Positions 1 through 64,000 of a stretch of DNA of 64,000 bases are shown here, in pieces (position 1 is the stretch's first letter; every line of letters starts with the position of its first letter). A program made the translations under genes and the position numbers. Origin of the DNA: Kineosporia babensis. Lineage in GTDB: Bacteria > Actinomycetota > Actinomycetes > Actinomycetales > Kineosporiaceae. The stretch lies in contig NZ_JAJOMB010000025.1 in the NCBI RefSeq assembly GCF_021129305.1, positions 62,001 to 126,000 on the forward strand, in the 5' to 3' direction. The notes beneath the pieces are model-generated. The model was not told where the DNA came from and searched no databases. It was given only the letters and a program-made list of their open reading frames with translations.

Positions 1-20
1 GCCAACCCGAAAAGCAGACC

Positions 21-60
21 GGGGCAGCAAAAGTTTGTCCAGAGCACACTTTGCTGCCCC
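21..60. terminator. Perfect hairpin, probable terminator
   Basis: GGGGCAGCAAA (21-31) is the exact reverse complement of TTTGCTGCCCC (50-60), leaving an 18-nt loop. It lies just beyond the 3' end of the leftward recombinase-like gene, so it probably ends that transcript and perhaps one arriving from the left edge. There is no clear T tract. Nothing else is visible in bases 1-126. Confidence 0.55.
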
Positions 61-126
61 GGTACCGCGCAGGATCCTGGGTGTCCCGACGTTTTTGGGG
101 GAGCGTTGCACGGCTGAGGGCGGAGC

Positions 127-1119
127 TCAGACCAGCTCGGACTCTTCGAGGGTCTCCAGCGAACGGCGTAGGTGGTCGAACGACAGCGGAAGATGGCTCA
201 CCGGAACGCCGTCCCGTCCCAGGGGGAGCGAGGTGCGTGATCCGGCCGCCAGCTCGGCATTGAAGTTCTTGGCCTGACCCACGTAGCTGCGTTCCAAACC
301 GCGAGGATGCAGTGGCAGTCCCGCCGGCCGGATCACGCCCTCGTCCGTCGGGGAAGCCCGCACCGAGACCCAAAGACTGTCCGGGGGAGTGCCCTCGAGG
401 CGTGACACCAGTACCTGCCGCGTCTCGAGCCACTTCTCCAGAAGTCGTCCCAGCGCGGAGTCCATCGTCTCGCGCCCGGTGTACCCCGGGGGCGTCGGTA
501 GGTCCGGCGGCAAGGGCAGCGCCGGGATGGTCACCTTGCTGTCCGCTCCGACCGTGACGTCGGCCAGCGTCATCTGGCACAGGTCCACCGGACGCAGCGG
601 CGTCGTGATCATGACTCCGAGCATCGCCGCCATCCGTACGGCAGCCTTCGACGGCGGATCAACGGCGACCAGGTCGAACGCCACGTGCCGCAAGGCTCGA
701 GCGTTCATCGGCGTGGGTGTGCGCAGCTGGACGGCCGGCTCGGTGTGGGTGATCGGGGTACTGCCGTTGGCCAAGGCCAGCGCTCGAAGGGCCGCAGCCC
801 GGGCCCGCGATGCCGCCTGGCTCTTGGCCCCACCATCGGTCTTGGCGAGGACTCCGGTCGCAGCCCAGGGGAGGAACCAGGCCGCGAACTCCTCGCTGAT
901 GATCTCGGTGACATCGATGCGCTGACCTGTGGCGTCGATCTGGTCGGGGGAGGTCTCGCGGACCTGCTCCTCGGTCGGCACATCACCGTGGATACGCTGC
1001 AGGGCAGCAGCTGTGAGAGCCTGGCTGAGCGCCCACTCCCGTTGCCGGCGAGTGGACCGCGAAGCCCCGGCGCGCTCAAGGACGCCGAGATATGACTGAA
1101 TAGCCGTCCGGGCCTGCAT
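127..1119 (-). CDS. Tyrosine recombinase-like protein lacking the catalytic tyrosine
   Basis: This 330-residue protein resembles a phage-integrase/tyrosine recombinase. A candidate first arginine lies in TPLRPVDL (R176), as in the usual GLRxxEL box, and an HxxR box appears as DHLRR (H316, R319). It ends 11 residues after that box, so the His/Trp and Tyr nucleophile segments are missing, and the next 126 bases contain no continuation. It is either a truncated recombinase or a DNA-binding relative. ATG at 1119 is the first usable start. No good ribosome site precedes it; instead motif copy 1 (1128-1141) sits 8 bases upstream. The family call rests on the two boxes and general layout, so it is moderate. 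Confidence 0.55.
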   Translation of the reverse strand: MQARTAIQSYLGVLERAGASRSTRRQREWALSQALTAAALQRIHGDVPTEEQVRETSPDQIDATGQRIDVTEIISEEFAAWFLPWAATGVLAKTDGGAKSQAASRARAAALRALALANGSTPITHTEPAVQLRTPTPMNARALRHVAFDLVAVDPPSKAAVRMAAMLGVMITTPLRPVDLCQMTLADVTVGADSKVTIPALPLPPDLPTPPGYTGRETMDSALGRLLEKWLETRQVLVSRLEGTPPDSLWVSVRASPTDEGVIRPAGLPLHPRGLERSYVGQAKNFNAELAAGSRTSLPLGRDGVPVSHLPLSFDHLRRSLETLEESELV

Positions 1120-1127
1120 GCTTCGAA

Positions 1128-1141
1128 TGATAACAGGCCTT
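1128..1141 (-). repeat. Dispersed 14-bp motif, copy 1
   Basis: On the minus strand this reads AAGGCCTGTTATCA, matching AARGCCTGTTATCR. It lies directly upstream of the recombinase-like gene and shares 17 bases with copy 2: GATAACAGGC, then C or T, then TTGAGC, read on the plus strand. Confidence 0.8.
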
Positions 1142-1431
1142 GAGCTCAATCTATTGAATTCAGACTTCCTTTCTTGCTCTATAGGCCACGGGCCTGTCCG
1201 AGCTTTGTCCAACTCAGGGGAGCGGGTTGCCTGACCTGGGTGTTCAGCTCGATGGCGTTCCCTTCCGTGGGTGCTGCTGCATGAATGGTTCCGGTGTTGC
1301 TGCGCGTCAATGCTGCCCCCGGCGTACGCCCTGCTGTGAAAGTGTTGCCTGCTGAAGGTAGGCTCTCGGTCTCGCACGAGTCGGCTGGTTCGAGACCCTG
1401 TCGCTGAATTGTCCCGAGAGCCAGCTTGTTT
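1142..1431. other. Non-coding spacer with nested hairpin
   Basis: No convincing gene is present; the reading frames here are shadows. Bases are less GC-biased than the neighbours, especially 1142-1190. A nested foldback lies at 1361-1422: outer arms GGCTCTCGG (1361-1369) and CCGAGAGCC (1414-1422), and inner arms GGTCTC (1368-1373) and GAGACC (1392-1397). The structure ends 9 bases before motif copy 2. Confidence 0.5.
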
Positions 1432-1445
1432 CGATAACAGGCTTT
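1432..1445 (-). repeat. Dispersed 14-bp motif, copy 2
   Basis: Minus-strand reading AAAGCCTGTTATCG. It lies 36 bases past the stop of the leftward Nudix gene and about 300 bases from copy 1, in the same orientation. On its other side is an AT-rich run (ACATTTTTCTCC), resembling the tract beside copies 4 and 5. Confidence 0.8.
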
Positions 1446-1481
1446 GAGCGAACATTTTTCTCCTGCCCTTCAGCACAACCA

Positions 1482-2060
1482 TCACGGACGTAGAGCCAGG
1501 ACATCGAGGGCGCGGCCCAGATGTGGATCGAAACTGTGCGGATCGGCGGTCCTGATCTCGGTTTCTGGCCACCAGCGGACCTGGACGAATTCGCGTTCGT
1601 CGGGCTGCAGGTGCTGGCCTTCCTGGCCACGCAGGGCGAACCAGAGGCTGACATCGGTGTGCCGGCGTTCGGGTGCGTCCTTGGTCTCGGTCACTGTGAC
1701 CAGGAACGGCTTGTCTCCCAGAACGGGATCCGGCTCGGCCGAAACGCCCAGTTCCTCGACGATCTCGCGGCGGACCGTGTCGTAGGGGTGCTCGTCGGGT
1801 TCGACGTGCCCGCCGGTCGGTAGCCAGAGCCCGGCCAGGCGGTGATCACACAGGAGCACGCTGCCGGCTGACCGGTCGACGAGCAGGAAGTAGGCGACCA
1901 GGTGCGGGGATGGGGTGCGGGGTTTGGCGCGGCGGAAGATGTCGGGCGTTGAGGCGAGCCAGGCCAATGCGGTGGCTCGGTGGGCGCGGCCGAGTTCGTC
2001 GAGCGGGGCCAAGGCTGCGACGAGGCTGATGATGGCGGAGTGCACGGCGGTCCGAGGCAT
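1482..2060 (-). CDS. Nudix hydrolase
   Basis: A 192-residue protein with a complete Nudix box starting GHVEPDEHPYDTVRRE and ending IVEELGV, fitting GX5EX7REUXEEXGU. Such enzymes use Mg2+ to cleave nucleoside diphosphates linked to another group; the substrate is not predictable here. The N-terminal ~60 residues are helical and precede the fold. ATG at 2060 is chosen because it is followed by coding-like sequence and faces the divergent APH gene; a longer open frame upstream overlaps that gene and is a shadow. The 57-bp gap to the divergent gene must hold both promoters. Confidence 0.85.
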   Translation of the reverse strand: MPRTAVHSAIISLVAALAPLDELGRAHRATALAWLASTPDIFRRAKPRTPSPHLVAYFLLVDRSAGSVLLCDHRLAGLWLPTGGHVEPDEHPYDTVRREIVEELGVSAEPDPVLGDKPFLVTVTETKDAPERRHTDVSLWFALRGQEGQHLQPDEREFVQVRWWPETEIRTADPHSFDPHLGRALDVLALRP

Positions 2061-2117
2061 GGGGAAAGCGTGCCAGGGGCCACCGACAGTCTTGCGAAAA
2101 CGCCCTATCCTCAACGG

Positions 2118-2981
2118 GTGACGAGGGGATTTGAGCAGCTCAGTGAGCGGCAGCAGGTGTTGCTGGGGGAGCGGTGGGCCGGTGCCGAAGTGGTGCAGGA
2201 TCACAGTTGGGGGCAGGTCGACACGACGGTTCTGGAGGTGCTGCACGCCGGCGAGCGGCTGGTGGTGAAGGCGGCTGCCAGGGCGGCGGGTCATCATTTG
2301 CTGCGCGAGATCCACGCGCATCGGCACTGGGTGGGGGTGTGGCGGGATCGAGGCAGGGCGCCGGAGTTGCTCTGGGCCGATGCGGATGCCCGGGTGCTGG
2401 TGACGCGTTACCTGCCGGGGCATCTGGTGCAGGGGACGGACAGCGAGTTTCAGCCCGAGACGCACCGGCAGGCGGGGGAGTTGCTGGCTGCCTTCCATGC
2501 CCAGTTCAGCGTTCCGGAACGGGATTTTGAGGTTCGGGCGCAGGCCAAGACGTTGTGGTGGCTGGATCAGCCGCACCGCATCGACCCAACGGTGGTGCAG
2601 CGTTTACGTGAGGTGGTCGCCTCCTGGCCCACACCGTCCGTTGCTTGTGTACCGACGCACGGGGACTGGCAGCCGCGCAACTGGCTGGTGCACGACGGTG
2701 AGGTGCGCGTGATCGATTTCGGGCGGGCCGAGCTGCGGCCGGCGTTCACCGATGTGACGCGGTTGATGGTGCAGCAGTGGCGCGGGCGTCCGGATCTGGA
2801 GGCGGCGTTCTACGAGGGGTACGGCGCCCCGCCTGCTGATCCGGATGTCCTGCAGCGTGATTTGGTGCGTGGGGCGATCTCGACGGCGGTGTGGGCGTAT
2901 CGGGTGGGGGACGAGGGGTTCGAGGCTCAGGGGCTGCGGATGATTGCGGATGTTCTGGCGGTGGAGGAACGAATGTCGTAG
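2118..2981 (+). CDS. Aminoglycoside phosphotransferase (APH) family kinase
   Basis: A 287-residue kinase-like protein. It has the Brenner motif HGDWQPRN (HxDxxxxN: catalytic Asp and Mg-binding Asn) followed by VRVIDFGRAE, the DFG-equivalent metal site, and an N-terminal lobe with VVKAAARAAG as a likely ATP lysine segment. The family phosphorylates aminoglycosides, but also choline, homoserine and other small alcohols, so resistance is only a possibility. GTG at 2118 is preferred over an upstream in-frame ATG that would overlap the divergent Nudix gene. No obvious Shine-Dalgarno is seen, so the mRNA may be leaderless. The ANT-like gene lies nearby on the opposite strand. Confidence 0.8.
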   Translation: MTRGFEQLSERQQVLLGERWAGAEVVQDHSWGQVDTTVLEVLHAGERLVVKAAARAAGHHLLREIHAHRHWVGVWRDRGRAPELLWADADARVLVTRYLPGHLVQGTDSEFQPETHRQAGELLAAFHAQFSVPERDFEVRAQAKTLWWLDQPHRIDPTVVQRLREVVASWPTPSVACVPTHGDWQPRNWLVHDGEVRVIDFGRAELRPAFTDVTRLMVQQWRGRPDLEAAFYEGYGAPPADPDVLQRDLVRGAISTAVWAYRVGDEGFEAQGLRMIADVLAVEERMS

Positions 2982-3095
2982 GGCGCGTCTGGTCTTCGAG
3001 ATGCGGTTGGTTATCTCTGGAGGAGGGCCCCCAGCACTCGAAATGTCATAATGTTCATTATCGGCGTTCGGCTGAGGGTGCTGAGAAGGGGTTCG

Positions 3096-3758
3096 TCAGT
3101 GGGCCCATGGGTGGTCCGGGTTGATGCGGTGCATGGTGTCGCGGAGCCAGGTGCGGGCCCGCTCGTCGAGCAGCGGCAGCGTGGTGTGGGCGTCCTGGCG
3201 GTCTTTCTCGCGGGCCTGGGCGGCCTTGAACATGAGGGTGACTTCGGGTTTTGCGTAGCGCAGGCCGTCGGGTGCGATCCAGGTGACGTCTTCGAGGTTC
3301 TCGGTGTGGGCCGGGTTGCGTTTGTTGGTCCAGCGGCGAGTGCCGGCGTCGGGTGTGAAGGGTACGTCGAGGATCCAGGGTGATTGGGCGTTGCGGCGGA
3401 TCCAGAGTTGGCTGTCGGGTCTGACCTGGGTGAATCGCTGGTCGAAGGGTCGTAGCCAGCCTTCGTCGGCGTTCCAGGCGGTCCAGCGGTCGCCGAGGAA
3501 GTCCCGGAAGGCTGGGATGTCGCTGGCCAGGATGGAGATGTCCATGTCGTCGTGGGGTCGGCTGATGCCGGTGAACGCTTGGATGCTCCAGCCGCCGACG
3601 ATCCACCAGGGCTGGTCGAATCCGTGCATGAACGCGCTGATCGTGCCTGGGTTGAGGGGTTCCCAGGTGCCGTACCAGCGCTGGAAATCGTCGGGTGGCA
3701 GCGGTTGGGCGTCGGTGGGTTGGGGTGCTGGGGGTCCGGTGGGGGTGTTGGTGGGCAT
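3096..3758 (-). CDS. ANT(2'')-like nucleotidyltransferase
   Basis: A 220-residue protein with WWIVGGWSIQAF and then SRPHDDMDIS. This matches the GGWAID...HDDID core of aminoglycoside-2''-adenylyltransferases and related polymerase-beta-fold nucleotidyltransferases; the two acidic residues of HDDMD are the metal ligands. The family transfers AMP to aminoglycosides, although many chromosomal members have unknown substrates. It converges on the APH gene with a ~115-bp gap. The first ~25 residues are Pro/Thr-rich and may be disordered or reflect an over-long start. Confidence 0.75.
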   Translation of the reverse strand: MPTNTPTGPPAPQPTDAQPLPPDDFQRWYGTWEPLNPGTISAFMHGFDQPWWIVGGWSIQAFTGISRPHDDMDISILASDIPAFRDFLGDRWTAWNADEGWLRPFDQRFTQVRPDSQLWIRRNAQSPWILDVPFTPDAGTRRWTNKRNPAHTENLEDVTWIAPDGLRYAKPEVTLMFKAAQAREKDRQDAHTTLPLLDERARTWLRDTMHRINPDHPWAH

Positions 3759-4346
3759 AGCTGGGGAATGTACTCGCAGGGCTACTCCCCCAGGCAGTTT
3801 CGGTCACACTGCGTGGCGGGAGGTGTGTCGAAAAGCGTTGCGGCACAACATGTTTGGCCTAGATAACTGTGATTATCTGTTCGGGCCGGTGGAGCAGAGC
3901 GGCGTCGCGTTCTCCGCTGGATCTGGCATGTGCCCGGCGGGCCTGGGGCGAAGGACCCTGCGCTGATCACCAAAGCCCGGTGCCGCTGGGTGGCCTTCGT
4001 GTAGCGCCGGCCGCCCGCACCGCTGATCTACGTGGTGGCGGCAGCAGAGTCGCAGGGGTGACCAGCTCTCCCCCTCGTGATCCTCTGGCCATCGAGCAGC
4101 CCGGCGAAGAGCCCTCGGCTACCTCCTCACCATCGCAACCGCTCCCCCGCCGGCTGCGATGGTGAGGCGCGGGTGGCGAGCGCTGGGAGGGCGCTGCTCC
4201 CCTGCCCGTCCGTGGGTTCGCCTTGAGGTAGATCGGTTCGTGCCTCCTGGTGTTGATCTGGATCGGGGTCCGGGTGAAAAGCCCTGTGCTGCAGTCCTGG
4301 ACTACGTGTAGGGCGGCTGTGTGGGGGTATCTGCAAGAATGGACAG
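3759..4346. other. Intergenic region with two inverted repeats
   Basis: About 590 bases between divergent genes. I see no convincing gene; a 98-codon plus-strand frame starting at 3869 has no family features. AGATAA (3861-3866) and TTATCT (3873-3878) form a short palindrome around CTGTGA, a possible operator for the leftward gene. CTCACCATCGCA (4126-4137) pairs perfectly with TGCGATGGTGAG (4155-4166). Confidence 0.45.
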
Positions 4347-5306
4347 GTGTTCGATTCCCAGCTGGAGCGCGTCGAGGCCGTACCGCAGACCCCTGATGCT
4401 TTCGAGGTCGGGAACGGTGATGCGTGGCCGCATTTTGTGCGGGCGTGGCTGATTGCTCAGCGGGCCCAGAACACTGTGCGTACCTACACCACGGCTGAGG
4501 TGCAGTGGCGTCAGTTCTGCGCCGGCCGGTCCCTGCATCCGCTGAATGCCCGTCGCGGTGACGTGGATGACTGGCGGGGGCAGATCAGTGCTACCGGTGG
4601 CTTTCACGGCCGTCCGGCCTCGGCCAACACTGTGCGCCTGAAGCTTGCGGCTGTGTCCTCGCTGTATGCCTACCTGGTCGGTGAGGACATCCTGGCTGCC
4701 TCGCCTGCCGCCCATATCAAGCGGCCTCGCGGTGGGGACTTCTCGGCCACTGCCGCGCTGGACACTGTTCAGGCGGCCCGTTTCCTGAGTGCGGCCGAGG
4801 GTCAGGGCGAGACCACGTACGTGGCCATGCGGGTCCTGCTGGGGCGTGGGCTGCGGGCCACTGAGCTGGTCAGTCTTGATATTGAGGACGTCCGTCAGCA
4901 CTTTGGTCACGTGACCGTGACGGTCACGCACAAGGGCGGTAAGCGCCAGGAGTTGCCGCTCTCCCCCGGCACCGGGCATCTGCTTTCGCAGTACATCGGC
5001 GAGCGCGTGTCCGGGCCGCTGTTCGTCAATCCTCAGGGTGGGCGCATGACGTACTGGGAGTTGTACAACCTGACGGTGCGGGTTTCGCGGCGGGCGCGGG
5101 TGGGTCTGGATGTGACCCCGCATGTGTTGCGTGCCTCGCATGCCACGATCTATCTGGACCAGGCCGGCGCGCAGATCGATCGGCTGCAGGACGGCTTGGG
5201 TCACGCCAGCCTGAACAACACGAAGGCCTATGACCGGGGCGCGGGATCGCTGGGGCGTCTGGCGAGTGTGGCGACGGCGGTTGAGGATGCTTTCCTGCCC
5301 GGTTAG
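4347..5306 (+). CDS. Tyrosine recombinase, XerC/integrase type
   Basis: A 319-residue recombinase with all catalytic residues: R170 in GRGLRATEL, K196 in THKGGKR, H259 and R262 in TPHVLRASH, H286 in GLGHAS, and the nucleophile Y295 in TKAYDRG. The N-terminal half (about 25-125) is a SAM-like core-binding domain. Size and layout fit XerC/XerD-like enzymes that cut and rejoin DNA at short inverted sites. It could be an orphan Xer paralogue or the integrase of a small element; no flanking direct repeat or tRNA was recognised. The stop lies 3 bases from the end of the convergent gene. Confidence 0.9.
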   Translation: MFDSQLERVEAVPQTPDAFEVGNGDAWPHFVRAWLIAQRAQNTVRTYTTAEVQWRQFCAGRSLHPLNARRGDVDDWRGQISATGGFHGRPASANTVRLKLAAVSSLYAYLVGEDILAASPAAHIKRPRGGDFSATAALDTVQAARFLSAAEGQGETTYVAMRVLLGRGLRATELVSLDIEDVRQHFGHVTVTVTHKGGKRQELPLSPGTGHLLSQYIGERVSGPLFVNPQGGRMTYWELYNLTVRVSRRARVGLDVTPHVLRASHATIYLDQAGAQIDRLQDGLGHASLNNTKAYDRGAGSLGRLASVATAVEDAFLPG

Positions 5307-5309
5307 CCG

Positions 5310-5834
5310 TTAGAGGGTGCGTTCGCTGATGGCGGGCAGGGCGTAGGTGGCGACGGCGTTGGCGACTTCCTCGGCTACGGGGTCGGTGGGGCGGCGGGCG
5401 GAGATGTACCACCATTTGTCTGCCACGCCCATGAGCGGGCCCAGGCGTTGGGTCCAGGGGCCGTCCGGGCCGTAGTGGGTGCTGGTGTCGGGTTCGGCGG
5501 GCCAGGGGTTGCCCATGAAGTCCTTGCCGTTCTCGCGGAAGGCTTGCCACTGGGGGTGGGAGGTGACGAGGACGTTGATGGTGAACTGGAAGCTGGCGGA
5601 GTTGTTGCCCCAGTACTCCTGGGGTGCCAGGAGGGCGTAGTAGCCGGGGATCTCGAGGCGGAAGTCGCTGGCGCCGGTTCCGGGGGCGTAGTTCTCCTGC
5701 CCGATGGTCTGGAAGGCGGGGCGCTCGTGCCGGGTGTCGGTCTCGAGGGCGGGGGCGATGAACCCGAGGGCTTGCAGGCGGGGTCTGAGTTCGTCCCTGA
5801 GCATGCGCCGGTAGGCGTCGTGCGCTGTCTCCAC
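5310..5834 (-). CDS. DUF4304-like protein
   Basis: A 174-residue soluble protein. The opening (RRMLRDELRPRLQALGF) and later SFQFTINVLVTSHP resemble DUF4304, whose members start with a helix ending in LGF and carry a FxINLG strand. The function of that family is unknown. It converges on the recombinase with 3 bases between stops. The assignment rests on two short motifs. Confidence 0.6.
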   Translation of the reverse strand: METAHDAYRRMLRDELRPRLQALGFIAPALETDTRHERPAFQTIGQENYAPGTGASDFRLEIPGYYALLAPQEYWGNNSASFQFTINVLVTSHPQWQAFRENGKDFMGNPWPAEPDTSTHYGPDGPWTQRLGPLMGVADKWWYISARRPTDPVAEEVANAVATYALPAISERTL

Positions 5835-5876
5835 GGGGCCATAGTTGCAGGTGGTGCGCGGGCGGTGATCAGCCGG

Positions 5877-6212
5877 TCATCGGTTGGGGGTTGCGGCGGT
5901 GTCCGGGCCGGGTGGGAGCAGGCGGTAGCCGGTGCCGCGGACGGTCTCGATCCGGGGTCCGCCGGTGGCGTGGAGTTTGGTGCGCAGGGTGGCGATGTGG
6001 ACGTCCAGGGTGCGGGAGGCGCCGCCGCGGGTGACGTCCCACAGGGCCTGCAGCAGGTCGTGGCGGGCGACGACCTGGCCCCGGCCGTGCAGCAGTGCGG
6101 TCAGCAGGTGCTGTTCCTTGGCGGTCAGGGCGGTGGTGCCGGCCGGTCCGTGCAGCAGGCCGGTGGCGGGGTCAAGGCGCATCCGGTCCTCGTCCGCGTC
6201 GTGCGCGCTCAT
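5877..6212 (-). CDS. Orphan OmpR-type winged-helix DNA-binding protein
   Basis: A 111-residue protein consisting only of the C-terminal output domain of OmpR/PhoB response regulators: LTAKEQHLLTALL (wing and helix 1), VVARHDLLQALW, SRTLDVHIATLRTKL (recognition helix), then IETVRGTGYRL, the typical end. No receiver domain precedes it; the longer frame upstream is a shadow of the transporter. It is divergent from the KgtP-like transporter across 222 bases and is the obvious candidate regulator of it. Without an Asp acceptor it cannot be phosphorylated in the usual way. Confidence 0.8.
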   Translation of the reverse strand: MSAHDADEDRMRLDPATGLLHGPAGTTALTAKEQHLLTALLHGRGQVVARHDLLQALWDVTRGGASRTLDVHIATLRTKLHATGGPRIETVRGTGYRLLPPGPDTAATPNR

Positions 6213-6434
6213 GGAGGTTCGGTCTTCTCCCTGGTCAGCCGGATGGGGTGGGGTCAACGTTGTCGGCTGGAAGGGGCGGGTGGGGCGCCTTCGACGCAAA
6301 AAGTCTGTAAAGGTTCCGGCGCGAGGCTTTTCCGGTGAGGGCTGTCCTACGTAGCGTGAGCGGTTGGCACCGGCGCCGGGCGTCCGCCGTGTGCCCGGTT
6401 GGTGGCCGGGACGCCGGGATCGGGGTGAACCGCC

Positions 6435-7766
6435 ATGACCGGTACGTCCAGCGCACCGCCACCGGAGCAGGTGGTCAGTCACCGGCGGGCGGTGCTCAAC
6501 ACCGTCCGTGGTTCTCTCGGCAACCTGGTCGAGTGGTACGACGTGTACGTCTACACGGTGTTCGCGTCCTACTTCGAGGACAAGTTCTTCGGCGGGGACG
6601 AGCCGAACGCGGGCATCTACACGATGGCGATCTTCGCCGTCACGTTCCTGATGCGCCCGCTGGGGTCGGTGTTCTTCGGCCGCTACGCCGACCGGCACGG
6701 CCGCCGGCCTGCCCTGGTCTTCAGTGTCAGCCTGATGGCCGCCGCCTCGGCCGTCATCGCCGTGACCCCGGGCCGTGAGCAGATCGGTGCCGCCGCGGTG
6801 GTGGTCCTGGTGCTGTGCCGGCTGGTGCAGGGCTTCGCCACCGGCGGCGAGTACGGCACCTCCGCCACGTACATGTCCGAGGCGGCCACCCGCGAGCGCC
6901 GGGGGTTCTTCTCCAGTTTCCAGTATCTGACGCTGGTCGGCGGGCATCTGCTGGCTCAGAGTGTGCTGCTGGTCCTGCAGGTGCTGCTTTCGGAGGAGCA
7001 GATCGCGCAGTTCGGGTGGCGGATCGCGTTCGGGATCGGGGCGGCCGGGGCTGTGGTGGTGCTGTATCTGCGCCGGCAGATGGACGAGTCGCTGCCGGCT
7101 GCGGAGGCTGGTGCCCGGCGTTCGGGGTCGCTGGTGGAGCTGTTCACTGCCTATCCGCGGCAGTTGGCGGTGTGTTTCCTGGTGACGCTGGGCGGGACGG
7201 TGGCGTTCTACACGTACAGCGTGAACGGGCCTTCCACGGTCAAGGCCGCGTACGAGGGTCAGGGGATGACGGCGACGTGGATCAATTTCACGTCGCTGGC
7301 GGTGCTGATGCTGCTGCAGCCGGTCGGTGGGCTGATCAGTGATCATGTGGGCCGCAAGCCGTTGCTGGTGTTCTTCGGTGTGGGTGGCCTGGTCTGGACC
7401 TGGTTCGTGGTGCAGGTTCTGGGTGAGGTGCGCTCGCCGCTGGCCTCGTGGGGGATGCTGGTTCTCGGGTACGTGATCCTCACCGGGTACACGTCGATCA
7501 ACGCGGTCGTGAAGGCCGAGCTGTTTCCTGCGCATGTGCGGGCGCTGGGTGTGGGCTTCGGGTATGCGCTGGCCAACTCCGGTTTCGGGGGGACCGCGCC
7601 GCTGTTGTTCGAGGCGGCGAAGAAGAACGACCTGGTGCCCCAGTTCGCGTTCTACGTGATGGCGTGTATCGCCGTGTCCCTGGTGGTGTACGTGTTCGTG
7701 CTGAAGAACCGGGCGCCGAACTTCCTGGACGAGGAGTCCCGGGGCGCCCCGAGCGGTTCGCGCTGA
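6435..7766 (+). CDS. MFS metabolite:H+ symporter, KgtP-like
   Basis: A 443-residue major facilitator of the metabolite:H+ symporter group, with about 12 membrane segments. GNLVEWYDVYVYT, FLMRPLGSVFFGRYADRHGRR (the loop 2-3 signature), and GGEYGTSATYMSE followed by RRGFFSSFQYLTLVGG closely resemble alpha-ketoglutarate permease KgtP. Transport of a dicarboxylate such as 2-oxoglutarate with protons is therefore likely, but the substrate is inferred. It is transcribed away from the winged-helix regulator and followed by a strong hairpin at 7771-7815. Confidence 0.88.
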   Translation: MTGTSSAPPPEQVVSHRRAVLNTVRGSLGNLVEWYDVYVYTVFASYFEDKFFGGDEPNAGIYTMAIFAVTFLMRPLGSVFFGRYADRHGRRPALVFSVSLMAAASAVIAVTPGREQIGAAAVVVLVLCRLVQGFATGGEYGTSATYMSEAATRERRGFFSSFQYLTLVGGHLLAQSVLLVLQVLLSEEQIAQFGWRIAFGIGAAGAVVVLYLRRQMDESLPAAEAGARRSGSLVELFTAYPRQLAVCFLVTLGGTVAFYTYSVNGPSTVKAAYEGQGMTATWINFTSLAVLMLLQPVGGLISDHVGRKPLLVFFGVGGLVWTWFVVQVLGEVRSPLASWGMLVLGYVILTGYTSINAVVKAELFPAHVRALGVGFGYALANSGFGGTAPLLFEAAKKNDLVPQFAFYVMACIAVSLVVYVFVLKNRAPNFLDEESRGAPSGSR

Positions 7767-7770
7767 ACGC

Positions 7771-7815
7771 GGCTGTGGGGCCGATCCGTCCCTGACACGG
7801 ATCAGCCCCACAGCC
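7771..7815 (+). terminator. Hairpin terminator after MFS gene
   Basis: GGCTGTGGGGC-GATCCGT pairs with ACGGATC-GCCCCACAGCC around a short loop, with one mismatch in the stem. It begins 4 bases after the transporter stop. Confidence 0.8.
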
Positions 7816-7908
7816 TGCACAAACTTCTACCGCCCGGGAGGGGGTGGGCGCTGGCGAATCGGTGGAAAAGTACCCGTCCGCGGCAGTTTGACCCTCCGAA
7901 GAGGTGTC

Positions 7909-8550
7909 TCAGGCCGTGATCCGCCCGGCGTTCTCCTGGGCGAGGGCATCGGGGTCCAGCTGCCCGGCGGCCATCAGTTCGGCGTGGCGGGCGTCTGTGC
8001 ACACCTGCTGCAGGCCGGCGGTGGGCTCGGGGCGCTCCGGGTCCTCGGTGCCGGCCTGCTGCTCGAAGGAGCTGTCGATCAGGTCGAGGGTCTCGGGTGC
8101 GGCGACCCTGAGGATCTTGCGCAGCGAGCGGCGCAGCTGGTCGAACTCTTCCTCGGTCAGGACGTCGGCGACCAGGCGGCGGGCCTCGCGGGCGTGGGCG
8201 GGGGCGGCCTGCACGACCTTGGCGTAGCCGGCGTCGGTCAGGACCGCCTCGACCGCGCGGGTGCTGTGGGTGCAGTTACGCCGCTCGACCCACCCGGCCC
8301 GTTCGAGCCGGGTGACCGCGTGCGACAGGCGTGAGGGGGAGCCGAGGGCGCAGGTGGCCAGGGACGACATCTTCATTGCCCGGCCCGGTGCGCCGGACAG
8401 GCCCGAGAGCACCGAGTACTCGAAGAAGTTCAGGCCCGAGTCCCGCTTGAGCTGGGTCTCGATGGCGCTGGGCAGGGCGGTGAGGGCACCGGTCAGGTGC
8501 ATCCAGTTGTACAGCTGGGCCTGCGACAGCCACGGGGTGTCCTCACTCAC
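7909..8550 (-). CDS. MarR-family transcriptional regulator
   Basis: A 213-residue regulator. FFEYSVLSGLSGAPGRAMKM, then LATCALGSPSRLSHAVTRLERAGWVER (recognition helix and turn into the wing), then AVLTDAGYAKV, is the MarR order. It has a C-terminal extension of about 50 residues beyond most MarR proteins. GTG at 8550 is preferred because it starts a conventional N-terminal helix; longer frames run into the azoreductase. Divergent from azoR, with two identical palindromes between them, so it probably represses both in response to quinones or electrophiles. The inducer is inferred from related YodB/MhqR-type pairs. Confidence 0.85.
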   Translation of the reverse strand: MSEDTPWLSQAQLYNWMHLTGALTALPSAIETQLKRDSGLNFFEYSVLSGLSGAPGRAMKMSSLATCALGSPSRLSHAVTRLERAGWVERRNCTHSTRAVEAVLTDAGYAKVVQAAPAHAREARRLVADVLTEEEFDQLRRSLRKILRVAAPETLDLIDSSFEQQAGTEDPERPEPTAGLQQVCTDARHAELMAAGQLDPDALAQENAGRITA

Positions 8551-8567
8551 ACGCCCAGGATAGTGGA

Positions 8568-8619
8568 TTGAACATTCAACTGCGACATGGCAGCATCGTC
8601 GTGGCAGTTGAACATTCAA
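8568..8619. promoter_or_regulatory. Two MarR operator palindromes
   Basis: TTGAACATTCAA occurs at 8568-8579 and again at 8608-8619, exactly 40 bp apart, about four DNA turns. Around the second copy the arms extend to AGTTGAA and TTCAACT. Both lie between the divergent marR and azoR starts, so two dimers could bind the same DNA face. Confidence 0.75.
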
Positions 8620-8661
8620 CTCCGCGGCTGATGGCCGTCCCCGACCCATGGGAGTACCACG

Positions 8662-9294
8662 ATGACCCTGCTGCGTATCGACGCCAGCATCCTCGGCCCG
8701 AACTCCGCCAGCAGCGAACTGGCCGACCTGGTGCTGGCCGCCTGGAGCGCCGAGCGCCCCCAGGAGCAGGTCGTGACCCGTCACCTGGGCTCCGACCCGC
8801 TGCCCGCCGAGGCCTGGGCGAGCGCGATCGGCGCCGGTTACACGCCTGAGGACCAGCGCACCGACGCGCAGAAGAGCGCCGTGGCCCTGGCCCAGGAGCT
8901 GCGCTCGGAACTGCAGGCCGCCGACCACGTCGTGCTGGCCTTCCCCCTGTACAACTGGGGCGTCTCGCACCACGTCAAGAACTGGATCGACCTGGTCCAG
9001 GCCGGCGGCGACCCCAGCGAGCGCCTTCTGGAGGGCAAGCCCGTCGTGCTGCTGACCACCCGCGGCGGCAACTACTCCCCCGGCACCCCCAAGGAGGGCT
9101 GGGACCACTCCACGCCGTTCCTGCGCCGGGTCATCGCCGACGTGTGGGGCGCGAACCTGACCGTCGTGGAGCGCGAGTTCACCCTGGTCGGCGTGAACCC
9201 CGCCCTGGACCAGTTCCTCGAGCTCGGCGCCCAGCTGAAGAACGCGGCTCACGAGGCCGCCAGCGCCGCCGGCAAGAACCTCGCCACCGCCTGA
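8662..9294 (+). CDS. azoR: FMN-dependent NADH-azoreductase / quinone reductase
   Basis: A 210-residue flavodoxin-fold enzyme of the AzoR family. MTLLRIDASIL and S-rich SASSELADL form the FMN phosphate loop; FPLYNWGVSHHVKNWIDL is the conserved core around the flavin; TTRGGNYSPGTP follows. These enzymes reduce azo dyes and quinones with two electrons from NAD(P)H. The upstream MarR gene and paired palindromes suggest induction by quinone or azo stress. ATG at 8662 follows CATGGGAGTACC, a plausible ribosome site (GGGAG). Confidence 0.9.
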   Translation: MTLLRIDASILGPNSASSELADLVLAAWSAERPQEQVVTRHLGSDPLPAEAWASAIGAGYTPEDQRTDAQKSAVALAQELRSELQAADHVVLAFPLYNWGVSHHVKNWIDLVQAGGDPSERLLEGKPVVLLTTRGGNYSPGTPKEGWDHSTPFLRRVIADVWGANLTVVEREFTLVGVNPALDQFLELGAQLKNAAHEAASAAGKNLATA

Positions 9295-9315
9295 ACCTGC
9301 CGGACCCGAATTGCT

Positions 9316-9376
9316 CAATGGGGGACGATCGCCCTGGCGAGCGTCGAAGCGTCGCCAGGGCGATCGTCCCCCATTG
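9316..9376. terminator. 25-bp perfect hairpin, bidirectional terminator
   Basis: Bases 9316-9340 (CAATGGGGGACG...TGGCGA) are exactly complementary to 9352-9376 with an 11-nt loop. It sits between the convergent azoR and EAL genes. The stem is unusually long and has no T tract, typical of strong actinobacterial bidirectional terminators. Confidence 0.8.
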
Positions 9377-9393
9377 GTGTCAAAGGCCCTGTG

Positions 9394-10533
9394 CTACGCC
9401 TTACCGCCCGCCAGGGCGTGGATGAGCCGGGGTATGCGCACGATGCCCACGTACCGGCCGGCGTTGTCCGTGCAGATCAGCGGAGCGGGCCAGTCGCCGG
9501 CGGGACGGGTGATGGCCCGCAGGGCGGCCTGCGACCAGTCCGTGTCCACGTTGATCAGCAACCCCGCGATGGGCACCGGCCCGGCCGAGCTGTCCAGCAG
9601 GCCCACGGGCCGTGAGTCCTGGTCGCACAGCACCACGACGTCCTCCTCGCTCAACGCCGGGCTGTCCGGGCGGGTCACGGGCGGGTGCTCCAGAAGACGG
9701 CGCAGCGTGCGCGGACCAGAACGCGCCGGCTGCTCGACCAGCGTGCGCCCGGCAGGCTCGCTGATGCCCTGCCAGGCCGGATTCGGGCGGCCCAGGTAGA
9801 AGCCCTGCGCCAGCGGGACCCCCAGCGAGGACAGCGCCCGCAGTTCCCCCTCACGCTCGATACCCTCGGCCAGCAGCCAGGCGTCCATCCGCCCGGCGAA
9901 CGTGCCGACCATCTCCACCAGCGCACGCTTGGCCTCGGAATGATCCAGGTCGCTGACCAGCTCCCGGTCCAGCTTGATCATGGAGGGGCGCAGCATCAGC
10001 ATCCGGCTCAGCCCGGCATACCCCGACCCGGCATCGTCCACGGCGATCAGCGCGCCACCCTCCCGCAGCCGCTGCAGCTCGGCCTGGATGCCGTCCAGGT
10101 CGTCGACGTCGTAGTGCTCGGTCAGCTCCACGACCACGCCCTCGAGCCGGCCCGCCTCGGCGAACACCCGGCGTACGGCCGCATCGGTCAGGACCTCAGG
10201 GCCCACGTTCACCGACAGGAACGTGTTCCGGGGAAGCTGCGCACGCGCCTGCAGCCCCAGCCGTAGTGCCGTGGCCTGCAGATCGGCGCCGACGCCCGCC
10301 TCGTGCGCGGCCGCGAACCAGGTCTCCGGGTTACGCACCTCATAGCCCGGGAAACGGATCAGCGACTCGTACCCGGCGACCGTTCCCCGCGCCACATCGA
10401 CGATCGGCTGGAAGACCACCTGCACGCCCACCGCGTCGATCGCCCCGGACAGCATCGCCTCCCAGTCCAGCTTCTTGCGGTGCATCGCGTCAGGGGCCGT
10501 ACCTGCCGACGCGGAGATCCCCGTGCCCGTCAT
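9394..10533 (-). CDS. EAL-domain c-di-GMP phosphodiesterase with C-terminal sensor-like region
   Basis: A 379-residue cytoplasmic protein. The EAL domain spans about 30-260: GYESLIRF carries the EAL-equivalent Glu56, with N109 in SVNVGP, E136 in VVELTEH, D166 and D167 in AVDDAGSGY, K187 in MIKLD, E223 in LAEGIE, and the end GVPLAQGFYLGRP. All metal and catalytic positions appear kept, so hydrolysis of cyclic di-GMP is likely. Residues ~290-379 (SRPVGLLD...IVRIPRLIHAL) resemble one CBS-like half. It follows the DUF1059 gene by 12 bases in the same direction, so they are probably co-transcribed. Confidence 0.85.
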   Translation of the reverse strand: MTGTGISASAGTAPDAMHRKKLDWEAMLSGAIDAVGVQVVFQPIVDVARGTVAGYESLIRFPGYEVRNPETWFAAAHEAGVGADLQATALRLGLQARAQLPRNTFLSVNVGPEVLTDAAVRRVFAEAGRLEGVVVELTEHYDVDDLDGIQAELQRLREGGALIAVDDAGSGYAGLSRMLMLRPSMIKLDRELVSDLDHSEAKRALVEMVGTFAGRMDAWLLAEGIEREGELRALSSLGVPLAQGFYLGRPNPAWQGISEPAGRTLVEQPARSGPRTLRRLLEHPPVTRPDSPALSEEDVVVLCDQDSRPVGLLDSSAGPVPIAGLLINVDTDWSQAALRAITRPAGDWPAPLICTDNAGRYVGIVRIPRLIHALAGGKA

Positions 10534-10545
10534 GGCGCAGCGCGC

Positions 10546-10719
10546 TCAGAGGGTGACGATGGCGGAGCGCACCGCACGGGCCAGCTCCGGCGGGATCGTC
10601 CTGAGGCCGTGCGCGCTCGCCGCGTGCGCGGCGACCGAGGCCAGGATGTCGTCCTCGGTGTCGCAGACGAACGTGGCATCACAGTCGGGCACCACGTCAC
10701 CACAAGCGAACGACTTCAC
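10546..10719 (-). CDS. DUF1059 small protein
   Basis: A 57-residue protein found by reading the minus strand: it begins VKSFACGDVVPDCDATF and continues with DTEDDILASVAAHAASAHGL and a final helix. This is the full DUF1059 pattern, with two cysteines (CGDVVPDC) spaced for possible metal binding. The start is GTG at 10719, with GAGGAG a suitable distance upstream. It is the first gene of a two-gene unit with the EAL protein. The function of the family is not known; many actinobacteria carry several copies. Confidence 0.85.
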   Translation of the reverse strand: MKSFACGDVVPDCDATFVCDTEDDILASVAAHAASAHGLRTIPPELARAVRSAIVTL

Positions 10720-10872
10720 CGCACAGACTCCTCACCCTTGCACGTACCGGACCCGTCCCTGGTCGTCACGGAACACCCAAAGTTAACCCCAGGCCCCAGC
10801 CGTTCCCCCGCCCGGACCGCCGCCGGAAAACGGCTGGGCCTGACCACCCGGGTCTTCCTACACTCGGGCGGC

Positions 10873-11274
10873 ATGACGCCACCGCACGAGCCCGCCGACG
10901 TCGTCGAGGACATCAACGGGGTGCAGGTGCTGGTCTGCGACCCGCAGGGGCCGGTAATCGCGAGTGAGGCCGACGCCCTGGACCTGGTCGGCACCGCCGC
11001 CTGGCAGGGCATGAATCTCGTGGTCGTGCCCGTCGCCCGGCTCAGCGAGGACTTCTTCCGGCTGCGCACCGGGCTGGCCGGCGCGATCGTCCAGAAGTTC
11101 GTCAACTACCAGTTGCGCCTGGCCGTGACCGGCGACATCAGCGCCCACCTGGAAGCCAGCAGCGCCCTGCGCGACTTCGTCCGCGAAAGCAACCACGGCC
11201 CGCACCTGTGGTTCCTGCCCGACCTTGACGCCGTCCGCGAGCGCCTCAGACCCGCGGCGACGGGCAAGGCCTAG
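10873..11274 (+). CDS. DUF4180 protein
   Basis: A 133-residue protein. DINGVQVLVCDPQGPVIASE, then SEDFFRLRTGLAGAIVQKF and LAVTGDISAHLEASSALRDF, then HLWFLPDLD, match DUF4180 end to end. The last segments resemble a Rossmann-like substrate or signal-binding module. No enzymatic role is established. ATG at 10873 is used; the longer open frame upstream is a shadow of the DUF1059 region. Its stop overlaps the stop of the convergent recombinase by 4 bases. Confidence 0.8.
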   Translation: MTPPHEPADVVEDINGVQVLVCDPQGPVIASEADALDLVGTAAWQGMNLVVVPVARLSEDFFRLRTGLAGAIVQKFVNYQLRLAVTGDISAHLEASSALRDFVRESNHGPHLWFLPDLDAVRERLRPAATGKA

Positions 11275-12374
11275 AGGCCGAGGCTGGAGGAGGCAGCGCC
11301 GTCCCACAGCGCACCGCGGCGCAGGTACCGGTCCACCGCGGCCGAACGCCAGTCCCCGTCGGCCATGATCACGTGCCGGGCCACCCCGTTCTTGGCCGAC
11401 TGGGTGGCGAAACCGGCCCGCAGCGAGTGCGCGCCCCAGGTGCCGGGCAGACCGGCTGCCTCGGCCCGCTGCTGCACGATCGTGCGGATCACCTGCGGGG
11501 TGAACGCCTTCGCCCCGACCGTGCCCCAGCGGGTGACCGGCCGGAACACCGGCCCCTGGGTGATCCCGGCCAGCGCCAGCCAGCCCTGCAGCGCGATCAC
11601 CGGGCAGGTGGCGCGGGCCGAGCCCCGGGGCACGGCCCGCGGGTGGCGCTCGGTCCCGGCCTGGTCGCGTTTGGTCCAGCGCGGCGTGATCACCAGGCCC
11701 TCGACCTCCTCGCTCAGGTCCGCGACCTCGATCCGGGCCAGTTCCGAGCGGCGCAGCGCGGTGGCCAGACCGACCAGGATCACCGCCTTGTCCCGCCGGG
11801 CCAGCAGTTCGGCCTTGCGCAGGTCCCGCTCCTCGCCCAGGTCGCGGCGGGCCCGGTTGAGTTCGTCGTCCATCACCGTGACGATCCGCTGCACGTCCCG
11901 CACCATCAGCGCGGACATCTGCCGGACCAGCCGCTCCTGATCCTGGCGGGCGTACCCCTGCAGGCGCAGCCGCAACTGCCCGTCCTGGCGCGCCGAGGGC
12001 GCACCCAGCTCGGCATGCCGCGCCCAGATCGCCGACAGATGCTGATGGATCGTCGGCAGGCTCGCCGGCACCGCACGATCACGCAGATGCGCCACGAACG
12101 CCCGCACCGTCGAGGCCGAGGCCGGCAGCGCGATCAGCGCGTTGTGCGCCGTCCACTGCTCGAACACCTCCCACGCCCGCCGGTACGCCTCCCGGGTGGC
12201 CGGGGCCAGCGAATCCTGCGCCGCCTGCGCATCGATCGCCGCCAGCCGCGCCACATACGCGTACGCCGGATCCAGGCCGCTCTCGCGCTCGCCGTCAACG
12301 GCCGCGAGTTCCGATCCCCCGTGCCACGTTTCGGGTTCCGGTTCGGGCGCAGCAGGGATGAGCATGCTCTGCAT
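11271..12374 (-). CDS. Tyrosine recombinase / site-specific integrase
   Basis: A 367-residue recombinase. An N-terminal core-binding domain (about 55-150) is followed by catalytic residues R208 in ATALRRSELARI, K235 in RWTKRDQ, H316 and R319 in GAHSLRAGF, W342 in DGDWRS in place of the second His, and the nucleophile Y350 in VDRYLRRG. All essential positions are present, so it should be active. ATG at 12374 is chosen, with a second ATG 3 codons later. It is unlike the Xer-type enzyme at 4347 in sequence. Its target site is unknown. Confidence 0.88.
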   Translation of the reverse strand: MQSMLIPAAPEPEPETWHGGSELAAVDGERESGLDPAYAYVARLAAIDAQAAQDSLAPATREAYRRAWEVFEQWTAHNALIALPASASTVRAFVAHLRDRAVPASLPTIHQHLSAIWARHAELGAPSARQDGQLRLRLQGYARQDQERLVRQMSALMVRDVQRIVTVMDDELNRARRDLGEERDLRKAELLARRDKAVILVGLATALRRSELARIEVADLSEEVEGLVITPRWTKRDQAGTERHPRAVPRGSARATCPVIALQGWLALAGITQGPVFRPVTRWGTVGAKAFTPQVIRTIVQQRAEAAGLPGTWGAHSLRAGFATQSAKNGVARHVIMADGDWRSAAVDRYLRRGALWDGAASSSLGL

Positions 12375-12477
12375 TCTGCCCGATCCGACCGGATCCGGCC
12401 TCTCCCGGGCAGGTCCGGCCCAAGCTTGTCGGCGCCGGCTGATAGACCTGGCAACTCCACACACCCTGGAGGGTCAG

Positions 12478-13041
12478 ATGGCACGCACCACGCTGTATCT
12501 CGTCCGCCACGGCGAGCAGGAACCCGACGGTGAGAACCTCTCACCCCGCGGTCGTGAGCAGGCCCGCCAACTCGGGCACCGCCTGGCCGGCATCCCGTTC
12601 GACGCCATCCACTGCAGCAGCCTGCCGCGCGCCGCCCAGAGCGCCGCGATCGTCGCCGAGCACCTGCCGGGCGTGCCGGCCCACCCCTGTGAGTGGGCGA
12701 AGGACCGCACCCCGATCATCGAGACCTACCCTGAGCGCTACCAGGCGTTCTTCGAGCAGGTGCCACCCGAGGAACGTGATCCCGGCGCAGTCCGCCTCCG
12801 GGAAGCGGTGACCGCGCTGAGCCGGACCGCAGACCACGCCCGGCATCCGGCCGCTGATGAGCGCACCGACCTGGTCGTCACCCACAACTTCGTGATCGGG
12901 TGGTTCGTGCGCCATGTCCTCGAGGCGCCCGACTGGCGCTGGCTGGGCCTGAACCAGGCCAACGGCGGCCTGACCGTGCTGCAGTGGGAAACCGGCCGTC
13001 CCGCAGCCCTGCTCAGCTTCAACGACGTCGGCCACCTCTGA
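12478..13041 (+). CDS. Histidine phosphatase (phosphoglycerate-mutase-like) family protein
   Basis: A 187-residue protein with LYLVRHGEQE near the N-terminus: the RHG motif whose His becomes phosphorylated. LSPRGREQARQLGHRL, CSSLPRAAQSA (second catalytic Arg) and LVVTHNFVIGWFV (second catalytic His) follow in family order. It hydrolyses a phosphomonoester; the substrate is undefined. GGAGG 7 bases before the ATG supports the start. It is divergent from the recombinase at 11271. Confidence 0.87.
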   Translation: MARTTLYLVRHGEQEPDGENLSPRGREQARQLGHRLAGIPFDAIHCSSLPRAAQSAAIVAEHLPGVPAHPCEWAKDRTPIIETYPERYQAFFEQVPPEERDPGAVRLREAVTALSRTADHARHPAADERTDLVVTHNFVIGWFVRHVLEAPDWRWLGLNQANGGLTVLQWETGRPAALLSFNDVGHL

Positions 13042-13055
13042 GACTGCTACGGGGT

Positions 13056-13493
13056 TTACGGGGCTGAGGTCAGGCGCGCCCGCACCCACTCCGGATCGGG
13101 GTTCACGTGCACGTCGGAGCCCCAGACGACCGTCGGCACCGTCTCGTTGCCGTCCGCCACCGCCCGCACCGCGGCCGCGCCTTCCGGGTCGTCCCAGATG
13201 TTCACCCACAACGCCTTCGACGCCTCAGCCCGCACCGTGGCGCGCAGCCGCAGGCAGAACGGGCAGCCCGGGCGCCAGTAGATGATCGGCCGCCCGTCCT
13301 GCTGCGACGCCTGGACCGCCTGCGCCGACGTCACCGACCGGGGAAACAGCAGCGCACCGGTCAGGGGCGCGATCACCAGCGCGAGCGCCACCAGGAACAC
13401 GCCCACGACCAGGTTGACCACACTGGGATTGGCCACCGTGCTCACCACCGCGACCACGAGCAGGAACAACGACGCAGCCCAGTGAGTCCTCAT
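13056..13493 (-). CDS. Membrane-anchored glutaredoxin-like protein
   Basis: A 145-residue protein with two N-terminal membrane segments (about 6-50) and a glutaredoxin domain: IIYWRPGCPFCLRLR carries the CPFC active site, and ETVPTVVWGSD is the cis-proline loop. Such mycoredoxin/glutaredoxin-like domains reduce mixed disulfides. The membrane segments, if correctly oriented, would tether the domain at the membrane. It converges on the phosphatase gene, with 14 bases between the stops. ATG at 13493 is the first start that includes both membrane segments. Confidence 0.82.
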   Translation of the reverse strand: MRTHWAASLFLLVVAVVSTVANPSVVNLVVGVFLVALALVIAPLTGALLFPRSVTSAQAVQASQQDGRPIIYWRPGCPFCLRLRATVRAEASKALWVNIWDDPEGAAAVRAVADGNETVPTVVWGSDVHVNPDPEWVRARLTSAP

Positions 13494-13536
13494 GCCGCAA
13501 GCATCCCAGCCCGCCCAGGCCCAGGCGCAGTGAGGT

Positions 13537-14445
13537 CTAGGTGCGCGGCCGGTAGGAGCGCCACCAGGAGTCCACGAGCACGTCATGGACCAGGCCGTTG
13601 GACAGCACACACCCCTGCACCGGCCGGTCGTACCGCTGCTCGCGCCCCCGCCGGTCACTGACCCGGCCACCCGCCTCGATCACCAGCAGCGCCACGGCCG
13701 CGCAGTCCCAGGGAGCCTGCCCGCTGTACAGATCGGCATCCCAGAACCCCTCGGCCACCTTGCAGCCCGAGAACACCGACGGCCACGGAAACCGATGAAC
13801 CTCCGCCGTGACCCGCCCGCTCCCCGAAGCGTCCACCAGGCTGCTGGCGCCGGTCCTGACCTGCAGCAGACCGTCCGCGTTCAGGTCACCCGGCGCAGGC
13901 ACGCTCCCGCCGCCCTTCACCGTGAGCGCCTCGTCCACCGCACTGCGCCCGGACACCGAAAGCCGGGACACCACCCGCGGCCCCTCGCCGCCGGCCATGT
14001 CCCTGGCGCCACCCCGAAAGGCCCCGCCACCGGCCGTGGCCCAGTACATCTCGCCCGTGGACGGATTGTGCGCCACCGCCACCACCGGCTGCCCGTGCAC
14101 GACCAGGGCGATCGAGACCATGAACACGGGAATGCCCAGGATCAGCTGCTGCGTGCCGTCCACCGGGTCGATCACCCACACCCGCCCGTCCACCCCGTCC
14201 ACCCTGTCCAACGGAGTACCGGAGGGCGCAGAGCTCGCCTCCTCACCCAGCACCCCGTCACCCGGGCGGCGAGCGCGCACCTGCTCGATGAACGTCTCGT
14301 TCAGCTCCTGATCGGCCGCCGTCACCGGTGAGGCGTCGGCCTTGGCCGCCACCTCCAGCCCGGCCGCGACCAGCTCACGCACGCGCCGCCCGGCCTGCCC
14401 GGCGAAGTCCAGCGCGAACGCCAGATCCGCAGCCCACTCGCCCAT
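13537..14445 (-). CDS. Inositol monophosphatase-family phosphatase
   Basis: A 302-residue Mg2+-dependent phosphatase. The metal-binding signatures are all present: GVLGEEAS, WVIDPVDGTQQLILGIPVF, and APWDCAAVALLVIEAGG near the C-terminus. The family dephosphorylates inositol phosphate, histidinol phosphate or 3'-phosphoadenosine phosphate; which one is not clear here. ATG at 14445 has GGGGGA just upstream. The conserved 27-bp box at 14525-14551 lies about 80 bases upstream and contains a CATAAT -10-like element reading toward this gene; an in-frame GTG at 14523 is an alternative start. Confidence 0.85.
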   Translation of the reverse strand: MGEWAADLAFALDFAGQAGRRVRELVAAGLEVAAKADASPVTAADQELNETFIEQVRARRPGDGVLGEEASSAPSGTPLDRVDGVDGRVWVIDPVDGTQQLILGIPVFMVSIALVVHGQPVVAVAHNPSTGEMYWATAGGGAFRGGARDMAGGEGPRVVSRLSVSGRSAVDEALTVKGGGSVPAPGDLNADGLLQVRTGASSLVDASGSGRVTAEVHRFPWPSVFSGCKVAEGFWDADLYSGQAPWDCAAVALLVIEAGGRVSDRRGREQRYDRPVQGCVLSNGLVHDVLVDSWWRSYRPRT

Positions 14446-14524
14446 CCGTCCCCCTGAAACAACCTGAACAACTGCTGCCTTGTCGGCGCGATGCCGTCCG
14501 CAGGCTCGCCCGAAATGTCCCACC

Positions 14525-14551
14525 GAAATTATGCTCAAGACGTGAACAAAA
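14525..14551 (-). promoter_or_regulatory. 27-bp promoter/operator box, copy A
   Basis: These 27 bases are identical to 19684-19710. The core GCTCAAGACGTGAAC (14533-14547) is an imperfect palindrome (GYTCA...TGARC), and CATAAT on the minus strand (14528-14533) resembles a -10 element. It lies between the divergent phosphatase and glycogen synthase genes and overlaps the probable GTG start of the latter. Confidence 0.7.
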
Positions 14552-15777
14552 ACAACAGCCTCACGGTCGGCCTGTTCACCCGCGAATACCCGCCCCACGT
14601 CTACGGCGGAGGCGGCGTCCACGTCGAGCACCTGGTCCGCCATCTGCGCCACCATCACACCGACGTCGACGTGCACTGCCTCGGCCAGCCCCGCCCCGAC
14701 GCCACCGCCCACCCGATCAACGTAGCCACCGGGCAGCCGGTCCTGGACGTCCTCACCGCCAACGCCGGCATGGCCGCCGCCGTCAGCCACGTCGACCTGG
14801 TGCACTCCCACACCTGGTACACCAACCTCGCCGGCCACTGGGCCTCCCTGCTGCACGACGTCCCCCACGTCATGACCGCGCACTCCCTGGAACCGCTACG
14901 CCCCTGGAAGGCCGAACAGCTCGGCGGCGGCTACGAGCTCTCCCGCTGGGCCGAGCACACCGCCATCACCAGCGCCGACGCCGTGATCGCGGTCAGCCTC
15001 GCCATGCGCGACGACATCCTGAAGCACTACCCCAGCGTGCAGCCCGAGCGCATCCACGTGATCAGCAATGGCGTCGACACCACCCAGTACTACCCCGACC
15101 CCGCCACCGACGCCCTGACCCGCCACGGCATCGACCCCGAGCAGCCCTACGTCCTGTTCGTCGGCCGCATCACCCGCCAGAAAGGCCTACCCCACCTCCT
15201 GCGCGCAGCCCGCCGCACCCGCAGCGGCGCCCACTTCGTCATCGTCGCCGACGCCCCCGACACACCCCAGGCCGCCACCGAAATCGAGACCCTCGCCGCC
15301 GGCCAGCCCCATGTGCACCTGATCCGGGCGACCCTCCCGGTCCACGAGCTACGTCAGCTCCTGACCCACGCCACCGTCTTCTGCTGCCCCTCCGTCTACG
15401 AACCCCTGGGCATCGTCAACCTCGAAGCCATGGCCTGCGCCACTGCAGTCGTCGCCACCGCGGTCGGCGGCATCCCCGAAGCCGTCCACGACGGCGTCAC
15501 CGGCACCCTCGTCCCGTCCACCGGCCCCGCCACGGACACCGAACACCACCTCGCCGAAGCCATCGACCAGCTCATCACCAACCCCGCCCTCGCGAGTGCC
15601 CTGGGCCACGCCGGCCGCGACCGCGTCACCCAGCACTTCACCTGGGACACCGTCGCCACCCAGACCGCCGACCTCTACGCCGCTCTTGCACCACCCGGCC
15701 ACGGGGTAGGCGAGACTGGGAGCTCATCGGAAGAGGCCGAACGTGGAGCATGGGAGGAACGTCGTGGCAGCACGTGA
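14542..15777 (+). CDS. glgA: Glycogen synthase, actinobacterial GlgA/GlgM type (GT4)
   Basis: A 411-residue glycosyltransferase of family 4. FTREYPPHVYGGGGVHVEHL, VHSHTWYTNLAGH, TAHSLEPLRPWKAEQLGGGY, ISNGVDTTQYYP, FVGRITRQKGLPHLL and YEPLGIVNLEAMAC follow the order of actinobacterial glycogen synthases. In mycobacteria these make maltose-1-phosphate from ADP-glucose and glucose-1-phosphate (GlgM). GTG at 14542 is preferred; an upstream in-frame ATG at 14515 is possible. No Shine-Dalgarno is seen, so translation may be leaderless. The last ~30 residues are low complexity and overlap the next gene. Confidence 0.87.
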   Translation: MNKNNSLTVGLFTREYPPHVYGGGGVHVEHLVRHLRHHHTDVDVHCLGQPRPDATAHPINVATGQPVLDVLTANAGMAAAVSHVDLVHSHTWYTNLAGHWASLLHDVPHVMTAHSLEPLRPWKAEQLGGGYELSRWAEHTAITSADAVIAVSLAMRDDILKHYPSVQPERIHVISNGVDTTQYYPDPATDALTRHGIDPEQPYVLFVGRITRQKGLPHLLRAARRTRSGAHFVIVADAPDTPQAATEIETLAAGQPHVHLIRATLPVHELRQLLTHATVFCCPSVYEPLGIVNLEAMACATAVVATAVGGIPEAVHDGVTGTLVPSTGPATDTEHHLAEAIDQLITNPALASALGHAGRDRVTQHFTWDTVATQTADLYAALAPPGHGVGETGSSSEEAERGAWEERRGST

Positions 15778-16018
15778 CCAGGTGAGCGGCGCCGGGCTAC
15801 CGGACCCCGATTTCATCCACCGTCTTGAGTTCGCTGCCGAAGGGGACCTGGACGGCTGGGACCTCTCGGATCTCCCGCCTCTGGGTACCCCCGTGGTGCA
15901 CCGGCACGTCGTCGAGGTGGACACCGGCACGGAGCAGGCCCTTCAGCGGCAGGCCGCCGCCCTGGGCATGACGATCGACGAGCTCATCCTGTCGCGGATC
16001 CGCAACAACGCCGCCTAG
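15764..16018 (+). CDS. Small hypothetical protein
   Basis: An 84-residue protein without a family I recognise. The N-terminal half is acidic and Gly/Pro-rich (LEFAAEGDLDGWDLSDLPPL). The C-terminus EQALQRQAAALGMTIDELIL is a short helix pair resembling ribbon-helix-helix tails, but the strand is not obvious. GTG at 15764 is preferred because GGAGG lies 8 bases upstream; an upstream GTG at 15743 would add 7 residues. The first 14 bases overlap the end of the glycogen synthase gene, suggesting translational coupling. Confidence 0.6.
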   Translation: MAARDQVSGAGLPDPDFIHRLEFAAEGDLDGWDLSDLPPLGTPVVHRHVVEVDTGTEQALQRQAAALGMTIDELILSRIRNNAA

Positions 16019-16080
16019 GCGCCCACGACCGCTGACCTCTGCGCTGAAGCGCCCAGCGCCAACCGTGTCCCCCGGAAGCC

Positions 16081-17007
16081 ATGATGGACGGCGTGAGCAT
16101 GCGGCCGGTCCTGGGCACCGCCATGTACCTGCACGAGGTCGGCAATGGCCGGCCGGTGCTGTTCCTGCACGGCAACCCGACCAGTTCCTACCTGTGGCGC
16201 CACGTGATCGCCGGGCGCCGTCCGGGCTGGCGCTGCCTGGCACCCGACCTGATCGGCATGGGCCGTTCCGCCCGGCCCGCGGGGCTCGGCTACACCTTCA
16301 CCGAGCACGCTGAGCACCTGGACGCCCTGCTGGAGGACATCTCTCAAGAGCACGAACCAGAGGACGGGGTGGGCACCCGGGACACCGACCTCACCGAGGA
16401 CGCGCTCGCGGGTGTGGTCGTGGTGGGCCACGACTGGGGTGTGGCGCTCGCGCTGGAACTTCTGCGGCGACGGCCCGAACAGATCAGCGCCGTCGCTGTC
16501 ATGGAGGGCCACATCCAGCCGCTGCCGGGCTGGGAGGCCTTCGACCCCGGCGGTCGCGAGCTGTTCCAGCAGCTGCGCACACCGGGGGTGGGTGAGCGGA
16601 TGGTGCTGGAGGAGAACATCTTCCTGGAGAGGCTGCTCCCGGCGGCCCTCCAGCGTTCCCCGGGCACCGACGTCCTCAAGCAGTACGCAAGCCCCTACCC
16701 CGATGCGGCCTCACGGCGTGCCCTGCTGAGCTGGCCCCGCCAGATCCCGATCGCCGGTCAGCCCGCCGAGACCCACGCCGCCCTGAACGCGGCCGCCCAG
16801 CACGCGAGCGTCTCACCGGTACCGAAGCTGCTGATCACCGCGCCGGGCACACCGATCGTCACCCCGCAGGTCATCGACTGGTGCACCAGGCATCTGCCCC
16901 ACCTCACCGTCGCCGCCGTCCCCGGGCCGGCCGGGCACTTCCTGCCCGAGGACCAGCCAGACGCGGTCACCGACGTCCTGTGGCAGTGGCTCGAAACCCT
17001 GACCTAG
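16081..17007 (+). CDS. Haloalkane dehalogenase-like alpha/beta hydrolase
   Basis: A 308-residue alpha/beta-hydrolase. LFLHGNPTSSYLWRHV (oxyanion hole), PDLIGMGRSARP, VVVGHDWGVALAL with an Asp nucleophile, and GPAGHFLPEDQPD with the catalytic His match haloalkane dehalogenases (HGNPTSSYLWR and GHDWG signatures). Uncommonly, an acidic stretch of about 25 residues (SQEHEPEDGVGTRDTDLTED) separates the cap-side helix from the nucleophile strand. Hydrolysis of a halogenated or ester substrate is inferred. Two ATGs open the gene and either could start it. The stop overlaps that of the convergent DUF3152 gene. Confidence 0.8.
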   Translation: MMDGVSMRPVLGTAMYLHEVGNGRPVLFLHGNPTSSYLWRHVIAGRRPGWRCLAPDLIGMGRSARPAGLGYTFTEHAEHLDALLEDISQEHEPEDGVGTRDTDLTEDALAGVVVVGHDWGVALALELLRRRPEQISAVAVMEGHIQPLPGWEAFDPGGRELFQQLRTPGVGERMVLEENIFLERLLPAALQRSPGTDVLKQYASPYPDAASRRALLSWPRQIPIAGQPAETHAALNAAAQHASVSPVPKLLITAPGTPIVTPQVIDWCTRHLPHLTVAAVPGPAGHFLPEDQPDAVTDVLWQWLETLT

Positions 17008-17837
17008 GCCTTCGGGACCGGGTCCTGGTAGGCGCCGGCCGGGCCCGTGTACAGCTTGCCCTTGACCTTCGGCCACGCGTTGGCCTTGCAGCCGTGCAGG
17101 CCCAGCGTCTGCTGCTGCATCACCGGCGCCGTGCGGCCCTTACCGGGACACTTCACGTGACCGTGGCCCAGCCGGTGACCGGTCTCATGATTGATGACGT
17201 AGGCGCGGTAGCGCTCCAGGGAGGCGCCGTAGTGGGGTACGCCGTTCACCCAGCGGGCCACGTTCACCACGACCCGGTCACCGTTACGGCAGGAGGTGTA
17301 CCGGTCGGGGTTGGCCCGGGTCGCGTCCCCGCACAACGTGTCCCGGGTCTGCGGGGTGGCCAGGTAGATCGTGAAGTCGTACCGAGCGGAGTTCGGCACT
17401 CGCTGCAGCCGCACCGTGCCCGTACCGGTCCAGCTGCGCTTGTCCGACAGCGTCGTCACGACCTGCTCGGCGAACTGGTTGGCGGTGATCCCGGTGATGC
17501 CTTTCTCCACCACCACCCGGTACTTCAGCAGCGGCCCCTTCTTCCCGGCGACCTTGCTGCGGCCCGTGGCCACCTTGAACGTGTTCTTCCCGGCCTTCGG
17601 GTACGTGATCTTCCTCGGCTTGGCCGCCGCCGAGGCCGACACCAGCTCCACAGTTCCCACGGCTGCCGTTCCGTCAGCATCAGACGAGCTCATCAGCCCA
17701 TCGTCCACCGAAGAGCCGACTTCACCAGCCGGCATCAGCACCACGGCCCCGGCGAGCGCAGCACCCACCACCGCCGCACCGACAGAACGCGCAGAGATCT
17801 TCAGACGAGACACACCAGTGAGGCTAGGGGGCCCCAT
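17004..17837 (-). CDS. DUF3152 secreted/anchored metalloprotease-like protein
   Basis: A 277-residue protein. One N-terminal hydrophobic segment (SVGAAVVGAALAGAVVLMPAG) is a signal or anchor. The C-terminal domain carries YVINHETGHRLGHGH, an extended zinc-protease HExxHxxGxxH-type signature, and CPGKGRTAPVMQQQT as the Met-turn region. This is the DUF3152 pattern of actinobacteria. It probably acts outside the membrane; whether it is proteolytic is unproven. ATG at 17837 is used; a GTG a few codons downstream would give a shorter N-terminus. Confidence 0.83.
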   Translation of the reverse strand: MGPPSLTGVSRLKISARSVGAAVVGAALAGAVVLMPAGEVGSSVDDGLMSSSDADGTAAVGTVELVSASAAAKPRKITYPKAGKNTFKVATGRSKVAGKKGPLLKYRVVVEKGITGITANQFAEQVVTTLSDKRSWTGTGTVRLQRVPNSARYDFTIYLATPQTRDTLCGDATRANPDRYTSCRNGDRVVVNVARWVNGVPHYGASLERYRAYVINHETGHRLGHGHVKCPGKGRTAPVMQQQTLGLHGCKANAWPKVKGKLYTGPAGAYQDPVPKA

Positions 17838-17908
17838 GATGTGCAGCTGCCGGTACCACCTGATGTGACCAAGATCTGCTCCGGCCCACAGCAATCCCCT
17901 GAGAGCTC

Positions 17909-18310
17909 CTACTTCAGCAGGCCGGCCTGATGCAGATGCTCGAAGACCAGCTGGTCCACCGGGGAGGAACGCCAGCGGTCGGCGTAGGTGAACCAGACCA
18001 GCTCCGCGATCTCGTTGTCGGGCTTCAGATCACCGGTGTAATCGGAGGTGTAGCAGGCCATCTGCACGATGCTGCCCGGCGCCATCCCGTGCGCCTGCGC
18101 CTGGAACGTGCCCAGGTGCTCGGCCGTGTCCAGGACGACGTCCACACTGAGCTCCTCGCGGACCTCCCGCACCAGCGTCTGCAGGTCGCTCTCACCAGGA
18201 TCACGCTTGCCGCCGGGCAGGTAGTAGACGTCCTTACCGGCCGACAGGGTACTGAGGATCAGCCCGTTCTCGATCCGGATCCAGGCAATCTTGTCGACCA
18301 CGATCACCAT
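17909..18310 (-). CDS. Nudix hydrolase
   Basis: A 133-residue minimal Nudix protein. The box begins GGKRDPGESDLQTLVREV and continues with REELSV, with all metal-binding Glu residues. The short length and N-terminal WIRIENGLILSTLS resemble MutT-like pyrophosphatases. The substrate is unknown. It lies 71 bases downstream of the DUF3152 start and in the same direction, so the two may share a transcript. Confidence 0.85.
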   Translation of the reverse strand: MVIVVDKIAWIRIENGLILSTLSAGKDVYYLPGGKRDPGESDLQTLVREVREELSVDVVLDTAEHLGTFQAQAHGMAPGSIVQMACYTSDYTGDLKPDNEIAELVWFTYADRWRSSPVDQLVFEHLHQAGLLK

Positions 18311-18455
18311 GCGGCGCTCCCACCATCTCGTCCAGCCAGCTCAGCGAGCTTTACCGGACAAAACGACCAGCACGCCCAGCCCAAAGATTACCCGCCCGAT
18401 CTTGAACCGTCCCGAAACAGCACACATGAAGAGCAAGAAGCCCAGCGGGCACCGG

Positions 18456-19679
18456 TTACCGCGGTGACCGCTGTCCCGTCCGGCGCTCGCTGGTCAGAAG
18501 GGACAGGTCCTCGAGCAGGACATCGAACACCGCCTCCGCCGCACCGATCAGGCCGCCGTCCTCGCCCAGCGTCGTCACCTCGATCGGCGCCAGCTCCGGG
18601 AAGCTCGCCGGCGTGCTGCGAGCGGCCGCGGCCTCCCGCACCACATCGCCCGCCGCGTCGTACAGATCGGCCGCATGCTCGCTCAGCAGCACCAGGTCCG
18701 GATCGTGAATGCCCACCAGCACCCCGATCCCACGCCCCAGCGACACCGCCGCCCGCCGCACCGCTGCATCCCCTGCCGCAGTCCTCGCCTCCCGGAACAC
18801 ACTGTCGGCCACGGCGCTCGCGGTCGCCACCGACGCCTCGATCCCCGCCATCCGGGCCACCGCCAGCCGGTCCATCTCCGTCTCCCAGCATCCGCGAGCG
18901 CCACACCGGCAGGGAAGATCGTCCACGCCCAAAGGGGCGTGCCCGTACTCGCCGGCCAGCCCCCGACGTCCGGTGACCGGGCGCCCGTCGACCAGGAGAG
19001 CGCCCCCGACACCGACATCGGCGTGCAGCACCAGCACGACCTGCCCCGGTTCGGCCGCCACACGGCCGCGCGTCGCCTCGGCCACAGCCATCAGCGTGGC
19101 CACATTGCCCACCCGCACCCGCCGATCCGGCTGCAACCCCAGCCCGGCCAGCACATCCACCGGCTCACCGGCCCACCCGAGCCCCGGCGCCGACAGCACC
19201 TGCCCGCTCGTCCGCTCGACCAGCCCGTGAATCGCGACCCCGACCCCGGCCACCCGCGTGCCCAGCCGGACCAGCCGTTCTGTCAGCAGATCCCGGGCGC
19301 TCGCCAGCACCACATCGACGTCCTGCGACTCCAGGGCCCGCGTGTGCACCTCGTTCAGGCCGCCGGTGATCGGCGAGTGCGCCACGCGCACCGCATCCGT
19401 CGCGATCCCGAGCGTCACCACCACCGGCCCGTCCGCCGCCGGCCCCAGCAGTGCGCTCGGCCGGCCTCGCCCGCCCGTGACCAGCGTGGCTTTCTCCTGC
19501 ACCAGGCCCAGCCGTTCCAGATCCGCGATCAGCGTGCCGGCCGTGGCCCGGGTGCAGCCCAGGTGCCGGGACAGATCGGCCCGGCTGAGTGCGGTCGGTG
19601 ACAGGTGAACAGCTCTCAGTGTGCGCGAGAGATGCATCAGACGTAGATCGGCGGTGGAGGAAACAGTCGAAGGGCCCAC
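18456..19679 (-). CDS. ROK-family transcriptional regulator
   Basis: A 407-residue ROK protein. An N-terminal winged helix (LSRADLSRHLGCTRATAGTLI...LERLGLV) precedes the ATPase-fold sugar-binding domain. VVLVLHADVGVGGALLVDGRP and GEYGHAPLG lead to the zinc-binding CRCGARGCWE motif. GTG at 19679 is chosen because CATAAT (minus strand, 19692-19687) lies 7 bases upstream, fitting a leaderless transcript; ATG at 19637 (393 aa) is the alternative. The 27-bp box at 19684-19710 contains this -10, so the gene may regulate itself and the glycogen synthase/phosphatase locus. Confidence 0.83.
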   Translation of the reverse strand: MGPSTVSSTADLRLMHLSRTLRAVHLSPTALSRADLSRHLGCTRATAGTLIADLERLGLVQEKATLVTGGRGRPSALLGPAADGPVVVTLGIATDAVRVAHSPITGGLNEVHTRALESQDVDVVLASARDLLTERLVRLGTRVAGVGVAIHGLVERTSGQVLSAPGLGWAGEPVDVLAGLGLQPDRRVRVGNVATLMAVAEATRGRVAAEPGQVVLVLHADVGVGGALLVDGRPVTGRRGLAGEYGHAPLGVDDLPCRCGARGCWETEMDRLAVARMAGIEASVATASAVADSVFREARTAAGDAAVRRAAVSLGRGIGVLVGIHDPDLVLLSEHAADLYDAAGDVVREAAAARSTPASFPELAPIEVTTLGEDGGLIGAAEAVFDVLLEDLSLLTSERRTGQRSPR

Positions 19680-19683
19680 GCCG

Positions 19684-19710
19684 GAAATTATGCTCAAGAC
19701 GTGAACAAAA
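19684..19710 (-). promoter_or_regulatory. 27-bp promoter/operator box, copy B
   Basis: Identical over 27 bases to 14525-14551. The palindromic core GCTCAAGACGTGAAC is at 19692-19706. Read on the minus strand it supplies CATAAT 7 bases ahead of the ROK GTG. The left part also holds the stop codon of the upstream GNAT gene. Confidence 0.7.
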
Positions 19711-20425
19711 GCCCAGGCGTCCCGGGCAGCAGGCTCAGCTGAGTCCCGAGGTCGCGGAATCCCAGACGCTGAGCCACCCGCCGGGACGCTGCGGGACGAG
19801 CCCGCCATTGAGGAAGCAGCCGATGCTGCAGCGCATCCCGGGTCGCAGCCGACGCCACCGCCCGGGCCAGATGCCGGCCCCGGTACTCTGGCACCGTCAG
19901 CACGCATAAATGCGCCACCGCACCAGGCCAATGGCCATACCCCGCAGCAGCAATCACCCTCGAGGCATCCCGGACGACGAAGACGTCCGAGGTGACGTCC
20001 TCGAGCCCGGACTCCTCGGCGTCCTCGGTGCCCACCGACGTCAGCAGTTCGGCCAGCCCAGCATCCTGCACCGGCAGACTCTCGACACGGACCGGCCCTG
20101 CCATCGGGCGAAACTCCGTCTCGTCGAGGTAGGCCAGGGCCGCCGGGCCCAGCACCTGCCGGACCGCCAGCCTGCTGCGCAGCAGGCCCGGATCCACCGC
20201 GCCCGCGACGGACAGCCCAGCGAACGCACCGATCAGGTCCTCACCCGGGACCGTCACGATGCCTGCGCCGCCCAGCACGACAACGCCGACCCACCCCGGC
20301 GGACACAAACCCGAGTCTGCTCGCACACCCACACTGAGCCCGCCGTCCTGGGGAAACACGACCGGAACGCCAGCCAGGCCGACCCACGCCCGCCGAGCCC
20401 GGTCCATCAGCGCTGGAGAGGCCAT
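19694..20425 (-). CDS. GNAT-family N-acetyltransferase
   Basis: A 243-residue protein. The C-terminal half has the acetyl-CoA site AHLCVLTVPEYRGRHLARAV (motif A, R/QxxGxG/A-like as YRGRHLA) and then AQRLGFRDLG (motif B). The N-terminal ~110 residues are not recognised and may be a degenerate GNAT repeat. The acceptor is unknown. The gene lies upstream of ROK in the same direction and ends inside the 27-bp box, so ROK autoregulation would act just after its stop. Confidence 0.7.
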   Translation of the reverse strand: MASPALMDRARRAWVGLAGVPVVFPQDGGLSVGVRADSGLCPPGWVGVVVLGGAGIVTVPGEDLIGAFAGLSVAGAVDPGLLRSRLAVRQVLGPAALAYLDETEFRPMAGPVRVESLPVQDAGLAELLTSVGTEDAEESGLEDVTSDVFVVRDASRVIAAAGYGHWPGAVAHLCVLTVPEYRGRHLARAVASAATRDALQHRLLPQWRARPAASRRVAQRLGFRDLGTQLSLLPGTPGLLFTS

Positions 20426-20884
20426 GACAGCAGGATGACAACCGACCGGCCCACGAGGCGAACCCTTTGACGGACGCAGAGCCAGGGCTTCTACCTAGGG
20501 ACGCTGTGGGGCACCTGGGCAGGCCGGCCCACCAGGGGCGGTAACCGGCTCAATAACGCGTCAGCGCTCGCCGGGGCCCTCCCCGGCCCCTTCGGCTCCA
20601 TCCGGGCCTTCCTCCCAGTCAACTAGCTAGAAGTTTCCTTCTGGATAGCCAGCATGGCCTGTTCTGTTAAACGTAACGCGCAGCGCGTTTCAATAAATCG
20701 CCGCGCGCACGCGAAATCAAGCGAACGTGAAGAGGTGTAGTCCAAGGACGCCACGACCTGGCTCAACGCTGAGCTTTCCCCGCTGGGCCCCCAGCGGCTA
20801 CCGGTAGCGCGAGACGTCGTTGATCGCGGTGATGATGAGATGAACGGGCCGCCCTGCAGAAGCGAGCGCGGTCGCGCGAAGGCC
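20426..20884. other. Intergenic region, palindrome and possible degenerate motif
   Basis: No supported gene. A 99-codon minus-strand frame (20623-20922) has no recognisable features. AACGCGCAGCGCGTT (20675-20689) is a perfect 15-base palindrome. GGCCTGTT at about 20657 matches the first 8 bases of the dispersed motif core but then diverges. The stretch 20630-20720 is AT-richer than its surroundings. Confidence 0.4.
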
Positions 20885-21643
20885 TTACACCGTGCGTCCG
20901 GGCAGAACGGTGATCCAGGCACCGGCCCCAGCGACGAGGGTCTGGCTGTTGGCCTTCAGGACCTCGACCAGATGATCCTCGCGCCAGTCGTCGGGGACGG
21001 TGATCGTGAAGCGCGCCCGTCCGTCGGCATCGGTGCGGAAGGTGCGCAGCTCGCTCGGCTCCCGCATTTCTTCGCCGTCCGCGGCATACCCGCTGGAACG
21101 GATCTTGATGCTGAACGCCTCATACCGGGCGCGGGCCCGCAACCCGCTGACGACGACCCGCACGCGTGAACCGTTGTGGGCCGTGGCGGTGTTCACGGCC
21201 AGGGCCGGCCGCGGCGGGGTGACCGTGAGCCAGTCGCGAGCGCCCTTGACCAGGTCGGCGCCCTTGGCCTTACGTACCTCGATCAGGTGATCGTGCCGCC
21301 AGTTCAGCGGCACGACGAACCGCGTCGAGAACTGGCCGTTCGTGTTCGTCCTGACCCGGGACAGCACGGTCCACGCCGGTGAGCGAGTCACCGTCGTCGA
21401 CGACGGGCCGGTGCGGGTCCTGCGGCTGACCAGCTCATAGACCGCGCTCGAGCGCAGCTGTACGGCGTGCACCCCGATCGTGCGGCTGGCCGCAGCGGAA
21501 TCTGCGCTCAGCCAGATCGCCGCAGGCGCGGCCATCGACGTCCCCTTGAGCCTCGGCGCCGCAGGTACAGCCTGGGCGGTTCCGAGACCAGACATGAGCA
21601 CCGCCGAAAGCCCCGCCACCGCCACGCCCATACGGAGACCCAT
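20885..21643 (-). CDS. Secreted protein with two tandem repeats
   Basis: A 252-residue exported protein. A signal peptide (MGLRMGVAVAGLSAVLMSGL then GTAQAVPAAP, cut near AQA) is followed by two similar units of about 100 residues: one ends VPLNWRHDHLIEVRKAKG...DWLTV, the other VPDDWREDHLVEVLKANS...AWITV. Each seems a beta-rich immunoglobulin-like fold. No catalytic residues are seen. ATG at 21643 is selected since it gives a proper signal peptide; earlier in-frame starts are unlikely. Confidence 0.7.
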   Translation of the reverse strand: MGLRMGVAVAGLSAVLMSGLGTAQAVPAAPRLKGTSMAAPAAIWLSADSAAASRTIGVHAVQLRSSAVYELVSRRTRTGPSSTTVTRSPAWTVLSRVRTNTNGQFSTRFVVPLNWRHDHLIEVRKAKGADLVKGARDWLTVTPPRPALAVNTATAHNGSRVRVVVSGLRARARYEAFSIKIRSSGYAADGEEMREPSELRTFRTDADGRARFTITVPDDWREDHLVEVLKANSQTLVAGAGAWITVLPGRTV

Positions 21644-21686
21644 CGGCCCGCCCCTCCCCGGAAGAACCCCAGCACTGTGACGGCAG

Positions 21687-21984
21687 TCACAAGCCCTGAG
21701 GCATCTTCGCAGCGTCAGCAGTCGAGCACAATCGGCGAGCACGCCGATGGCTCAACGCGGTCAGTCGGGCATGGTGCCGCTGGTCCGCAGGGCGATCAGG
21801 TTCGCGTTCGTGGGTGGAGAAGTCCTGGACCCGGGTGAGGTCCTCGGGGCTGAATCCGCCGTTGTGCTCGGCGCGGGTCATGGCTCCGTAGAAACCGGCG
21901 ACGACGTCGCGGTCACGGGCGGCGAGTTCGGCGACAGTGGGCACAGCAGTTGCCTTTCGGGCCGGGACGCTCGCGGCAGGTTCG
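21687..21984 (-). other. Unassigned short coding-like segment
   Basis: Minus-strand sequence from about 21943 could encode a small protein starting VPTVAELAARDRDVVAGFYG and ending near 21760, but the likely C-terminal tail (NLIALRTSGTMPD) is in another frame. This suggests a frameshifted remnant or a chance frame. No family is assigned. Confidence 0.25.
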
Positions 21985-22290
21985 GTCGGGGGCAGCCGGT
22001 CGTGCAGTGCGGTGACGGCCGTCCGGCCGAGCTGGGCCTGTCCGGCCTCGGAAGGGTGCAGGTGATCGCCGCTGTCGTAGCGGCCGTCGAGGGCGAGGCC
22101 CGCGGCCGGGTCACGCAGGGCCGCGTCGAACCTGCCGGGGCCCGATCGTCGCGATGATCGCGGTCGCGCCGGAGGTGTCGAGGACATCGTCGGCGAACCT
22201 GTTCAGCCCGGCGCGGCCGTTGGCGAGATTCGCGGGCCCGGCGTCGAGGCGTAGCCGCTTGCTGGCGATGCCACGATTAACGATCGAGAT
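21985..22290 (-). pseudogene. SGNH/GDSL hydrolase remnant
   Basis: Fragments of a secreted SGNH hydrolase occur in two minus-strand frames. One gives NRGIASKRLRLDAGPANL, then GLNRFADDVLDTSGATAIIATIG (blocks around the oxyanion Gly). The other gives FDAALRDPAAGLALDGRYDS, then GDHLHPSEAGQAQLG with the catalytic Asp/His (DHLHP). The segment that normally links these (including the Asn block and about 70 or more residues) is absent, and the N-terminal Ser block is lost where it meets the APH gene. It is therefore an internal deletion plus frameshift, not a functional enzyme. Confidence 0.6.
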
Positions 22291-23072
22291 TAGGTACGGG
22301 CGCTCGCCCAGCTCGTTGCTGCCTGGGCCAGTTCGCGCAGGTGGACGGCGGGAGACGTCTGGGCTCGGTTGTTGAGGCGGCGAGCGCTCTGCTCGACGAA
22401 CGCGGTCACGGCGTGCCGGGGCGCGGATGACCAGGCTGGGACGAGGCCGGCCCATTGCTCTGCCCGGTCTGGGGTGTGGCCTGCCCGGATGAGCCGGATC
22501 ACCATGAGCGCGGTGTCGATCCATGCTGCGCCTCGGCACGGCGCTGACCAGTCGACCACACTGATCGAGTTGCCTTCGATCACATAGTTTTTCGGCGTCG
22601 CGTCCGTGTGGATCAAGATGTCGCCGTCGACCAGGTCGGGCGCGATGGCTGCAGCCCATCGGGCGGTTGCTGGCTGAATCATCGCGGCAGGTGCCCGGAC
22701 GGTCGACATCATGGTGAGAGTTGAGGCCAGAACTGGCAGATCAGGCGATCCGGGGGTGACGTCGACGTGCCGCCCCAGGGCCCGGTCGAATCCGTTCACC
22801 ACCCACCCGCCTGTAGCGATGTGCCAGCGGATCCGGGGCGCGATCGGGGGCACGAACTGGTTCAGTTGCGCCTCGCGCCGATGTGTCCACGCCGTCGGGG
22901 CGTCGACGCTTGCACCCTTGCAGAAGACGTCGCCGGATGCGGTGTGCAGGACCGCGGCCACGTCGGACGCGGACCCGTGATCGACAGGGGTGACATCCAC
23001 GACCGGTCCGGTGCGCTGTTCGACGGCCGTACGAACGGCTGCCGGCACGTCGTTCCACTGTCGGCGGGGCAG
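22290..23072 (-). CDS. APH-like phosphotransferase with probable CTG start
   Basis: A 260-residue small-molecule kinase-like protein. LVDGDILIHTDATPKNYV is the Brenner box (HxDxxxxN) and ISVVDWSAPCRGAAWID the metal-binding Asp segment; VFCKGAS carries the likely ATP lysine. No ATG or GTG fits the expected N-terminus (LPRRQWNDVPAAVRTAVEQR). A perfect AAGGAGG (23078-23084) lies 5 bases before an in-frame CTG at 23072, so CTG initiation is proposed. The open frame extends further upstream, but its residues are not family-like. The substrate is unknown. Its 3' end abuts the hydrolase remnant. Confidence 0.7.
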   Translation of the reverse strand: MPRRQWNDVPAAVRTAVEQRTGPVVDVTPVDHGSASDVAAVLHTASGDVFCKGASVDAPTAWTHRREAQLNQFVPPIAPRIRWHIATGGWVVNGFDRALGRHVDVTPGSPDLPVLASTLTMMSTVRAPAAMIQPATARWAAAIAPDLVDGDILIHTDATPKNYVIEGNSISVVDWSAPCRGAAWIDTALMVIRLIRAGHTPDRAEQWAGLVPAWSSAPRHAVTAFVEQSARRLNNRAQTSPAVHLRELAQAATSWASART

Positions 23073-23305
23073 GGTGGCCTCCTTGGGATCGCGGCGCTCG
23101 GCGACTCTGTGCGCCGCGATTTCACCGGTTACTGCTCGTGGCACCCAGCCTGGCAGACCGTCTCTCTGCACAGGACAGCAGCAAGTTTCTGCTGGGTAGG
23201 AGCTGTCCAACGGGACCCCAGTGACTACTCTGAGCAAGAAGTATCACTGTACGTTATGGGCCTTTCGGGGGTTCGCTCCTGATCGGATCCGACAAGGGGG
23301 AGCAC

Positions 23306-25681
23306 ATGTCGGGTGGGGTACGAATGCGCGGGGTGGCGGCGATCGTCGCGGTGGGGCTGCTGCCGGTGGTGATGGTGGCCTCGCCCGCGGCCGCGGCGCC
23401 GGTCGGTGATGCGCAGCTCGTCACGGGCGAGGTGTTCCTGACGAACGGATATGTGGAGGTCGGCTCTCGCGCCAACGGTTCGCTCGGTTCCACCGTCTCC
23501 GCCCCGGCTGGGTATCACCCACGGAACGACTCCGGCACCATTCTCGGGTTCCGGTCGGACCGGGACAAGGACGGCTGGGGTGTCGGGACGGATGACGGAG
23601 ACTTCTTCACCCCCGGAAACCCCTACGAAGGATGGGGGTTCCAGGTCGGCGACAGCGGGACCCCTCAGTGGAACGACAACTCCACCGACAGCGTCGCTGG
23701 TTCGTATGCGACGCCCACGTTGACCGGCACCACCGCCGCCGCCACCTGGAGTTCGACAGCGCCGGTGGACGGGATCAGCGTCTCCCAGGTGATCACGGCG
23801 GCAGCGGACAAGCAGGCCCTCGACATCGACGTGACGCTCACGAACACCACCGGCTCTGCGATGACCAACGTGTACTACGCGCGGGGCGTGGACCCGGACA
23901 ACTGTGCGACGGTCACCACGCCGTCATGCGACGGTGACGGTGACGGTGTCGCCGACACCCCCGGCAGCTACTACACCCGGAACACGATCGTCGCGCAGGT
24001 CGGTGCCGGAGACCCGGCATCGGTGGCCTCGGCCACCCAGACCGACGGTTCGTACCTCGACCTGCGCAGCGTCGACACCGATTCCCTGGCCGCCATCGAG
24101 AGCTCCGGCTGCACCAATACCTCGAACCTGGCTCAGTTCTATCCTGGCCCGGGCGGATCCGCGTGCACCACGGTCGGATCCACCAACTTCCGGGACGGTC
24201 TGATCTACCAGGTGATCAAGACCCCGACGCTGGCCGCCGGTGCCTCCCGCACGCTGCATCTGCAGTACACCCTCAGCGCCGCCGCGGCCACCGGCAGCAC
24301 TCCACAGGCCATCACGTTCCCGCAGCCGGCGGACACCCCACTGTCCTCGGGCAGCGCGACCCTGACCGCGAGCGCCGACTCGTCCCTGGCGGTGACGTAC
24401 ACCAGCTCTACCCCCGCGATCTGCACGGTGTCCGGATCCACGCTCACCCTGGTCGCCCTGGGGACCTGCACGATCACCGCGAAACAGCCCGGCAACCTCA
24501 CCTACGCGGCGGCCACCGACGTGACCAGGTCGTTCGCCGTCGTCGCGGATTCGTCCCCCGTGCGGCCCACTCCCCCGGACCTGTCCAGTACCGGGGTCGC
24601 GACCGCCGTGCAGCAGGCGAAGGTCACGATCCCGGAGGGCGGCAACGTGACTCTCCTGGACGCGGCGGGCGAGCCCACCACCACGGTCACCGTGAGCGGG
24701 GTCGGGGTCTACACCCTCAACCCCAGCACGGGAGTCATTACTTTCGCTCCGGAGCGTGGGTACAGCGGCACCACCGCCGGGGTCCGCTACCAGGTCGCCT
24801 CCGCGGGGAACTTGAAGGCCACGGCGCTCTACACCGCAACCGTGCGCAAGCCCGCTGCCCCGGCGCCGAAGGCGCTGACCAGTACCGGCCCGGCTGCCCA
24901 GCGTGCCACGATCGCCCACCGCGAGGGCGACGTCCTGGCCCTGCTGGACTCCGCCGGTACCCCGAGCGCCGGTCCCGTCACGATCGCCGGGGAAGGCACC
25001 TACGAGCTCGACCCGGCCACCGGCGTCATCACGTTCACCCCGGAGCGCGGGTTCACCGGCAAGGGGGTCGGGATCGGGTTCCAGGTCACCGATGCTTATG
25101 AGCAGACCGGGATGGCCGCCTACGTCCCCAGCGTCGGCGCCACCCCGACACCGCCGCCGACTCCCACCAAGCCGGGCCCGGGCACGAAGCCGTTGCCGAA
25201 GATCGACCGCAGTCACCTGGTCAAGATCCCCGCCGATCCGACGAAGGTCCGTGGGAAGCATCGCCGCACGAAGGCGTTCAACTCGGCCTCCACCGGGGCG
25301 GACGCCCATCCGATCACCAAGCTCGGTTCCCGGCAGCTGGCCAAGGGCCAGGGCGCCAGCCTCTCGGGCGACGGCCTGTTCAACTTCAACAGTGCCCGGC
25401 TGACGAAGAAGGGCCGGGCCCAGGTGAAGTCGGTGGTCAAGAACCTCAGGGGCGCCGAAGCGGTGAGGTGTGAGGGGTACACCGACTACGCGGGGCTGCG
25501 CAGTCACGAACTGCGGCTGTCCGCCAAGCGTGCCAAGGCGGTGTGCACGGCCCTGAAGATGTACGGGGCCGAGGTGCGCACGAAGATCAAGGGCTTCGGT
25601 CCCGAGCGGCCCGCCGTCATCGGCGGCACCCCCGAGGGGCGCCGGGCGAACCGCCGGGTCGTCATCCTCGTCACCCGCTGA
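23306..25681 (+). CDS. Secreted surface protein with OmpA-like peptidoglycan-binding domain
   Basis: A 791-residue exported protein. The signal peptide is MSGGVRMRGVAAIVAVGLLP followed by VVMVASPAAAA. An N-terminal beta-rich region (35-330) is followed by an Ig-like/MBG repeat (AITFPQPADTPL...SFAVV), and two similar repeats of about 90 residues ending in GVITFAPERGYSG and GVITFTPERGFTG. A Pro/Thr/Lys linker leads to an OmpA/MotB domain (about 680-791): LFNFNSARLTKKGRAQV, VRCEGYTDYAGLRSHELRLS, KGFGPERP, RRANRRVVIL. OmpA domains bind peptidoglycan, so it probably sits on the cell wall. No sortase motif is seen. Confidence 0.85.
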   Translation: MSGGVRMRGVAAIVAVGLLPVVMVASPAAAAPVGDAQLVTGEVFLTNGYVEVGSRANGSLGSTVSAPAGYHPRNDSGTILGFRSDRDKDGWGVGTDDGDFFTPGNPYEGWGFQVGDSGTPQWNDNSTDSVAGSYATPTLTGTTAAATWSSTAPVDGISVSQVITAAADKQALDIDVTLTNTTGSAMTNVYYARGVDPDNCATVTTPSCDGDGDGVADTPGSYYTRNTIVAQVGAGDPASVASATQTDGSYLDLRSVDTDSLAAIESSGCTNTSNLAQFYPGPGGSACTTVGSTNFRDGLIYQVIKTPTLAAGASRTLHLQYTLSAAAATGSTPQAITFPQPADTPLSSGSATLTASADSSLAVTYTSSTPAICTVSGSTLTLVALGTCTITAKQPGNLTYAAATDVTRSFAVVADSSPVRPTPPDLSSTGVATAVQQAKVTIPEGGNVTLLDAAGEPTTTVTVSGVGVYTLNPSTGVITFAPERGYSGTTAGVRYQVASAGNLKATALYTATVRKPAAPAPKALTSTGPAAQRATIAHREGDVLALLDSAGTPSAGPVTIAGEGTYELDPATGVITFTPERGFTGKGVGIGFQVTDAYEQTGMAAYVPSVGATPTPPPTPTKPGPGTKPLPKIDRSHLVKIPADPTKVRGKHRRTKAFNSASTGADAHPITKLGSRQLAKGQGASLSGDGLFNFNSARLTKKGRAQVKSVVKNLRGAEAVRCEGYTDYAGLRSHELRLSAKRAKAVCTALKMYGAEVRTKIKGFGPERPAVIGGTPEGRRANRRVVILVTR

Positions 25682-25698
25682 GGGCGACAGCCAACTGA

Positions 25699-25741
25699 AA
25701 AACAGGGGGTGCCCACGAAAGTCGTGGGCACCCCCTGTTTT
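25699..25741. terminator. Intrinsic terminator, bidirectional
   Basis: AAAACAGGGGGTGCCCACGA (25699-25718) pairs perfectly with its complement (25722-25741), with a 3-nt loop. The stem ends in TTTT on the plus strand and, because it starts with AAAA, also on the minus strand. It serves both the OmpA-domain gene and the convergent nrdG. Confidence 0.9.
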
Positions 25742-25818
25742 GTGGCCCTCAACGGCAGGCCTCGCCCTGAGGCCGGTACGCTGCCCAGCTCGGAGGCCGG
25801 GCTGGGCAGGGGGTTAGC

Positions 25819-26415
25819 TCAGGCCGGGGTGCGGGCGTCCTGCCAGGTGTGCTCGGAGCTGAGGTTCTGCTCGTGCAGCCAGGAGGCCAGATGCTCGACG
25901 TGGTGCTCGCCGAAGCGCTCGGGGTCACGAGTGGTGCGCAACTGGTGGGGCAGGCCACTGCTGCGCAGCAGGTGCAGGCTGCGCAGGGCGGGTGCTGCGC
26001 TGCGGGGTGCGGCGGTGATGGTGTCGTACTCCTCTGGGTGGGCTTTGATGTCGAAGCCCACCCAGTCGATCAGGCTCTCGGCCAGCAGTTGCCCGAACCG
26101 GCGAGGGTACGCGCCGCCCGTGTGGAGCCCGACTGCGAAACCCAGCTCCCGCACGTCTTTCATTGCCGCAGCCAGCCCCCTCTGGAGGAGGGGTTCCCCG
26201 CCGGAGAACACCACCCCGTCCACCAGTTTCTGTCGTTGACGCAAGTGCGCGCGCACCTCGGGCCAGGTGACGGCGGCGGGGGTTCGTGGGTTCAGGAGGG
26301 TGGGGTTGTGGCAGTAGCCGCAGCGCCACGGGCAGCCCTGGCAGAAGAGCGTGGTGACCAGCCGGCCGGGCCAGTCACAGGTGGACAGCCGTGACCATCC
26401 CCCGATCCGGATCAC
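25819..26415 (-). CDS. nrdG: Anaerobic ribonucleotide reductase activating protein
   Basis: A 198-residue radical SAM enzyme. FCQGCPWRCGYCHNP contains the CX3CX2C cluster ligands; VVFSGGEPLLQ binds SAM and IDWVGFDIKAHP is the later strand. NrdG transfers an electron to SAM to form the glycyl radical on NrdD. GTG at 26415 overlaps the nrdD stop by 4 bases, so translation is coupled; longer upstream frames overlap nrdD and are shadows. It is slightly longer than E. coli NrdG and resembles the NrdG2/PflA-like form. Confidence 0.9.
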   Translation of the reverse strand: MIRIGGWSRLSTCDWPGRLVTTLFCQGCPWRCGYCHNPTLLNPRTPAAVTWPEVRAHLRQRQKLVDGVVFSGGEPLLQRGLAAAMKDVRELGFAVGLHTGGAYPRRFGQLLAESLIDWVGFDIKAHPEEYDTITAAPRSAAPALRSLHLLRSSGLPHQLRTTRDPERFGEHHVEHLASWLHEQNLSSEHTWQDARTPA

Positions 26416-28229
26416 GCCCCTACCCCTGACCCTGTCGTCCCGGTCAGGGTGGGGATCTTGTTCTCCTGGAAGTGGACGCGCTCGCTGTGCTCGCCCTGCT
26501 TGCCGATGTTGAACGAGGTGACCGGACGGTGGTAGCCCATCACCCGCGTCCACACTTCGCAGTCACCGCCGCACGCCGGGCAGGTGGTGTGTTCCCCGGC
26601 GAGGTAGCCGTGGCCGGGGCAGATCGAGAACGTGGGGGTCACGGTCAGGTACGGCAGGGAGAAGGTCTCCAGGCTGCGGCGTACGAGGTTCTTGCAGGCC
26701 TGGGCGGTGGTGATCTGCTCGGACATGTACAGGTGCAGGACGGTGCCGCCGGTGTAGCGGGTCTGCAGCTCGTCCTGGCGGTGCAGGGCCTCGAAGGCGT
26801 CGTCGGTGAAGCCGGCGGGCAGCTGGGTGGAGTTCGTGTAGTACGGGTTGGTGTCCGTGCCGGCCTGCAGGATGGACGGGAAGCGGCGGCGGTCCTCCTT
26901 GGCGAAACGGTACGTGGTTCCCTCGGCGGGGGTGGCCTCCAGGTTGTACAGGTGGCCGGTGCGTTCCTGGAAGTCGATCATGCGCTCGCGGACGTGATCG
27001 AGGAGCCGTAGGGCGAGTGCGTGCCCGGCGGGGTGGGTGATGTCGTGCTCATCGCCGGTGAAGTTACGGATCATTTCGTTGACGCCGTTGACCCCGATGG
27101 TGGAGAAGTGGTTGTCCAGGGTGGCCAGGTAGCGCCGGGTGTAGGGGAACAGGCCGGCGTCGATGAGGTCCTGCACGGTGCGGCGTTTGATCTCCAGGCT
27201 CTCGCAGGCCACCTCGAGCAGGTCGTCGAGGGCGGACAGCAGGGCCGGTTCGTCGCCGGGATGGCGGTGGCCCAGGCGGGCGCAGTTGATGGTGACCACG
27301 CCGAGGGAACCGGTTTGTTCTGCGCTGCCGAACAGTCCGTTGCCGCGTTTGAGCAGTTCGGTGAGGTCGAGTTGCAGGCGGCAGCACATCGAGCGGATCA
27401 TGCCGGGCTCGAGGTCGGAGTTGACGAAGTTCTGGAAGTACGGGAGCCCGTACCTGGCGGTCATCGCGAACAGGCGCCCGGCATTGGGACTGTCCCAGTC
27501 GAAGTCGTCGGTGATGTTGTAGGTGGGGATCGGGAAGGTGAACACCCGTCCGCTCGCGTCGCCGGTGGCCATCACCTCGATGAAGGCCTGGTTGACGAGG
27601 TCCATCTCGGTCTGCAGGTCCCCGTACGTGAAGGTGCAGGGGTGCCCGCCGATGCGGGGTGTGTCGTCCTTCAGGTCGGGTGGGCAGACCCAGTCGAAGG
27701 TCAGGTTGGTGAACGGGGTCTGGGTGCCCCAGCGGGAGGGCACGTTCAGGTTGTGGACCATTTCCTGGATGCACTGGCGCACCTGCGGGTAGGTCATGGC
27801 GTCCTGGCGGACGAACGGTGCCAGGTAGGTGTCGAAGGAGCTGAAGGCCTGGGCGCCGGCCCATTCGTTCTGCAGGGTGCCCAGGAAGTTCACGATCTGC
27901 CCGGTGGCGGCGGAGAAGTGCCGGGGCGGGCCGGAGTCGATCTGCCCGGCCACCCCGGCGAACCCTTCCTCCAGGAGGGTGCGCAGGGACCAGCCGGCGC
28001 AGTAGCCGGCCAGCATGTCGAGGTCGTGGATGTGCAGGTCACCGTCGCGGTGAGCGTGGGCGACGGCCGGCGGGTACACCTCCTGAAGCCAGTAGTTCGC
28101 GATGACCTTGCCGGCGGTGTTCAGGATCAGCCCGCCCAGTGAGTAGCCCTGGTTGGCGTTCGCGTTGACCCGCCAGTCGCTGCGGTTCAGGTACTCGCTC
28201 ACGGTGTCCACGGCATGGATGTGTGTCAT
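26412..28229 (-). CDS. nrdD: Anaerobic (class III) ribonucleoside-triphosphate reductase
   Basis: A 605-residue glycyl radical enzyme reducing ribonucleotides in the absence of oxygen. WSLRTLLEEGF, LGTLQNEWAGAQAFSSFD, NVPSRWGTQTPFTNLTFDW, SMCCRLQLDL and GSLGVVTINCARLG are family blocks. The C-terminus has the structural zinc site CPACGGDCEVWTR and the glycyl-radical loop RVMGYHRPV, followed by FNIGKQGEHSERVHF. The N-terminal ATP-cone of longer NrdD proteins is absent, so allosteric activity control by dATP is probably lost. It is preceded by a cobalamin riboswitch and coupled to nrdG. Confidence 0.92.
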   Translation of the reverse strand: MTHIHAVDTVSEYLNRSDWRVNANANQGYSLGGLILNTAGKVIANYWLQEVYPPAVAHAHRDGDLHIHDLDMLAGYCAGWSLRTLLEEGFAGVAGQIDSGPPRHFSAATGQIVNFLGTLQNEWAGAQAFSSFDTYLAPFVRQDAMTYPQVRQCIQEMVHNLNVPSRWGTQTPFTNLTFDWVCPPDLKDDTPRIGGHPCTFTYGDLQTEMDLVNQAFIEVMATGDASGRVFTFPIPTYNITDDFDWDSPNAGRLFAMTARYGLPYFQNFVNSDLEPGMIRSMCCRLQLDLTELLKRGNGLFGSAEQTGSLGVVTINCARLGHRHPGDEPALLSALDDLLEVACESLEIKRRTVQDLIDAGLFPYTRRYLATLDNHFSTIGVNGVNEMIRNFTGDEHDITHPAGHALALRLLDHVRERMIDFQERTGHLYNLEATPAEGTTYRFAKEDRRRFPSILQAGTDTNPYYTNSTQLPAGFTDDAFEALHRQDELQTRYTGGTVLHLYMSEQITTAQACKNLVRRSLETFSLPYLTVTPTFSICPGHGYLAGEHTTCPACGGDCEVWTRVMGYHRPVTSFNIGKQGEHSERVHFQENKIPTLTGTTGSGVGA

Positions 28230-28254
28230 GTCGGCCCTCCCACGGGGCGTCCGT

Positions 28255-28400
28255 ACAGCACGTGCGGCAGGGGTCGGACTCGCGCTCGTGCTGGTGCGTG
28301 ATGTGGCACGGCGCTCACCGTTGCGGGGCAGTTCCGGGCTCGCACCGGATTCCCTGGCCGGTCGCGAGGCACGACACGGCCCGCCAACGCTACATCTGGG
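28255..28400 (-). ncRNA. Cobalamin riboswitch
   Basis: Minus-strand sequence upstream of nrdD has the conserved core: GGGAATCCGGTGCGAGCCCG, then GAACTGCCCCGCAACGG (28319-28354), the GGGAAnnnGGTGnnAnnCC...CCCGCAACnGT pattern of adenosylcobalamin riboswitches. AGTCCGACCCCTGCC (28266-28280) is the 3' conserved box. The outer limits are approximate. It should repress nrdDG when cobalamin is plentiful, presumably because a B12-dependent reductase can then be used. Confidence 0.9.
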
Positions 28401-28540
28401 ATTCGGCGCTTAACGCTGGCACAACATGTTGAAGGATGTTGGTCCTGGACGGTGGGGGCGGAAGTCGGGCCCGTTTCGGGACGGTTCGTGATCAGCGGTC
28501 CGGGTCGGGCCGCCCGGCACCCGTCCGCTCGGGTGACGTC

Positions 28541-28586
28541 AGAAGGGGCGCTTCACGGTTTTCCGTGAAGCGCCCCTTCTTTTTTG
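28541..28586. terminator. Intrinsic terminator
   Basis: AGAAGGGGCGCTTCACGG (28541-28558), a TTTT loop, and its perfect complement (28563-28580) form an 18-bp stem followed by a T tract on the plus strand. It lies downstream of the leftward DUF2637 gene and ahead of the riboswitch, so it mainly insulates nrdDG. Confidence 0.85.
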
Positions 28587-28600
28587 GTACCGGCGAGCGG

Positions 28601-30433
28601 TCAGTACCGCACAGCCCGCAGCGGCGGGATCTGGCGGGCTTCACCGAGGATCCGGGCGGCGGTGCGGTCGCTGACCACCCAGCCTTCCTTCTCCAGCTCG
28701 GCGCGCAGTTCGGCGCCGGTGATGTCGGGGTTGCGGTTGAGGATGCGCACCGCGATGTCGAGGCGCTCTTCCTTCTGCTTGGCCGTGGGACGGCCGCTGA
28801 TCAGGATCGAGCCGGTCTCGGTGGCGTTCTCGGAAGAGCGCTGACGGTGGGCGTTCGGGTCCGGGAACGGCTGGTCGGCGTCGAGCAGGTGCGTGTCCGT
28901 GCTCTGGGGCAGCGGCGCAGTGGGCTGCCATCCGTGGGTGGCCGGGTTTCCAGCAGAGGACGGGGTGCCCGCCGCGGGCGCATAACTCGCCTGGGGCGCG
29001 GGGGCGGTGGGGATGCCGGCGGTGTCGGGGCCGTTCGTCCGGGCCTGGGCTGCGGCCCACAGGCTGGCGCCGGCGGGCTGGGGCTGGACCGGGCGGGTGG
29101 GCTCGGGTTCGGGCTGGCGCTCGCTGAAGGACGAGTCGGGCTCGGCGCTCATGGGGGCGGTGAACTGCTCGGTTGCCGCGGCGGGGACCGGGTTCGCACC
29201 GTTCTGGACGTGAGCGTCGAAGCTCTCCGCCGCGGGGACAGCAGGGGCAGCAGGCTGGATGCTCGGGTTGACCGGGACAGCGGAGCCGTTGGTGGCAACC
29301 GGAGGCAGCGAACCGTCCACGCCAGCCGCACCATGGGTTGCGGCGACCGTGTGGGCGGGGACAGGCACGCCGTTGGGGGTAGGCGAACCGTTCGACGCGG
29401 CAGCGGCATCAGCGAGCGCGACAGCGGCCGGAGCAACCGGGGCAGGCCCGTGCTCGCGGGGCTCCGCCACCTGCGGGACATGCGGGGCGCCGTTGTGCGG
29501 TGTGGGTACGTCGTCGGGCAGCACGATGACCTGGCGCTCGCCGCCGAAGGCCTCAGGGACGGCCGGGGTCTGGACGGGGACGGGGGGCTGGGCAGCTACG
29601 ACGGTGTCGGTTTCTTCGGGGCGCAGGATCTCGTGGACGACCGAGCGCAGGATCTTCTCGGGGCTGCGTTCGGACTGCTGGTGGGGGTCGGTCCAGCCGA
29701 CAGCGCCGAGAACAGCTTGCGGGGGAAGGCTTCCGGCGCGCATCTGACGGTTCACGACACGGCGCACGCGCTTGGCGTCGCGGCGGTCGTTGACGCGCCG
29801 GGGCAGGGCCAGGTTCAGGGCTTCACGAGCGGCCGCGGTGGTGCCCAGGCCGATGCGGGCCTGGTGGGCGTCGGCCACACCGGTACGGGCCATCAGCAGG
29901 CGGGTGCGGAAGGACTCGATCGGGGCGGAGATCCACAGCGACGGGGGGATGGAGGCGCTGGGGCCGAAGTTCGCGGCCTTCCACTGGCCCAGGACCTGCT
30001 TGCCGGTCAGCTCGACCAGCACGGCCCACACCGCGGGGGCGGTCACGTGCCAGGGCACCTCCCCCAGGTTGCGGGAGGCCAGGGCGTTCAGGAACAGCGT
30101 TGCCACGACCCCGCAGTGCGCGGTCAGCCGCCAGCCCGTCATCGGCCGGCCCACCTTGGCGCCGGCCACGTACTGCAGCGAGGCGCCCAGGATCAGCAGG
30201 TCGACCAGCAGCGGGAAACCGGCTGCCAGATACGGGCCGAACGTTGGCTCGGCGGCCTTGTACAGGCTCTGGTAGGAAAGAACGGCGCCGATGATGGCGA
30301 CAGGGACCAGGACGACACGTGCCCAAGCGCTCAGTCGGCGTGCCTGCCGGGCCAGGACCGCGGGATCAGGAGCATCCGCAGGTCGCTGAGCCGGGTCCAG
30401 GTCGGGGCTGGAGGGGGTGACCACGGCGCCCAT
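28601..30433 (-). CDS. DUF2637 membrane protein
   Basis: A 610-residue protein. Residues 30-160 hold about four membrane segments with the DUF2637 pattern (VVLVPVAIIGAVLSYQSLY, FPLLVDLLILGASLQYV, AHCGVVATLFLNALA, APAVWAVLVELTGK). A Pro/Ala-rich variable middle follows. The C-terminus TAKQKEERLDIAVRILNRNP and then ITGAELRAEL...SDRTAARILGEA is helix-turn-helix-like. DUF2637 proteins are common on actinomycete plasmids and integrative elements, where their role is unknown. A DNA-binding, membrane-anchored tail suggests a partition or transfer role, which is inference. Confidence 0.75.
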   Translation of the reverse strand: MGAVVTPSSPDLDPAQRPADAPDPAVLARQARRLSAWARVVLVPVAIIGAVLSYQSLYKAAEPTFGPYLAAGFPLLVDLLILGASLQYVAGAKVGRPMTGWRLTAHCGVVATLFLNALASRNLGEVPWHVTAPAVWAVLVELTGKQVLGQWKAANFGPSASIPPSLWISAPIESFRTRLLMARTGVADAHQARIGLGTTAAAREALNLALPRRVNDRRDAKRVRRVVNRQMRAGSLPPQAVLGAVGWTDPHQQSERSPEKILRSVVHEILRPEETDTVVAAQPPVPVQTPAVPEAFGGERQVIVLPDDVPTPHNGAPHVPQVAEPREHGPAPVAPAAVALADAAAASNGSPTPNGVPVPAHTVAATHGAAGVDGSLPPVATNGSAVPVNPSIQPAAPAVPAAESFDAHVQNGANPVPAAATEQFTAPMSAEPDSSFSERQPEPEPTRPVQPQPAGASLWAAAQARTNGPDTAGIPTAPAPQASYAPAAGTPSSAGNPATHGWQPTAPLPQSTDTHLLDADQPFPDPNAHRQRSSENATETGSILISGRPTAKQKEERLDIAVRILNRNPDITGAELRAELEKEGWVVSDRTAARILGEARQIPPLRAVRY

Positions 30434-30574
30434 GCTGTCGTCCGGATATGTCCGCTGTCATCTTCCGAGGCCCGGCCGCTACCAGATGACGCCAGACATT
30501 GACGCACGGTTCACGAAGACGCCCCTCGCCACCCCACGTGACAGGACGTGCCAGGTTTTTCTGTCACCCGCCCC

Positions 30575-30976
30575 TCACGCAAGGTCCGCGCCGAAGCCGC
30601 CGCCATCGTCCTCTGCTACTGCTTTCTGGCACTCCTGACCGGTGTCGAAGTGCCGGTCCAGGTACTGCTCCGCCGCCAGATCGCTCAAGCGCACCAGGGA
30701 GAAGATCTCGGCGCCGTCCGCGGGCTCGTCGAACAGCCGGTACGACTGGGCCAGGCCGAGGTAGGTGTCGGGATGCTCGGTGATCGTGGCCGCGTACTCA
30801 CGGGCCTCGGCCTGCGCCCGTTCGATCGCGTCGTCCGCCGAGAGTGCCCGCCACAAAGTGATCCGCTCCTCGTACGCCCGGGCATCGCAAGAAGCCTCGG
30901 AAGCGGGCGGCCAGCCGGACTGAAAGACACACCGGACCGCGTACCAGGCCCGCTCCCGCGGTGCATCGTCCGTCAC
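30575..30976 (-). CDS. DUF4288-like protein
   Basis: A 133-residue soluble acidic protein. RAWYAVRCVFQ, YEERITLWRALSADDAIERA, LAQSYRLFDEP and EIFSLVRLSDLAAEQYLDRH are strongly conserved-looking blocks, similar to DUF4288. The function is unknown. GTG at 30976 starts the recognisable region; an upstream ATG would add an unlikely tail. It is divergent from the coiled-coil gene with a 132-bp gap. Confidence 0.65.
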   Translation of the reverse strand: MTDDAPRERAWYAVRCVFQSGWPPASEASCDARAYEERITLWRALSADDAIERAQAEAREYAATITEHPDTYLGLAQSYRLFDEPADGAEIFSLVRLSDLAAEQYLDRHFDTGQECQKAVAEDDGGGFGADLA

Positions 30977-31108
30977 CGGCCCAGCATCACACCTTCGAAC
31001 CAGGGACGGTGCCCGCACCTGCGCTTCAAAGGTCGCCCTGGGCACCGGGCCGGGTCAGGACAGACAGGGGTGGGCGGCACGCCTGGCCGGATACGCCAGA
31101 CTGCCGGG

Positions 31109-32167
31109 GTGAGCACGAAAAGCCCTGAACCCGACGCCGCTGAGTCCACGATCGACCTCACCGCCACCAGCACTGACAACGCTGAGGCGGCCGAGCCGCT
31201 GCGGGCCGCCAAGAAAGACGCAGAACCCACGTGCGGCCTGGACGGTTGTGACGAGCCGCTGCCGCCACGCCCACGCGACGAACTCGGCCGGCCCAAGGGC
31301 GGACGCCGGGCCCGGTACTGCTCAAAAGCACACGCGGACGCAGCGTCCCGTCAGCGCCGGGCCAACGACCTGGCCGCCGTCGCCGACCCCCTGGCCCTGG
31401 CCCGGGAGGCCACCGCTGGCGTCCTGCCCGTGGCCCGCCAGCTCAGCGACCAGCTGAACGCGCTGATGACCCGCTTCGAGCAGGCCGAGACCGGAGCCCT
31501 GGCCCGGGTCCAGGCCGCCGAGGCCGAGGCCGGCGAAGCCCACGCCGAAGCAGCCCGGGCAGCCGAGGGAGAACAGCAGGCCGAGCAGGCCCGCCGCGAA
31601 GCACTCGCCGAGGCCCGCAAGAACAAAGAAGCCAAGGACCAGGCCCTCAAACGTGCCGAGCAGGCCCACACCGAGACCGAGCGCATCCGCGACGAGGCCT
31701 GGAAACAGGTCGCTGACCACGAACGCGCCCGCGGCCAGGCCGAAGCCGAACTCGGCACGCTCCGCGAAGCCCTGGAACGACTGCGCCGCGAACACGCCGA
31801 ACTCCTCGACACCGCCCAGGACCAGCGCACCCGGATCACCCAGCTCGACCTGCAACTGGCCACCACCACCCTTGAGCTGCGCCAGGCCGGCGAGCGCACC
31901 GCCGACCTGAATACCCGCCTGGCCCACGACGAGCAACGTCACCACGACACCGTGACCCAGCTGCAGGCCCGCCACGACGAACAGATCCAGCAACTACAGC
32001 AGGCCCGGGAAACAGCACTCGCCGAAGTGCGCGCCCTCAAGCTGAACACCCAGGACAAGCCACCCGCACCCCTGGCACCCCGTACCCCCAAACCCGCGCG
32101 CCGACGTCCCCGGGTAGCCGGCAACCGTCAGCCCGACCGGACACGTCCGCAATCACCGGAGTCCTGA
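31109..32167 (+). CDS. Coiled-coil protein with N-terminal Cys motif
   Basis: A 352-residue, Ala/Glu/Arg-rich protein. Residues ~42-85 contain CGLDGCDEP and RYCSKAHADAASRQRRAN, a possible zinc-binding site (C-x4-C ... C-x2-H). Residues ~110-310 are an almost uninterrupted coiled coil, and the tail is Pro/Arg-rich. Such proteins occur beside plasmid transfer and partition genes in actinomycetes, and the DUF2637 gene is the neighbour but one. I cannot assign a function. GTG at 31109 is chosen over a long upstream extension that overlaps the DUF4288 gene. Confidence 0.65.
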   Translation: MSTKSPEPDAAESTIDLTATSTDNAEAAEPLRAAKKDAEPTCGLDGCDEPLPPRPRDELGRPKGGRRARYCSKAHADAASRQRRANDLAAVADPLALAREATAGVLPVARQLSDQLNALMTRFEQAETGALARVQAAEAEAGEAHAEAARAAEGEQQAEQARREALAEARKNKEAKDQALKRAEQAHTETERIRDEAWKQVADHERARGQAEAELGTLREALERLRREHAELLDTAQDQRTRITQLDLQLATTTLELRQAGERTADLNTRLAHDEQRHHDTVTQLQARHDEQIQQLQQARETALAEVRALKLNTQDKPPAPLAPRTPKPARRRPRVAGNRQPDRTRPQSPES

Positions 32168-32231
32168 AGCTGCCGGCGCAGGCCAGGAAATCCAGGTGCC
32201 CGGAATGAGCGATCTGCACTAGCGTCACCAG

Positions 32232-33248
32232 GTGCGCCGAACCGCTGAAGCAGAAGACCTTTCCGCCATCGTCCAGCAAGCTCTCGGCGCGGAGGTCACC
32301 ATCACCTCCGTGGACCGATTGCGCGGCGGCACCAAGAAGGGCGTCTACCGGGTCCACCTCCAAGCGCCGGCGGCCCCAAACAGACAAGCCCCCGCGTCCG
32401 TCATCGTGTACAGCTGGGCAGCCGACGAGAACTACTGGGAAGACCCCACCGCCCACACCCCAGCACACGACCCCCACGACGTCTTCGCCCCCGCCACCGG
32501 CATGCAGCGCTACCTCGACGCCCAGCACACCCTGGAGCAGATCGGAGCCCGCGCCGCCCACATCTACCTGACCGACGCCACCCAGAACGTGGCCGTGGTC
32601 GAGGACCTGACCGGCGGGACACTCGAAACCCTCTACGCCACAGACCCCGCCACCGCAGACACAGCCACCCGCGACCTGGCCAAGATCCTGCAGCGTCTGC
32701 GCAAGCACCACTCACCGACGTACGGAACCCTGGAACAGTTCCGCTCCGGCATCACCCCACACGGCACGTCCTGCGAACAACTCGTCCTGGACCGCGCGCT
32801 CGCCGACCTGGACGAATCCGCCCGACGGGAGCCCCGCATCGCCGCCGTCCGCGAAGAACTCGCCGGGAAACTGAAAGAGCTCAGGGCCGCGGTCAGCCCC
32901 CGCGCCGAGTACTGCCTGATCCACGGCGAACTCGGCCCCGACCACGTCCTGGTCAGCGCCAACGCCGAGGCGGTCCTGATCGACGTGGAAGGCATGCTGT
33001 TCTTCGACGTGGAATGGGAGCACGTGTTCCTGGAGATCCGCTTCAACGAGCGCTACCCCCTCCTGCGCGAACTCGCCGGCGCGAACGACCTGGACGAGAA
33101 CCGCCTGCGCCTGTACCGGCTGGCCATGCGCCTGTCCCTGGTCGCCGGACCCCTGCGCCTGCTGGACGGCGACTTCCCCCACCGCGAAGGCATGCAGAAC
33201 ATCGCCGAATGGAACACCCAAGCCGCCCTCGCCCTCCTGAACGCCTGA
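32232..33248 (+). CDS. APH-like kinase with altered catalytic motif
   Basis: A 338-residue protein with an aminoglycoside/choline-kinase-like layout. YCLIHGELGPDHVLV replaces the Brenner HxDxxxxN: the catalytic Asp is Glu and the Asn is His. AVLIDVEGMLFFDVEWEHVFL replaces DFG with DVEG. These may define a variant subfamily or a protein that lost kinase activity. SVDRLRGGTKKGVYRV is the nucleotide-binding start and SVIVYSW holds the second strand. GTG at 32232 is the start. The next gene starts 2 bases after its stop, so the two form an operon. Confidence 0.72.
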   Translation: MRRTAEAEDLSAIVQQALGAEVTITSVDRLRGGTKKGVYRVHLQAPAAPNRQAPASVIVYSWAADENYWEDPTAHTPAHDPHDVFAPATGMQRYLDAQHTLEQIGARAAHIYLTDATQNVAVVEDLTGGTLETLYATDPATADTATRDLAKILQRLRKHHSPTYGTLEQFRSGITPHGTSCEQLVLDRALADLDESARREPRIAAVREELAGKLKELRAAVSPRAEYCLIHGELGPDHVLVSANAEAVLIDVEGMLFFDVEWEHVFLEIRFNERYPLLRELAGANDLDENRLRLYRLAMRLSLVAGPLRLLDGDFPHREGMQNIAEWNTQAALALLNA

Positions 33249-33250
33249 GC

Positions 33251-34006
33251 ATGCGTACCTACGACGACCTGGTCACCGAAGCCGGCCAAGCCGACGTCAC
33301 TGGCTGGGACTTCTCCTGGCTGAACGGCCGCGCCACCGAAGAACGCCCGCCCTGGGGGTACACCCGCCAACTCGCCCAGCGGCTGCCCCAAGCCGAGCAC
33401 GCCGTCGACCTGGACACCGGCGGCGGGGAAGTCCTCGCCGGGATGCCGCGCCTGGCCCAGCAGATGAGCGCCACCGAAGCCTGGCCGCCCAACGCCGCCA
33501 AAGCCCGCACCCTGCTGCAACCCCGCGGCGTGAACCTCGTCGAATGCACCACCGACCGCATGCCCTTCGCCGACGCCACCTTCGACCTCGTCACCAGCCG
33601 CCACCCGATCACCCCGCACTGGCACGAGATCGCCCGTATCCTGCGCGACGGCGGCACCTACTTCGCCCAGCACGTCGGCCCCGCCTCAGCTTTCGAACTC
33701 ATCGAGCACTTCCTCGGCCCCCTCTCCAGCGCCCGGCACGCCAGAGACCCAGAACAAGAAGCAAAGGACGCTCAAAAGGCCGGCTTCGAGATCACCGAAG
33801 TACGCACCGCCCGCTGCCGGATGGAATTTCACGACATCGGCGCCGTGGTCTGGACCCTACGACGCTGCCCATGGTGGGTCCCCGACTTCGACGTCGAACG
33901 CTACGACCAGCACTTGCGCACCCTCGACGAAAAACTCCGCACCGGCGAACCGTTCGTGGCCCACTCCACCCGTACCCTGATCGAAGCCCGCCGCCGCGCT
34001 CGCTGA
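33251..34006 (+). CDS. SAM-dependent methyltransferase
   Basis: A 251-residue class I methyltransferase. HAVDLDTGGGEVLAGMP is the SAM loop (motif I), DRMPFADATFDLVTSRHPI is the post-I/II region, and EIARILRDGGTYFAQHV is motif III. The C-terminus is an all-alpha/beta cap. The substrate is unknown. Directly following an APH-like kinase suggests that both may modify the same small molecule, for example a drug or a metabolite. Confidence 0.8.
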   Translation: MRTYDDLVTEAGQADVTGWDFSWLNGRATEERPPWGYTRQLAQRLPQAEHAVDLDTGGGEVLAGMPRLAQQMSATEAWPPNAAKARTLLQPRGVNLVECTTDRMPFADATFDLVTSRHPITPHWHEIARILRDGGTYFAQHVGPASAFELIEHFLGPLSSARHARDPEQEAKDAQKAGFEITEVRTARCRMEFHDIGAVVWTLRRCPWWVPDFDVERYDQHLRTLDEKLRTGEPFVAHSTRTLIEARRRAR

Positions 34007-34015
34007 ACCAGCGCC

Positions 34016-34261
34016 TCAGACCGGGGGACCTTCGAACAGCGGCATAAGCAGCGGCTGCCACAGCACACTCAGCACGACGGTAGCCCCCGCCCAGACGATG
34101 GCAGGAGTGAGCGCCCGCACCCGCCAGGACAGTCGCCGGCAGGCCAGACCCATCACCACCATCGTGAGGCCGAGCAACCCGACCGGAACGAACACCGCCC
34201 AGACCTGAGTATCCTCCGGCCAGCACCCCTCGTACCGGCAGTCAGCAACCCGGGTGATCAA
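34016..34261 (-). CDS. Small membrane protein
   Basis: An 81-residue protein with two clear membrane segments (VWAVFVPVGLLGLTMVVMGL and ALTPAIVWAGATVVLSVLWQ). The start is uncertain: TTG at 34261 is the first in-frame candidate, although coding-like residues (GGIAGAVSGYLGSRISS) continue further upstream, ending at the stop of the preceding gene. It lies 72 bases after that gene and on the same strand. No family is recognised. Confidence 0.45.
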   Translation of the reverse strand: MITRVADCRYEGCWPEDTQVWAVFVPVGLLGLTMVVMGLACRRLSWRVRALTPAIVWAGATVVLSVLWQPLLMPLFEGPPV

Positions 34262-34333
34262 CGAGGAGATCCGCGAACCCAGGTACCCGCTGACCGCCCC
34301 GGCAATCCCGCCGAAGACCTGCCCGACACCACC

Positions 34334-34636
34334 TCACACCGCGCGCGACTGCGCACGCTCCACAGGCAGACCCGCGCACAGCACCACCGCCGCGAAGATG
34401 ACCACCGCATGCAGGGCAATACCCAGCGGCGAACCGGACACCGCAGCAGCGGAGACCTCCCCGCCGGTGTCGAAGGGCAGAACCACCGGATCCACGAACG
34501 CCAGATACCCCTGCGACCCACCCCACACCAGCATCGCCAGCGTCAGAACACCCCAGCCCAGAACCATGGCAAGACCGGTACCGCGCAACATGTGCTGCTC
34601 GCGGCGTTCGTCAGGGGACAGCTGCACTCGGAACAC
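34334..34636 (-). CDS. Small membrane protein
   Basis: A 100-residue protein with two likely membrane segments: LRGTGLAMVLGWGVLTLAML and LGIALHAVVIFAAVVLCAGL. A charged N-terminus (VQLSPDERREQH) faces the cytoplasm. No family is recognised. It heads a leftward unit with the 81-residue protein. ATG at 34636 is the first start. Confidence 0.5.
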   Translation of the reverse strand: MFRVQLSPDERREQHMLRGTGLAMVLGWGVLTLAMLVWGGSQGYLAFVDPVVLPFDTGGEVSAAAVSGSPLGIALHAVVIFAAVVLCAGLPVERAQSRAV

Positions 34637-34666
34637 AGCGGAAAACTACAGCCCCTGACGAACAGG

Positions 34667-35026
34667 TCAGTGACCGACCGCAAGGTCGAACTCGTTGCCC
34701 TCCGGATCCTGCAGGCACACCCAGTGAATGCCGTACTCCCGGTGCTCAGACACCTGCGTGGCCCCGAGCGCCAGGATCCGCTCCAGCTCCTTCTGCCAGT
34801 CCGAACCCTCGGACAGACCCAGATCCAGGTGCAGACGATTCTTGGACTGCTTACCCTCCGGAACCGCGAGCAACATCAACGACGTCTCACCCGGACCACC
34901 CGGCAAGGTGGCGACGAACTGGTTGGCGCCGTCCCCGACCGGACGATCCAGCACCGCCGACCAGAACCCGGCCAGCTTCTGCGCATCCGAACAGTCGATG
35001 ACCACCTGAGCAATGTTGACCGACAT
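34667..35026 (-). CDS. VOC-family glyoxalase/bleomycin-resistance-like protein
   Basis: A 119-residue vicinal-oxygen-chelate protein. VVIDCSDAQKLAGFWSAVL (first strand-helix unit), RLHLDLGLSE, and HWVCLQDPEGNEFDL (final metal/ligand strand) are typical. Members include glyoxalases, dioxygenases and drug-binding resistance proteins; which applies is unknown. It follows the MerR gene by 66 bases in the same direction and may be its target. Confidence 0.82.
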   Translation of the reverse strand: MSVNIAQVVIDCSDAQKLAGFWSAVLDRPVGDGANQFVATLPGGPGETSLMLLAVPEGKQSKNRLHLDLGLSEGSDWQKELERILALGATQVSEHREYGIHWVCLQDPEGNEFDLAVGH

Positions 35027-35092
35027 GACGAAACTCCCTCAGTAGAAACCGAACCCACCCGCAGAAAGCGGAACGGGGCAGACCTGCACTAC

Positions 35093-35926
35093 TCAGCCCG
35101 GAACATGGGTGATGGGCCAGCAGACCTCGGTCCGCAACGCCGACGGATCCTGCGTGTCCGCCGGACTGATCAGATAGTTCTCCCGGATCGGCCCCTCGGC
35201 CGCGATCCCTAGATCATGCACGTGCTCACCCAGGGCTCCGTACGTCCGGTCGATATCGGCATACGGCCCGTGATGCACCGCAATCGCATACGGCTGCGCA
35301 TCCAGCACCTGGGTGCGCACATCCCCAAGCCCAGCCCCCTGCGCCCGATCAGCAGAATCAACCGGCAGCAACGCCGTCACCGAACGCCCCTGCCCACTGA
35401 ACCACGCACCCGAGTACAACGCGCCACCCGCACCCGAGGGCCACGTCTCCCATTGCCGGGCCGCCACGAACAACCGCGGAAACACCCCCTGACACCACCG
35501 CGCAATCTCCTCCTGCGAGACCTCATCGGTGAACGACAGCACGCTCTCACTCTCACCCGGCCGATACGACACACTCAGCCCCGCACCGTCGTCCGCCAGC
35601 ATCGAACGCAATGACCCCACCGCCGTCGCCGTCTCGATCAGCTCCTGCTGCAACCGCTCCAGATGCAACCCGATCACCGCGTTGCGCTCGCTGCCCTCGG
35701 GCGCGGCCAGCACCTCGCGGATCTGCGGCACCGGCATCCGCACGTCCCGCAGCCGCCGGATCAGCTGGGCCTGCGGTACCTGCCCGGGCGTGTAGTAGCG
35801 GTACCCGGTGGCAGCATCGATCACGGCCGGAACCAGCAGATCCACATCGTGGTAGTGACGCAGCGTCTTGGCCGTCAGGTGCGTCAGCCGGGAGAACTCC
35901 CCGACCAGGAACAAGGTCTCGGACAC
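35093..35926 (-). CDS. MerR-family regulator with GyrI-like effector domain
   Basis: A 277-residue regulator. LFLVGEFSRLTHLTAKTLRH and then YHDVDLLVPA, TGYRYYTPGQ is the MerR winged helix, a short coiled coil (~80-115) follows, and the C-terminal half (PYAIAVHHGPYADIDRTYGA...CWPITHVPG) is a GyrI/BmrR-like multidrug-binding domain. It probably activates the VOC gene and its own promoter upon binding a hydrophobic cation or drug. The palindrome at 35942-35958 immediately upstream fits a MerR operator. Confidence 0.85.
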   Translation of the reverse strand: MSETLFLVGEFSRLTHLTAKTLRHYHDVDLLVPAVIDAATGYRYYTPGQVPQAQLIRRLRDVRMPVPQIREVLAAPEGSERNAVIGLHLERLQQELIETATAVGSLRSMLADDGAGLSVSYRPGESESVLSFTDEVSQEEIARWCQGVFPRLFVAARQWETWPSGAGGALYSGAWFSGQGRSVTALLPVDSADRAQGAGLGDVRTQVLDAQPYAIAVHHGPYADIDRTYGALGEHVHDLGIAAEGPIRENYLISPADTQDPSALRTEVCWPITHVPG

Positions 35927-35941
35927 GGATCCAGAATGAGG

Positions 35942-35958
35942 CTTCCCCTAGGGGGAAG
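35942..35958 (-). promoter_or_regulatory. MerR-type operator
   Basis: CTTCCCC and GGGGAAG arms around a 3-base centre (minus strand, CTTCCCCCTAGGGGAAG), 15 bases upstream of the merR start. GC-rich arms with a short centre are typical of MerR/BmrR-type sites located between -35 and -10. Confidence 0.75.
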
Positions 35959-35988
35959 GTCCAGCCGACACCACACCCGCCCCTCAGC

Positions 35989-36639
35989 TCAGTGCTGCCG
36001 GACCGCCAGATCCACCCCGAACCCGATCAGCACCACACCCGTCACCCCGTCCAGCGAGCGCTGCGCCGTACGCCGCCGGACCCGCAAACGCCGCAGCACC
36101 GCACCGATCCGCTCCACCCCCAGAATCAGCGCGGTGAACCACACCATGCCCTCGATGTCGTGCACCAGGGCCAGCAGCACACCCATCAGCAGGTGACTCG
36201 TGCCCTCGGGGATGAACTGCGGAATCATCGCCATGTAGAAAACCCCGATCTTCGGGTTCAGCAGGTTCGTCGTCATCCCGCGCCGGTACGACACCAGCAA
36301 CCGCGGCCGCCCCTCAACCGCCGCACCGAGCTCGACCGACGCGCTCCGGCGCCACAGCGAGCGCAACAACCCGAACCCCATCCACACCAAGTAGCCCGCG
36401 CCGGCGAACCGCAGCACGGTGTACGCCGTCTCCGAGGCCGTCAGCAGCGCAGTAGCCCCCGCAGCAGCGGCAACACCCCAGATCAGCGCGCCGGTGTTGA
36501 TCCCCAGGGCAGTAGCGAACGCGTGCGCCCGACCGTGGGCGGCGGCACTGCGCAGCACCAGAGCGGTATCCAGGCCAGGCATGATCGTCAGGAGCCCGGC
36601 GACCAGCGCGAACGAGGCCAGAGCCGAGAGTATGTCCAC
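35989..36639 (-). CDS. LysE/RhtB-family exporter
   Basis: A 216-residue membrane protein with about six segments. LLTIMPGLDTALVLRSAAAHGR is the N-terminal signature (P-G-P-type), followed by GINTGALIWGVAAAAG and TTNLLNPKIGVFYMAMIPQF. The family exports amino acids such as lysine, threonine or homoserine; the substrate is undefined. The first Met is in a good position. It lies 26 bases downstream of the DUF1345 gene on the same strand, so they are probably one transcript. Confidence 0.85.
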   Translation of the reverse strand: MDILSALASFALVAGLLTIMPGLDTALVLRSAAAHGRAHAFATALGINTGALIWGVAAAAGATALLTASETAYTVLRFAGAGYLVWMGFGLLRSLWRRSASVELGAAVEGRPRLLVSYRRGMTTNLLNPKIGVFYMAMIPQFIPEGTSHLLMGVLLALVHDIEGMVWFTALILGVERIGAVLRRLRVRRRTAQRSLDGVTGVVLIGFGVDLAVRQH

Positions 36640-36665
36640 AGTCCAGGATCCTCCCCGGATCGGAG

Positions 36666-37394
36666 TCAGGCGGTGACCAGCCCCAGCACCATGCCCAGAA
36701 TGGCAGTGTTGTAGACGAACGCCAGCAGGGTGTGGCAGAGCACGACACCCCGCATACGGGTGGTCTGGACGCTGACGTCGGACGTGGAGAAGGCAATGCC
36801 GACGGTGAACGCGAAATAGGCGTAGTCCAGGAGCGTCACCGGCCCCCGACCAGGGAAGTCCAGGTGCCGCTCGTCCTGCACCGTCTCCAGATTCATCCGG
36901 GCGTAGCGCTCGGTGTACACCAGCTGCAGCATCAGCCAGGCCACGACGACCATGATCATGCTCATCCAGCGCAACGCGGAGCCGTCCTCGTCGGCGCTGT
37001 GGCGCGACACCAGGATGTTCATCCCGCTGTCCAGCACGATGATGGACGTACCCACCAGGATCAGCCGGTTGAGCCGGCGCCCGGCGAACCGGGTGTGCCA
37101 GCGTGAGTCACCCTTGTACGACTTACGGATACGCCAGACCCGCAGGAGCGACCACAGCAGACCTACCACGACCCAGACACCACCGAAGACAATGGTGAAG
37201 GCCGTGCTGGCGGTCAGCTCGCCGTCCCGCGAGCCCTCACCGCTCAGGGCGACCGAGATCAGGGCCGGCCCGGTCGCCAGAAGGAAGAGGTAGTCCAGAA
37301 TCCGGCTGTACCAAGGAGCCCGGGCGGGAGTCAGCCGCCCACCCTCTTCATCTCCGACTTCGCCGACCGCAGAACCCACAGATCCCTGAACCAC
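36666..37394 (-). CDS. DUF1345 membrane protein
   Basis: A 242-residue protein with about five membrane segments. YAYFAFTVGIAFSTSDVSVQ and then TTRMRGVVLCHTLLAFVYNT is the DUF1345 signature. The function is unknown. GTG at 37394 is chosen; a longer open frame begins at a TTG inside motif copy 3 (37461-37474), which seems coincidental. It is followed by LysE. Confidence 0.75.
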   Translation of the reverse strand: MVQGSVGSAVGEVGDEEGGRLTPARAPWYSRILDYLFLLATGPALISVALSGEGSRDGELTASTAFTIVFGGVWVVVGLLWSLLRVWRIRKSYKGDSRWHTRFAGRRLNRLILVGTSIIVLDSGMNILVSRHSADEDGSALRWMSMIMVVVAWLMLQLVYTERYARMNLETVQDERHLDFPGRGPVTLLDYAYFAFTVGIAFSTSDVSVQTTRMRGVVLCHTLLAFVYNTAILGMVLGLVTA

Positions 37395-37460
37395 GCCGTT
37401 TCCCAACCTTTTGCACCGCTGATGGGGTTGAGAATATCCGTTGATCGCCAACCGAAACCT

Positions 37461-37474
37461 AAGGCCTGTTATCA
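37461..37474 (+). repeat. Dispersed 14-bp motif, copy 3
   Basis: AAGGCCTGTTATCA, 40 bases past the stop of the SDR gene. CTAAGGC (37459-37465) pairs with GCCTTAG (37512-37518), which includes the SDR stop, and GGACG/CGTCC (37481-37495) pairs inside. About 60 bases could fold, with the motif at one end. Confidence 0.8.
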
Positions 37475-37514
37475 AACAAAGGACGTGGGGCGTCCGTTGG
37501 TAGGCACTGTTGCC

Positions 37515-38492
37515 TTAGCCGGTGTAGACGCCCGTCGGCTCCGAATGATAACCCTTCCAGCCGACATTCAGGGCCAGCTCGCTGCGCCATTCACCGGTAG
37601 CCAGGGCCCGGTCCGCAACCGCGGCGAACGTGTGAGCCGGCTTCCAGCCCAGGTCAGCCTGCGCCTTGGCACTGTCGTAGACCCGGTCCAGAACCGGAAA
37701 CATGATCCAGCCCGCTTCGTCGTAGCGCGCCATCAGTTCAGGAAAGAGCGTACGGACGACGGTGGGCGCGTCGAGCGCGAGCTGTGCAGCTTGGTCACGG
37801 GTGAACGGGGTGGGCGCGCTGATCACGTAACGCCCGAAGCCCAGCGCCGGCGCCTTCTCCGCCGCCAGGAGGTGGGCCTCCACGACGTCCATCAATTCCA
37901 CTCGGCGGTAGAGGAATTCGTTCACCTTGAGATTCGTGTCCGCGAACGACGTCCGGATGTCATCCCGATCGTCCGCCTCCGGGAAGAACCGCGACGTCTT
38001 CAGCACCACCACAGGCAGCCCACGATCTCGCGCCGCCAGCTCACACAGGTCCTCCGCCGCGACTTTCGTGGCACCGTAGATGTTGCGCACCTGGGGTACG
38101 ACGCCCTCATCGATCCAGGCCACCGGCTCACCGACGGCCGGAGTCATCGCTCGCCCGAAGGTACTGGTGCTACTGGTGAAGACCACACTGCGGACCCCCG
38201 CCGCAGCCGCCGCTTCCAGAACATTCAGCGTCCCGGACACATTCACGTCGATGAAATCCTGCTGACTGTGCGAACCGACGTGCGGCTTGTGCAAAGTCGC
38301 TGCGTGCAGCACAAACTCCACGCCGGACACCGCCGAGCGCACCACCTCAGCGTCAGCGACCGAGCCGACCACCGTGGTGAACGGCCCCGGCAGCACATCA
38401 AACCCGACAACCTCATGCCCCCGAGCCCGCAGAGTGCGCACCTGCGCTTCCCCCAGATGCCCCGACGATCCAGTGACCAGATACCGGCTCAT
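37515..38492 (-). CDS. NAD-dependent epimerase/dehydratase (extended SDR)
   Basis: A 325-residue Rossmann protein. YLVTGSSGHLGEAQVRTL is the GxxGxxG NAD site; VVFTSSTSTFGRA and NIYGATKVAAEDLC contain the S-Y-K active-site set (YxxxK in YGATK). Extended SDRs act on nucleotide sugars or other sugars; this one lacks obvious partner genes. It is flanked by two direct copies of the 14-bp motif (37461 and 38587), so it looks like a single-gene unit. The start ATG at 38492 is clear. Confidence 0.85.
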   Translation of the reverse strand: MSRYLVTGSSGHLGEAQVRTLRARGHEVVGFDVLPGPFTTVVGSVADAEVVRSAVSGVEFVLHAATLHKPHVGSHSQQDFIDVNVSGTLNVLEAAAAAGVRSVVFTSSTSTFGRAMTPAVGEPVAWIDEGVVPQVRNIYGATKVAAEDLCELAARDRGLPVVVLKTSRFFPEADDRDDIRTSFADTNLKVNEFLYRRVELMDVVEAHLLAAEKAPALGFGRYVISAPTPFTRDQAAQLALDAPTVVRTLFPELMARYDEAGWIMFPVLDRVYDSAKAQADLGWKPAHTFAAVADRALATGEWRSELALNVGWKGYHSEPTGVYTG

Positions 38493-38586
38493 GCAACCCT
38501 CTCCAGAAGCGAACCCAACCCCCGGCCCAGAAAGTAGCCTTCCCTGTCCTGTGAATGCTTGAGAATATTGCGTTCAAGAAAATGTA

Positions 38587-38600
38587 AAGGCCTGTTATCA
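38587..38600 (+). repeat. Dispersed 14-bp motif, copy 4
   Basis: AAGGCCTGTTATCA, identical to copy 3 and in the same orientation. It lies 94 bases upstream of the SDR start and 17 bases past the stop of the quinone oxidoreductase. CTTGA...TCAAG (38558-38578) and an AGAAAAT run adjoin it. TTGAGAATAT is shared with the flank of copy 3. Confidence 0.8.
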
Positions 38601-38617
38601 AGGCACTTGAAGTTCCC

Positions 38618-39577
38618 TCAGGGGGTCAGCAGCACGCGGCCGCGCAGGCCTCCGCTCTCGAAGGCGCGGTGGGCGGCGGTGGCCTGCTCGAAGGGGTAGA
38701 CCGAGTCGATCACCGGGCGGATAAACTTCTCCTCCACGTGCCGGGCGGCCTCGGCGATGCAATGGTTGGGCGGCTGGGCGATGAACGTGCTCATCCGGGG
38801 GCCGCCGGCCAGGCTGATCACCCGGCCTGCGGCGACCGAGGCCAGGGCCCCAGGGGTGGCGGCCAGGGTGACCATGCGCCCGCCGGGGGCCAGACGTCGA
38901 CGCCAGTTCATCAGGCCGGTACCGACGGTGTCGACGATGACGTCGACCAGCCGGATGTCTGCGGGCCTGGTGGTGGCGTAGTCGAAAACTTCGGAGGCGC
39001 CGAGCGACTGGGCCAGGTCGGTGTTGGCGGCGTTGGTGAGGGCGATCACGTGAGCGCCGAGCGCGTTGGCCAGCTGGACCACGGCCGAGCCGACCGCGCC
39101 GGTCGCCCCGCGCACCAGGACCCGCTCCCCCGCCAGGAGGCGAGCGGCCTCACGGAGGGTGCGCACGGCCATGGTGGCGGGCATGACGGTGGCGGCGGCG
39201 CCCAGGTCGGTCACGTCAGCAGGGGCGGCGGTGACGTGGGCTTGCTCGAAGAGGGCCGACTCGGCTGCCGAGCCCAGCCGGGCGCCGAACGCACGCCCGT
39301 CCCCCGTCACCGCCCAGACCCGCTGCCCGACGCTCACCGAACTGACGTCGGCACCGGTCGCCTCGACCTCGCCGACGGCGTCGATTCCGGTGCCCTTGGG
39401 GAACTTCCGGCCGGTCAGCAACCGCATCGAGCCGCTGCGCACGTGGACGTCGGCGGCGTTGACGCTGGTCGCGGCCACCCGGATGCGGACCTGGGTGGGG
39501 CCGGGCAGCGGGATCGGGACCTGCTCGACGGACAGCACTTCCGGCCCGCCGTACTGCGCGTACCGCACCGCGCGCAT
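38618..39577 (-). CDS. Quinone oxidoreductase-like MDR protein (zinc-independent)
   Basis: A 319-residue medium-chain dehydrogenase/reductase. MRAVRYAQYGGPEVL, TSVNAADVHVRSGSM, and VLVRGATGAVGSAVVQLANA (the NADPH-binding AxxGxxG) match quinone oxidoreductases. The structural-zinc Cys cluster is absent, as expected for the QOR branch. It uses NADPH to reduce quinones or enones. ATG at 39577 is chosen over upstream sequence that belongs to shadow frames. Confidence 0.85.
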   Translation of the reverse strand: MRAVRYAQYGGPEVLSVEQVPIPLPGPTQVRIRVAATSVNAADVHVRSGSMRLLTGRKFPKGTGIDAVGEVEATGADVSSVSVGQRVWAVTGDGRAFGARLGSAAESALFEQAHVTAAPADVTDLGAAATVMPATMAVRTLREAARLLAGERVLVRGATGAVGSAVVQLANALGAHVIALTNAANTDLAQSLGASEVFDYATTRPADIRLVDVIVDTVGTGLMNWRRRLAPGGRMVTLAATPGALASVAAGRVISLAGGPRMSTFIAQPPNHCIAEAARHVEEKFIRPVIDSVYPFEQATAAHRAFESGGLRGRVLLTP

Positions 39578-39675
39578 CGCCCATCCCCAGAGGTCGGCTC
39601 CTCGGACAAACCGAAGCCTAGTCCGATTCGCGAAATTCGCGGGTCGTGAGGCGCTCCTGATCCGCGAGGAGGGGT

Positions 39676-40152
39676 TCAGACCGTTCGCAGGGCCTCGCTC
39701 CAGCCGATGGTGGAGAAGCTCTCGCCCTGCACCCACAGGCGCACGATCTCCTGCGTGTAGCTCATCACCGGCGCCGTCGCGGCCAGTGCGGCCACCTCTT
39801 CCGGGCCCACCCAGCGCAGTTCGGAGCACAGGTGCGGCTCCATGATCTGCGGGTGGCCGGACCAGCGCCGGACCAGGAAGCCGAACCCGACCCGGGCCGG
39901 GCCCAGCGGCGGCCGGGCGTGGACCACCGCCACACAGGTGATGTCGTCACGGGCGACGAGGAGGCCGAGTTCCTCGCGCAGTTCCCGCTGAACCGTCGCG
40001 ACGACGTCCTCTCCCTCCTCCACTCCCCCGCTGGGTAAGGCCCACATGCCGCTGGCCGGGGCCCGGCCCGAACGCTTGGTGAGCAGAATGTCGCCGTCGT
40101 CGTCCTCCAGCAGGACCAGGACGTCGAGAGGGCTGCGCAGTTGACCACTCAT
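39676..40152 (-). CDS. Nudix hydrolase
   Basis: A 158-residue Nudix protein. WALPSGGVEEGEDVVATVQR and then ELREELGL form the complete box. HARPPLGPARVGFGFLVRRW is the strand after it, and the layout is that of NTP-type pyrophosphatases that act on nucleotides. ATG at 40152 is preferred; the open frame upstream is not conserved-looking. Lies 10 bases after the GNAT gene in the same direction, so the two are likely co-transcribed. Confidence 0.85.
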   Translation of the reverse strand: MSGQLRSPLDVLVLLEDDDGDILLTKRSGRAPASGMWALPSGGVEEGEDVVATVQRELREELGLLVARDDITCVAVVHARPPLGPARVGFGFLVRRWSGHPQIMEPHLCSELRWVGPEEVAALAATAPVMSYTQEIVRLWVQGESFSTIGWSEALRTV

Positions 40153-40162
40153 GCTGGTGTGA

Positions 40163-40666
40163 CTAGGCCTCGTCGCCGGCCGGGGCGGCGGGCAGTTCGC
40201 AGGTCCAGTCGCCGTCCTCGTCCTTCTCCACGTCAACGAAACCGGCCGAGGCGTAGAGCTTGCGGGCGCCGGTGTTCTCCTCGTGCACCGACAGGCGCAC
40301 GGCCGGGGCGTCGGGCAGTTCCTGCAGGTAGCCGATCAGGGTGAGCAGGGCAGCGCGGCCGACCCCGGTGTTCTGCTCGGTGGCGTCGATCAGCATGCCG
40401 CCGATCCAGTTGCAGCCGTCGTCCTCGTCGTAGGCATGCATGATGTGCCCCACCACGCCGTCGCCGGCGTACACGGCCAGCGAGTGCCACAGGCCCTCGC
40501 GCAGGCTGAGCAGGAGGTAGCGGGCGGCGGACTCGGCCACCCAGTCGCGCTGGTCGTCGCGGGGGACGATGTCGGCCACGGAGCGCCAGTTCTCGTCGTC
40601 CACGCCACGCAGGGTCACCTTGCGGCCGCTCTTGTCGGTCAGACCGGCGTCAATCGCTGCAATCAC
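40163..40666 (-). CDS. GNAT-family acetyltransferase
   Basis: A 167-residue protein. VTLRGVDDENWRSVADI, DGVVGHIMHAYDEDDGCNWI, TGVGRAALLTLIGYL (acetyl-CoA motif A, Q/RxxGxA-like) and VHEENTGARKLYASAGFVDV (motif B) match diamine/spermidine N-acetyltransferases. The substrate is inferred from resemblance. GTG at 40666 is preferred over a TTG at 40690. Confidence 0.8.
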   Translation of the reverse strand: MIAAIDAGLTDKSGRKVTLRGVDDENWRSVADIVPRDDQRDWVAESAARYLLLSLREGLWHSLAVYAGDGVVGHIMHAYDEDDGCNWIGGMLIDATEQNTGVGRAALLTLIGYLQELPDAPAVRLSVHEENTGARKLYASAGFVDVEKDEDGDWTCELPAAPAGDEA

Positions 40667-40740
40667 CCGCGTAACCCTCTCACGGCGCAACCCCGCACCT
40701 GTTCGTGGCCAGAAAGGGGCCGGGCAGGCCAGGGTGAAGC

Positions 40741-41634
40741 ATGGACGGCGGGGACCGGTTCGAGGGGCATCGCGGGCATCTGCGGGCGGTTGCGTACCGG
40801 ATGCTGGGCTCGCTGGACGAGGCCGACGACGTGGTGCAGGAGGCCTGGCTGCGGTACCGGCGCAGCGATCCGGCCGAGATCGAGAACCTGCGCGGCTGGC
40901 TGGTGACCGTGACCAGCCGGATCTGCCTGGATCAGCTGCGGGCCCGCAGCACCCGGCGGGAGGACTCCCTCGAGGACGAGCCGGGACGGCTGCCGGATCC
41001 GGTGATCACCGCGGCCGGCACCGATCCGGAGCACGAGGCGGTGCTGGCCGATGCGGTGGGCCTGGCCCTGCAGGTGGTGATCTCGGAACTGGCGCCGCCG
41101 GAGCGGGTGGCGTTCGTCCTGCACGACCTGTTCGCGGTGCCGTTCGCGGACATCGGCGATCTGCTCGGTCGTTCGCCCTCGGCGACCAAGCAACTGGCTC
41201 ACCGCGCTCGACGGCGGGTGAGTGGAGCCGTCCCCAATTTCGCCGACCAGACCCCCTCCCGCCCGCCCGGCCGCTCCGCGCGGGAGGTGGTCGACGCGTT
41301 CTTTGCGGCTGCTCGTTCGGGGGACCTGGACCGGCTGGTGTCCGTGCTGGATCCGGACGTGGTGGTGCGGACCGACGGCGGCCTGGCCAACGCAGCGCTG
41401 ACCAACGTGACCCGGGGCGCGCGGGCGGTGGCGATGCGGGCCCGCAGCTTCGCCAGTCCCCGGGCGGTGCTGCATCCGGTGCTGGTCAACGGCGATCCGG
41501 GGGTGATCGTCACGATGGCCGGGGTACCGGTGTCGGTGCTGGGCTTCACCGTGCGGGACGGCCAGGTGGTGGTGCTGCACGCCCTGGCCGATCCCGAACG
41601 TCTGGGCCGGCTGGATCTGGAGCAGTTCCTCTAA
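40741..41634 (+). CDS. ECF41-type sigma factor
   Basis: A 297-residue sigma factor. Region 2 is AVAYRMLGSLDEADDVVQEA followed by WLRYRR, region 4 is LAPPERVAFVLHDLFAVPFA then DIGDLLGRSPSATKQLAHRA. The C-terminal ~110 residues form a SnoaL-like extension (REVVDAFFAAARSGDLDRLV...RTDGG), as in ECF41 and SigJ proteins, which replaces an anti-sigma factor. Canonical partners are carboxymuconolactone decarboxylases, epimerases or oxidoreductases. Here the convergent gene is an NmrA-like oxidoreductase whose stop overlaps this one by 4 bases. Confidence 0.88.
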   Translation: MDGGDRFEGHRGHLRAVAYRMLGSLDEADDVVQEAWLRYRRSDPAEIENLRGWLVTVTSRICLDQLRARSTRREDSLEDEPGRLPDPVITAAGTDPEHEAVLADAVGLALQVVISELAPPERVAFVLHDLFAVPFADIGDLLGRSPSATKQLAHRARRRVSGAVPNFADQTPSRPPGRSAREVVDAFFAAARSGDLDRLVSVLDPDVVVRTDGGLANAALTNVTRGARAVAMRARSFASPRAVLHPVLVNGDPGVIVTMAGVPVSVLGFTVRDGQVVVLHALADPERLGRLDLEQFL

Positions 41635-42470
41635 AGGACATCCTTGACCGTGCGCGGCTCGCGGCCCAGAAGAGACTTCAGCAGCGGGTCGGTACCGGCG
41701 AAGAAGCCCTGCTCAGCGGCCTGGTACATGCCGAGGGTGAAGCGCGCCACGAATTCCGGCTGCCCGGAGGCGATCTGGCGGGCTACCCACTGCTGCGGGT
41801 CGAGGACCTCGATGGTGATCGGCCGGCCGGCCACTTCCGAGGCAATGAGCGCGACCTCGGCGAAGGTCGGCGCTGCACCGGCCGTGAGGGTGACCGGCCC
41901 GTCGTAGGCACTCTCGGAGGTCAGGATGACCGCGGCGGCCTCGGCCGCGTCTTCACGGGCGGTCCACGACACCGGCCCGTCGGCGGGAACCGTGATCCGT
42001 CCGGTCTCCTTCCACGGGCCCGCCAGCCAGGTCAGGCTGTGCGCGTAGAAGCCGTTGCGCAGCGACGTCCACGGCAGCCCGGAGGCGGCCAGGATCTGCT
42101 CGGTGGCGTAGTGGTCACGCGCCGGCTTGAACAACGAGCCCGGCGCGGCGCCCTGGTGGCTGGTGTAGAGGATGCGCCCAACTCCTGCTCGCGCGGCCGC
42201 CTCGATGGCGTTGCGGTGCAGGGAGACCGCCTCGGCCGCCGGGTCGTTCGAGGAGACCAGGAGCAGCTGGTCGGCCCCCGCGAACGCGGCCGGCAGGGAG
42301 TCCACGGCGGCGTAGTCGCCGAAGCGGACCTCGACCCCGCGCTCGGCGAAACGCTCGGCCTTGGACACGTCACGGGTGACCACCGCGAGCTCCTGGGCGG
42401 GCACTCGCTGGAGCAGGTGGCCGACGGTCGCGCCGTTGAGGGCACCCGTGGCGCCGGTGACGATGATCAT
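41631..42470 (-). CDS. NmrA-like NAD(P)-binding oxidoreductase
   Basis: A 279-residue Rossmann protein. MIIVTGATGALNGATVGHLL is the NADP-binding GxxGxxG; LLLVSSNDPAAE, YTSHQGAAPGSLF and TSLRNGFYAHSLTWLAGPW are blocks of the QorB/azoreductase group of the NmrA family, which reduce quinones. Starts with ATG at 42470. Divergent from the TetR gene, with repeated CGTTGATA and ATAACGTT elements between, so it is probably controlled by it. Confidence 0.85.
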   Translation of the reverse strand: MIIVTGATGALNGATVGHLLQRVPAQELAVVTRDVSKAERFAERGVEVRFGDYAAVDSLPAAFAGADQLLLVSSNDPAAEAVSLHRNAIEAAARAGVGRILYTSHQGAAPGSLFKPARDHYATEQILAASGLPWTSLRNGFYAHSLTWLAGPWKETGRITVPADGPVSWTAREDAAEAAAVILTSESAYDGPVTLTAGAAPTFAEVALIASEVAGRPITIEVLDPQQWVARQIASGQPEFVARFTLGMYQAAEQGFFAGTDPLLKSLLGREPRTVKDVL

Positions 42471-42485
42471 GACTGACTCCTTGTC

Positions 42486-42555
42486 GATAACGTTGATAGC
42501 GCAATAACGTTAACGTCGGAATCTCGGCGATAGCAAGTAGTCGTTAGCGTTGATA
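42486..42555. promoter_or_regulatory. TetR operator region with repeats
   Basis: ATAACGTT occurs at 42487-42494 and 42504-42511, each containing the self-complementary core AACGTT. CGTTGATA occurs at 42491-42498 and 42548-42555. These lie between the divergent NmrA-like and TetR genes and are the only AT-rich bases there. The exact operator is not resolved. Confidence 0.55.
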
Positions 42556-42565
42556 TCGTGGCGCG

Positions 42566-43252
42566 GTGAGCGAAGCACCCGACCGGCGGACGGCGATCGT
42601 CGAGGTCGCCGCGCGCCTCCTGCGCGAGCACGGCCCCGCCGCCGTGACCACCCGCGCCGTCGCCCAGGAGGCCGGGGTTCAGGCCCCGGCGATCTACCGG
42701 CTCTTCGGCGACAAGGACGGCCTGCTGGAAGCGGTGGCCGAACACGTCATGGCCACCTTCGTGGCGCAGAAGGCCGCAACCGCGCTCGCGGCCGACCCGC
42801 TGGAGGATCTGCGGTCCGGCTGGCAGACCCAGATCGACTTCGGCCTGGCCAACCCGGCCGTCTTCCGCCTGCTCAGCGATCCCGGGCGGATCGTGCGCTC
42901 GCCCGCGGCCCGCCGGGGTCGCGAGGTCCTGCAGGCGCGCGTGCACCGGGTGGCCCTGATCGGGCGCCTGAGCGTGAGCGAGACCCGGGCCGTGGCCGTC
43001 ATCCAGGCCTCAGGTGTCGGCACCATCCAGCTGCTGCTGGGCACCCCGCCCGGCGAACGCGATCCGGGCCTGGCCGACAGCATGTTCCAGGGCGTGCTCC
43101 AGCAGATCCTCACCGATGCTCCGGCCCCCACCGGCGATGCCACGACCGCCACACTGGTCGCCTTCCGGGCCCTCGCCCCCCGTCTGGACGCGTTGAGCCC
43201 GGCCGAGCAACGTCTCCTGGGCGAATGGCTGGACCGGGCTCTCGGTACCTGA
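42566..43252 (+). CDS. TetR-family regulator
   Basis: A 228-residue regulator. IVEVAARLLREHGPAAVTTR and then AVAQEAGVQAPAIYRLFGDK is a standard TetR helix-turn-helix. The ligand-binding domain follows with no recognised motif. GTG at 42566 is the start. It probably represses the divergent NmrA-like gene and itself. Confidence 0.88.
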   Translation: MSEAPDRRTAIVEVAARLLREHGPAAVTTRAVAQEAGVQAPAIYRLFGDKDGLLEAVAEHVMATFVAQKAATALAADPLEDLRSGWQTQIDFGLANPAVFRLLSDPGRIVRSPAARRGREVLQARVHRVALIGRLSVSETRAVAVIQASGVGTIQLLLGTPPGERDPGLADSMFQGVLQQILTDAPAPTGDATTATLVAFRALAPRLDALSPAEQRLLGEWLDRALGT

Positions 43253-43284
43253 CGATCAGGACCATCCGGCCACCGGCGACTGAG

Positions 43285-44742
43285 TCACGGTGGCTTCGAC
43301 GAAGCCGCCTCCGCAGGGCTGAGCCGCACCTCCTGACCTGCGAGATAGCTGCGGTTGCGCCCGCCCGCCTTGGCCCGGTACAGCTCCTCGTCCGCCACCT
43401 GCACGACACTCGCGGCGTCCAGCGAGCGGTCCCAGATCGCGATCCCGATCGAGCAGGTCTGGCCGAACGGGACCAAGGCGCGCAACCCGTCCACGATCGG
43501 CAGGCCGTCCTCGAGGTCGTCGCAGTGCAGGGCGACCGCGAACTCCTCACCGCCCCAGCGGGCGATCCGCCCGCCCGGGCCGAGGCCCAGGCTCCAGGCC
43601 CGGGCCGCCTCCTTCAGCAGGTCGTCGCCGGCCTGGTGGCCCTGGGTGTCGTTGTACTTCTTGAAGTGGTCGAGGTCGAGCAGGGCGATCAGCAGGACGC
43701 TCTGGTTCTGCTGGGCGGCGGCCATGCTGCGGGCCAGTTCGAAGTCCCAGGAACGTCGGTTGGCGACGCCGGTCAGCGCGTCGGAGCGGGCCATCAGGGC
43801 CAGGCGCTCGGACTGGCGGCGTACTTGCTGCAGCAGGTCCCAGATCCGGGCGACCACCATGACCAGCAGGACCAGGGAGCCGCCGGCCAGGAGCATGGCC
43901 GCCTGGTCCTGGCCCTGGACGGCCCGGATGACGAGCAGGGTCGCGGGCAGGCCGGCGGCCAGTGCCAGGATTCCTAGACGGGTCGTGGTGAGACCTGCCT
44001 CGTCCGGGGGCGGACCGCTGGTGTCCTCGTGGGCCGAGCTGGCGGCGCCGCAGGCCACCAGGAGGTAGAAGCAGGCCCAGAGCATGTTCATCCAGCGGGG
44101 GAAGTCCTGGGTGCCGCCGCTGAGCAGGATCACGTTCATGGCGAAGTCGGCGGTCAGGGAGCAGCTGCAGGCGGCGATCACCCAGAGGGCGGCTCGGCTG
44201 CGGGGTTTGGCGGCGATCAGCAGGCGGGCGACCAGGAAGACCAGGAGGACGTCCATCAGGGGGTAGAGGCTGCCGAACACCCGGTCGCTGACGGTCATGG
44301 TGGCGTCGGTGAGCAGGGGTAGAACGAGGAAGACCAGGGCCAGGACGGCTGCGGCGGTGGTGACGATGCCGGCGTCGAGCATGCCGCCCAGGGCAGGGCG
44401 GCGGTGGCGCTGACGGTCCAGGGCCAGTACCCCGCGGGCGCAGAAGAGGTAGGACGTGATGTAGAGGATGTCCACGGGCATGGCCCAGGCGTCGCTGTTG
44501 CGGAACTGCAGGAGCATCGACCAGATCTCGCCGCCGAACGCACTGGCCTGCATGGCGAGGAGCCAGAACCATGGACGTCGGGCGGCCGGGGGTAGCCGCC
44601 AGACGCTCAGCGCCAGGAATCCGGCCGAGGCGGCCACCGAGAGCGTGTAGACGATGACGGCCAGGTTGGTGGTCGGGTCCAGGAACGCCAGGAGGGCGAT
44701 CAAGGTGAATGCGGGCAGGACCGGCAGGTAGCTGCGGGCCAC
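43285..44742 (-). CDS. Membrane-bound diguanylate cyclase
   Basis: A 485-residue protein with about nine to ten membrane segments (1-330) and a GGDEF domain. ARSDALTGVANRRSWDFELA starts it, FKKYNDTQGHQAGDDLLKEA and IARWGGEEFAVAL carry the GGEEF active site. It makes c-di-GMP. The product-inhibition RxxD site five residues before GGEEF is not present (GPGGRIARWGGEEF). Its start lies 4 bases after the stop of the next gene upstream, a paralogue. The membrane part resembles MASE-type sensory regions. Confidence 0.88.
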   Translation of the reverse strand: MARSYLPVLPAFTLIALLAFLDPTTNLAVIVYTLSVAASAGFLALSVWRLPPAARRPWFWLLAMQASAFGGEIWSMLLQFRNSDAWAMPVDILYITSYLFCARGVLALDRQRHRRPALGGMLDAGIVTTAAAVLALVFLVLPLLTDATMTVSDRVFGSLYPLMDVLLVFLVARLLIAAKPRSRAALWVIAACSCSLTADFAMNVILLSGGTQDFPRWMNMLWACFYLLVACGAASSAHEDTSGPPPDEAGLTTTRLGILALAAGLPATLLVIRAVQGQDQAAMLLAGGSLVLLVMVVARIWDLLQQVRRQSERLALMARSDALTGVANRRSWDFELARSMAAAQQNQSVLLIALLDLDHFKKYNDTQGHQAGDDLLKEAARAWSLGLGPGGRIARWGGEEFAVALHCDDLEDGLPIVDGLRALVPFGQTCSIGIAIWDRSLDAASVVQVADEELYRAKAGGRNRSYLAGQEVRLSPAEAASSKPP

Positions 44743-44746
44743 GGGC

Positions 44747-46264
44747 TCAGACGCTCACGTTGCTGCCGGCCGAGTCGCCGGCCTTGCGCTGGGCCGGGAT
44801 CCTGGGGACGGCCGCTGGTGGGGCGAGGACGGTGCGGTTACGGCCTTCGGACTTGGCCCGGTAGAGCGCTTCGTCGGCGCGCTGCAGCAGGCGCGGCGCT
44901 GATTCGCTGCCGTCCCAGCGGGCTGCGCCGACCGAGCAGGTCTGGCCCCGGGGAACGGCCTGTCTCAGCCGGTCCATCAGGTCCAGCGCGCCGGCCTCGT
45001 CGGGGCAGAGCATGAGCACGGCGAACTCCTCGCCGCCCCAGCGGGCCAGGACCCCGGCGCCGTCCACTTCCTTGAGCCAGGCCTGGGCCGCCTCGCGCAG
45101 CAGGTCGTCTCCCGCCTGGTGGCCCTGGGTGTCGTTGTACTTCTTGAAGTGGTCCAGGTCGAGCAGTCCGGCCATCAGCACCTTGGTCCTGCAGGCCCGG
45201 GCCGCGATCAGGTAGCGGTCCAGTTCCAGGTCCCAGGTGCGGCGGTTGGCCAGGCCGGTGAGGGGATCGGTGCGGGCCAGCACGGCCATCTGCTCGGAGG
45301 TGGCGTTCAGTTCGCGCAGCAGGTCCCAGATCCGGGCCACCAGCAGGGCGAGCATCAGGAGTGAGCCCAGGCCCAGGTGCAGGCCGTAGCCCGAGCGGTT
45401 GTCGGCGGCCAGGCTGACCTCGAGCACGGCCGGCAGACCGGCGGCGAAGGCGAGGAACGACAGCCGCCCGAGCGTCAGGCCGGAGGCCTGCGGGGGTGGG
45501 GGCGGAGCCTCGATGTCGCGCTGCGCATGGTAGGCCGCCAGAGCGTAGAACACGTAGGAGATCAGCCAGAACAGGTTCATCCAGCCCCGGGCCACGTCCG
45601 TGCCGGTCACCGCCTCGATGTTCTGCAGCGTGTCGGCCAGCACCACGCAGCTCAGACCGGCCGACAGGCACCAGATCGACAGCGTGCGGGTGCCGGTGGT
45701 GAACAGCAGCCGCACCACCAGCGACAACAGCACCACATCGGCCAGCGGGTAGGCCGAGCCCACCAGCTTACCCATCGCCGTCATGTCCGGGCTGGTCAGC
45801 ACCGGAATCACCAGGAACACCAAGGACAGCACCAGAGCACTGGCCGAGACCACGATGGCATCCAGCAGACCACCGAACTGGGTCCGCGCCCCACGCTGAC
45901 GGTCCACCAGCAACGTCCCCAAAGCCAACGGCACGTACCCGATCAGGTAGAACGCATCAGCCGGACTGGGCCAGACATCCGGCGCCGTCACCTGAAGGGT
46001 CTTCAGCCACACCTCGCCACAGGCCACCAACCCCAGCGCCGGCACGAACCACCGCCACGGACCCCGCCGGTACGACGGCAACGCCCGCATGGACAGCACC
46101 AGAAAGATGCCGGACATCAGCACCGAACCGAGGTAGGCGACCGAGGCACCCTGAGTATTGGGCTCGGGCAGCAAAGTCACCGCGATCGAGACGACCGCGA
46201 GCACAGCACAGGCACGCAGCACAAAGATCTGCGACACCCGCGCATGAGGCCGTTGACTCGACAC
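44747..46264 (-). CDS. Membrane-bound diguanylate cyclase, paralogue
   Basis: A 505-residue protein with the same layout and about nine to ten membrane segments. ARTDPLTGLANRRTWDLELD, FKKYNDTQGHQAGDDLLREA and VLARWGGEEFAVLML form the GGDEF domain (GGEEF). As in the neighbour, the RxxD inhibitory site is missing (DGAGVLARWGGEEF). GTG at 46264 begins the first hydrophobic helix (VLRACAVLAVVSIAVTLL); upstream residues are shadow-like. The two genes look like a tandem duplication with diverged sensory halves. Confidence 0.87.
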   Translation of the reverse strand: MSSQRPHARVSQIFVLRACAVLAVVSIAVTLLPEPNTQGASVAYLGSVLMSGIFLVLSMRALPSYRRGPWRWFVPALGLVACGEVWLKTLQVTAPDVWPSPADAFYLIGYVPLALGTLLVDRQRGARTQFGGLLDAIVVSASALVLSLVFLVIPVLTSPDMTAMGKLVGSAYPLADVVLLSLVVRLLFTTGTRTLSIWCLSAGLSCVVLADTLQNIEAVTGTDVARGWMNLFWLISYVFYALAAYHAQRDIEAPPPPPQASGLTLGRLSFLAFAAGLPAVLEVSLAADNRSGYGLHLGLGSLLMLALLVARIWDLLRELNATSEQMAVLARTDPLTGLANRRTWDLELDRYLIAARACRTKVLMAGLLDLDHFKKYNDTQGHQAGDDLLREAAQAWLKEVDGAGVLARWGGEEFAVLMLCPDEAGALDLMDRLRQAVPRGQTCSVGAARWDGSESAPRLLQRADEALYRAKSEGRNRTVLAPPAAVPRIPAQRKAGDSAGSNVSV

Positions 46265-46438
46265 GTAAATCCATCGACTCCCCGGCGCCGGACTGCATGC
46301 CGCACCGCCCGACCACCCTCCCGGACGATCTGACGTGACGGAAAGCGACAACGGGCATAACGTGCCATCTTGATCCGAACTTTTCCGGCCCTTGCGGCAT
46401 CGAACCTCCACATCACCGGTTCGTTCACCAGGAGCGCC

Positions 46439-47878
46439 ATGATGGCCACACAACCCAGCACCCTCGGCCGCCGTACCTTCATCGGCCTGGCCGCCGCCTT
46501 GGCGTACGGCTCGACTCAGACGCCGAAGGCCCAGGCCGCTGCCGCCCCCGACTGGGCCGGGCTACGCAAGAGCCTGGACGGCATCCTGCTCCTGCCCGGC
46601 GACAACGGCTACACCGAGGCCGCGCTCCCCTACAACATCGCCCTCGGCACCCGCACCCCCGCCGCGATCGCCCAGATCACCGGCCGCAACGACGTCAAAC
46701 GCTGCATCACCCGGATCGCCGGGCAAGGCATCCCGATCGCCGCCCGCTCCGGCGGCCACAGCTACGCCGGCTACTCCACCCCCAACGGCGGACTGGTCAT
46801 CGACGTCACCCGGGCCAACAAGATCACCATCAGCAACGACGGCACCGCCCAGATCGGCGCCGGCGCCCGCCTGGCCGACGTGTACAAGGCGCTCGCCGCC
46901 CGGGGCCGGGTTCTGCCGGGTGGTTCCTGCCCGACCGTCGGGATCGCCGGGCTCACCCTGGGCGGGGGCATCGGTGTGCTCTCGCGCCCCTACGGCCTGA
47001 CCTGTGACCACCTGAAGTCGGCCCACGTCGTGACCGGCACCGGGGAACTGCTGAAGGTCGACGCCCAGCGCAACTCCGACCTGTTCTGGGCACTGCGCGG
47101 CGGCGGTGGCGGCCAGGGCGTCGTGGTGACCGACCTGACCTTCACCACCAGCGCCGCACCCACCGTCACCGTCTTCTCCCTGACCTTCCCCACCGCAGCC
47201 ACCACCCGGGCGCTGAGTGCCTGGAGCCAGTGGATCGAGACTGCGCCCAAGGCGATCACCTCGGTATGCCACATCAACACCGGCACAGCCACCGACCCGG
47301 CCCCGCGCAACCGGATCGTGGGCACCTTCGTGGGCACCCCGTCCAAGCTTCCGCCCCACCTGAGCACCCTGATCGCCGCCGTCGGTACCGATCCCAGCGC
47401 CCGCAGCACCCAGAGCTACACCTACCTCGACGCCATGAAGTACTTCGCCGGCGGCAGGACCGGCCGGGAGAAGTTCCGCGCGGCCTCCCGCATCCTGAAC
47501 GCCCCCCTGAGCACCGCCCAGGCTCAGCGGATCACCGACCTCATGGCCAGCCGGCGCGGCCTGGTGCTGCTGTTCGACTCCCTGGGCGGTGAGGTGGCCG
47601 ACTTCGCCCCGGCCGACACCGCTTTCGTGCATCGCAAGGCCCTGGCCTCGGTGCAGATCTACACCTCCGACGCAGCCGGCGACCCGGCGGTGCTGGACCT
47701 GCAGACGGCGCTGGCCCCGGTAGCCGGCAAGGGCTCGTACGTGAACTACCTCAACGCCGGGCAGCAGGACTGGGCCAGCGCGTACTGGGGCAAGAACCGC
47801 ACCCGGCTGACGAAGGTGGTCAAGAAGTACGACCCCAAGGGCGTGCTGGACTTCGCCCAGAGCGCCCGCCGGGCCTGA
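46439..47878 (+). CDS. Tat-exported FAD-linked oxidase (BBE family)
   Basis: A 479-residue flavoprotein. The N-terminus has a twin-arginine signal (GRRTFIGLAAALAYGS). IAARSGGHSYAGYS holds the His for 8-alpha-histidyl FAD, and VLPGGSCPTVGIAGLTLGGG IGVLSRPYGLTCDH has the second attachment Cys region, so bicovalent FAD is likely. YVNYLNAGQQDWASAYWGKN is the BBE end. Such enzymes oxidise alcohols or sugars using O2. ATG at 46439 is favoured by GGAG 6 bases upstream. The protein is probably exported to the cell surface or medium. Confidence 0.88.
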   Translation: MMATQPSTLGRRTFIGLAAALAYGSTQTPKAQAAAAPDWAGLRKSLDGILLLPGDNGYTEAALPYNIALGTRTPAAIAQITGRNDVKRCITRIAGQGIPIAARSGGHSYAGYSTPNGGLVIDVTRANKITISNDGTAQIGAGARLADVYKALAARGRVLPGGSCPTVGIAGLTLGGGIGVLSRPYGLTCDHLKSAHVVTGTGELLKVDAQRNSDLFWALRGGGGGQGVVVTDLTFTTSAAPTVTVFSLTFPTAATTRALSAWSQWIETAPKAITSVCHINTGTATDPAPRNRIVGTFVGTPSKLPPHLSTLIAAVGTDPSARSTQSYTYLDAMKYFAGGRTGREKFRAASRILNAPLSTAQAQRITDLMASRRGLVLLFDSLGGEVADFAPADTAFVHRKALASVQIYTSDAAGDPAVLDLQTALAPVAGKGSYVNYLNAGQQDWASAYWGKNRTRLTKVVKKYDPKGVLDFAQSARRA

Positions 47879-47887
47879 CTACTGGGC

Positions 47888-48916
47888 CTACTCGGCGCCG
47901 ACCTGAACCAGCACCTTGCCCACGGCAGCATGCTCGACCGCGTCATGGGCGGCGGCGATCTCGTCCAGCCCGAACCGCAGCAACGGCAGACCGTGCTCCT
48001 CACCGATCGGCAGCGCACCGTCCGCCACCGCCGCGGCCACGTCCTCAGCGGCCGCCAGCAACGCCGCATCGCCCACGGTGTAGAGCAGAACGAACTGCAG
48101 GCGCACGTTCGGCCCCATGCCCGCACCGATGTTCAGCGTGATGTCCTGCCCGCCGTCGTTCGCGTACAGCGCCACCACACCCCGCGGCTTCACCACGGCC
48201 AGGTCGATGCCCAGGTTCTGCGCCGGCGAGACCTCGACCACCACGTCCACGCCCTCGGGACAGACCTCACGAACCCGCGCCGCCACGTCCTCTGCCCGAT
48301 AGTTGATGACGTGCTCGGCACCCGCGGCCCCCGCCAGCGCCGCCTTCTCCGGCCCGCTCACCGTGGTCAGCACCGTGGCTCCGGCCCAGCGCGCCAGCTG
48401 AATCGCCGCATGCCCGACCGCCCCGGCCCCACCCGCGACCAGCACCGCCTTGCCTTTCAGCGCGCCGGGCGCCAGCCGCGAAGGCCCGTCCTCGGCCACC
48501 GTCAGCGCCCGGTGCGCCGTCATCGCCGGTACCCCCAGCGACGCGCCCACCTCCAGCGAAACCTCGTCCGGGAGCTTCACCAGCCGACGCTCAGGCTGAA
48601 CCGTGTACTCCTGCGCGGTGCCTGTCGCACCGTAGTCCGGCGCGGCCAGATAGATCCACACCCGGTCACCCGGAACCAGGCTGGTCACGCCCGGGCCCAC
48701 CGCGTCCACGACGCCGGCGCCGTCCTGGTTCGGCACCGACTCACCGGCCCCACGTTCGCGGGTGCTGGCGCCCTTACGGCTTTTCCAGTCGGTCGGGTTG
48801 ACCCCGGAGACGACCACGCGCACCCGTACCTCGCCCGGCCCGGGCCGCGGGATCTCGCGCTCGGTCAGGGACAGCACCCCGGCGTCGCCGGTCTCGGTGT
48901 AGACGATCGCGCGCAC
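47888..48916 (-). CDS. Quinone oxidoreductase-like MDR protein
   Basis: A 342-residue medium-chain dehydrogenase/reductase. VVSGVNPTDWKSRKG, VPNQDGAGVVDAVGPGV, and AVLVAGGAGAVGHAAIQLAR (NADPH site) match QOR enzymes. It lacks the zinc ligands of alcohol dehydrogenases. It has GTG at 48916 with AGAGGAAG just upstream. It converges on the FAD oxidase with a 9-base gap; no functional link is evident. Confidence 0.85.
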   Translation of the reverse strand: MRAIVYTETGDAGVLSLTEREIPRPGPGEVRVRVVVSGVNPTDWKSRKGASTRERGAGESVPNQDGAGVVDAVGPGVTSLVPGDRVWIYLAAPDYGATGTAQEYTVQPERRLVKLPDEVSLEVGASLGVPAMTAHRALTVAEDGPSRLAPGALKGKAVLVAGGAGAVGHAAIQLARWAGATVLTTVSGPEKAALAGAAGAEHVINYRAEDVAARVREVCPEGVDVVVEVSPAQNLGIDLAVVKPRGVVALYANDGGQDITLNIGAGMGPNVRLQFVLLYTVGDAALLAAAEDVAAAVADGALPIGEEHGLPLLRFGLDEIAAAHDAVEHAAVGKVLVQVGAE

Positions 48917-48959
48917 TGAACTTCCTCTCGTCGGTTCACGGACGCCGTTGCCAACCCGG

Positions 48960-50048
48960 CTACCTGGCCGTCTCTTCCCGACGCTGATACCGGAATCCCG
49001 CCAGCAACAAGGCACCCGCGACCAGGCCGAACAAGCCGTACCCCAGGAGCGAGACGCCGTCGGTGAAACCGGTGAAGTCACCGACGACGAACGAGAACGG
49101 CGCCCCCACAGTGATGGCGGCGGCCGCCAGCGCGAGCCGGTGCTGCTCACTCCAGCCTGGTTTTCGGCTCAGCCAGACGCCGACGAGGAAAGACCCAACG
49201 GCCAGGACGATCCCCGTTGTGGCGCCCAGCCAGGTCGGGGGCAGCACGTTGAAGAGCAGCAGAACCAGGGACGCGGTCAGCCAGGTGAGAACGGGCGAGG
49301 GCAGTTTGGTCGGTCGATCAGCACTGCCGGTGGTGTGGTCTGCCTGGCGTGACCCAGGCGACTGGCCCGTTTCAACGCCTCGCTCGGCTTTGCCGAGTTC
49401 ACCCCCGCCTTCTTCGCCGGCAGTTCCAAATTTTCTGTCAGAAAATCGCGAAAGCCTGTTATCACCGGGATAGGCAAGGGCCACGAAGGCGAGAGCAAGC
49501 ATCACCGTGAAACCCTGCTGCGGCAGCGTCGGCCAGTAGTCCTCGGTGGTGCGCGAGTCCGCCCCGATCAGCGCGAACCCACCGCCCAGCCAGGCCACCG
49601 TGCTCCAGTACCCGACCTGCCCCATCCACGGCGCATGGTCTCCCCCGCGCTCGGACAGGGCCTCCACGATCGCGATCGGCAGCGCGATGCTGTAGATGGC
49701 GTGGGTGACGATGAAGGCCATCCCCCAGTAGATGTTCCAGTCGATCCCCGGCACCACCGGCCCGCTCAGGTCGTACCCCGCGTAGTCCGGATCGAACATC
49801 GACGCATCGACCGCCCCGGCCAGGACCGCGCCGAAAGCCGCACCCAGCAACAGGATGCTCGGCCACCCCCGCCCGGACCCGCGGACGAACTCGCGCACCA
49901 GCAGCGCGGCCGCCCCGTACAGCGGCATCAGCCACGGAAGATTGACCAGGTCGTGCAGGGTGATACTGCCCAGCAGGTACTCGCCGCAGAACGGCGCCAG
50001 CAGAGCGAGACCGAAAACCGGCACAGCCCTGAACTTTTGCTCTCCCAT
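48960..50048 (-). CDS. Multi-pass membrane protein with hydrophilic insert
   Basis: A 362-residue protein with about ten membrane segments and no family I recognise. Hydrophobic halves (5-205 and 255-355) are separated by a strongly hydrophilic, Gly/Glu/Arg-rich stretch (GDNRLSRFSDRKFGTAGEEG through DHTTGSADRPTKLPSP, about 200-255). Motif copy 5 (49451-49464) and a 17-base palindrome lie at its start, suggesting the stretch is an inserted sequence kept in frame. ATG at 50048 is chosen because it begins the hydrophobic pattern. Confidence 0.65.
   Translation of the reverse strand: MGEQKFRAVPVFGLALLAPFCGEYLLGSITLHDLVNLPWLMPLYGAAALLVREFVRGSGRGWPSILLLGAAFGAVLAGAVDASMFDPDYAGYDLSGPVVPGIDWNIYWGMAFIVTHAIYSIALPIAIVEALSERGGDHAPWMGQVGYWSTVAWLGGGFALIGADSRTTEDYWPTLPQQGFTVMLALAFVALAYPGDNRLSRFSDRKFGTAGEEGGGELGKAERGVETGQSPGSRQADHTTGSADRPTKLPSPVLTWLTASLVLLLFNVLPPTWLGATTGIVLAVGSFLVGVWLSRKPGWSEQHRLALAAAAITVGAPFSFVVGDFTGFTDGVSLLGYGLFGLVAGALLLAGFRYQRREETAR
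49430..49464 (+). repeat. Dispersed 14-bp motif, copy 5, with palindrome
   Basis: AAAGCCTGTTATCA at 49451-49464, preceded by the palindrome ATTTTCTGTCAGAAAAT (49430-49446). Both lie inside the membrane-protein gene and are far richer in A and T than the flanking codons. Confidence 0.8.
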
Positions 50049-50140
50049 GAGCAGCAACGCTAGAAGATCACCACCGCGGCCGGCATCGCTCCTGAGCATG
50101 AGATCCCGGGCGGCGCGAGGGAGCCTGCGACAATGGCCGG

Positions 50141-50692
50141 ATGGATACCGGTTGGCTGACCTGGCTGCGTCGCGCTCCCGTGAGCGATCAGCTCCGGGCC
50201 GCCCAGATGCGCGAAGACCTGGTCGAGGCCGCCGACCGGGCCGCCTTCGGGCGCCCGTGCGAGGGTGAACTGGCCACTCTGGCAACGCTGCTGAGCGAGA
50301 ACGAGGTGGTTCAGCAGCTCATCGAAGGCCGCCGCGGGAAGCAGGCCGGGCTGCTGGCCCTGACCACCCGGCGAGTGCTGTTCACCGCCGAGGGCACCGG
50401 CCCCCAGCAGGCACTGGTGATCGACCGGGCCGAGGTCCGGGCCGCTTCCGGTCAGGTGCACCGGGGCCTGGGCACTCTCACGCTGACCACCTCGGCGGGC
50501 GAACTGGTCGTGGATCAGATCCTGGGCACCCAGGCCGAGACCTTCGCCGAGAACACGCTGCGCTCCCCCGACACCGCACCGCCGACCGATCCCCTGGCCG
50601 AGCTCGCTCTGCTGAAGGCCCGGCACCAGGCCGGAACGATCGGCGACGCCGAGTTCGAGGCGCGCAAGCGTCAGCTGTTCGACGCCATCTGA
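50141..50692 (+). CDS. PH-like/SHOCT-domain protein
   Basis: A 183-residue cytoplasmic protein. Residues 40-130 resemble a bacterial PH-like domain (RRGKQAGLLALTTRRVLFTA, HRGLGTLTLTTSAGELVVDQ). The C-terminus DPLAELALLKARHQAGTIGD and then AEFEARKRQLFDAI is a SHOCT motif. SHOCT domains end many proteins of unknown function and may mediate oligomerisation. Start ATG at 50141. Its stop touches that of the response regulator. Confidence 0.8.
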   Translation: MDTGWLTWLRRAPVSDQLRAAQMREDLVEAADRAAFGRPCEGELATLATLLSENEVVQQLIEGRRGKQAGLLALTTRRVLFTAEGTGPQQALVIDRAEVRAASGQVHRGLGTLTLTTSAGELVVDQILGTQAETFAENTLRSPDTAPPTDPLAELALLKARHQAGTIGDAEFEARKRQLFDAI

Positions 50693-51349
50693 TCAACGGC
50701 GGGGCAGCACCAGCCCGGCGTCGTAGGCGGCGACCACGGCGTGCACCCGGTCCCGCAGCCCCAGCTTGCGCAGCACCGCCGACACGTGCGTCTTCACCGT
50801 GGCCTCGGTAATCCACAGCCGCGCCGCGATTTCGGCGTTGGACAGCGCGAGCGCCACCAGGCGCAGGATCTCCACCTCGCGTTCGGTGAGGGTGGCCAGG
50901 TCGGGCGGCGGACCGTCCGGGGACAGCGCGTTGAACCGCATGATCAGGCGGCGGGTGACCGAGGGGGCGAGCAGGGCGTCCCCGCGCACGACCACGCGGA
51001 TGGCCTCGGCGAGGTCGGCCGGGCGCACGTCCTTCAGCAGGAAGCCACTGGCCCCGGCGCGCAGCGCGGCGTGCACCGCATCGTCCACGTCGTACGTGGT
51101 CAGCACCAGCACTCGCGTGCCTACCCCGGAGGCGACGATGCGGCGGGTGGCCTCCAGGCCGTCCATCACCGGCATCCGTACGTCCATCAGAACGATGTCG
51201 GGGGTGAGTTCCTGCGTCAGGCGCACGGCTTCGGCGCCGTCGGCGGCCTCCCCCACCACCTCCAGGTCCTCGCGCGCGTCCAGGATCATCCCGAACCCGC
51301 TGCGGACCAGCTCTTGGTCGTCGGCCACCAGCACCCGGATGCTGCTCAC
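50693..51349 (-). CDS. NarL/LuxR-family response regulator
   Basis: A 218-residue two-component regulator. The receiver has VLVADDQELVR, the phosphoacceptor in IVLMDVRMPVMDG, LVLTTYD, and FLLKDVRPADL. The C-terminal helix-turn-helix is LTEREVEILRLVALALSNAE followed by IAARLWITEATVKTHVSAVL. The start (ATG at 51349) overlaps the stop of the histidine kinase by 4 bases, so they are one operon. Confidence 0.92.
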   Translation of the reverse strand: MSSIRVLVADDQELVRSGFGMILDAREDLEVVGEAADGAEAVRLTQELTPDIVLMDVRMPVMDGLEATRRIVASGVGTRVLVLTTYDVDDAVHAALRAGASGFLLKDVRPADLAEAIRVVVRGDALLAPSVTRRLIMRFNALSPDGPPPDLATLTEREVEILRLVALALSNAEIAARLWITEATVKTHVSAVLRKLGLRDRVHAVVAAYDAGLVLPRR

Positions 51350-52497
51350 AGCCGCACCGCCGATTTCACCGGCAGCCGGGCAACCACCCGGAATCCGTCG
51401 TCCGGGGTTGGTCCTGCCTCCAACACTCCCCCGACCAAAGTTGCCCGCTCCCGCATACCCACGATCCCGCGTCCTACCCCACCAATTCCTTGTGGCCGAG
51501 GCTTTTCATCGCCCCGGCACATATTCTCCACCACGACCTGCAGCTCCCTTTCCCCCTGCAGCAGCCGCACCTGAGCCCCGGCCCCGCGGCCGTGCCGCAG
51601 AACATTCGTCAGCGACTCCTGCACGATCCGGAACGCGGTCAGCTGTACGCCCAACGGCAGCCCGGACATGTCCCCGTCGACCACCAGATCAACGTCAAGG
51701 CCCGCGGCTTCGATCGGTGCAACGATGTCCGGGCGCAGCCGGGCCAACGTGGGCTGAGGCGTAGTAACGGGGGACGGGGGTGTCGCCTTCACGGTCAGCT
51801 CCGGGTTCACGGCCGGGTCGGCCGCCAAGAGCCGGCGCAGTTCGCTCAGCGCATCCCGGCCGGTCGCCTCGATCGAGCGCAGGGCCTCGCGAGCGCGGTC
51901 GGGCCGGGCCTCGAACACGTCGTCGGCGGCCGCGGCCTGCACCACGATCACCGAGACGCTGTGCGCGATCACGTCGTGGATGTCACGGGCCAGGCGGGCC
52001 TGGTCCTCCACCGCGACCCGGGCAGCGGCCTGCTCGATCATCAGCCGGTGGCTGCGCAGCGCGAACGAGAACGCCCAGACGGCCACCACGACCACCATGG
52101 CGAACTCGATGTCCCCGGCCGGGTGCAGGTCCTGGCGTTTGGCCAGCCAGGTCAGGCCCAGCACACCGGCGAGCGCAGGCAGCGACCAGAACACCCGGCG
52201 GCGGGCGGTGATCGCCCACAACGCGATCAGCGCGGCGTAGGGGAACAGGCCGTGCGAGGCGTAGAACTGCGTGACGGCACCGGTCGCCAGGCTGACCGCC
52301 ATCACGTGGACCGGGAACCGGCGGCGCCAGTACAGCACAATGCCCGAGGCCAGCGCCGCCGCGACGGTCGTCCAGCGCACGGCCGGGGACTCAGGCTGGG
52401 TGGCCCACTGCGCCACCGACCACATGAACAGCGCCATCCCCACCGCGAGGACGACGTCGAAGCAGCGCAGGAGCCGCCGCGGAACCCGTTTCAGCAC
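51346..52497 (-). CDS. Histidine kinase (HisKA_3, NarL-type partner)
   Basis: A 383-residue sensor kinase. It has about five membrane segments (1-150), a HisKA_3 dimerisation helix with the phosphorylated His in RLARDIHDVIAHSVSVI, and a HATPase_c domain with QESLTNVLRHG (N box) and GIVGMRERATLVGG (G box). The stimulus is unknown. Co-transcribed with the response regulator. A hairpin at 52517-52562 separates it from the giant gene. Confidence 0.92.
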   Translation of the reverse strand: MLKRVPRRLLRCFDVVLAVGMALFMWSVAQWATQPESPAVRWTTVAAALASGIVLYWRRRFPVHVMAVSLATGAVTQFYASHGLFPYAALIALWAITARRRVFWSLPALAGVLGLTWLAKRQDLHPAGDIEFAMVVVVAVWAFSFALRSHRLMIEQAAARVAVEDQARLARDIHDVIAHSVSVIVVQAAAADDVFEARPDRAREALRSIEATGRDALSELRRLLAADPAVNPELTVKATPPSPVTTPQPTLARLRPDIVAPIEAAGLDVDLVVDGDMSGLPLGVQLTAFRIVQESLTNVLRHGRGAGAQVRLLQGERELQVVVENMCRGDEKPRPQGIGGVGRGIVGMRERATLVGGVLEAGPTPDDGFRVVARLPVKSAVRL

Positions 52498-52516
52498 AGA
52501 TCTACGGTAGGCACGC

Positions 52517-52562
52517 CGACGGCCGGGGACATCCGTCGTGAGACGGAGATCCCCGGCCGTCG
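52517..52562. terminator. Hairpin terminator
   Basis: CGACGGCCGGGGA (52517-52529) pairs with TCCCCGGCCGTCG (52550-52562), and CCGTC/GACGG pair again in the loop. It lies between the 3' end of the giant gene (12 bases away) and the kinase start, so it ends the giant transcript. Confidence 0.8.
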
Positions 52563-52574
52563 AAAACCAGTGCT

Positions 52575-55500
52575 CTACCTGCGGCGGGACCGGTTTCGCA
52601 GCCGGTCGACGCTGACCAGTCCGGAGCCGACCAGGATCAGGCCGAAGCCCAGCCCGATCAGCGGGACCAGGAAGTACGGCGTTCCGGTGAAGGCCAGGCC
52701 GTCGTTGCCGCCGCCGGAACCCGTCCCCGAACCGCTGCCGGATCCGTCGCCTTCGCCGGAGGAGTTGCCTCCCTCACCGCCGGTGCCAGTTCCGTTGTCG
52801 CCACCGGTGTCGTTGCCGCCCTCGCCGCCGGTCCCCGTGCCATCACCGTCGCCGCCGTTGTTGTTACCCCCCTCGCCGCCGGTGCCGGTGCCGTCGCCCG
52901 GCACGACGGTGACTTCCACGGTCTGGGTGGTGGACTGCCCGATCACGTCGGTGATGTCCATGGTGAACTCGTCCGAGCCCACCTCGTCCGGCGCGGTGTA
53001 CAGGCAGGCCTGGCCCTTCGGCCCGACCACGACCGTGCCGCGACTGGGCGCGCTGCAGGCATCCACCACCAGGTCGGTGTAGTCCGGTCCCCGTGGCGCG
53101 ATCACCGACGTGGTACCGGCCGGAACCTCGACCGGGAAAGCGACCGCCGAGGGCAGCGGGATGAACGTGAACGACTGCACGAAGGTCGTCGTGCCTGCCG
53201 CGTTCGTCACCGCGATGGTCACCAGACCGGCCGCGTGAGCCGGCGAGGTCACGGTCAGCGTCTCCGAGTAGGCAGCCCGGATCGTCGACGGCACCGCCTG
53301 CTGCAGCACAGATCCGCCGACATCCGGTCCCAGGGTCAGGTTCGTCCCCGGTATCCCGTCGAACGTCACCGTGGTCTGCTCGTCGAACCGGGCCCCGGTG
53401 ATGGTCAGCGGTGTACCCCCGGCGACCGGCCCCACGTTCGGGCTCAGCGAGTCCACCCGCGGCAGCTCCGACAACGGCACGTAGGTGTAGGTGAGTTCGT
53501 CCGTGCTGGTGCCGTTCGCCGTGGTGACCCGGATGGTGACGGTGCCGTCCCCGTTCTCCGGCACTGTCACCGTGATCTCGGTGTCGCTGACAACCGTGTA
53601 CAAGGCCGACTGTCCGCCGAAGGTCACTGCGCTGGCGCCGGTGAAGCCCAGGCCGTTCAGCGTCACCGTGTTGCCGCCCGCCGCCGGTCCGCGCCGGGGG
53701 TTGACCGAACTCAGCGCCGGTGCCGCGCCCGGTTCGACATACCGGAAACGGGTACTGGTGGTCGCAGCGCTGGTCCCAAGAGGGCCGGTCACCGTGACGT
53801 CTACCGTCCCGGCGGCGTGCGCCGGGCTGGTCACCGTCAGGGAGGTGTCGCTGTTGACCGTCGGGGTCGCAGTCGTACCCCCGAAGGAGACCGAGGTGGC
53901 GCCGGTCAGCCCGGTACCGGTGATGGTCACCTGAGTGCCACCGGCTATCGGGCCAACGGACGGGTCGATAGCGCTTACGTCCGGAGCCGCCAGGTACGTG
54001 AAGGTGGACGCCGGGGAGAGCCCGCCCGGTGTGGTCACCCGCACCGGCCGGTCACCGATCAGGCCCGCCGGGGTGACCGCCCGGATCGACGTGTCGCTGT
54101 CCACCGTGAACGAGGCCATGTCGTTCCCACCCACGGTGACCCGCGTAGCCCCGGTGAATCCGGTACCCGTGATCACGATCGCCGTACCGCCGGTGACAGC
54201 CCCCTGAGCCGGGCTGATCCCGCTGATCGCCGGGACCACCTGATAGCGGAAACGCGTGTTCGGTGTGACCGCCGAGGTTCCGCCCGGTCCGGTAACCGTG
54301 ATGTCGACCAGACCCGCAGAGCCCGCCGGCACCGTGAGAGTGATCGTCCCGTCCGTGTTCACCACGAACGGCACCGACACCGTCCCGAAGCGAACGGTCG
54401 TAGCGTCCGCGAAGCCCGTACCGCTGATCGTCATGACGGTCCCGCCGGCGACCGGACCCGCCGTCGGGCTGATCCCACCTACCGAAGGCGCTGCCACGTA
54501 GGCGAAGTCGTTCGCCGTCCCGGCCCCCGAGGAGGTGCCGTTGGCCGTGGTCACCAGCACATTCACCACCTGGGCCGTGGCCGACGACGGCGAGATGACC
54601 GTCAGCCGGGTCGGGCTGATCACATTGACGCTGGTCCCCGGGGCGGAACCGAAGTCCACGGTGGTCGCTCCGGCCACGAAACCGGTGCCGTTCACCGTCA
54701 CCGTCGTGGTCCCGCTCAGCGGCCCGGAGGCCGGAGTCACCCCGGTCACCGTCGGCGCCGGCAGGTACTGGAACGCGTTCGCCGACACCGCCTGAGACGT
54801 CCCGATGTCGTTGGTGACCCGGACGTTCACGGAACCCGTGCCACCAGGCGAGGTGGTCGTGATCTCGGTGTCACTGACGATCGAGAACGACGCTGTGTCC
54901 GGGCCGAACTTCACCCCGGTCGCGGTGGAGAACCCGGAACCCCGCACCACCACAGCCGTTCCACCGCTTTCTCGTCCCTGCGGCGGAGTGACGGACGTGA
55001 CCGCCGGAAGGTCGGCGTAGGTGAAATTCACCCCCGGCGCGCTGCCCGAGCCATTGTTCAGCACCATCGCCACCGTGCCCGCGTTTCCGGCCGGGGTGGT
55101 GGCCACGACCTGTGTCGCACTGACGAACCGCACCGTCGCTGCCACGCCGTCGAACGTCACCGTCGTACCAGCAGTGAACCCGGTACCCGTAATCGTCACC
55201 TCGGTACCGCCGGCGAGCGCACCCCGGGTCGGGCTGATCCCTGTCACGGTCGGCGGACCGGCGTAGGTGAACTGCGCGTTCGTGTTGGTGGCCGAGGTGC
55301 CGTACGGGCCCTCGACGGTCACGTCGAACGTGCCCGGCATGCTCATACCAGGACTGGTCGCCGTTATCTGGGTGGCCGAGTCCACGGTGAAGCTCGTCGC
55401 GGGCACGGTGCCGAAGTTGACCTGCGTCGCCCCGGTGAATCCGCTACCCGTCAGCGTCACGCTGGTACCCCCACCCAGAACTCCGTCGTCCGGGGTAACT

Positions 55501-58500
55501 CCCCCGACAGACGGTGCCGCGACGTAGGTGAACGTGGCCGGGGCCGAGACCCCGCCCGCCGTGGTGTTCACCAGGACGCTCACGGGCCCGGCCGCGTGCG
55601 GCGGAGTCCGAACGGTGATCGAGGTCGGGCTACCCGTCGTGTTCAGGGCGGTCCCCGCCACGCCGTCGAACGTCACGCTGGTCACGTCGTAGAACTGCCC
55701 ACCGGTGATGGTGACCAGGTCGCCGCCGGCGGTCTTCCCCGTGGTGGGAGCCAACGCGCTGATGGTCGGTGTTCCCACGTACCGGAAGTCGTCTCGCGTA
55801 CCGGTCGTGGAGGAGACTCCCCCGTCGGTCGTCACCGAGACGTTGACGACGCCCGCAGCACCAGCCGGAGACGTCACCCGCACCTCAGTCGGGCTGATGA
55901 ACTGGAAGCCGGTGGTGGCGGTGGTAGCACCGAACTTGACGACAGAGCCCGAGGTGAACCCGGTACCGCTGATCGTCACGGCGGTGCCCCCGGCGCTGGA
56001 ACCCGAGTCGGGTGACACACCGGTCACCTCGGGCAGGTCCAGGTAGGTGAACTCAGCAGAGGACGATGCGGCTGAGTTCGCGTACACGCCCACCACGGTC
56101 ACGGGGACGGTTCCGGCGCTCCCGGCCGGGGACGTCACCGTCATGGTGGTCGCGTTGACCACCTGCGGGTTGGCGCCCAGCACGTTGCCGAAGCGAACGC
56201 CTGTTGCATTAGTGAAATTCGTCCCGGTGATGGTGACGGGCGTACCCCCGGCGACCGGCCCGTCATCGGGAGAGACATTGCTGACGGTCGGCGCTCCGAC
56301 GTACGTGTACTGGTTGGCCGCCGCGGCCGCAGATGTGCCCCCTACCAGGGTGGTCACCCGCACGTTCACCACGCCGCTGCCCGCCGGAACGGTGGCGGTG
56401 ATCAGGGTGTCGCTCTGCCGCGTGAACGAAGTAGCTGCTGTGGCACCGAAATTGACGTTGAGGACGCCGATGAATCCGGTACCGGTAATGCTCACGGTCT
56501 GCCCGCCGGCCGCGTCACCGGCGGTCGGCGAGAGACCGGAGACCACCGGCGTGCCCACGTAGGTGAAGTCGTCCGCCGCTGTGTTCGGTGACGTACCCCC
56601 GGCTGTGGTGACCCGGACATCCACCGTGCCCAGTCCGGCCGGGGACGAGGTGACCGTGATGCTGGTCGGGCTGTTGTACGTCACGTCGGCCTGGCTGACC
56701 TGGGTAAGTCCGAAGGCCACTGTGCTGGTGGGGGTGAAACCCGCGCCGGTGATAGCCACCGTGGTCCCGCCAGTAGGCAGACCCGCGGCCGGGCTGATCC
56801 CCGTAACGGCCGGAGCCCCCAGGTAGGTGAAGACCGTTCCACTAGCGCTGGTTCCGCCGAGCGCCGTGGTCACGGTGACCGCCGCTGCCCCGGCACTGTT
56901 GGCCGGAGTGATGGCGGTGATCGTCGTGTCATTGACCACTACGTAACTCGTAGCGTTGGTGCCGCCGAACTTGACCGCAGACGCCCCGGTCGCGGTATTG
57001 AAGCCGCTGCCGGTGATCGTCACCGCGGTACCGCCCCCGAGCGGGCCGGTATTCGGCGTCACAGACGAGACCACCGGCTGCCCGATGAAGGTGAAGTCGT
57101 TGATCACCGGGACCGGAGTCGACGTTCCTCCCGGGGCGACCACGGTGACCGCCACGGTCCCCGGGGTACCGGTCGGCGCGAGCACGGTGAGGCTGCCGTC
57201 GTTGCTCACCGCCAGCGAAGTCCCGGACACCGAACCGAATTTCACGTCGGTCGCTCCGGTGAAACCGGTTCCGGTGAGAGTGACCGTGCGAGTGCCTCCC
57301 GTTGTCGCCAGCTGGTTCGGGTTCACGGTCAGGACGGTGGGAGCAGCCGCGTAGGTGTAGTTCTCGCTGTTGGAGATGTTCACGCCACCGGCCGAGACCG
57401 TCACCGGGACAGTGCCGATCACGCCAGGCGGCGCATTCAGCGTGATCTGGGTGTCCGAGTTCTTGGTGAACGAGGTGGTGCTGGTCAGCCCGAAGCTCAC
57501 CGAGACGGCCTGGTTGAAGCCGGTGCCGGTCAGGACGACCTGATTGCCCCCGCCGGCCGGACCGCGGTTCGGGGACACAGCGGTCAGGGTCGGCGCTCCC
57601 AGATAGGTGAACTTCGTCGCAGCTGTTACCGCGCTCGATCCGCCGTTCGCGGTGGTGACGACGACATTCACGTCACCGGTGTCATGCAGCGGCACCACGG
57701 GGATCGTGATCGTGGTATCGGTCAACTGCGAGAACACCGCCGGAGTACCACCGAACGAGACGCCGGTGGTCCCACTGAACCCGGTCCCGGTGATGGTCAC
57801 ACTCGTAGCCGACGCCGCTGACCCGCTGGTCGGACTCAGCGACGTGATGGCCGGAGCCGCGACATACGTGAAGTCGTTCAGCGTGCCTAGGGCAGAGCTG
57901 GTTCCACCGATACCCACAACCGTGACGTCGGCCGCGCCGACCGTGCCGGCCGGGGACCGCACGGTCAGGGTCGAGTCGGTACTGATCGCGATGTTCGTGC
58001 CGGGCACCCCGTCGAAGAGCACCTGGGTTGCACCGGTGAAGCCGCTACCCGCCACTGTCACCGTGGTTCCGCCCGCCACCGGCCCCGTGCTGGGTGTCAG
58101 CAAGGTGACCGTGGGGGCATCCACGTATTGGTAGGGCTGGGTGCCCGAGGTTCCGTAGGCCACGCTGTTGACGCTCACCAGACGGAGCTGGGCACCCACG
58201 ACAGCCGGTGCCGTCGCACGGATCTCGGTGTCCGAGACGACCGTGAACGTGGCCGGAGTGAGCAACCCGAAGTTGACGACGTTGACGTTCGTGAAGCCGG
58301 TACCGGTCAGCGTCACGGTGTTCCCGCCCGCAGTAGGACCGGAAGCCGGGGAGATCGACGTCAGAGTGGGCTGACCGACGTAGGTGTAGGTCGAGGCGGC
58401 CGTCGCCGCGCTGGTACCGCCGTTGGGCGTGGTGACGCTGACGTTGACCGGGCCGACCGCGTGCGCCGGCACTCCGACAATGGTGATCGTCGTGTCCGAG

Positions 58501-61187
58501 AGCACCAGCGGGATCACGCTGGTCTGGTCGAACTTGACCGACGTGGCGCCGGTGAAACCGGTACCGGTGATCGTTGCCCCCAGCCCGCCTGCGGCAGCGC
58601 CCTGGCTCGGGCTGATCCCGGTGATCACCGGGGCCGCGGTGTAGGTGAAGCGGTTGGCCCCGGAGGTGTTGACGGTCCCGCCCGGCGTCACCACGGTCAC
58701 TACCGCTGGCCCAGCCGAACCGGCCGGGGTAACCGCCGTAATGCTCGTGCCCGGCCCGTTAACCGTGTAGCTCGCGGCGTCGGTACCGCCGAAACGCACC
58801 GCGGTGGCGCCGGTCAGATTGGTACCGGTGATGACGACGCTCGTACCCCCGGCGACCGGCCCCGCTGTCGGCGAAATACCGCTGACGGTGGGTGCAGCCG
58901 CGTACACGAAGTCGTCAGCCGAAGTGTTGGCAGACGTACCGGCGGGCGTCACTACCCTCACGTCCGCTGTTCCCGCAGTACCAGCCGGGGAAGTGGCCGT
59001 GATCTGGGTCGGGCTCACCACCGTCACGAAGCTGGCGCTGTTCGCCCCGAAGTTCACGGCCGTGGCTCCGGTGAAACCGGTACCGGTGATGGTCACGCTC
59101 GTCCCACCGCCGAGCGGCCCAGTAGCCGGGCTGACGCTGGACACGGTCGGCAGAGCGATGTACGTGAACTGGTCGGCCGCGCTGGCAGGACTGGTGCCGG
59201 CGGGGTTGGTGACGGTGACGTCGATCGTTCCCGCGCTGCCGGCCGGTGAGACCGCGGTGATGCTCGTGGTCGAGTTGACCGTGTAGCTCGTCGCGTTAGT
59301 GCCGCCGAACTTCACCGCGGCAGCACCGGACAGCCCGGCGAAACCGGTACCAGTGATGGTGACCGACGTACCCCCGGACACCGACCCGCTGGACGGGTTG
59401 ACGTTCGTGACGGTGGGCGTACTGACGTAGGTGAAGTCGTCTGCTGTCGTGTTGGCCGACGTCCCACCGGGTGTGGTGACCGTGACGTCCACCGTGCCCG
59501 CGCTACCCGCAGGAGCAACCACCGTCAGGCTGGTCGCGGTATTCGCAGTGATAGAGGTGCCGTTGGTGTTGCCGAACTTGACCACCGACGCGTTGCTCAG
59601 CGCCGTACCGGTGATGGTGACGGTGGTACCCCCGCCGATCTGCCCTACCGAAGGGCTGATCGCCGTCACGGTCGGCACGGCCACGTAGGTGTACTGGTCC
59701 GCGCTGACCACATCGGACTGACCGCCGGTGGTCGTGACCCGAACGTCCACCTGGCCGGCCGTCTTCGCCGGGGCTACTGCGGTGATCTGGGTGGCGCTGT
59801 CGACGGAGAAACTGGTGGCCGCCGTGCCGCCGAACGTAACCGCGCTGGCGCCGCTCAGATTCGTCCCGGTGATCGTCACCGTCGTACCACCTGCGGTCGG
59901 CCCGCGGATCGGCGTGACCGCAGTGATCACCGGCTTGGGGACGTACTTGTAGTCGTCGCTGGCGGTGTTGGCCGAGGTGCCGGTCGGGTTGACCACCCGC
60001 ACGTCGACCGTGCCGGTGCCCGCCGGAGCGACCGCCGTGATCTTGTTCAGGGCGTCGATCGTGTAGCTGGTGGCCGGGGTCGAGCCGAAGTTGACCGCGG
60101 TGGTGCCGAGGAACCCGGAGCCGTTGATCGTGACGCTGGTCGCGCCCGCCTCAGACCCCTGAGTCGGCGAAATGCTGGTGATCGCGGGCGTGGGCGGGAC
60201 GCTCGTGCCGCACTCGCTGGTACCGATGTCCAGGTTGACCGCGGCCAGACCAGCCACGTTGATGACCACCCGGACCGCGATCACCTTCATCGAGTACTGC
60301 CCGGCACCCTGGTTGGCGGTGCTCTGGTAGTTGAGGATGATCGAGCCGGCCGTCACCGGAGCGCCGAGCACGTTGAGGGTGAGTGGGATGGTGTAGTTCG
60401 GCGTGATGGTGCCGCTGGGGATCGCTGCCCCCAGGTTCAGCCCACCGCCGAGCTGCAGACCGGTGACCGTGGACGTACCGGTGACACCGCTGCCGGTGGC
60501 CACACATTCCGAGTGCGTCGGGCCCAGCCTCACCAGGCCGCTCGCGACATTCAGGTTGGCCAGGTCGGCCGTGGCATTGGCCTTGTCATACAACGGATCG
60601 GCGGTGGCCGTGGTCTGGACCAGACCGGCCGAGGCCACACTGTTGACGGCCGCCCCCAGGCCGGTCAGGTCAGCCAGTTGAGCGCTCGGCGTGCCCGGGT
60701 ACTGCGACTGGGCCACGCTCGCGATGTTGACGGTCGCGGCAGCCAGCAATGTCACGCTGCCGTTCAGCACGTTGGCGTTGGAGATCACCGTGCTACTGCT
60801 GGGGAAGGCCTCACCGGGCTGCGCACCCAGCGGCACCACAGCACCGGCGATCAGCAGGCCGGCCAGCCCGCGCGCCGTAGCACCGCGGAAAACCCGCTTC
60901 AGGCAAGGAGTTCGCGTAGCGACCGGGACGATCAGCCCACCGCAGAGAGCGTCATGGACATTCGTGCTGCCCTCGGCAGCGAGGTAGCCACCTCTGGTGC
61001 GCCCCTCGTCCTGCATCTGCGCACCGGCCGGGACAGCAACTTGCTCGGCGGCCGACGGAAGGGGAGCGTCTGAGGCGCCCACACCGTCCTGTGATTTTCT
61101 CGAAAGCGACCCCCGCAAGCTCTTCCAAGCTGCGACCAACTTCGCCGAAGGCCTGTTATCGCCGAGCCCCTGACCCCACACGCGCAT
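52575..61187 (-). CDS. Giant IPT/TIG-repeat cell-wall protein with LAXTG anchor
   Basis: Up to 2870 residues. A hydrophobic signal-like segment (RGLAGLLIAGAVVPLGAQPGEA) lies about 105 residues in, then an N-terminal domain, then 27 consecutive IPT/TIG repeats of about 80-85 residues (unit pattern ISPxxGxxxGGTxVTITGTGFTG...VxFG). The tail has a Gly/Glu linker (GTGTGGEGGN repeats), then LAFTG, one membrane helix and RNRSRRR, a class E sortase LAXTG-type signal. It is probably wall-anchored and adhesive. ATG at 61187 has GGGGGAG 8 bases upstream, but the first ~105 codons look weakly coding; a CTG at 60902 just before the signal peptide is the alternative. Confidence 0.85.
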   Translation of the reverse strand: MRVWGQGLGDNRPSAKLVAAWKSLRGSLSRKSQDGVGASDAPLPSAAEQVAVPAGAQMQDEGRTRGGYLAAEGSTNVHDALCGGLIVPVATRTPCLKRVFRGATARGLAGLLIAGAVVPLGAQPGEAFPSSSTVISNANVLNGSVTLLAAATVNIASVAQSQYPGTPSAQLADLTGLGAAVNSVASAGLVQTTATADPLYDKANATADLANLNVASGLVRLGPTHSECVATGSGVTGTSTVTGLQLGGGLNLGAAIPSGTITPNYTIPLTLNVLGAPVTAGSIILNYQSTANQGAGQYSMKVIAVRVVINVAGLAAVNLDIGTSECGTSVPPTPAITSISPTQGSEAGATSVTINGSGFLGTTAVNFGSTPATSYTIDALNKITAVAPAGTGTVDVRVVNPTGTSANTASDDYKYVPKPVITAVTPIRGPTAGGTTVTITGTNLSGASAVTFGGTAATSFSVDSATQITAVAPAKTAGQVDVRVTTTGGQSDVVSADQYTYVAVPTVTAISPSVGQIGGGTTVTITGTALSNASVVKFGNTNGTSITANTATSLTVVAPAGSAGTVDVTVTTPGGTSANTTADDFTYVSTPTVTNVNPSSGSVSGGTSVTITGTGFAGLSGAAAVKFGGTNATSYTVNSTTSITAVSPAGSAGTIDVTVTNPAGTSPASAADQFTYIALPTVSSVSPATGPLGGGTSVTITGTGFTGATAVNFGANSASFVTVVSPTQITATSPAGTAGTADVRVVTPAGTSANTSADDFVYAAAPTVSGISPTAGPVAGGTSVVITGTNLTGATAVRFGGTDAASYTVNGPGTSITAVTPAGSAGPAVVTVVTPGGTVNTSGANRFTYTAAPVITGISPSQGAAAGGLGATITGTGFTGATSVKFDQTSVIPLVLSDTTITIVGVPAHAVGPVNVSVTTPNGGTSAATAASTYTYVGQPTLTSISPASGPTAGGNTVTLTGTGFTNVNVVNFGLLTPATFTVVSDTEIRATAPAVVGAQLRLVSVNSVAYGTSGTQPYQYVDAPTVTLLTPSTGPVAGGTTVTVAGSGFTGATQVLFDGVPGTNIAISTDSTLTVRSPAGTVGAADVTVVGIGGTSSALGTLNDFTYVAAPAITSLSPTSGSAASATSVTITGTGFSGTTGVSFGGTPAVFSQLTDTTITIPVVPLHDTGDVNVVVTTANGGSSAVTAATKFTYLGAPTLTAVSPNRGPAGGGNQVVLTGTGFNQAVSVSFGLTSTTSFTKNSDTQITLNAPPGVIGTVPVTVSAGGVNISNSENYTYAAAPTVLTVNPNQLATTGGTRTVTLTGTGFTGATDVKFGSVSGTSLAVSNDGSLTVLAPTGTPGTVAVTVVAPGGTSTPVPVINDFTFIGQPVVSSVTPNTGPLGGGTAVTITGSGFNTATGASAVKFGGTNATSYVVVNDTTITAITPANSAGAAAVTVTTALGGTSASGTVFTYLGAPAVTGISPAAGLPTGGTTVAITGAGFTPTSTVAFGLTQVSQADVTYNSPTSITVTSSPAGLGTVDVRVTTAGGTSPNTAADDFTYVGTPVVSGLSPTAGDAAGGQTVSITGTGFIGVLNVNFGATAATSFTRQSDTLITATVPAGSGVVNVRVTTLVGGTSAAAAANQYTYVGAPTVSNVSPDDGPVAGGTPVTITGTNFTNATGVRFGNVLGANPQVVNATTMTVTSPAGSAGTVPVTVVGVYANSAASSSAEFTYLDLPEVTGVSPDSGSSAGGTAVTISGTGFTSGSVVKFGATTATTGFQFISPTEVRVTSPAGAAGVVNVSVTTDGGVSSTTGTRDDFRYVGTPTISALAPTTGKTAGGDLVTITGGQFYDVTSVTFDGVAGTALNTTGSPTSITVRTPPHAAGPVSVLVNTTAGGVSAPATFTYVAAPSVGGVTPDDGVLGGGTSVTLTGSGFTGATQVNFGTVPATSFTVDSATQITATSPGMSMPGTFDVTVEGPYGTSATNTNAQFTYAGPPTVTGISPTRGALAGGTEVTITGTGFTAGTTVTFDGVAATVRFVSATQVVATTPAGNAGTVAMVLNNGSGSAPGVNFTYADLPAVTSVTPPQGRESGGTAVVVRGSGFSTATGVKFGPDTASFSIVSDTEITTTSPGGTGSVNVRVTNDIGTSQAVSANAFQYLPAPTVTGVTPASGPLSGTTTVTVNGTGFVAGATTVDFGSAPGTSVNVISPTRLTVISPSSATAQVVNVLVTTANGTSSGAGTANDFAYVAAPSVGGISPTAGPVAGGTVMTISGTGFADATTVRFGTVSVPFVVNTDGTITLTVPAGSAGLVDITVTGPGGTSAVTPNTRFRYQVVPAISGISPAQGAVTGGTAIVITGTGFTGATRVTVGGNDMASFTVDSDTSIRAVTPAGLIGDRPVRVTTPGGLSPASTFTYLAAPDVSAIDPSVGPIAGGTQVTITGTGLTGATSVSFGGTTATPTVNSDTSLTVTSPAHAAGTVDVTVTGPLGTSAATTSTRFRYVEPGAAPALSSVNPRRGPAAGGNTVTLNGLGFTGASAVTFGGQSALYTVVSDTEITVTVPENGDGTVTIRVTTANGTSTDELTYTYVPLSELPRVDSLSPNVGPVAGGTPLTITGARFDEQTTVTFDGIPGTNLTLGPDVGGSVLQQAVPSTIRAAYSETLTVTSPAHAAGLVTIAVTNAAGTTTFVQSFTFIPLPSAVAFPVEVPAGTTSVIAPRGPDYTDLVVDACSAPSRGTVVVGPKGQACLYTAPDEVGSDEFTMDITDVIGQSTTQTVEVTVVPGDGTGTGGEGGNNNGGDGDGTGTGGEGGNDTGGDNGTGTGGEGGNSSGEGDGSGSGSGTGSGGGNDGLAFTGTPYFLVPLIGLGFGLILVGSGLVSVDRLRNRSRRR
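61148..61161 (+). repeat. Dispersed 14-bp motif, copy 6
   Basis: AAGGCCTGTTATCG, 26 bases inside the longest frame of the giant gene. If that start is right, the motif is translated as part of the residues GDNRPS, like copy 5 (GDNRLS). Confidence 0.8.
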
Positions 61188-61334
61188 GCGCCGAACTCCC
61201 CCAGAATCTCCACGTCGCCCGACGTGGCAGGGGTGACTCTAGGTAGATTCGTAATTACAGAGAGGTAATTAGGGTCGGTGTGTCGCGGGCCGGACGGATA
61301 GCCCTGGGACAGAAGGGGCGAAGTCCGACGCCCA
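61188..61334. promoter_or_regulatory. Intergenic region upstream of giant gene
   Basis: CCACGTC (61210-61216) and GACGTGG (61221-61227) form a small hairpin. TAATTAC (61252-61258) and GTAATTA (61265-61271) form a second, AT-rich inverted repeat, the richest A/T stretch near the gene and a plausible operator or promoter. A TAGAGT hexamer (minus strand, about 61236-61241) could be a -10 element. Confidence 0.45.
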
Positions 61335-61598
61335 CTACCGCCGAGGGAACGGCTGGAGCATGTCGAAGCGGGCGAGGTCGCCGCCGCAGCGCTGCACCAG
61401 CGCAACCAGCCGGTCCCACTCCCCGGCCTCGAGCGTCCCGCCTGCCTCGGACAGCTCGTCCGCCATCACCTCGAGCGCCAGCAGCCATTCGTTGTGGTCG
61501 AGCCAGTCGAGGACGTCGGCCCGGGCTTCGGCGGGCAACCTCTCCCCCAGATCCTGTACGTAACTGCGGATCTCCGGGGCCGGGCTCTGACGCCTCAT
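61335..61598 (-). CDS. MafI-like immunity protein for the EndoU toxin
   Basis: An 87-residue helical protein. ARADVLDWLDHNEWLLALEV followed by MADEL...WDRLVALVQRCG resembles the MafI family (pattern WLDHxEWxxALE), which neutralises EndoU toxins in polymorphic toxin systems. The ATG at 61598 overlaps the stop of the Rhs toxin gene by 4 bases, the arrangement expected of a toxin-immunity pair. The family assignment is from pattern memory and position, and direct inhibition is inferred. Confidence 0.7.
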   Translation of the reverse strand: MRRQSPAPEIRSYVQDLGERLPAEARADVLDWLDHNEWLLALEVMADELSEAGGTLEAGEWDRLVALVQRCGGDLARFDMLQPFPRR

Positions 61599-64000
61599 GG
61601 GACCAGTGGCCCCGTCGCCGGGCCGTTGTCGGGAAACGCGGTGCGCACCTTGCCGGTGTACGGCTCGTAGGCGATCCGCAGCCGCACGCCGTCCCGGACC
61701 TCCCAGGCCCGCCACACCGCTGGTTTACCCTTGCTGGTCAGTACCCCGCCGTTACCTTTCTCCACATGCCAGACAGTAGAGGGAGACGTGACGATGTCGC
61801 CTACGTTGTGCATGATCTGATCATCGCTCCAGGACAGGGGGTAGGACGTCTTGCCCGGCGCAGCCGGCCACCGGTGACTGCCGCCGCCGGCGTCGCCACC
61901 CAGAATGTGCTGGCGCGATTCACTGCTCAGCACATCGGAGTAGCAGCTCTGCAGCCCGAGCGGATCGGCCCAGAGATACGGATTGGGGACGTAGGCCCGG
62001 GCGTTCGGGGCAGCGGCCAGTCCCAGTGGGTCGGCTGAGAGGTACGCCCCGATCTGCGGGTCGTAGTAGCGATGGACGTTGTAGTCCAGTCCGGTCTCTT
62101 CGTCATGTTCCTGCCCAGGGAACTGCAGGGGGCAGTCTGCCGCTATGCCCTCGGGCCGGGCTCCCCAGACGCCGGCCTCCCGGCGCCAGCTGATCACGCC
62201 GTCCTCGTCCAGCAGTTCGGCCGGCGCCCCGGACAGATCCGTCACGATGGACCGGAAGCGCGCGTCGTACCAAGCCTGCTCGTCGATCGGACCGTGCGGC
62301 CCGGAGCGCTCCAGTTGGCTGAGGGGGCGCATCGTTCCCGGTTCCCAGTCCCACGTTCTGGTGGTTCTCACCCGTCCGTCGGTCTGGTCCTGCTCCCCCA
62401 GCAGAAAACCGTCCCAGCTGTACCGGACGGCCTGCAGCAACGTTTCGCCCCGGAACTGCTCCTTGCCCACCCGCCGGCCCAGCGCGTCGTACCGGTAACG
62501 CCACACGTCTCCGTCCGGGACCGACACCGCGACCAAACGGTCCAGCGCATCCCAGCGGTAGCGCCAGACCCGCGTCCCTCCGGACAACAACCTCTGCTGC
62601 CGGGAGATCACCCGTCCCTGACGGTCGTACTCATACCGCCAGGGGCCGGCCCGCCGGACCCGGCTGCCTTCGCGTTCCCAGGGGCCACCTGCCTCAGGGG
62701 TACTGACCAGCGCGCCGTCTGCGCTGTACGCAAACGCCCGCGAACCGCCGACACCACAGATCCGCTGCAGCGCGTCCAGATCGAAACTCGTTCTACCCCG
62801 CAGGAAGTCGTCGATCCGGGACAGACCGTTCGAGGACGTCCATCCGTAGCGACGCTCCTGCACCACCCGCTGCCCACCGACGATCCGCTGTCCGAACAAC
62901 CGTCCTTCGGCGTCCCAGGCCTGATCGACCTGGGCCCCTGGCACGAGCCGGCTGACCTCCCGCCCCAGAGCGTCGTGGGCGAAGCGCTGCGTTCGTCCGG
63001 CACTGGTCAGAAGGCTGACTCGACCCGCCTGGTCGTACTCCCACGTGCTCACCGCACCGCTCGGGCTCCGGCGGCGCAGCAACTGCCCGGCCGCATCGTA
63101 GGTATAGCCGACCGCCCACCCGTCGATGCTTTCGGACGTCACCCGTCCGTTCGCGTCCCGGGTGTACTCCACGGCAGTAAAGGGGTCGGCGGCCCGCATC
63201 AGCCGGTTGAGGCGGTCGAACTCGAACACGGTGGTGACGTCGTCGCTCGAGCGCGAGGCCAGGTTGCCGAGCTCGTCGTAGCCGAACCCGGTGACCTGAC
63301 CGGCGCCGTTCACCCGTTCCGTCAGCTGCCCGGCCGCGTCGTACCGGTAGCTCAGTACGCGCCCGTCGTAATCACGTTCGCGCACCAGACGCCCAGCCGG
63401 GTCGTACTCGTAGGTCCAGGTCAGCCCCTGAGCGTCGGTAACCGAGGTCAGCCGCAGTTCGGTGTCGTAGGTAAAGGCGACCTGCGCACCGAGAGCGTCG
63501 GTGCGCAGGGAGGGCAGATCGAAGGACGTGTACTCGATGCGGGTGCGTTGCCCGTCGGCCCCGGTGTACTCGGCGAAGTTGCCCTCCGCGTCGTACAGCC
63601 ACTGCTCCCGATGTCCGTCTGCGGACGTCCGGCTCGCCAGCCGTCCCTCGATCGTCCAGGTGAACGCTGTGGCGCGGCCCAGGGCATCGGCGACCGTGAC
63701 CGGTCGCCCACCGGCGTCCCGTTCGATCGTCGTGGTACTGCCCGCCGGATCGATCGCCGAGATCAGCAGGCCCGCCGCATCCGTCTCGAACGTGGTCACC
63801 CGGCCCACCGCGTCGGTGTTGCTGAGCATCGCTCCGCGCGAGTCGTACGTGAACCGCCGGACGGCGCCGGACGGATCCGCCGCAGCAACCAGATTGCCGG
63901 AGCTGTCGTACTGCCGACGCCAGCTCAGGCCGTCGGGCTGCAGCATCGCGAGCGGGCGGTGATCGGCGTCGTAGGTGAAGACGGTCTGCGCGCCGTCGGG
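61595..64000 (-). CDS. Rhs/YD-repeat toxin with C-terminal EndoU nuclease (5' end beyond window)
   Basis: At least 800 residues continue past the right edge. Many YD repeats (YDxxGxLxxxxxxxG pattern) lead to the Rhs core YDPQIGAYLSADPLGLAAAP and NPYLWADPLGLQ. The variable C-terminus has RQHILGGDAGGGSHRWP, then WSDDQIMHNVGDIVTSPSTVW and TGKVRTAFPDN, matching bacterial EndoU nucleases (two His in HIL and SHR, and the final FP-type end). EndoU toxins cleave RNA, often tRNA. The N-terminal export signal or delivery domain is outside the window. The MafI-like gene follows directly. Confidence 0.88.
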   Translation of the reverse strand, partial: PDGAQTVFTYDADHRPLAMLQPDGLSWRRQYDSSGNLVAAADPSGAVRRFTYDSRGAMLSNTDAVGRVTTFETDAAGLLISAIDPAGSTTTIERDAGGRPVTVADALGRATAFTWTIEGRLASRTSADGHREQWLYDAEGNFAEYTGADGQRTRIEYTSFDLPSLRTDALGAQVAFTYDTELRLTSVTDAQGLTWTYEYDPAGRLVRERDYDGRVLSYRYDAAGQLTERVNGAGQVTGFGYDELGNLASRSSDDVTTVFEFDRLNRLMRAADPFTAVEYTRDANGRVTSESIDGWAVGYTYDAAGQLLRRRSPSGAVSTWEYDQAGRVSLLTSAGRTQRFAHDALGREVSRLVPGAQVDQAWDAEGRLFGQRIVGGQRVVQERRYGWTSSNGLSRIDDFLRGRTSFDLDALQRICGVGGSRAFAYSADGALVSTPEAGGPWEREGSRVRRAGPWRYEYDRQGRVISRQQRLLSGGTRVWRYRWDALDRLVAVSVPDGDVWRYRYDALGRRVGKEQFRGETLLQAVRYSWDGFLLGEQDQTDGRVRTTRTWDWEPGTMRPLSQLERSGPHGPIDEQAWYDARFRSIVTDLSGAPAELLDEDGVISWRREAGVWGARPEGIAADCPLQFPGQEHDEETGLDYNVHRYYDPQIGAYLSADPLGLAAAPNARAYVPNPYLWADPLGLQSCYSDVLSSESRQHILGGDAGGGSHRWPAAPGKTSYPLSWSDDQIMHNVGDIVTSPSTVWHVEKGNGGVLTSKGKPAVWRAWEVRDGVRLRIAYEPYTGKVRTAFPDNGPATGPLVP

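Follow-up and report, generated by a model that had tools for sequence, protein, structure and literature searches.

What is the 14-bp motif that occurs six times within a 64,000-nucleotide stretch of Kineosporia babensis DNA (the whole stretch analyzed, hereafter the window)? An earlier note described the copies as scattered and offered three readings: a recombinase recognition site, the terminus of a small transposable unit, or a protein-binding element. We found that the copies are ordered by strand about a dif-like site and that one of them adjoins the gene of a recombinase-like protein. A replication fork trap, in which polar Ter-like sites are served by a catalytically dead recombinase, best explains the data and is quite likely to be the correct reading, with binding and fork arrest predicted from the sequence.

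Copies of the motif in the window and in the genome

All six copies match AARGCCTGTTATCR without a mismatch, at the coordinates and on the strands originally given for them (Table 1). The core GCCTGTTATC occurs six times in the window against 0.03 expected, and none of 100 dinucleotide-preserving shuffles reached six, which bears out the claim that the motif is present above chance. The genome-wide count had been named as the test of that claim. In the 9.4-Mb genome we counted the 14-mer 12 times and the 10-mer core 30 times, compared with about 4 core copies from the window shuffle mean scaled up and 0 for the reversed-pattern control, and the claim stands. The motif had also been rightly set apart from attC, as GTTATCR does not fit GTTRRRY.

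Seven of the 12 genomic 14-mers fall within 61.2 kb of one contig (C18), where they are not scattered but ordered, three on the minus strand followed by four on the plus strand, with the dif-like site at the switch. The assembly is fragmented, and all seven of the other contigs that carry at least two sites are strand-concordant. A terminator-like hairpin is enriched near the 30 genomic core copies, lying within 100 bp of seven of them. With a tRNA-linked att site in mind, we searched the window for tRNA genes and found none. The sole Rfam match in the window at gathering thresholds was a cobalamin riboswitch (28249-28400).

Table 1. Features of the window and of the adjoining part of contig C18 (window positions unless marked C18; gene models around the sites are from a simple gene caller)
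Feature	Sequence	Position	Strand	Remarks
Candidate site-binding (terminator) protein, 330 aa		127..1119	minus	Degenerate tyrosine-recombinase-like; no C-terminal Tyr
Polar site	AAGGCCTGTTATCA	1128..1141	minus	Left group; between gene models; 8 nt before ATG of gene 127-1119
Polar site	AAAGCCTGTTATCG	1432..1445	minus	Left group, innermost minus; between gene models; 1.6 kb from dif
Putative dif	AACGCCGATAATGAACATTATGACATTT	3041..3068	minus	5 mismatches to actinobacterial consensus
Polar site	AAGGCCTGTTATCA	37461..37474	plus	Right group, innermost plus; between gene models
Polar site	AAGGCCTGTTATCA	38587..38600	plus	Right group; between gene models
Polar site	AAAGCCTGTTATCA	49451..49464	plus	Right group; within gene model
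Polar site	AAGGCCTGTTATCG	61148..61161	plus	Right group; near 5' end of very large (2.8-kaa) minus-strand gene
Seventh C18 copy		C18:61947-61960	minus	Outside the window, 41-54 bases before its base 1

Site polarity, replichores and dif in Kineosporia

In all six Kineosporia genomes that were searched, a cluster of sites has its minus copies on one side and its plus copies on the other. The interval between the innermost core sites of the two strands, 36 kb long in K. babensis, holds a dif-like site in every case. The search pattern for dif was an actinobacterial consensus; the putative dif AACGCCGATAATGAACATTATGACATTT is identical in five of the six genomes and differs by one letter in the sixth. 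The pattern AGCCTGTTATCR is present in 9–19 copies in each of the six and in 0 or 1 copy in each of 52 other genomes, and its reversed-pattern control gave 0 in the six Kineosporia.

One complete Kineosporia chromosome (G004, a single contig of 8,065,021 bp) was used for the replichore analysis. Allowing one mismatch to AGCCTGTTATCR, we found 36 matches (8 with the reversed control), of which 29 retain the core GCCTGTTATC; because one mismatch was allowed, cores with both flanking letters changed fall outside the 29. Every one of these 29 copies is oriented by replichore: those on the arm that runs from dnaA (2,415,392) to dif (6,420,962) are minus, and those on the opposite arm are plus. Of the seven matches whose core is altered, just four are polar. 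The 50 kb on either side of dif hold seven of the 29 copies, where 0.36 would be expected. The strand switch sits opposite dnaA, whose antipode is 27 kb from dif, and an origin-proximal site is thus ruled out. GC skew, measured in 26 stretches of G004, was weak and noisy, with the expected sign on many stretches, not all.

The over-representation of the sites, their polarity, their centring opposite dnaA and the dif-like site inside the cluster can be read directly from the DNA. Two opposed groups of non-palindromic sites around a terminus opposite oriC, the arrangement by which a fork trap is recognized, are present in G004 and likewise in G525, which carries a distant homologue of the linked gene. 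The Ter-distal sites of Kineosporia have weaker flanks, and they extend along the arms beyond what a trap would need.

The linked protein and its distant homologues

The 330-aa protein has orthologues in the five other Kineosporia that are 80–89% identical to it. In all six genomes a core site ends 8–9 nt before the start codon of the gene, a second lies 51–893 nt upstream, and another lies 49–169 nt past the stop codon. Alignment to an Xer profile with hhalign gave a probability of 95.7 and an E value of 1e-8 over 142 columns, and a PDB profile search returned weak matches to Cre, XerA and XerD (E 0.0014–0.0036; Cre 0.0014). The Pfam and NCBIfam matches lie under their cut-offs; at E ≤1 the Pfam scan returned only Phage_integrase (0.011) and FlgT_N (0.34), and it contained no match to Tus or another terminator family and none to RTP. 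The best PHROG match was phrog_6657, a family of unknown function (E 1.9e-6), and an AlphaFold model built from 3 sequences had a mean pLDDT of 37.9. The profile matches place the protein, by descent, in the tyrosine recombinase superfamily.

The Kineosporia orthologues keep the first catalytic Arg and have the box II His replaced; the chain stops 11–18 residues past a box II-like LRR, and none of the six has a Tyr among its last 50 residues. Lacking both the box II His and the C-terminal Tyr, the Kineosporia protein is ruled out as an active Arg-His-Arg-Tyr recombinase. A recombinase recognition site is unlikely in the sense of an active site, and what survives of that reading is the kinship of the linked protein, a degenerate Xer/Cre relative without the C-terminal tyrosine. 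Of the three earlier readings, a protein-binding element is the one that fits.

We then compared 18 distant homologues, namely those with E below 1e-14 together with G008 (E 3e-8) and G010; the set leaves out K. babensis itself, one of the two G142 copies, and G063, a nineteenth homologue whose gene lies at a contig edge. Weaker matches (E above 1e-9) were dropped, most of them having a longer, Tyr-bearing tail like that of a true Xer protein or integrase. CTGTTAT lies within 260 nt upstream of the gene in 13 of the 18 and occurs once in the 125,028 strand-bases of the rest of those loci; it is absent upstream of the homologues in G010, G338, G142, G323 and G020. Start codons were picked by eye, and the start string in G525 lies one codon before GTG, so its distance is approximate. 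Past the profile-matched part, 14 of 19 distant homologues have no Tyr and five (G214, G423, G596, G184 and G338) have one or two. The linkage of gene and site, the loss of the tyrosine and the retention of the core site beside distant homologues are plain observations.

In the whole genome of G355 just two sites match GGCCTGTTAT exactly, a count that alone proves nothing because the reversed control gives 1; the pair is divergent and 26.9 kb apart, with dif between the sites and one site adjoining the gene. In G525 a minus site lies beside the gene at 2,046,791, dif is at 2,062,930 and plus sites are at 2,145,578 and 2,147,154, and the trap midpoint and the dnaA antipode both fall at about 2.096 Mb. 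All five copies of CCTGTTATC in G216 are polar, with dif in between. In G323, where the homologue has no such site upstream, seven of eight are polar only if the terminus is near the contig ends. In G644 and G596 all of the sites found (three and two, respectively) are to the left of dif, and the 156 and 140 kb retrieved to its right contain no partner; a trap in these genomes would thus be one-sided or use other sites. A dif-like sequence was not found in the stretches examined of G423, G435, G214, G564 and G008, and in some non-Kineosporia genomes the short-pattern counts are near those of the reversed controls (4 versus 2 in G010, 2 versus 1 in G435).

A proposed fork trap and its alternatives

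We propose that the sites, with the core GCCTGTTATC in Kineosporia and CTGTTAT in the wider family, have the role of polar terminator (Ter) sites. Having lost its C-terminal catalytic part, the 330-aa protein would grip each site asymmetrically, as on a single recombinase half-site; it is the position of the gene that links the two. A fork moving from ori to ter would pass the complex, and one that arrives the opposite way would be arrested; because such complexes would block one direction, forks would meet within the dif-holding interval. Through the site immediately before its start codon, the gene may repress itself. Such a trap is probably a replication stop system hitherto undescribed in this bacterial group.

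As in the Tus-Ter system of Enterobacterales, two opposed non-palindromic groups lie opposite oriC with dif inside, and as in Tus-Ter type I, one site is vicinal to the gene of the binding protein, here a candidate, and weaker sites lie further out. In the accessible part of one report, the type I Tus trap has two Ter sites, one of them adjoining tus, which is the layout of G355, and the innermost Ter sites of D. paradisiaca are 18 kb apart (PMC8707476). The proposed trap is likewise narrow, at 36 kb for the window and 26.9 kb for G355. Unlike Tus-Ter, the system described here would use a protein of tyrosine-recombinase ancestry and another site sequence, in Actinomycetes. RTP is a small winged-helix dimer. 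The RTP-ter system of Bacillus subtilis is similar in its polar sites around the terminus, in its dedicated protein (a candidate in our case) and in its convergent logic, whereas the core found here is single, short and asymmetric, and the protein, larger than RTP, is unrelated to it. The ter sites of RTP consist of two half-sites bound by RTP dimers, according to the accessible part of a review, which mentions homologues of Tus from certain proteobacterial groups, the RTP of Bacillus and Tus-type traps on plasmids, with no further chromosomal trap named (PMC10331603). To XerC, XerD and XerA our protein is related by profile across the region with the first catalytic Arg, but it lacks the C-terminal Tyr, and in place of one dif it has numerous single polar sites.

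The sites might alternatively be KOPS-like polar guides that steer FtsK or another translocase to dif, with the linked protein modulating the translocase or having another role. KOPS are short, frequent octamers. KOPS and AIMS, like the sites here, are replichore-polar and denser near dif, and in the accessible parts of two papers KOPS direct FtsK toward dif (PMC3025954, PMC8347550). However, 29 counted core copies in 8.07 Mb and two exact GGCCTGTTAT sites in all of G355 are far rarer than KOPS and seem too few for guidance, and the sites co-occur with, and precede the start codon of, a dedicated gene of the DNA-binding type, which KOPS do not need; we consider this explanation unlikely. Slightly less probable again is a terminus organizer or dimer-resolution accessory (MatP-like, or an inactive Xer partner at dif) that does not block forks. 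The protein is Xer-related by profile, in G644 and G651 the stop codon of the homologue has a dif-like sequence directly at it or no more than about 60 bp away, and TTATCG, found where G follows a site, also starts the inverted XerC-side arm of dif. Nevertheless, strict replichore orientation (29/29) would be pointless in a mark that has no direction (matS of E. coli is a palindrome), and most of the 29 sites of G004 lie 90 kb to megabases away from dif.

It is very improbable that a transposable or recombining unit ends at, or inserts into, these sites. The protein is recombinase-like, and in three pFP1-type plasmids a different, tyrosine-containing recombinase gene is preceded by inverted AGATAAC/GTTATCT arms; yet our protein lacks the C-terminal Tyr, the flanks of the 30 genomic copies share mild A-richness alone past about 10 bp, no paired ends were seen, and site orientation is set by replichore. 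This reading is largely refuted because the order around dif is conserved in all six species, and the terminus of a small transposable unit envisaged in the earlier note falls on the same flanks and replichore order. Just as improbable is the regulon of a plasmid-derived, autoregulating DNA-binding initiator or regulator whose other sites are by-products. A search with the G355 protein matched 73 plasmid records from Streptomyces/Kitasatospora at E ≤1e-3, and in 35 of these the match covers at least 80% of the G355 protein; in pFP1 and two relatives the gene lies in a two-gene operon adjoining parA. This would leave unexplained, however, why the sites on the chromosomes of three genera from two families are polar and centred on dif.

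With more reserve, we lean toward the broader view that this is a third independent bacterial fork trap, in Actinomycetes, in which a recombinase without its catalytic tyrosine forms a polar barrier on a single XerC-like half-site (core CTGTTAT), both in two-site traps around dif and in arrays of about 30 sites on 8–9 Mb chromosomes. On this view, the related Streptomyces plasmid genes suggest a plasmid origin, as has been considered for Tus. Neither a fork trap in Actinomycetes nor a recombinase-derived terminator appeared among the matches listed from the open-access literature (which holds no preprints and few subscription journals), as far as the parts available extend, and nothing on Kineosporia and the replication terminus was found in the same literature.

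Why fork traps persist in some bacteria but are lacking in most has been debated on two unrelated examples, Tus and RTP. If the present reading is true, a third trap, from a different phylum and protein family, would make a strong case for convergence and would imply that fork traps can emerge from any protein that grips DNA asymmetrically. Because the gene is patchily distributed (8 of 341 genomes of one family at E ≤1e-14), close relatives with and without such a trap could be compared, and the family would offer a natural system for learning how the DNA grip of a recombinase turns into a one-way roadblock.

A polar motif arranged about dif in Kineosporia

All six copies of AARGCCTGTTATCR lie in the window at the positions reported in the earlier note. 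Dinucleotide shuffles gave an expectation of 0.03 copies of the 10-mer core in the window, and none of 100 shuffles reached six. The whole-genome search that the same note had proposed found 12 copies of the 14-mer and 30 of the core in the 9.4 Mb assembly (89 contigs), with none for the reversed control. Seven of the 12 14-mers fall within 61 kb of contig C18 (the window being C18:62001-126000), the three leftmost on the minus strand and the four to their right on the plus strand; strands were concordant in all seven other contigs with at least two sites.

On sequence evidence the motif is an element of binding-site size and not a repeat unit, because beyond ~10 bp the flanks of the sites have only mild A-richness in common. 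Of 40 copies from terminus stretches, 78% have A directly after the core and the others G; the base before the core is A or G, and the flanks are A-rich. Another 38 copies, taken from distal positions in two genomes, retain A or G as neighbors in 97% and 95% of cases, and A-rich flanks are absent. Some own-genome sites adjoin hairpins that are terminator-like in sequence: GACAAA..TTTGTC or AACAAAG..CTTTGTT lies within 100 bp of 7 of the 30 sites (loci L009-L038), and neither occurs in the 78.7 kb remainder of those loci.

Among 58 genomes, the window's own included, AGCCTGTTATCR occurs 9–19 times in every one of the six Kineosporia and at most once in any of the other 52. The minus-then-plus layout is the same in all six, and in all six the innermost minus and innermost plus core sites enclose a dif-like 28-mer. 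This 28-mer is identical in five species and changed by one letter in the sixth, and it has five mismatches to the actinobacterial consensus. In G004, a Kineosporia genome assembled as one contig of 8,065,021 bp, dnaA is at 2,415,392 and dif at 6,420,962, 27 kb from the dnaA antipode. It contains 36 matches to AGCCTGTTATCR with at most one mismatch (reversed control, 8). The core is intact in 29 of these, and all 29 are on the minus strand from dnaA to dif and on the plus strand on the other arm; core-altered matches are polar in 4 of 7 cases. The 50 kb on either side of dif contain seven of the 29, vs 0.36 expected. GC skew, sampled in 26 stretches of G004, was weak and noisy and added little.

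The gene adjoining dif in the window (3096-3758, minus) matches PF10706, aminoglycoside adenylyltransferase-like (E 2.8e-5). Elsewhere in the window, a cobalamin riboswitch (28249-28400, minus) lies directly upstream of a gene (26412-28229, minus) in a stretch resembling plasmid anaerobic ribonucleotide reductase genes, and B12 may control a B12-independent reductase.

Coordinates of the linked gene, dif and plasmid recombinase arms
Feature	Position	Strand	Remark
Linked-protein gene	window 127-1119	minus	start 8 nt past the 14-mer at 1128
dif-like 28-mer	window 3041-3068		between innermost minus and plus core sites
Inverted arms before recombinase gene	L255 9090-9190		pFP1-type Streptomyces plasmid
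Inverted arms before recombinase gene	L256 5178-5260		pFP1-type Streptomyces plasmid
Inverted arms before recombinase gene	L257 16933-17015		pFP1-type Streptomyces plasmid

A recombinase-like protein linked to the sites

Orthologues of the linked protein are present in all six Kineosporia, the other five being 80–89% identical; two of the loci are in named genomes (K. rhizophila and K. mesophila records). At every one of the six genes, a core site ends 8–9 nt 5' of the start codon, a second lies 51–893 nt upstream, and another lies 49–169 nt past the stop. The protein matches Pfam Phage_integrase below the cut-off (E 0.011), and among PHROG families it best matches one of unknown function. In a profile-profile comparison, five Xer-type proteins gave a probability of 95.7 (E 1e-8) over a region spanning the first catalytic Arg, and a PDB profile search gave Cre (0.0014), XerA (0.0031), and XerD (0.0036). 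The chain stops shortly past a box II-like region (FDHLRR) in which the usual His is substituted, and none of the six orthologues has a Tyr within its last 50 residues, from which we predict that the protein binds DNA without recombining it.

A search of 394 genomes of the class, 13 of the Kineosporia family, and 341 of another family (homologue in 8 of the 341) yielded distant homologues, 14 of 19 of which have no Tyr past the profile match; the exceptions are those of G214, G423, G596, G184, and G338, each with one or two. CTGTTAT occurs within 260 nt 5' of the start in 13 of the 18 with readable upstream DNA (a denominator that leaves out G063), and once in the 125,028 strand-bases that make up the remainder of those loci; none was found in that interval for G010, G338, G142, G323, and G020. 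G010 has four copies of GGCCTGTTAT (reversed control, 2), each extending to GGCCTGTTATTACC, and one shares a contig with the homologue gene. The homologues at L131 (G323) and L132 (G020) are short (189–210 aa) and preceded by TGTGCCAAGC, which at L132 also lies directly 3' of the stop; they may represent a branch that uses another site.

The homologue in G355, a genome outside Kineosporia, matched 73 Streptomyces/Kitasatospora plasmid records at E ≤1e-3; 35 of these matches span 80% or more of the protein's length. The gene belongs to a two-gene operon beside parA in pFP1 and two relatives, and no CTGTTAT was found near it. Also encoded on these three plasmids is a distinct recombinase that has a C-terminal Tyr and is not matched by the family profiles used here; inverted AGATAAC/GTTATCT arms precede its gene. 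In pFP1 the arms are AGATAACTGCTCTGTTATCT, and an additional CTGTTATCT adjoins the start of the recombinase gene. The arms are likely a recombination site with the same half-site word, and CTGTTATC-like words therefore occur as likely recombinase half-sites. The XerC-side arm of dif, inverted, starts TTATCG, as do the sites here with G after the core. It is plausible, if unproven, that the binding specificity derives from a recombinase.

Site layout outside Kineosporia

G355 has exactly two GGCCTGTTAT sites genome-wide (reversed control, 1), a minus site adjoining the gene and a plus site 26.9 kb away, with dif in between. In its congener G525, the minus site is by the gene at 2,046,791, dif is at 2,062,930, and plus sites are at 2,145,578 and 2,147,154; these are the sole [GTC]CTGTTAT within 200 kb. 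As dnaA is at ~1 kb, the antipode coincides with the midpoint of the putative trap. G216 has five CCTGTTATC sites, all polar, with dif in between. Other genomes run counter to this layout: the sites lie to one side of dif in G644 (three sites, 220 kb covered) and G596 (two sites, 200 kb covered), and in G323 they are polar in 7 of 8 cases, provided that the terminus is near contig ends, with none at the homologue. The stretches examined of G423, G435, G214, G564, and G008 likewise yielded no dif-like sequence. Loci L212 and L214 each have a dif-like sequence downstream of the homologue, placed directly at the stop codon or no more than ~60 bp from it.

A replication fork trap as the probable explanation

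If the sites acted as KOPS, far more of them would be required, and a mark of the terminus would not require orientation. A fork trap fits the strict polarity along the whole chromosome, the rarity, the increasing density toward dif, the dedicated gene that has a site at its own start, and the minimal form with two sites, and would act by polar arrest. Forks would travel past the sites encountered on their own arm and would be held at the first site past dif. A reversed site would halt a fork too early; this would account for the absence of reversals among the 29 core sites of G004. Tus type I traps share this architecture (PMC8707476), and for the sites described here we infer polar arrest.
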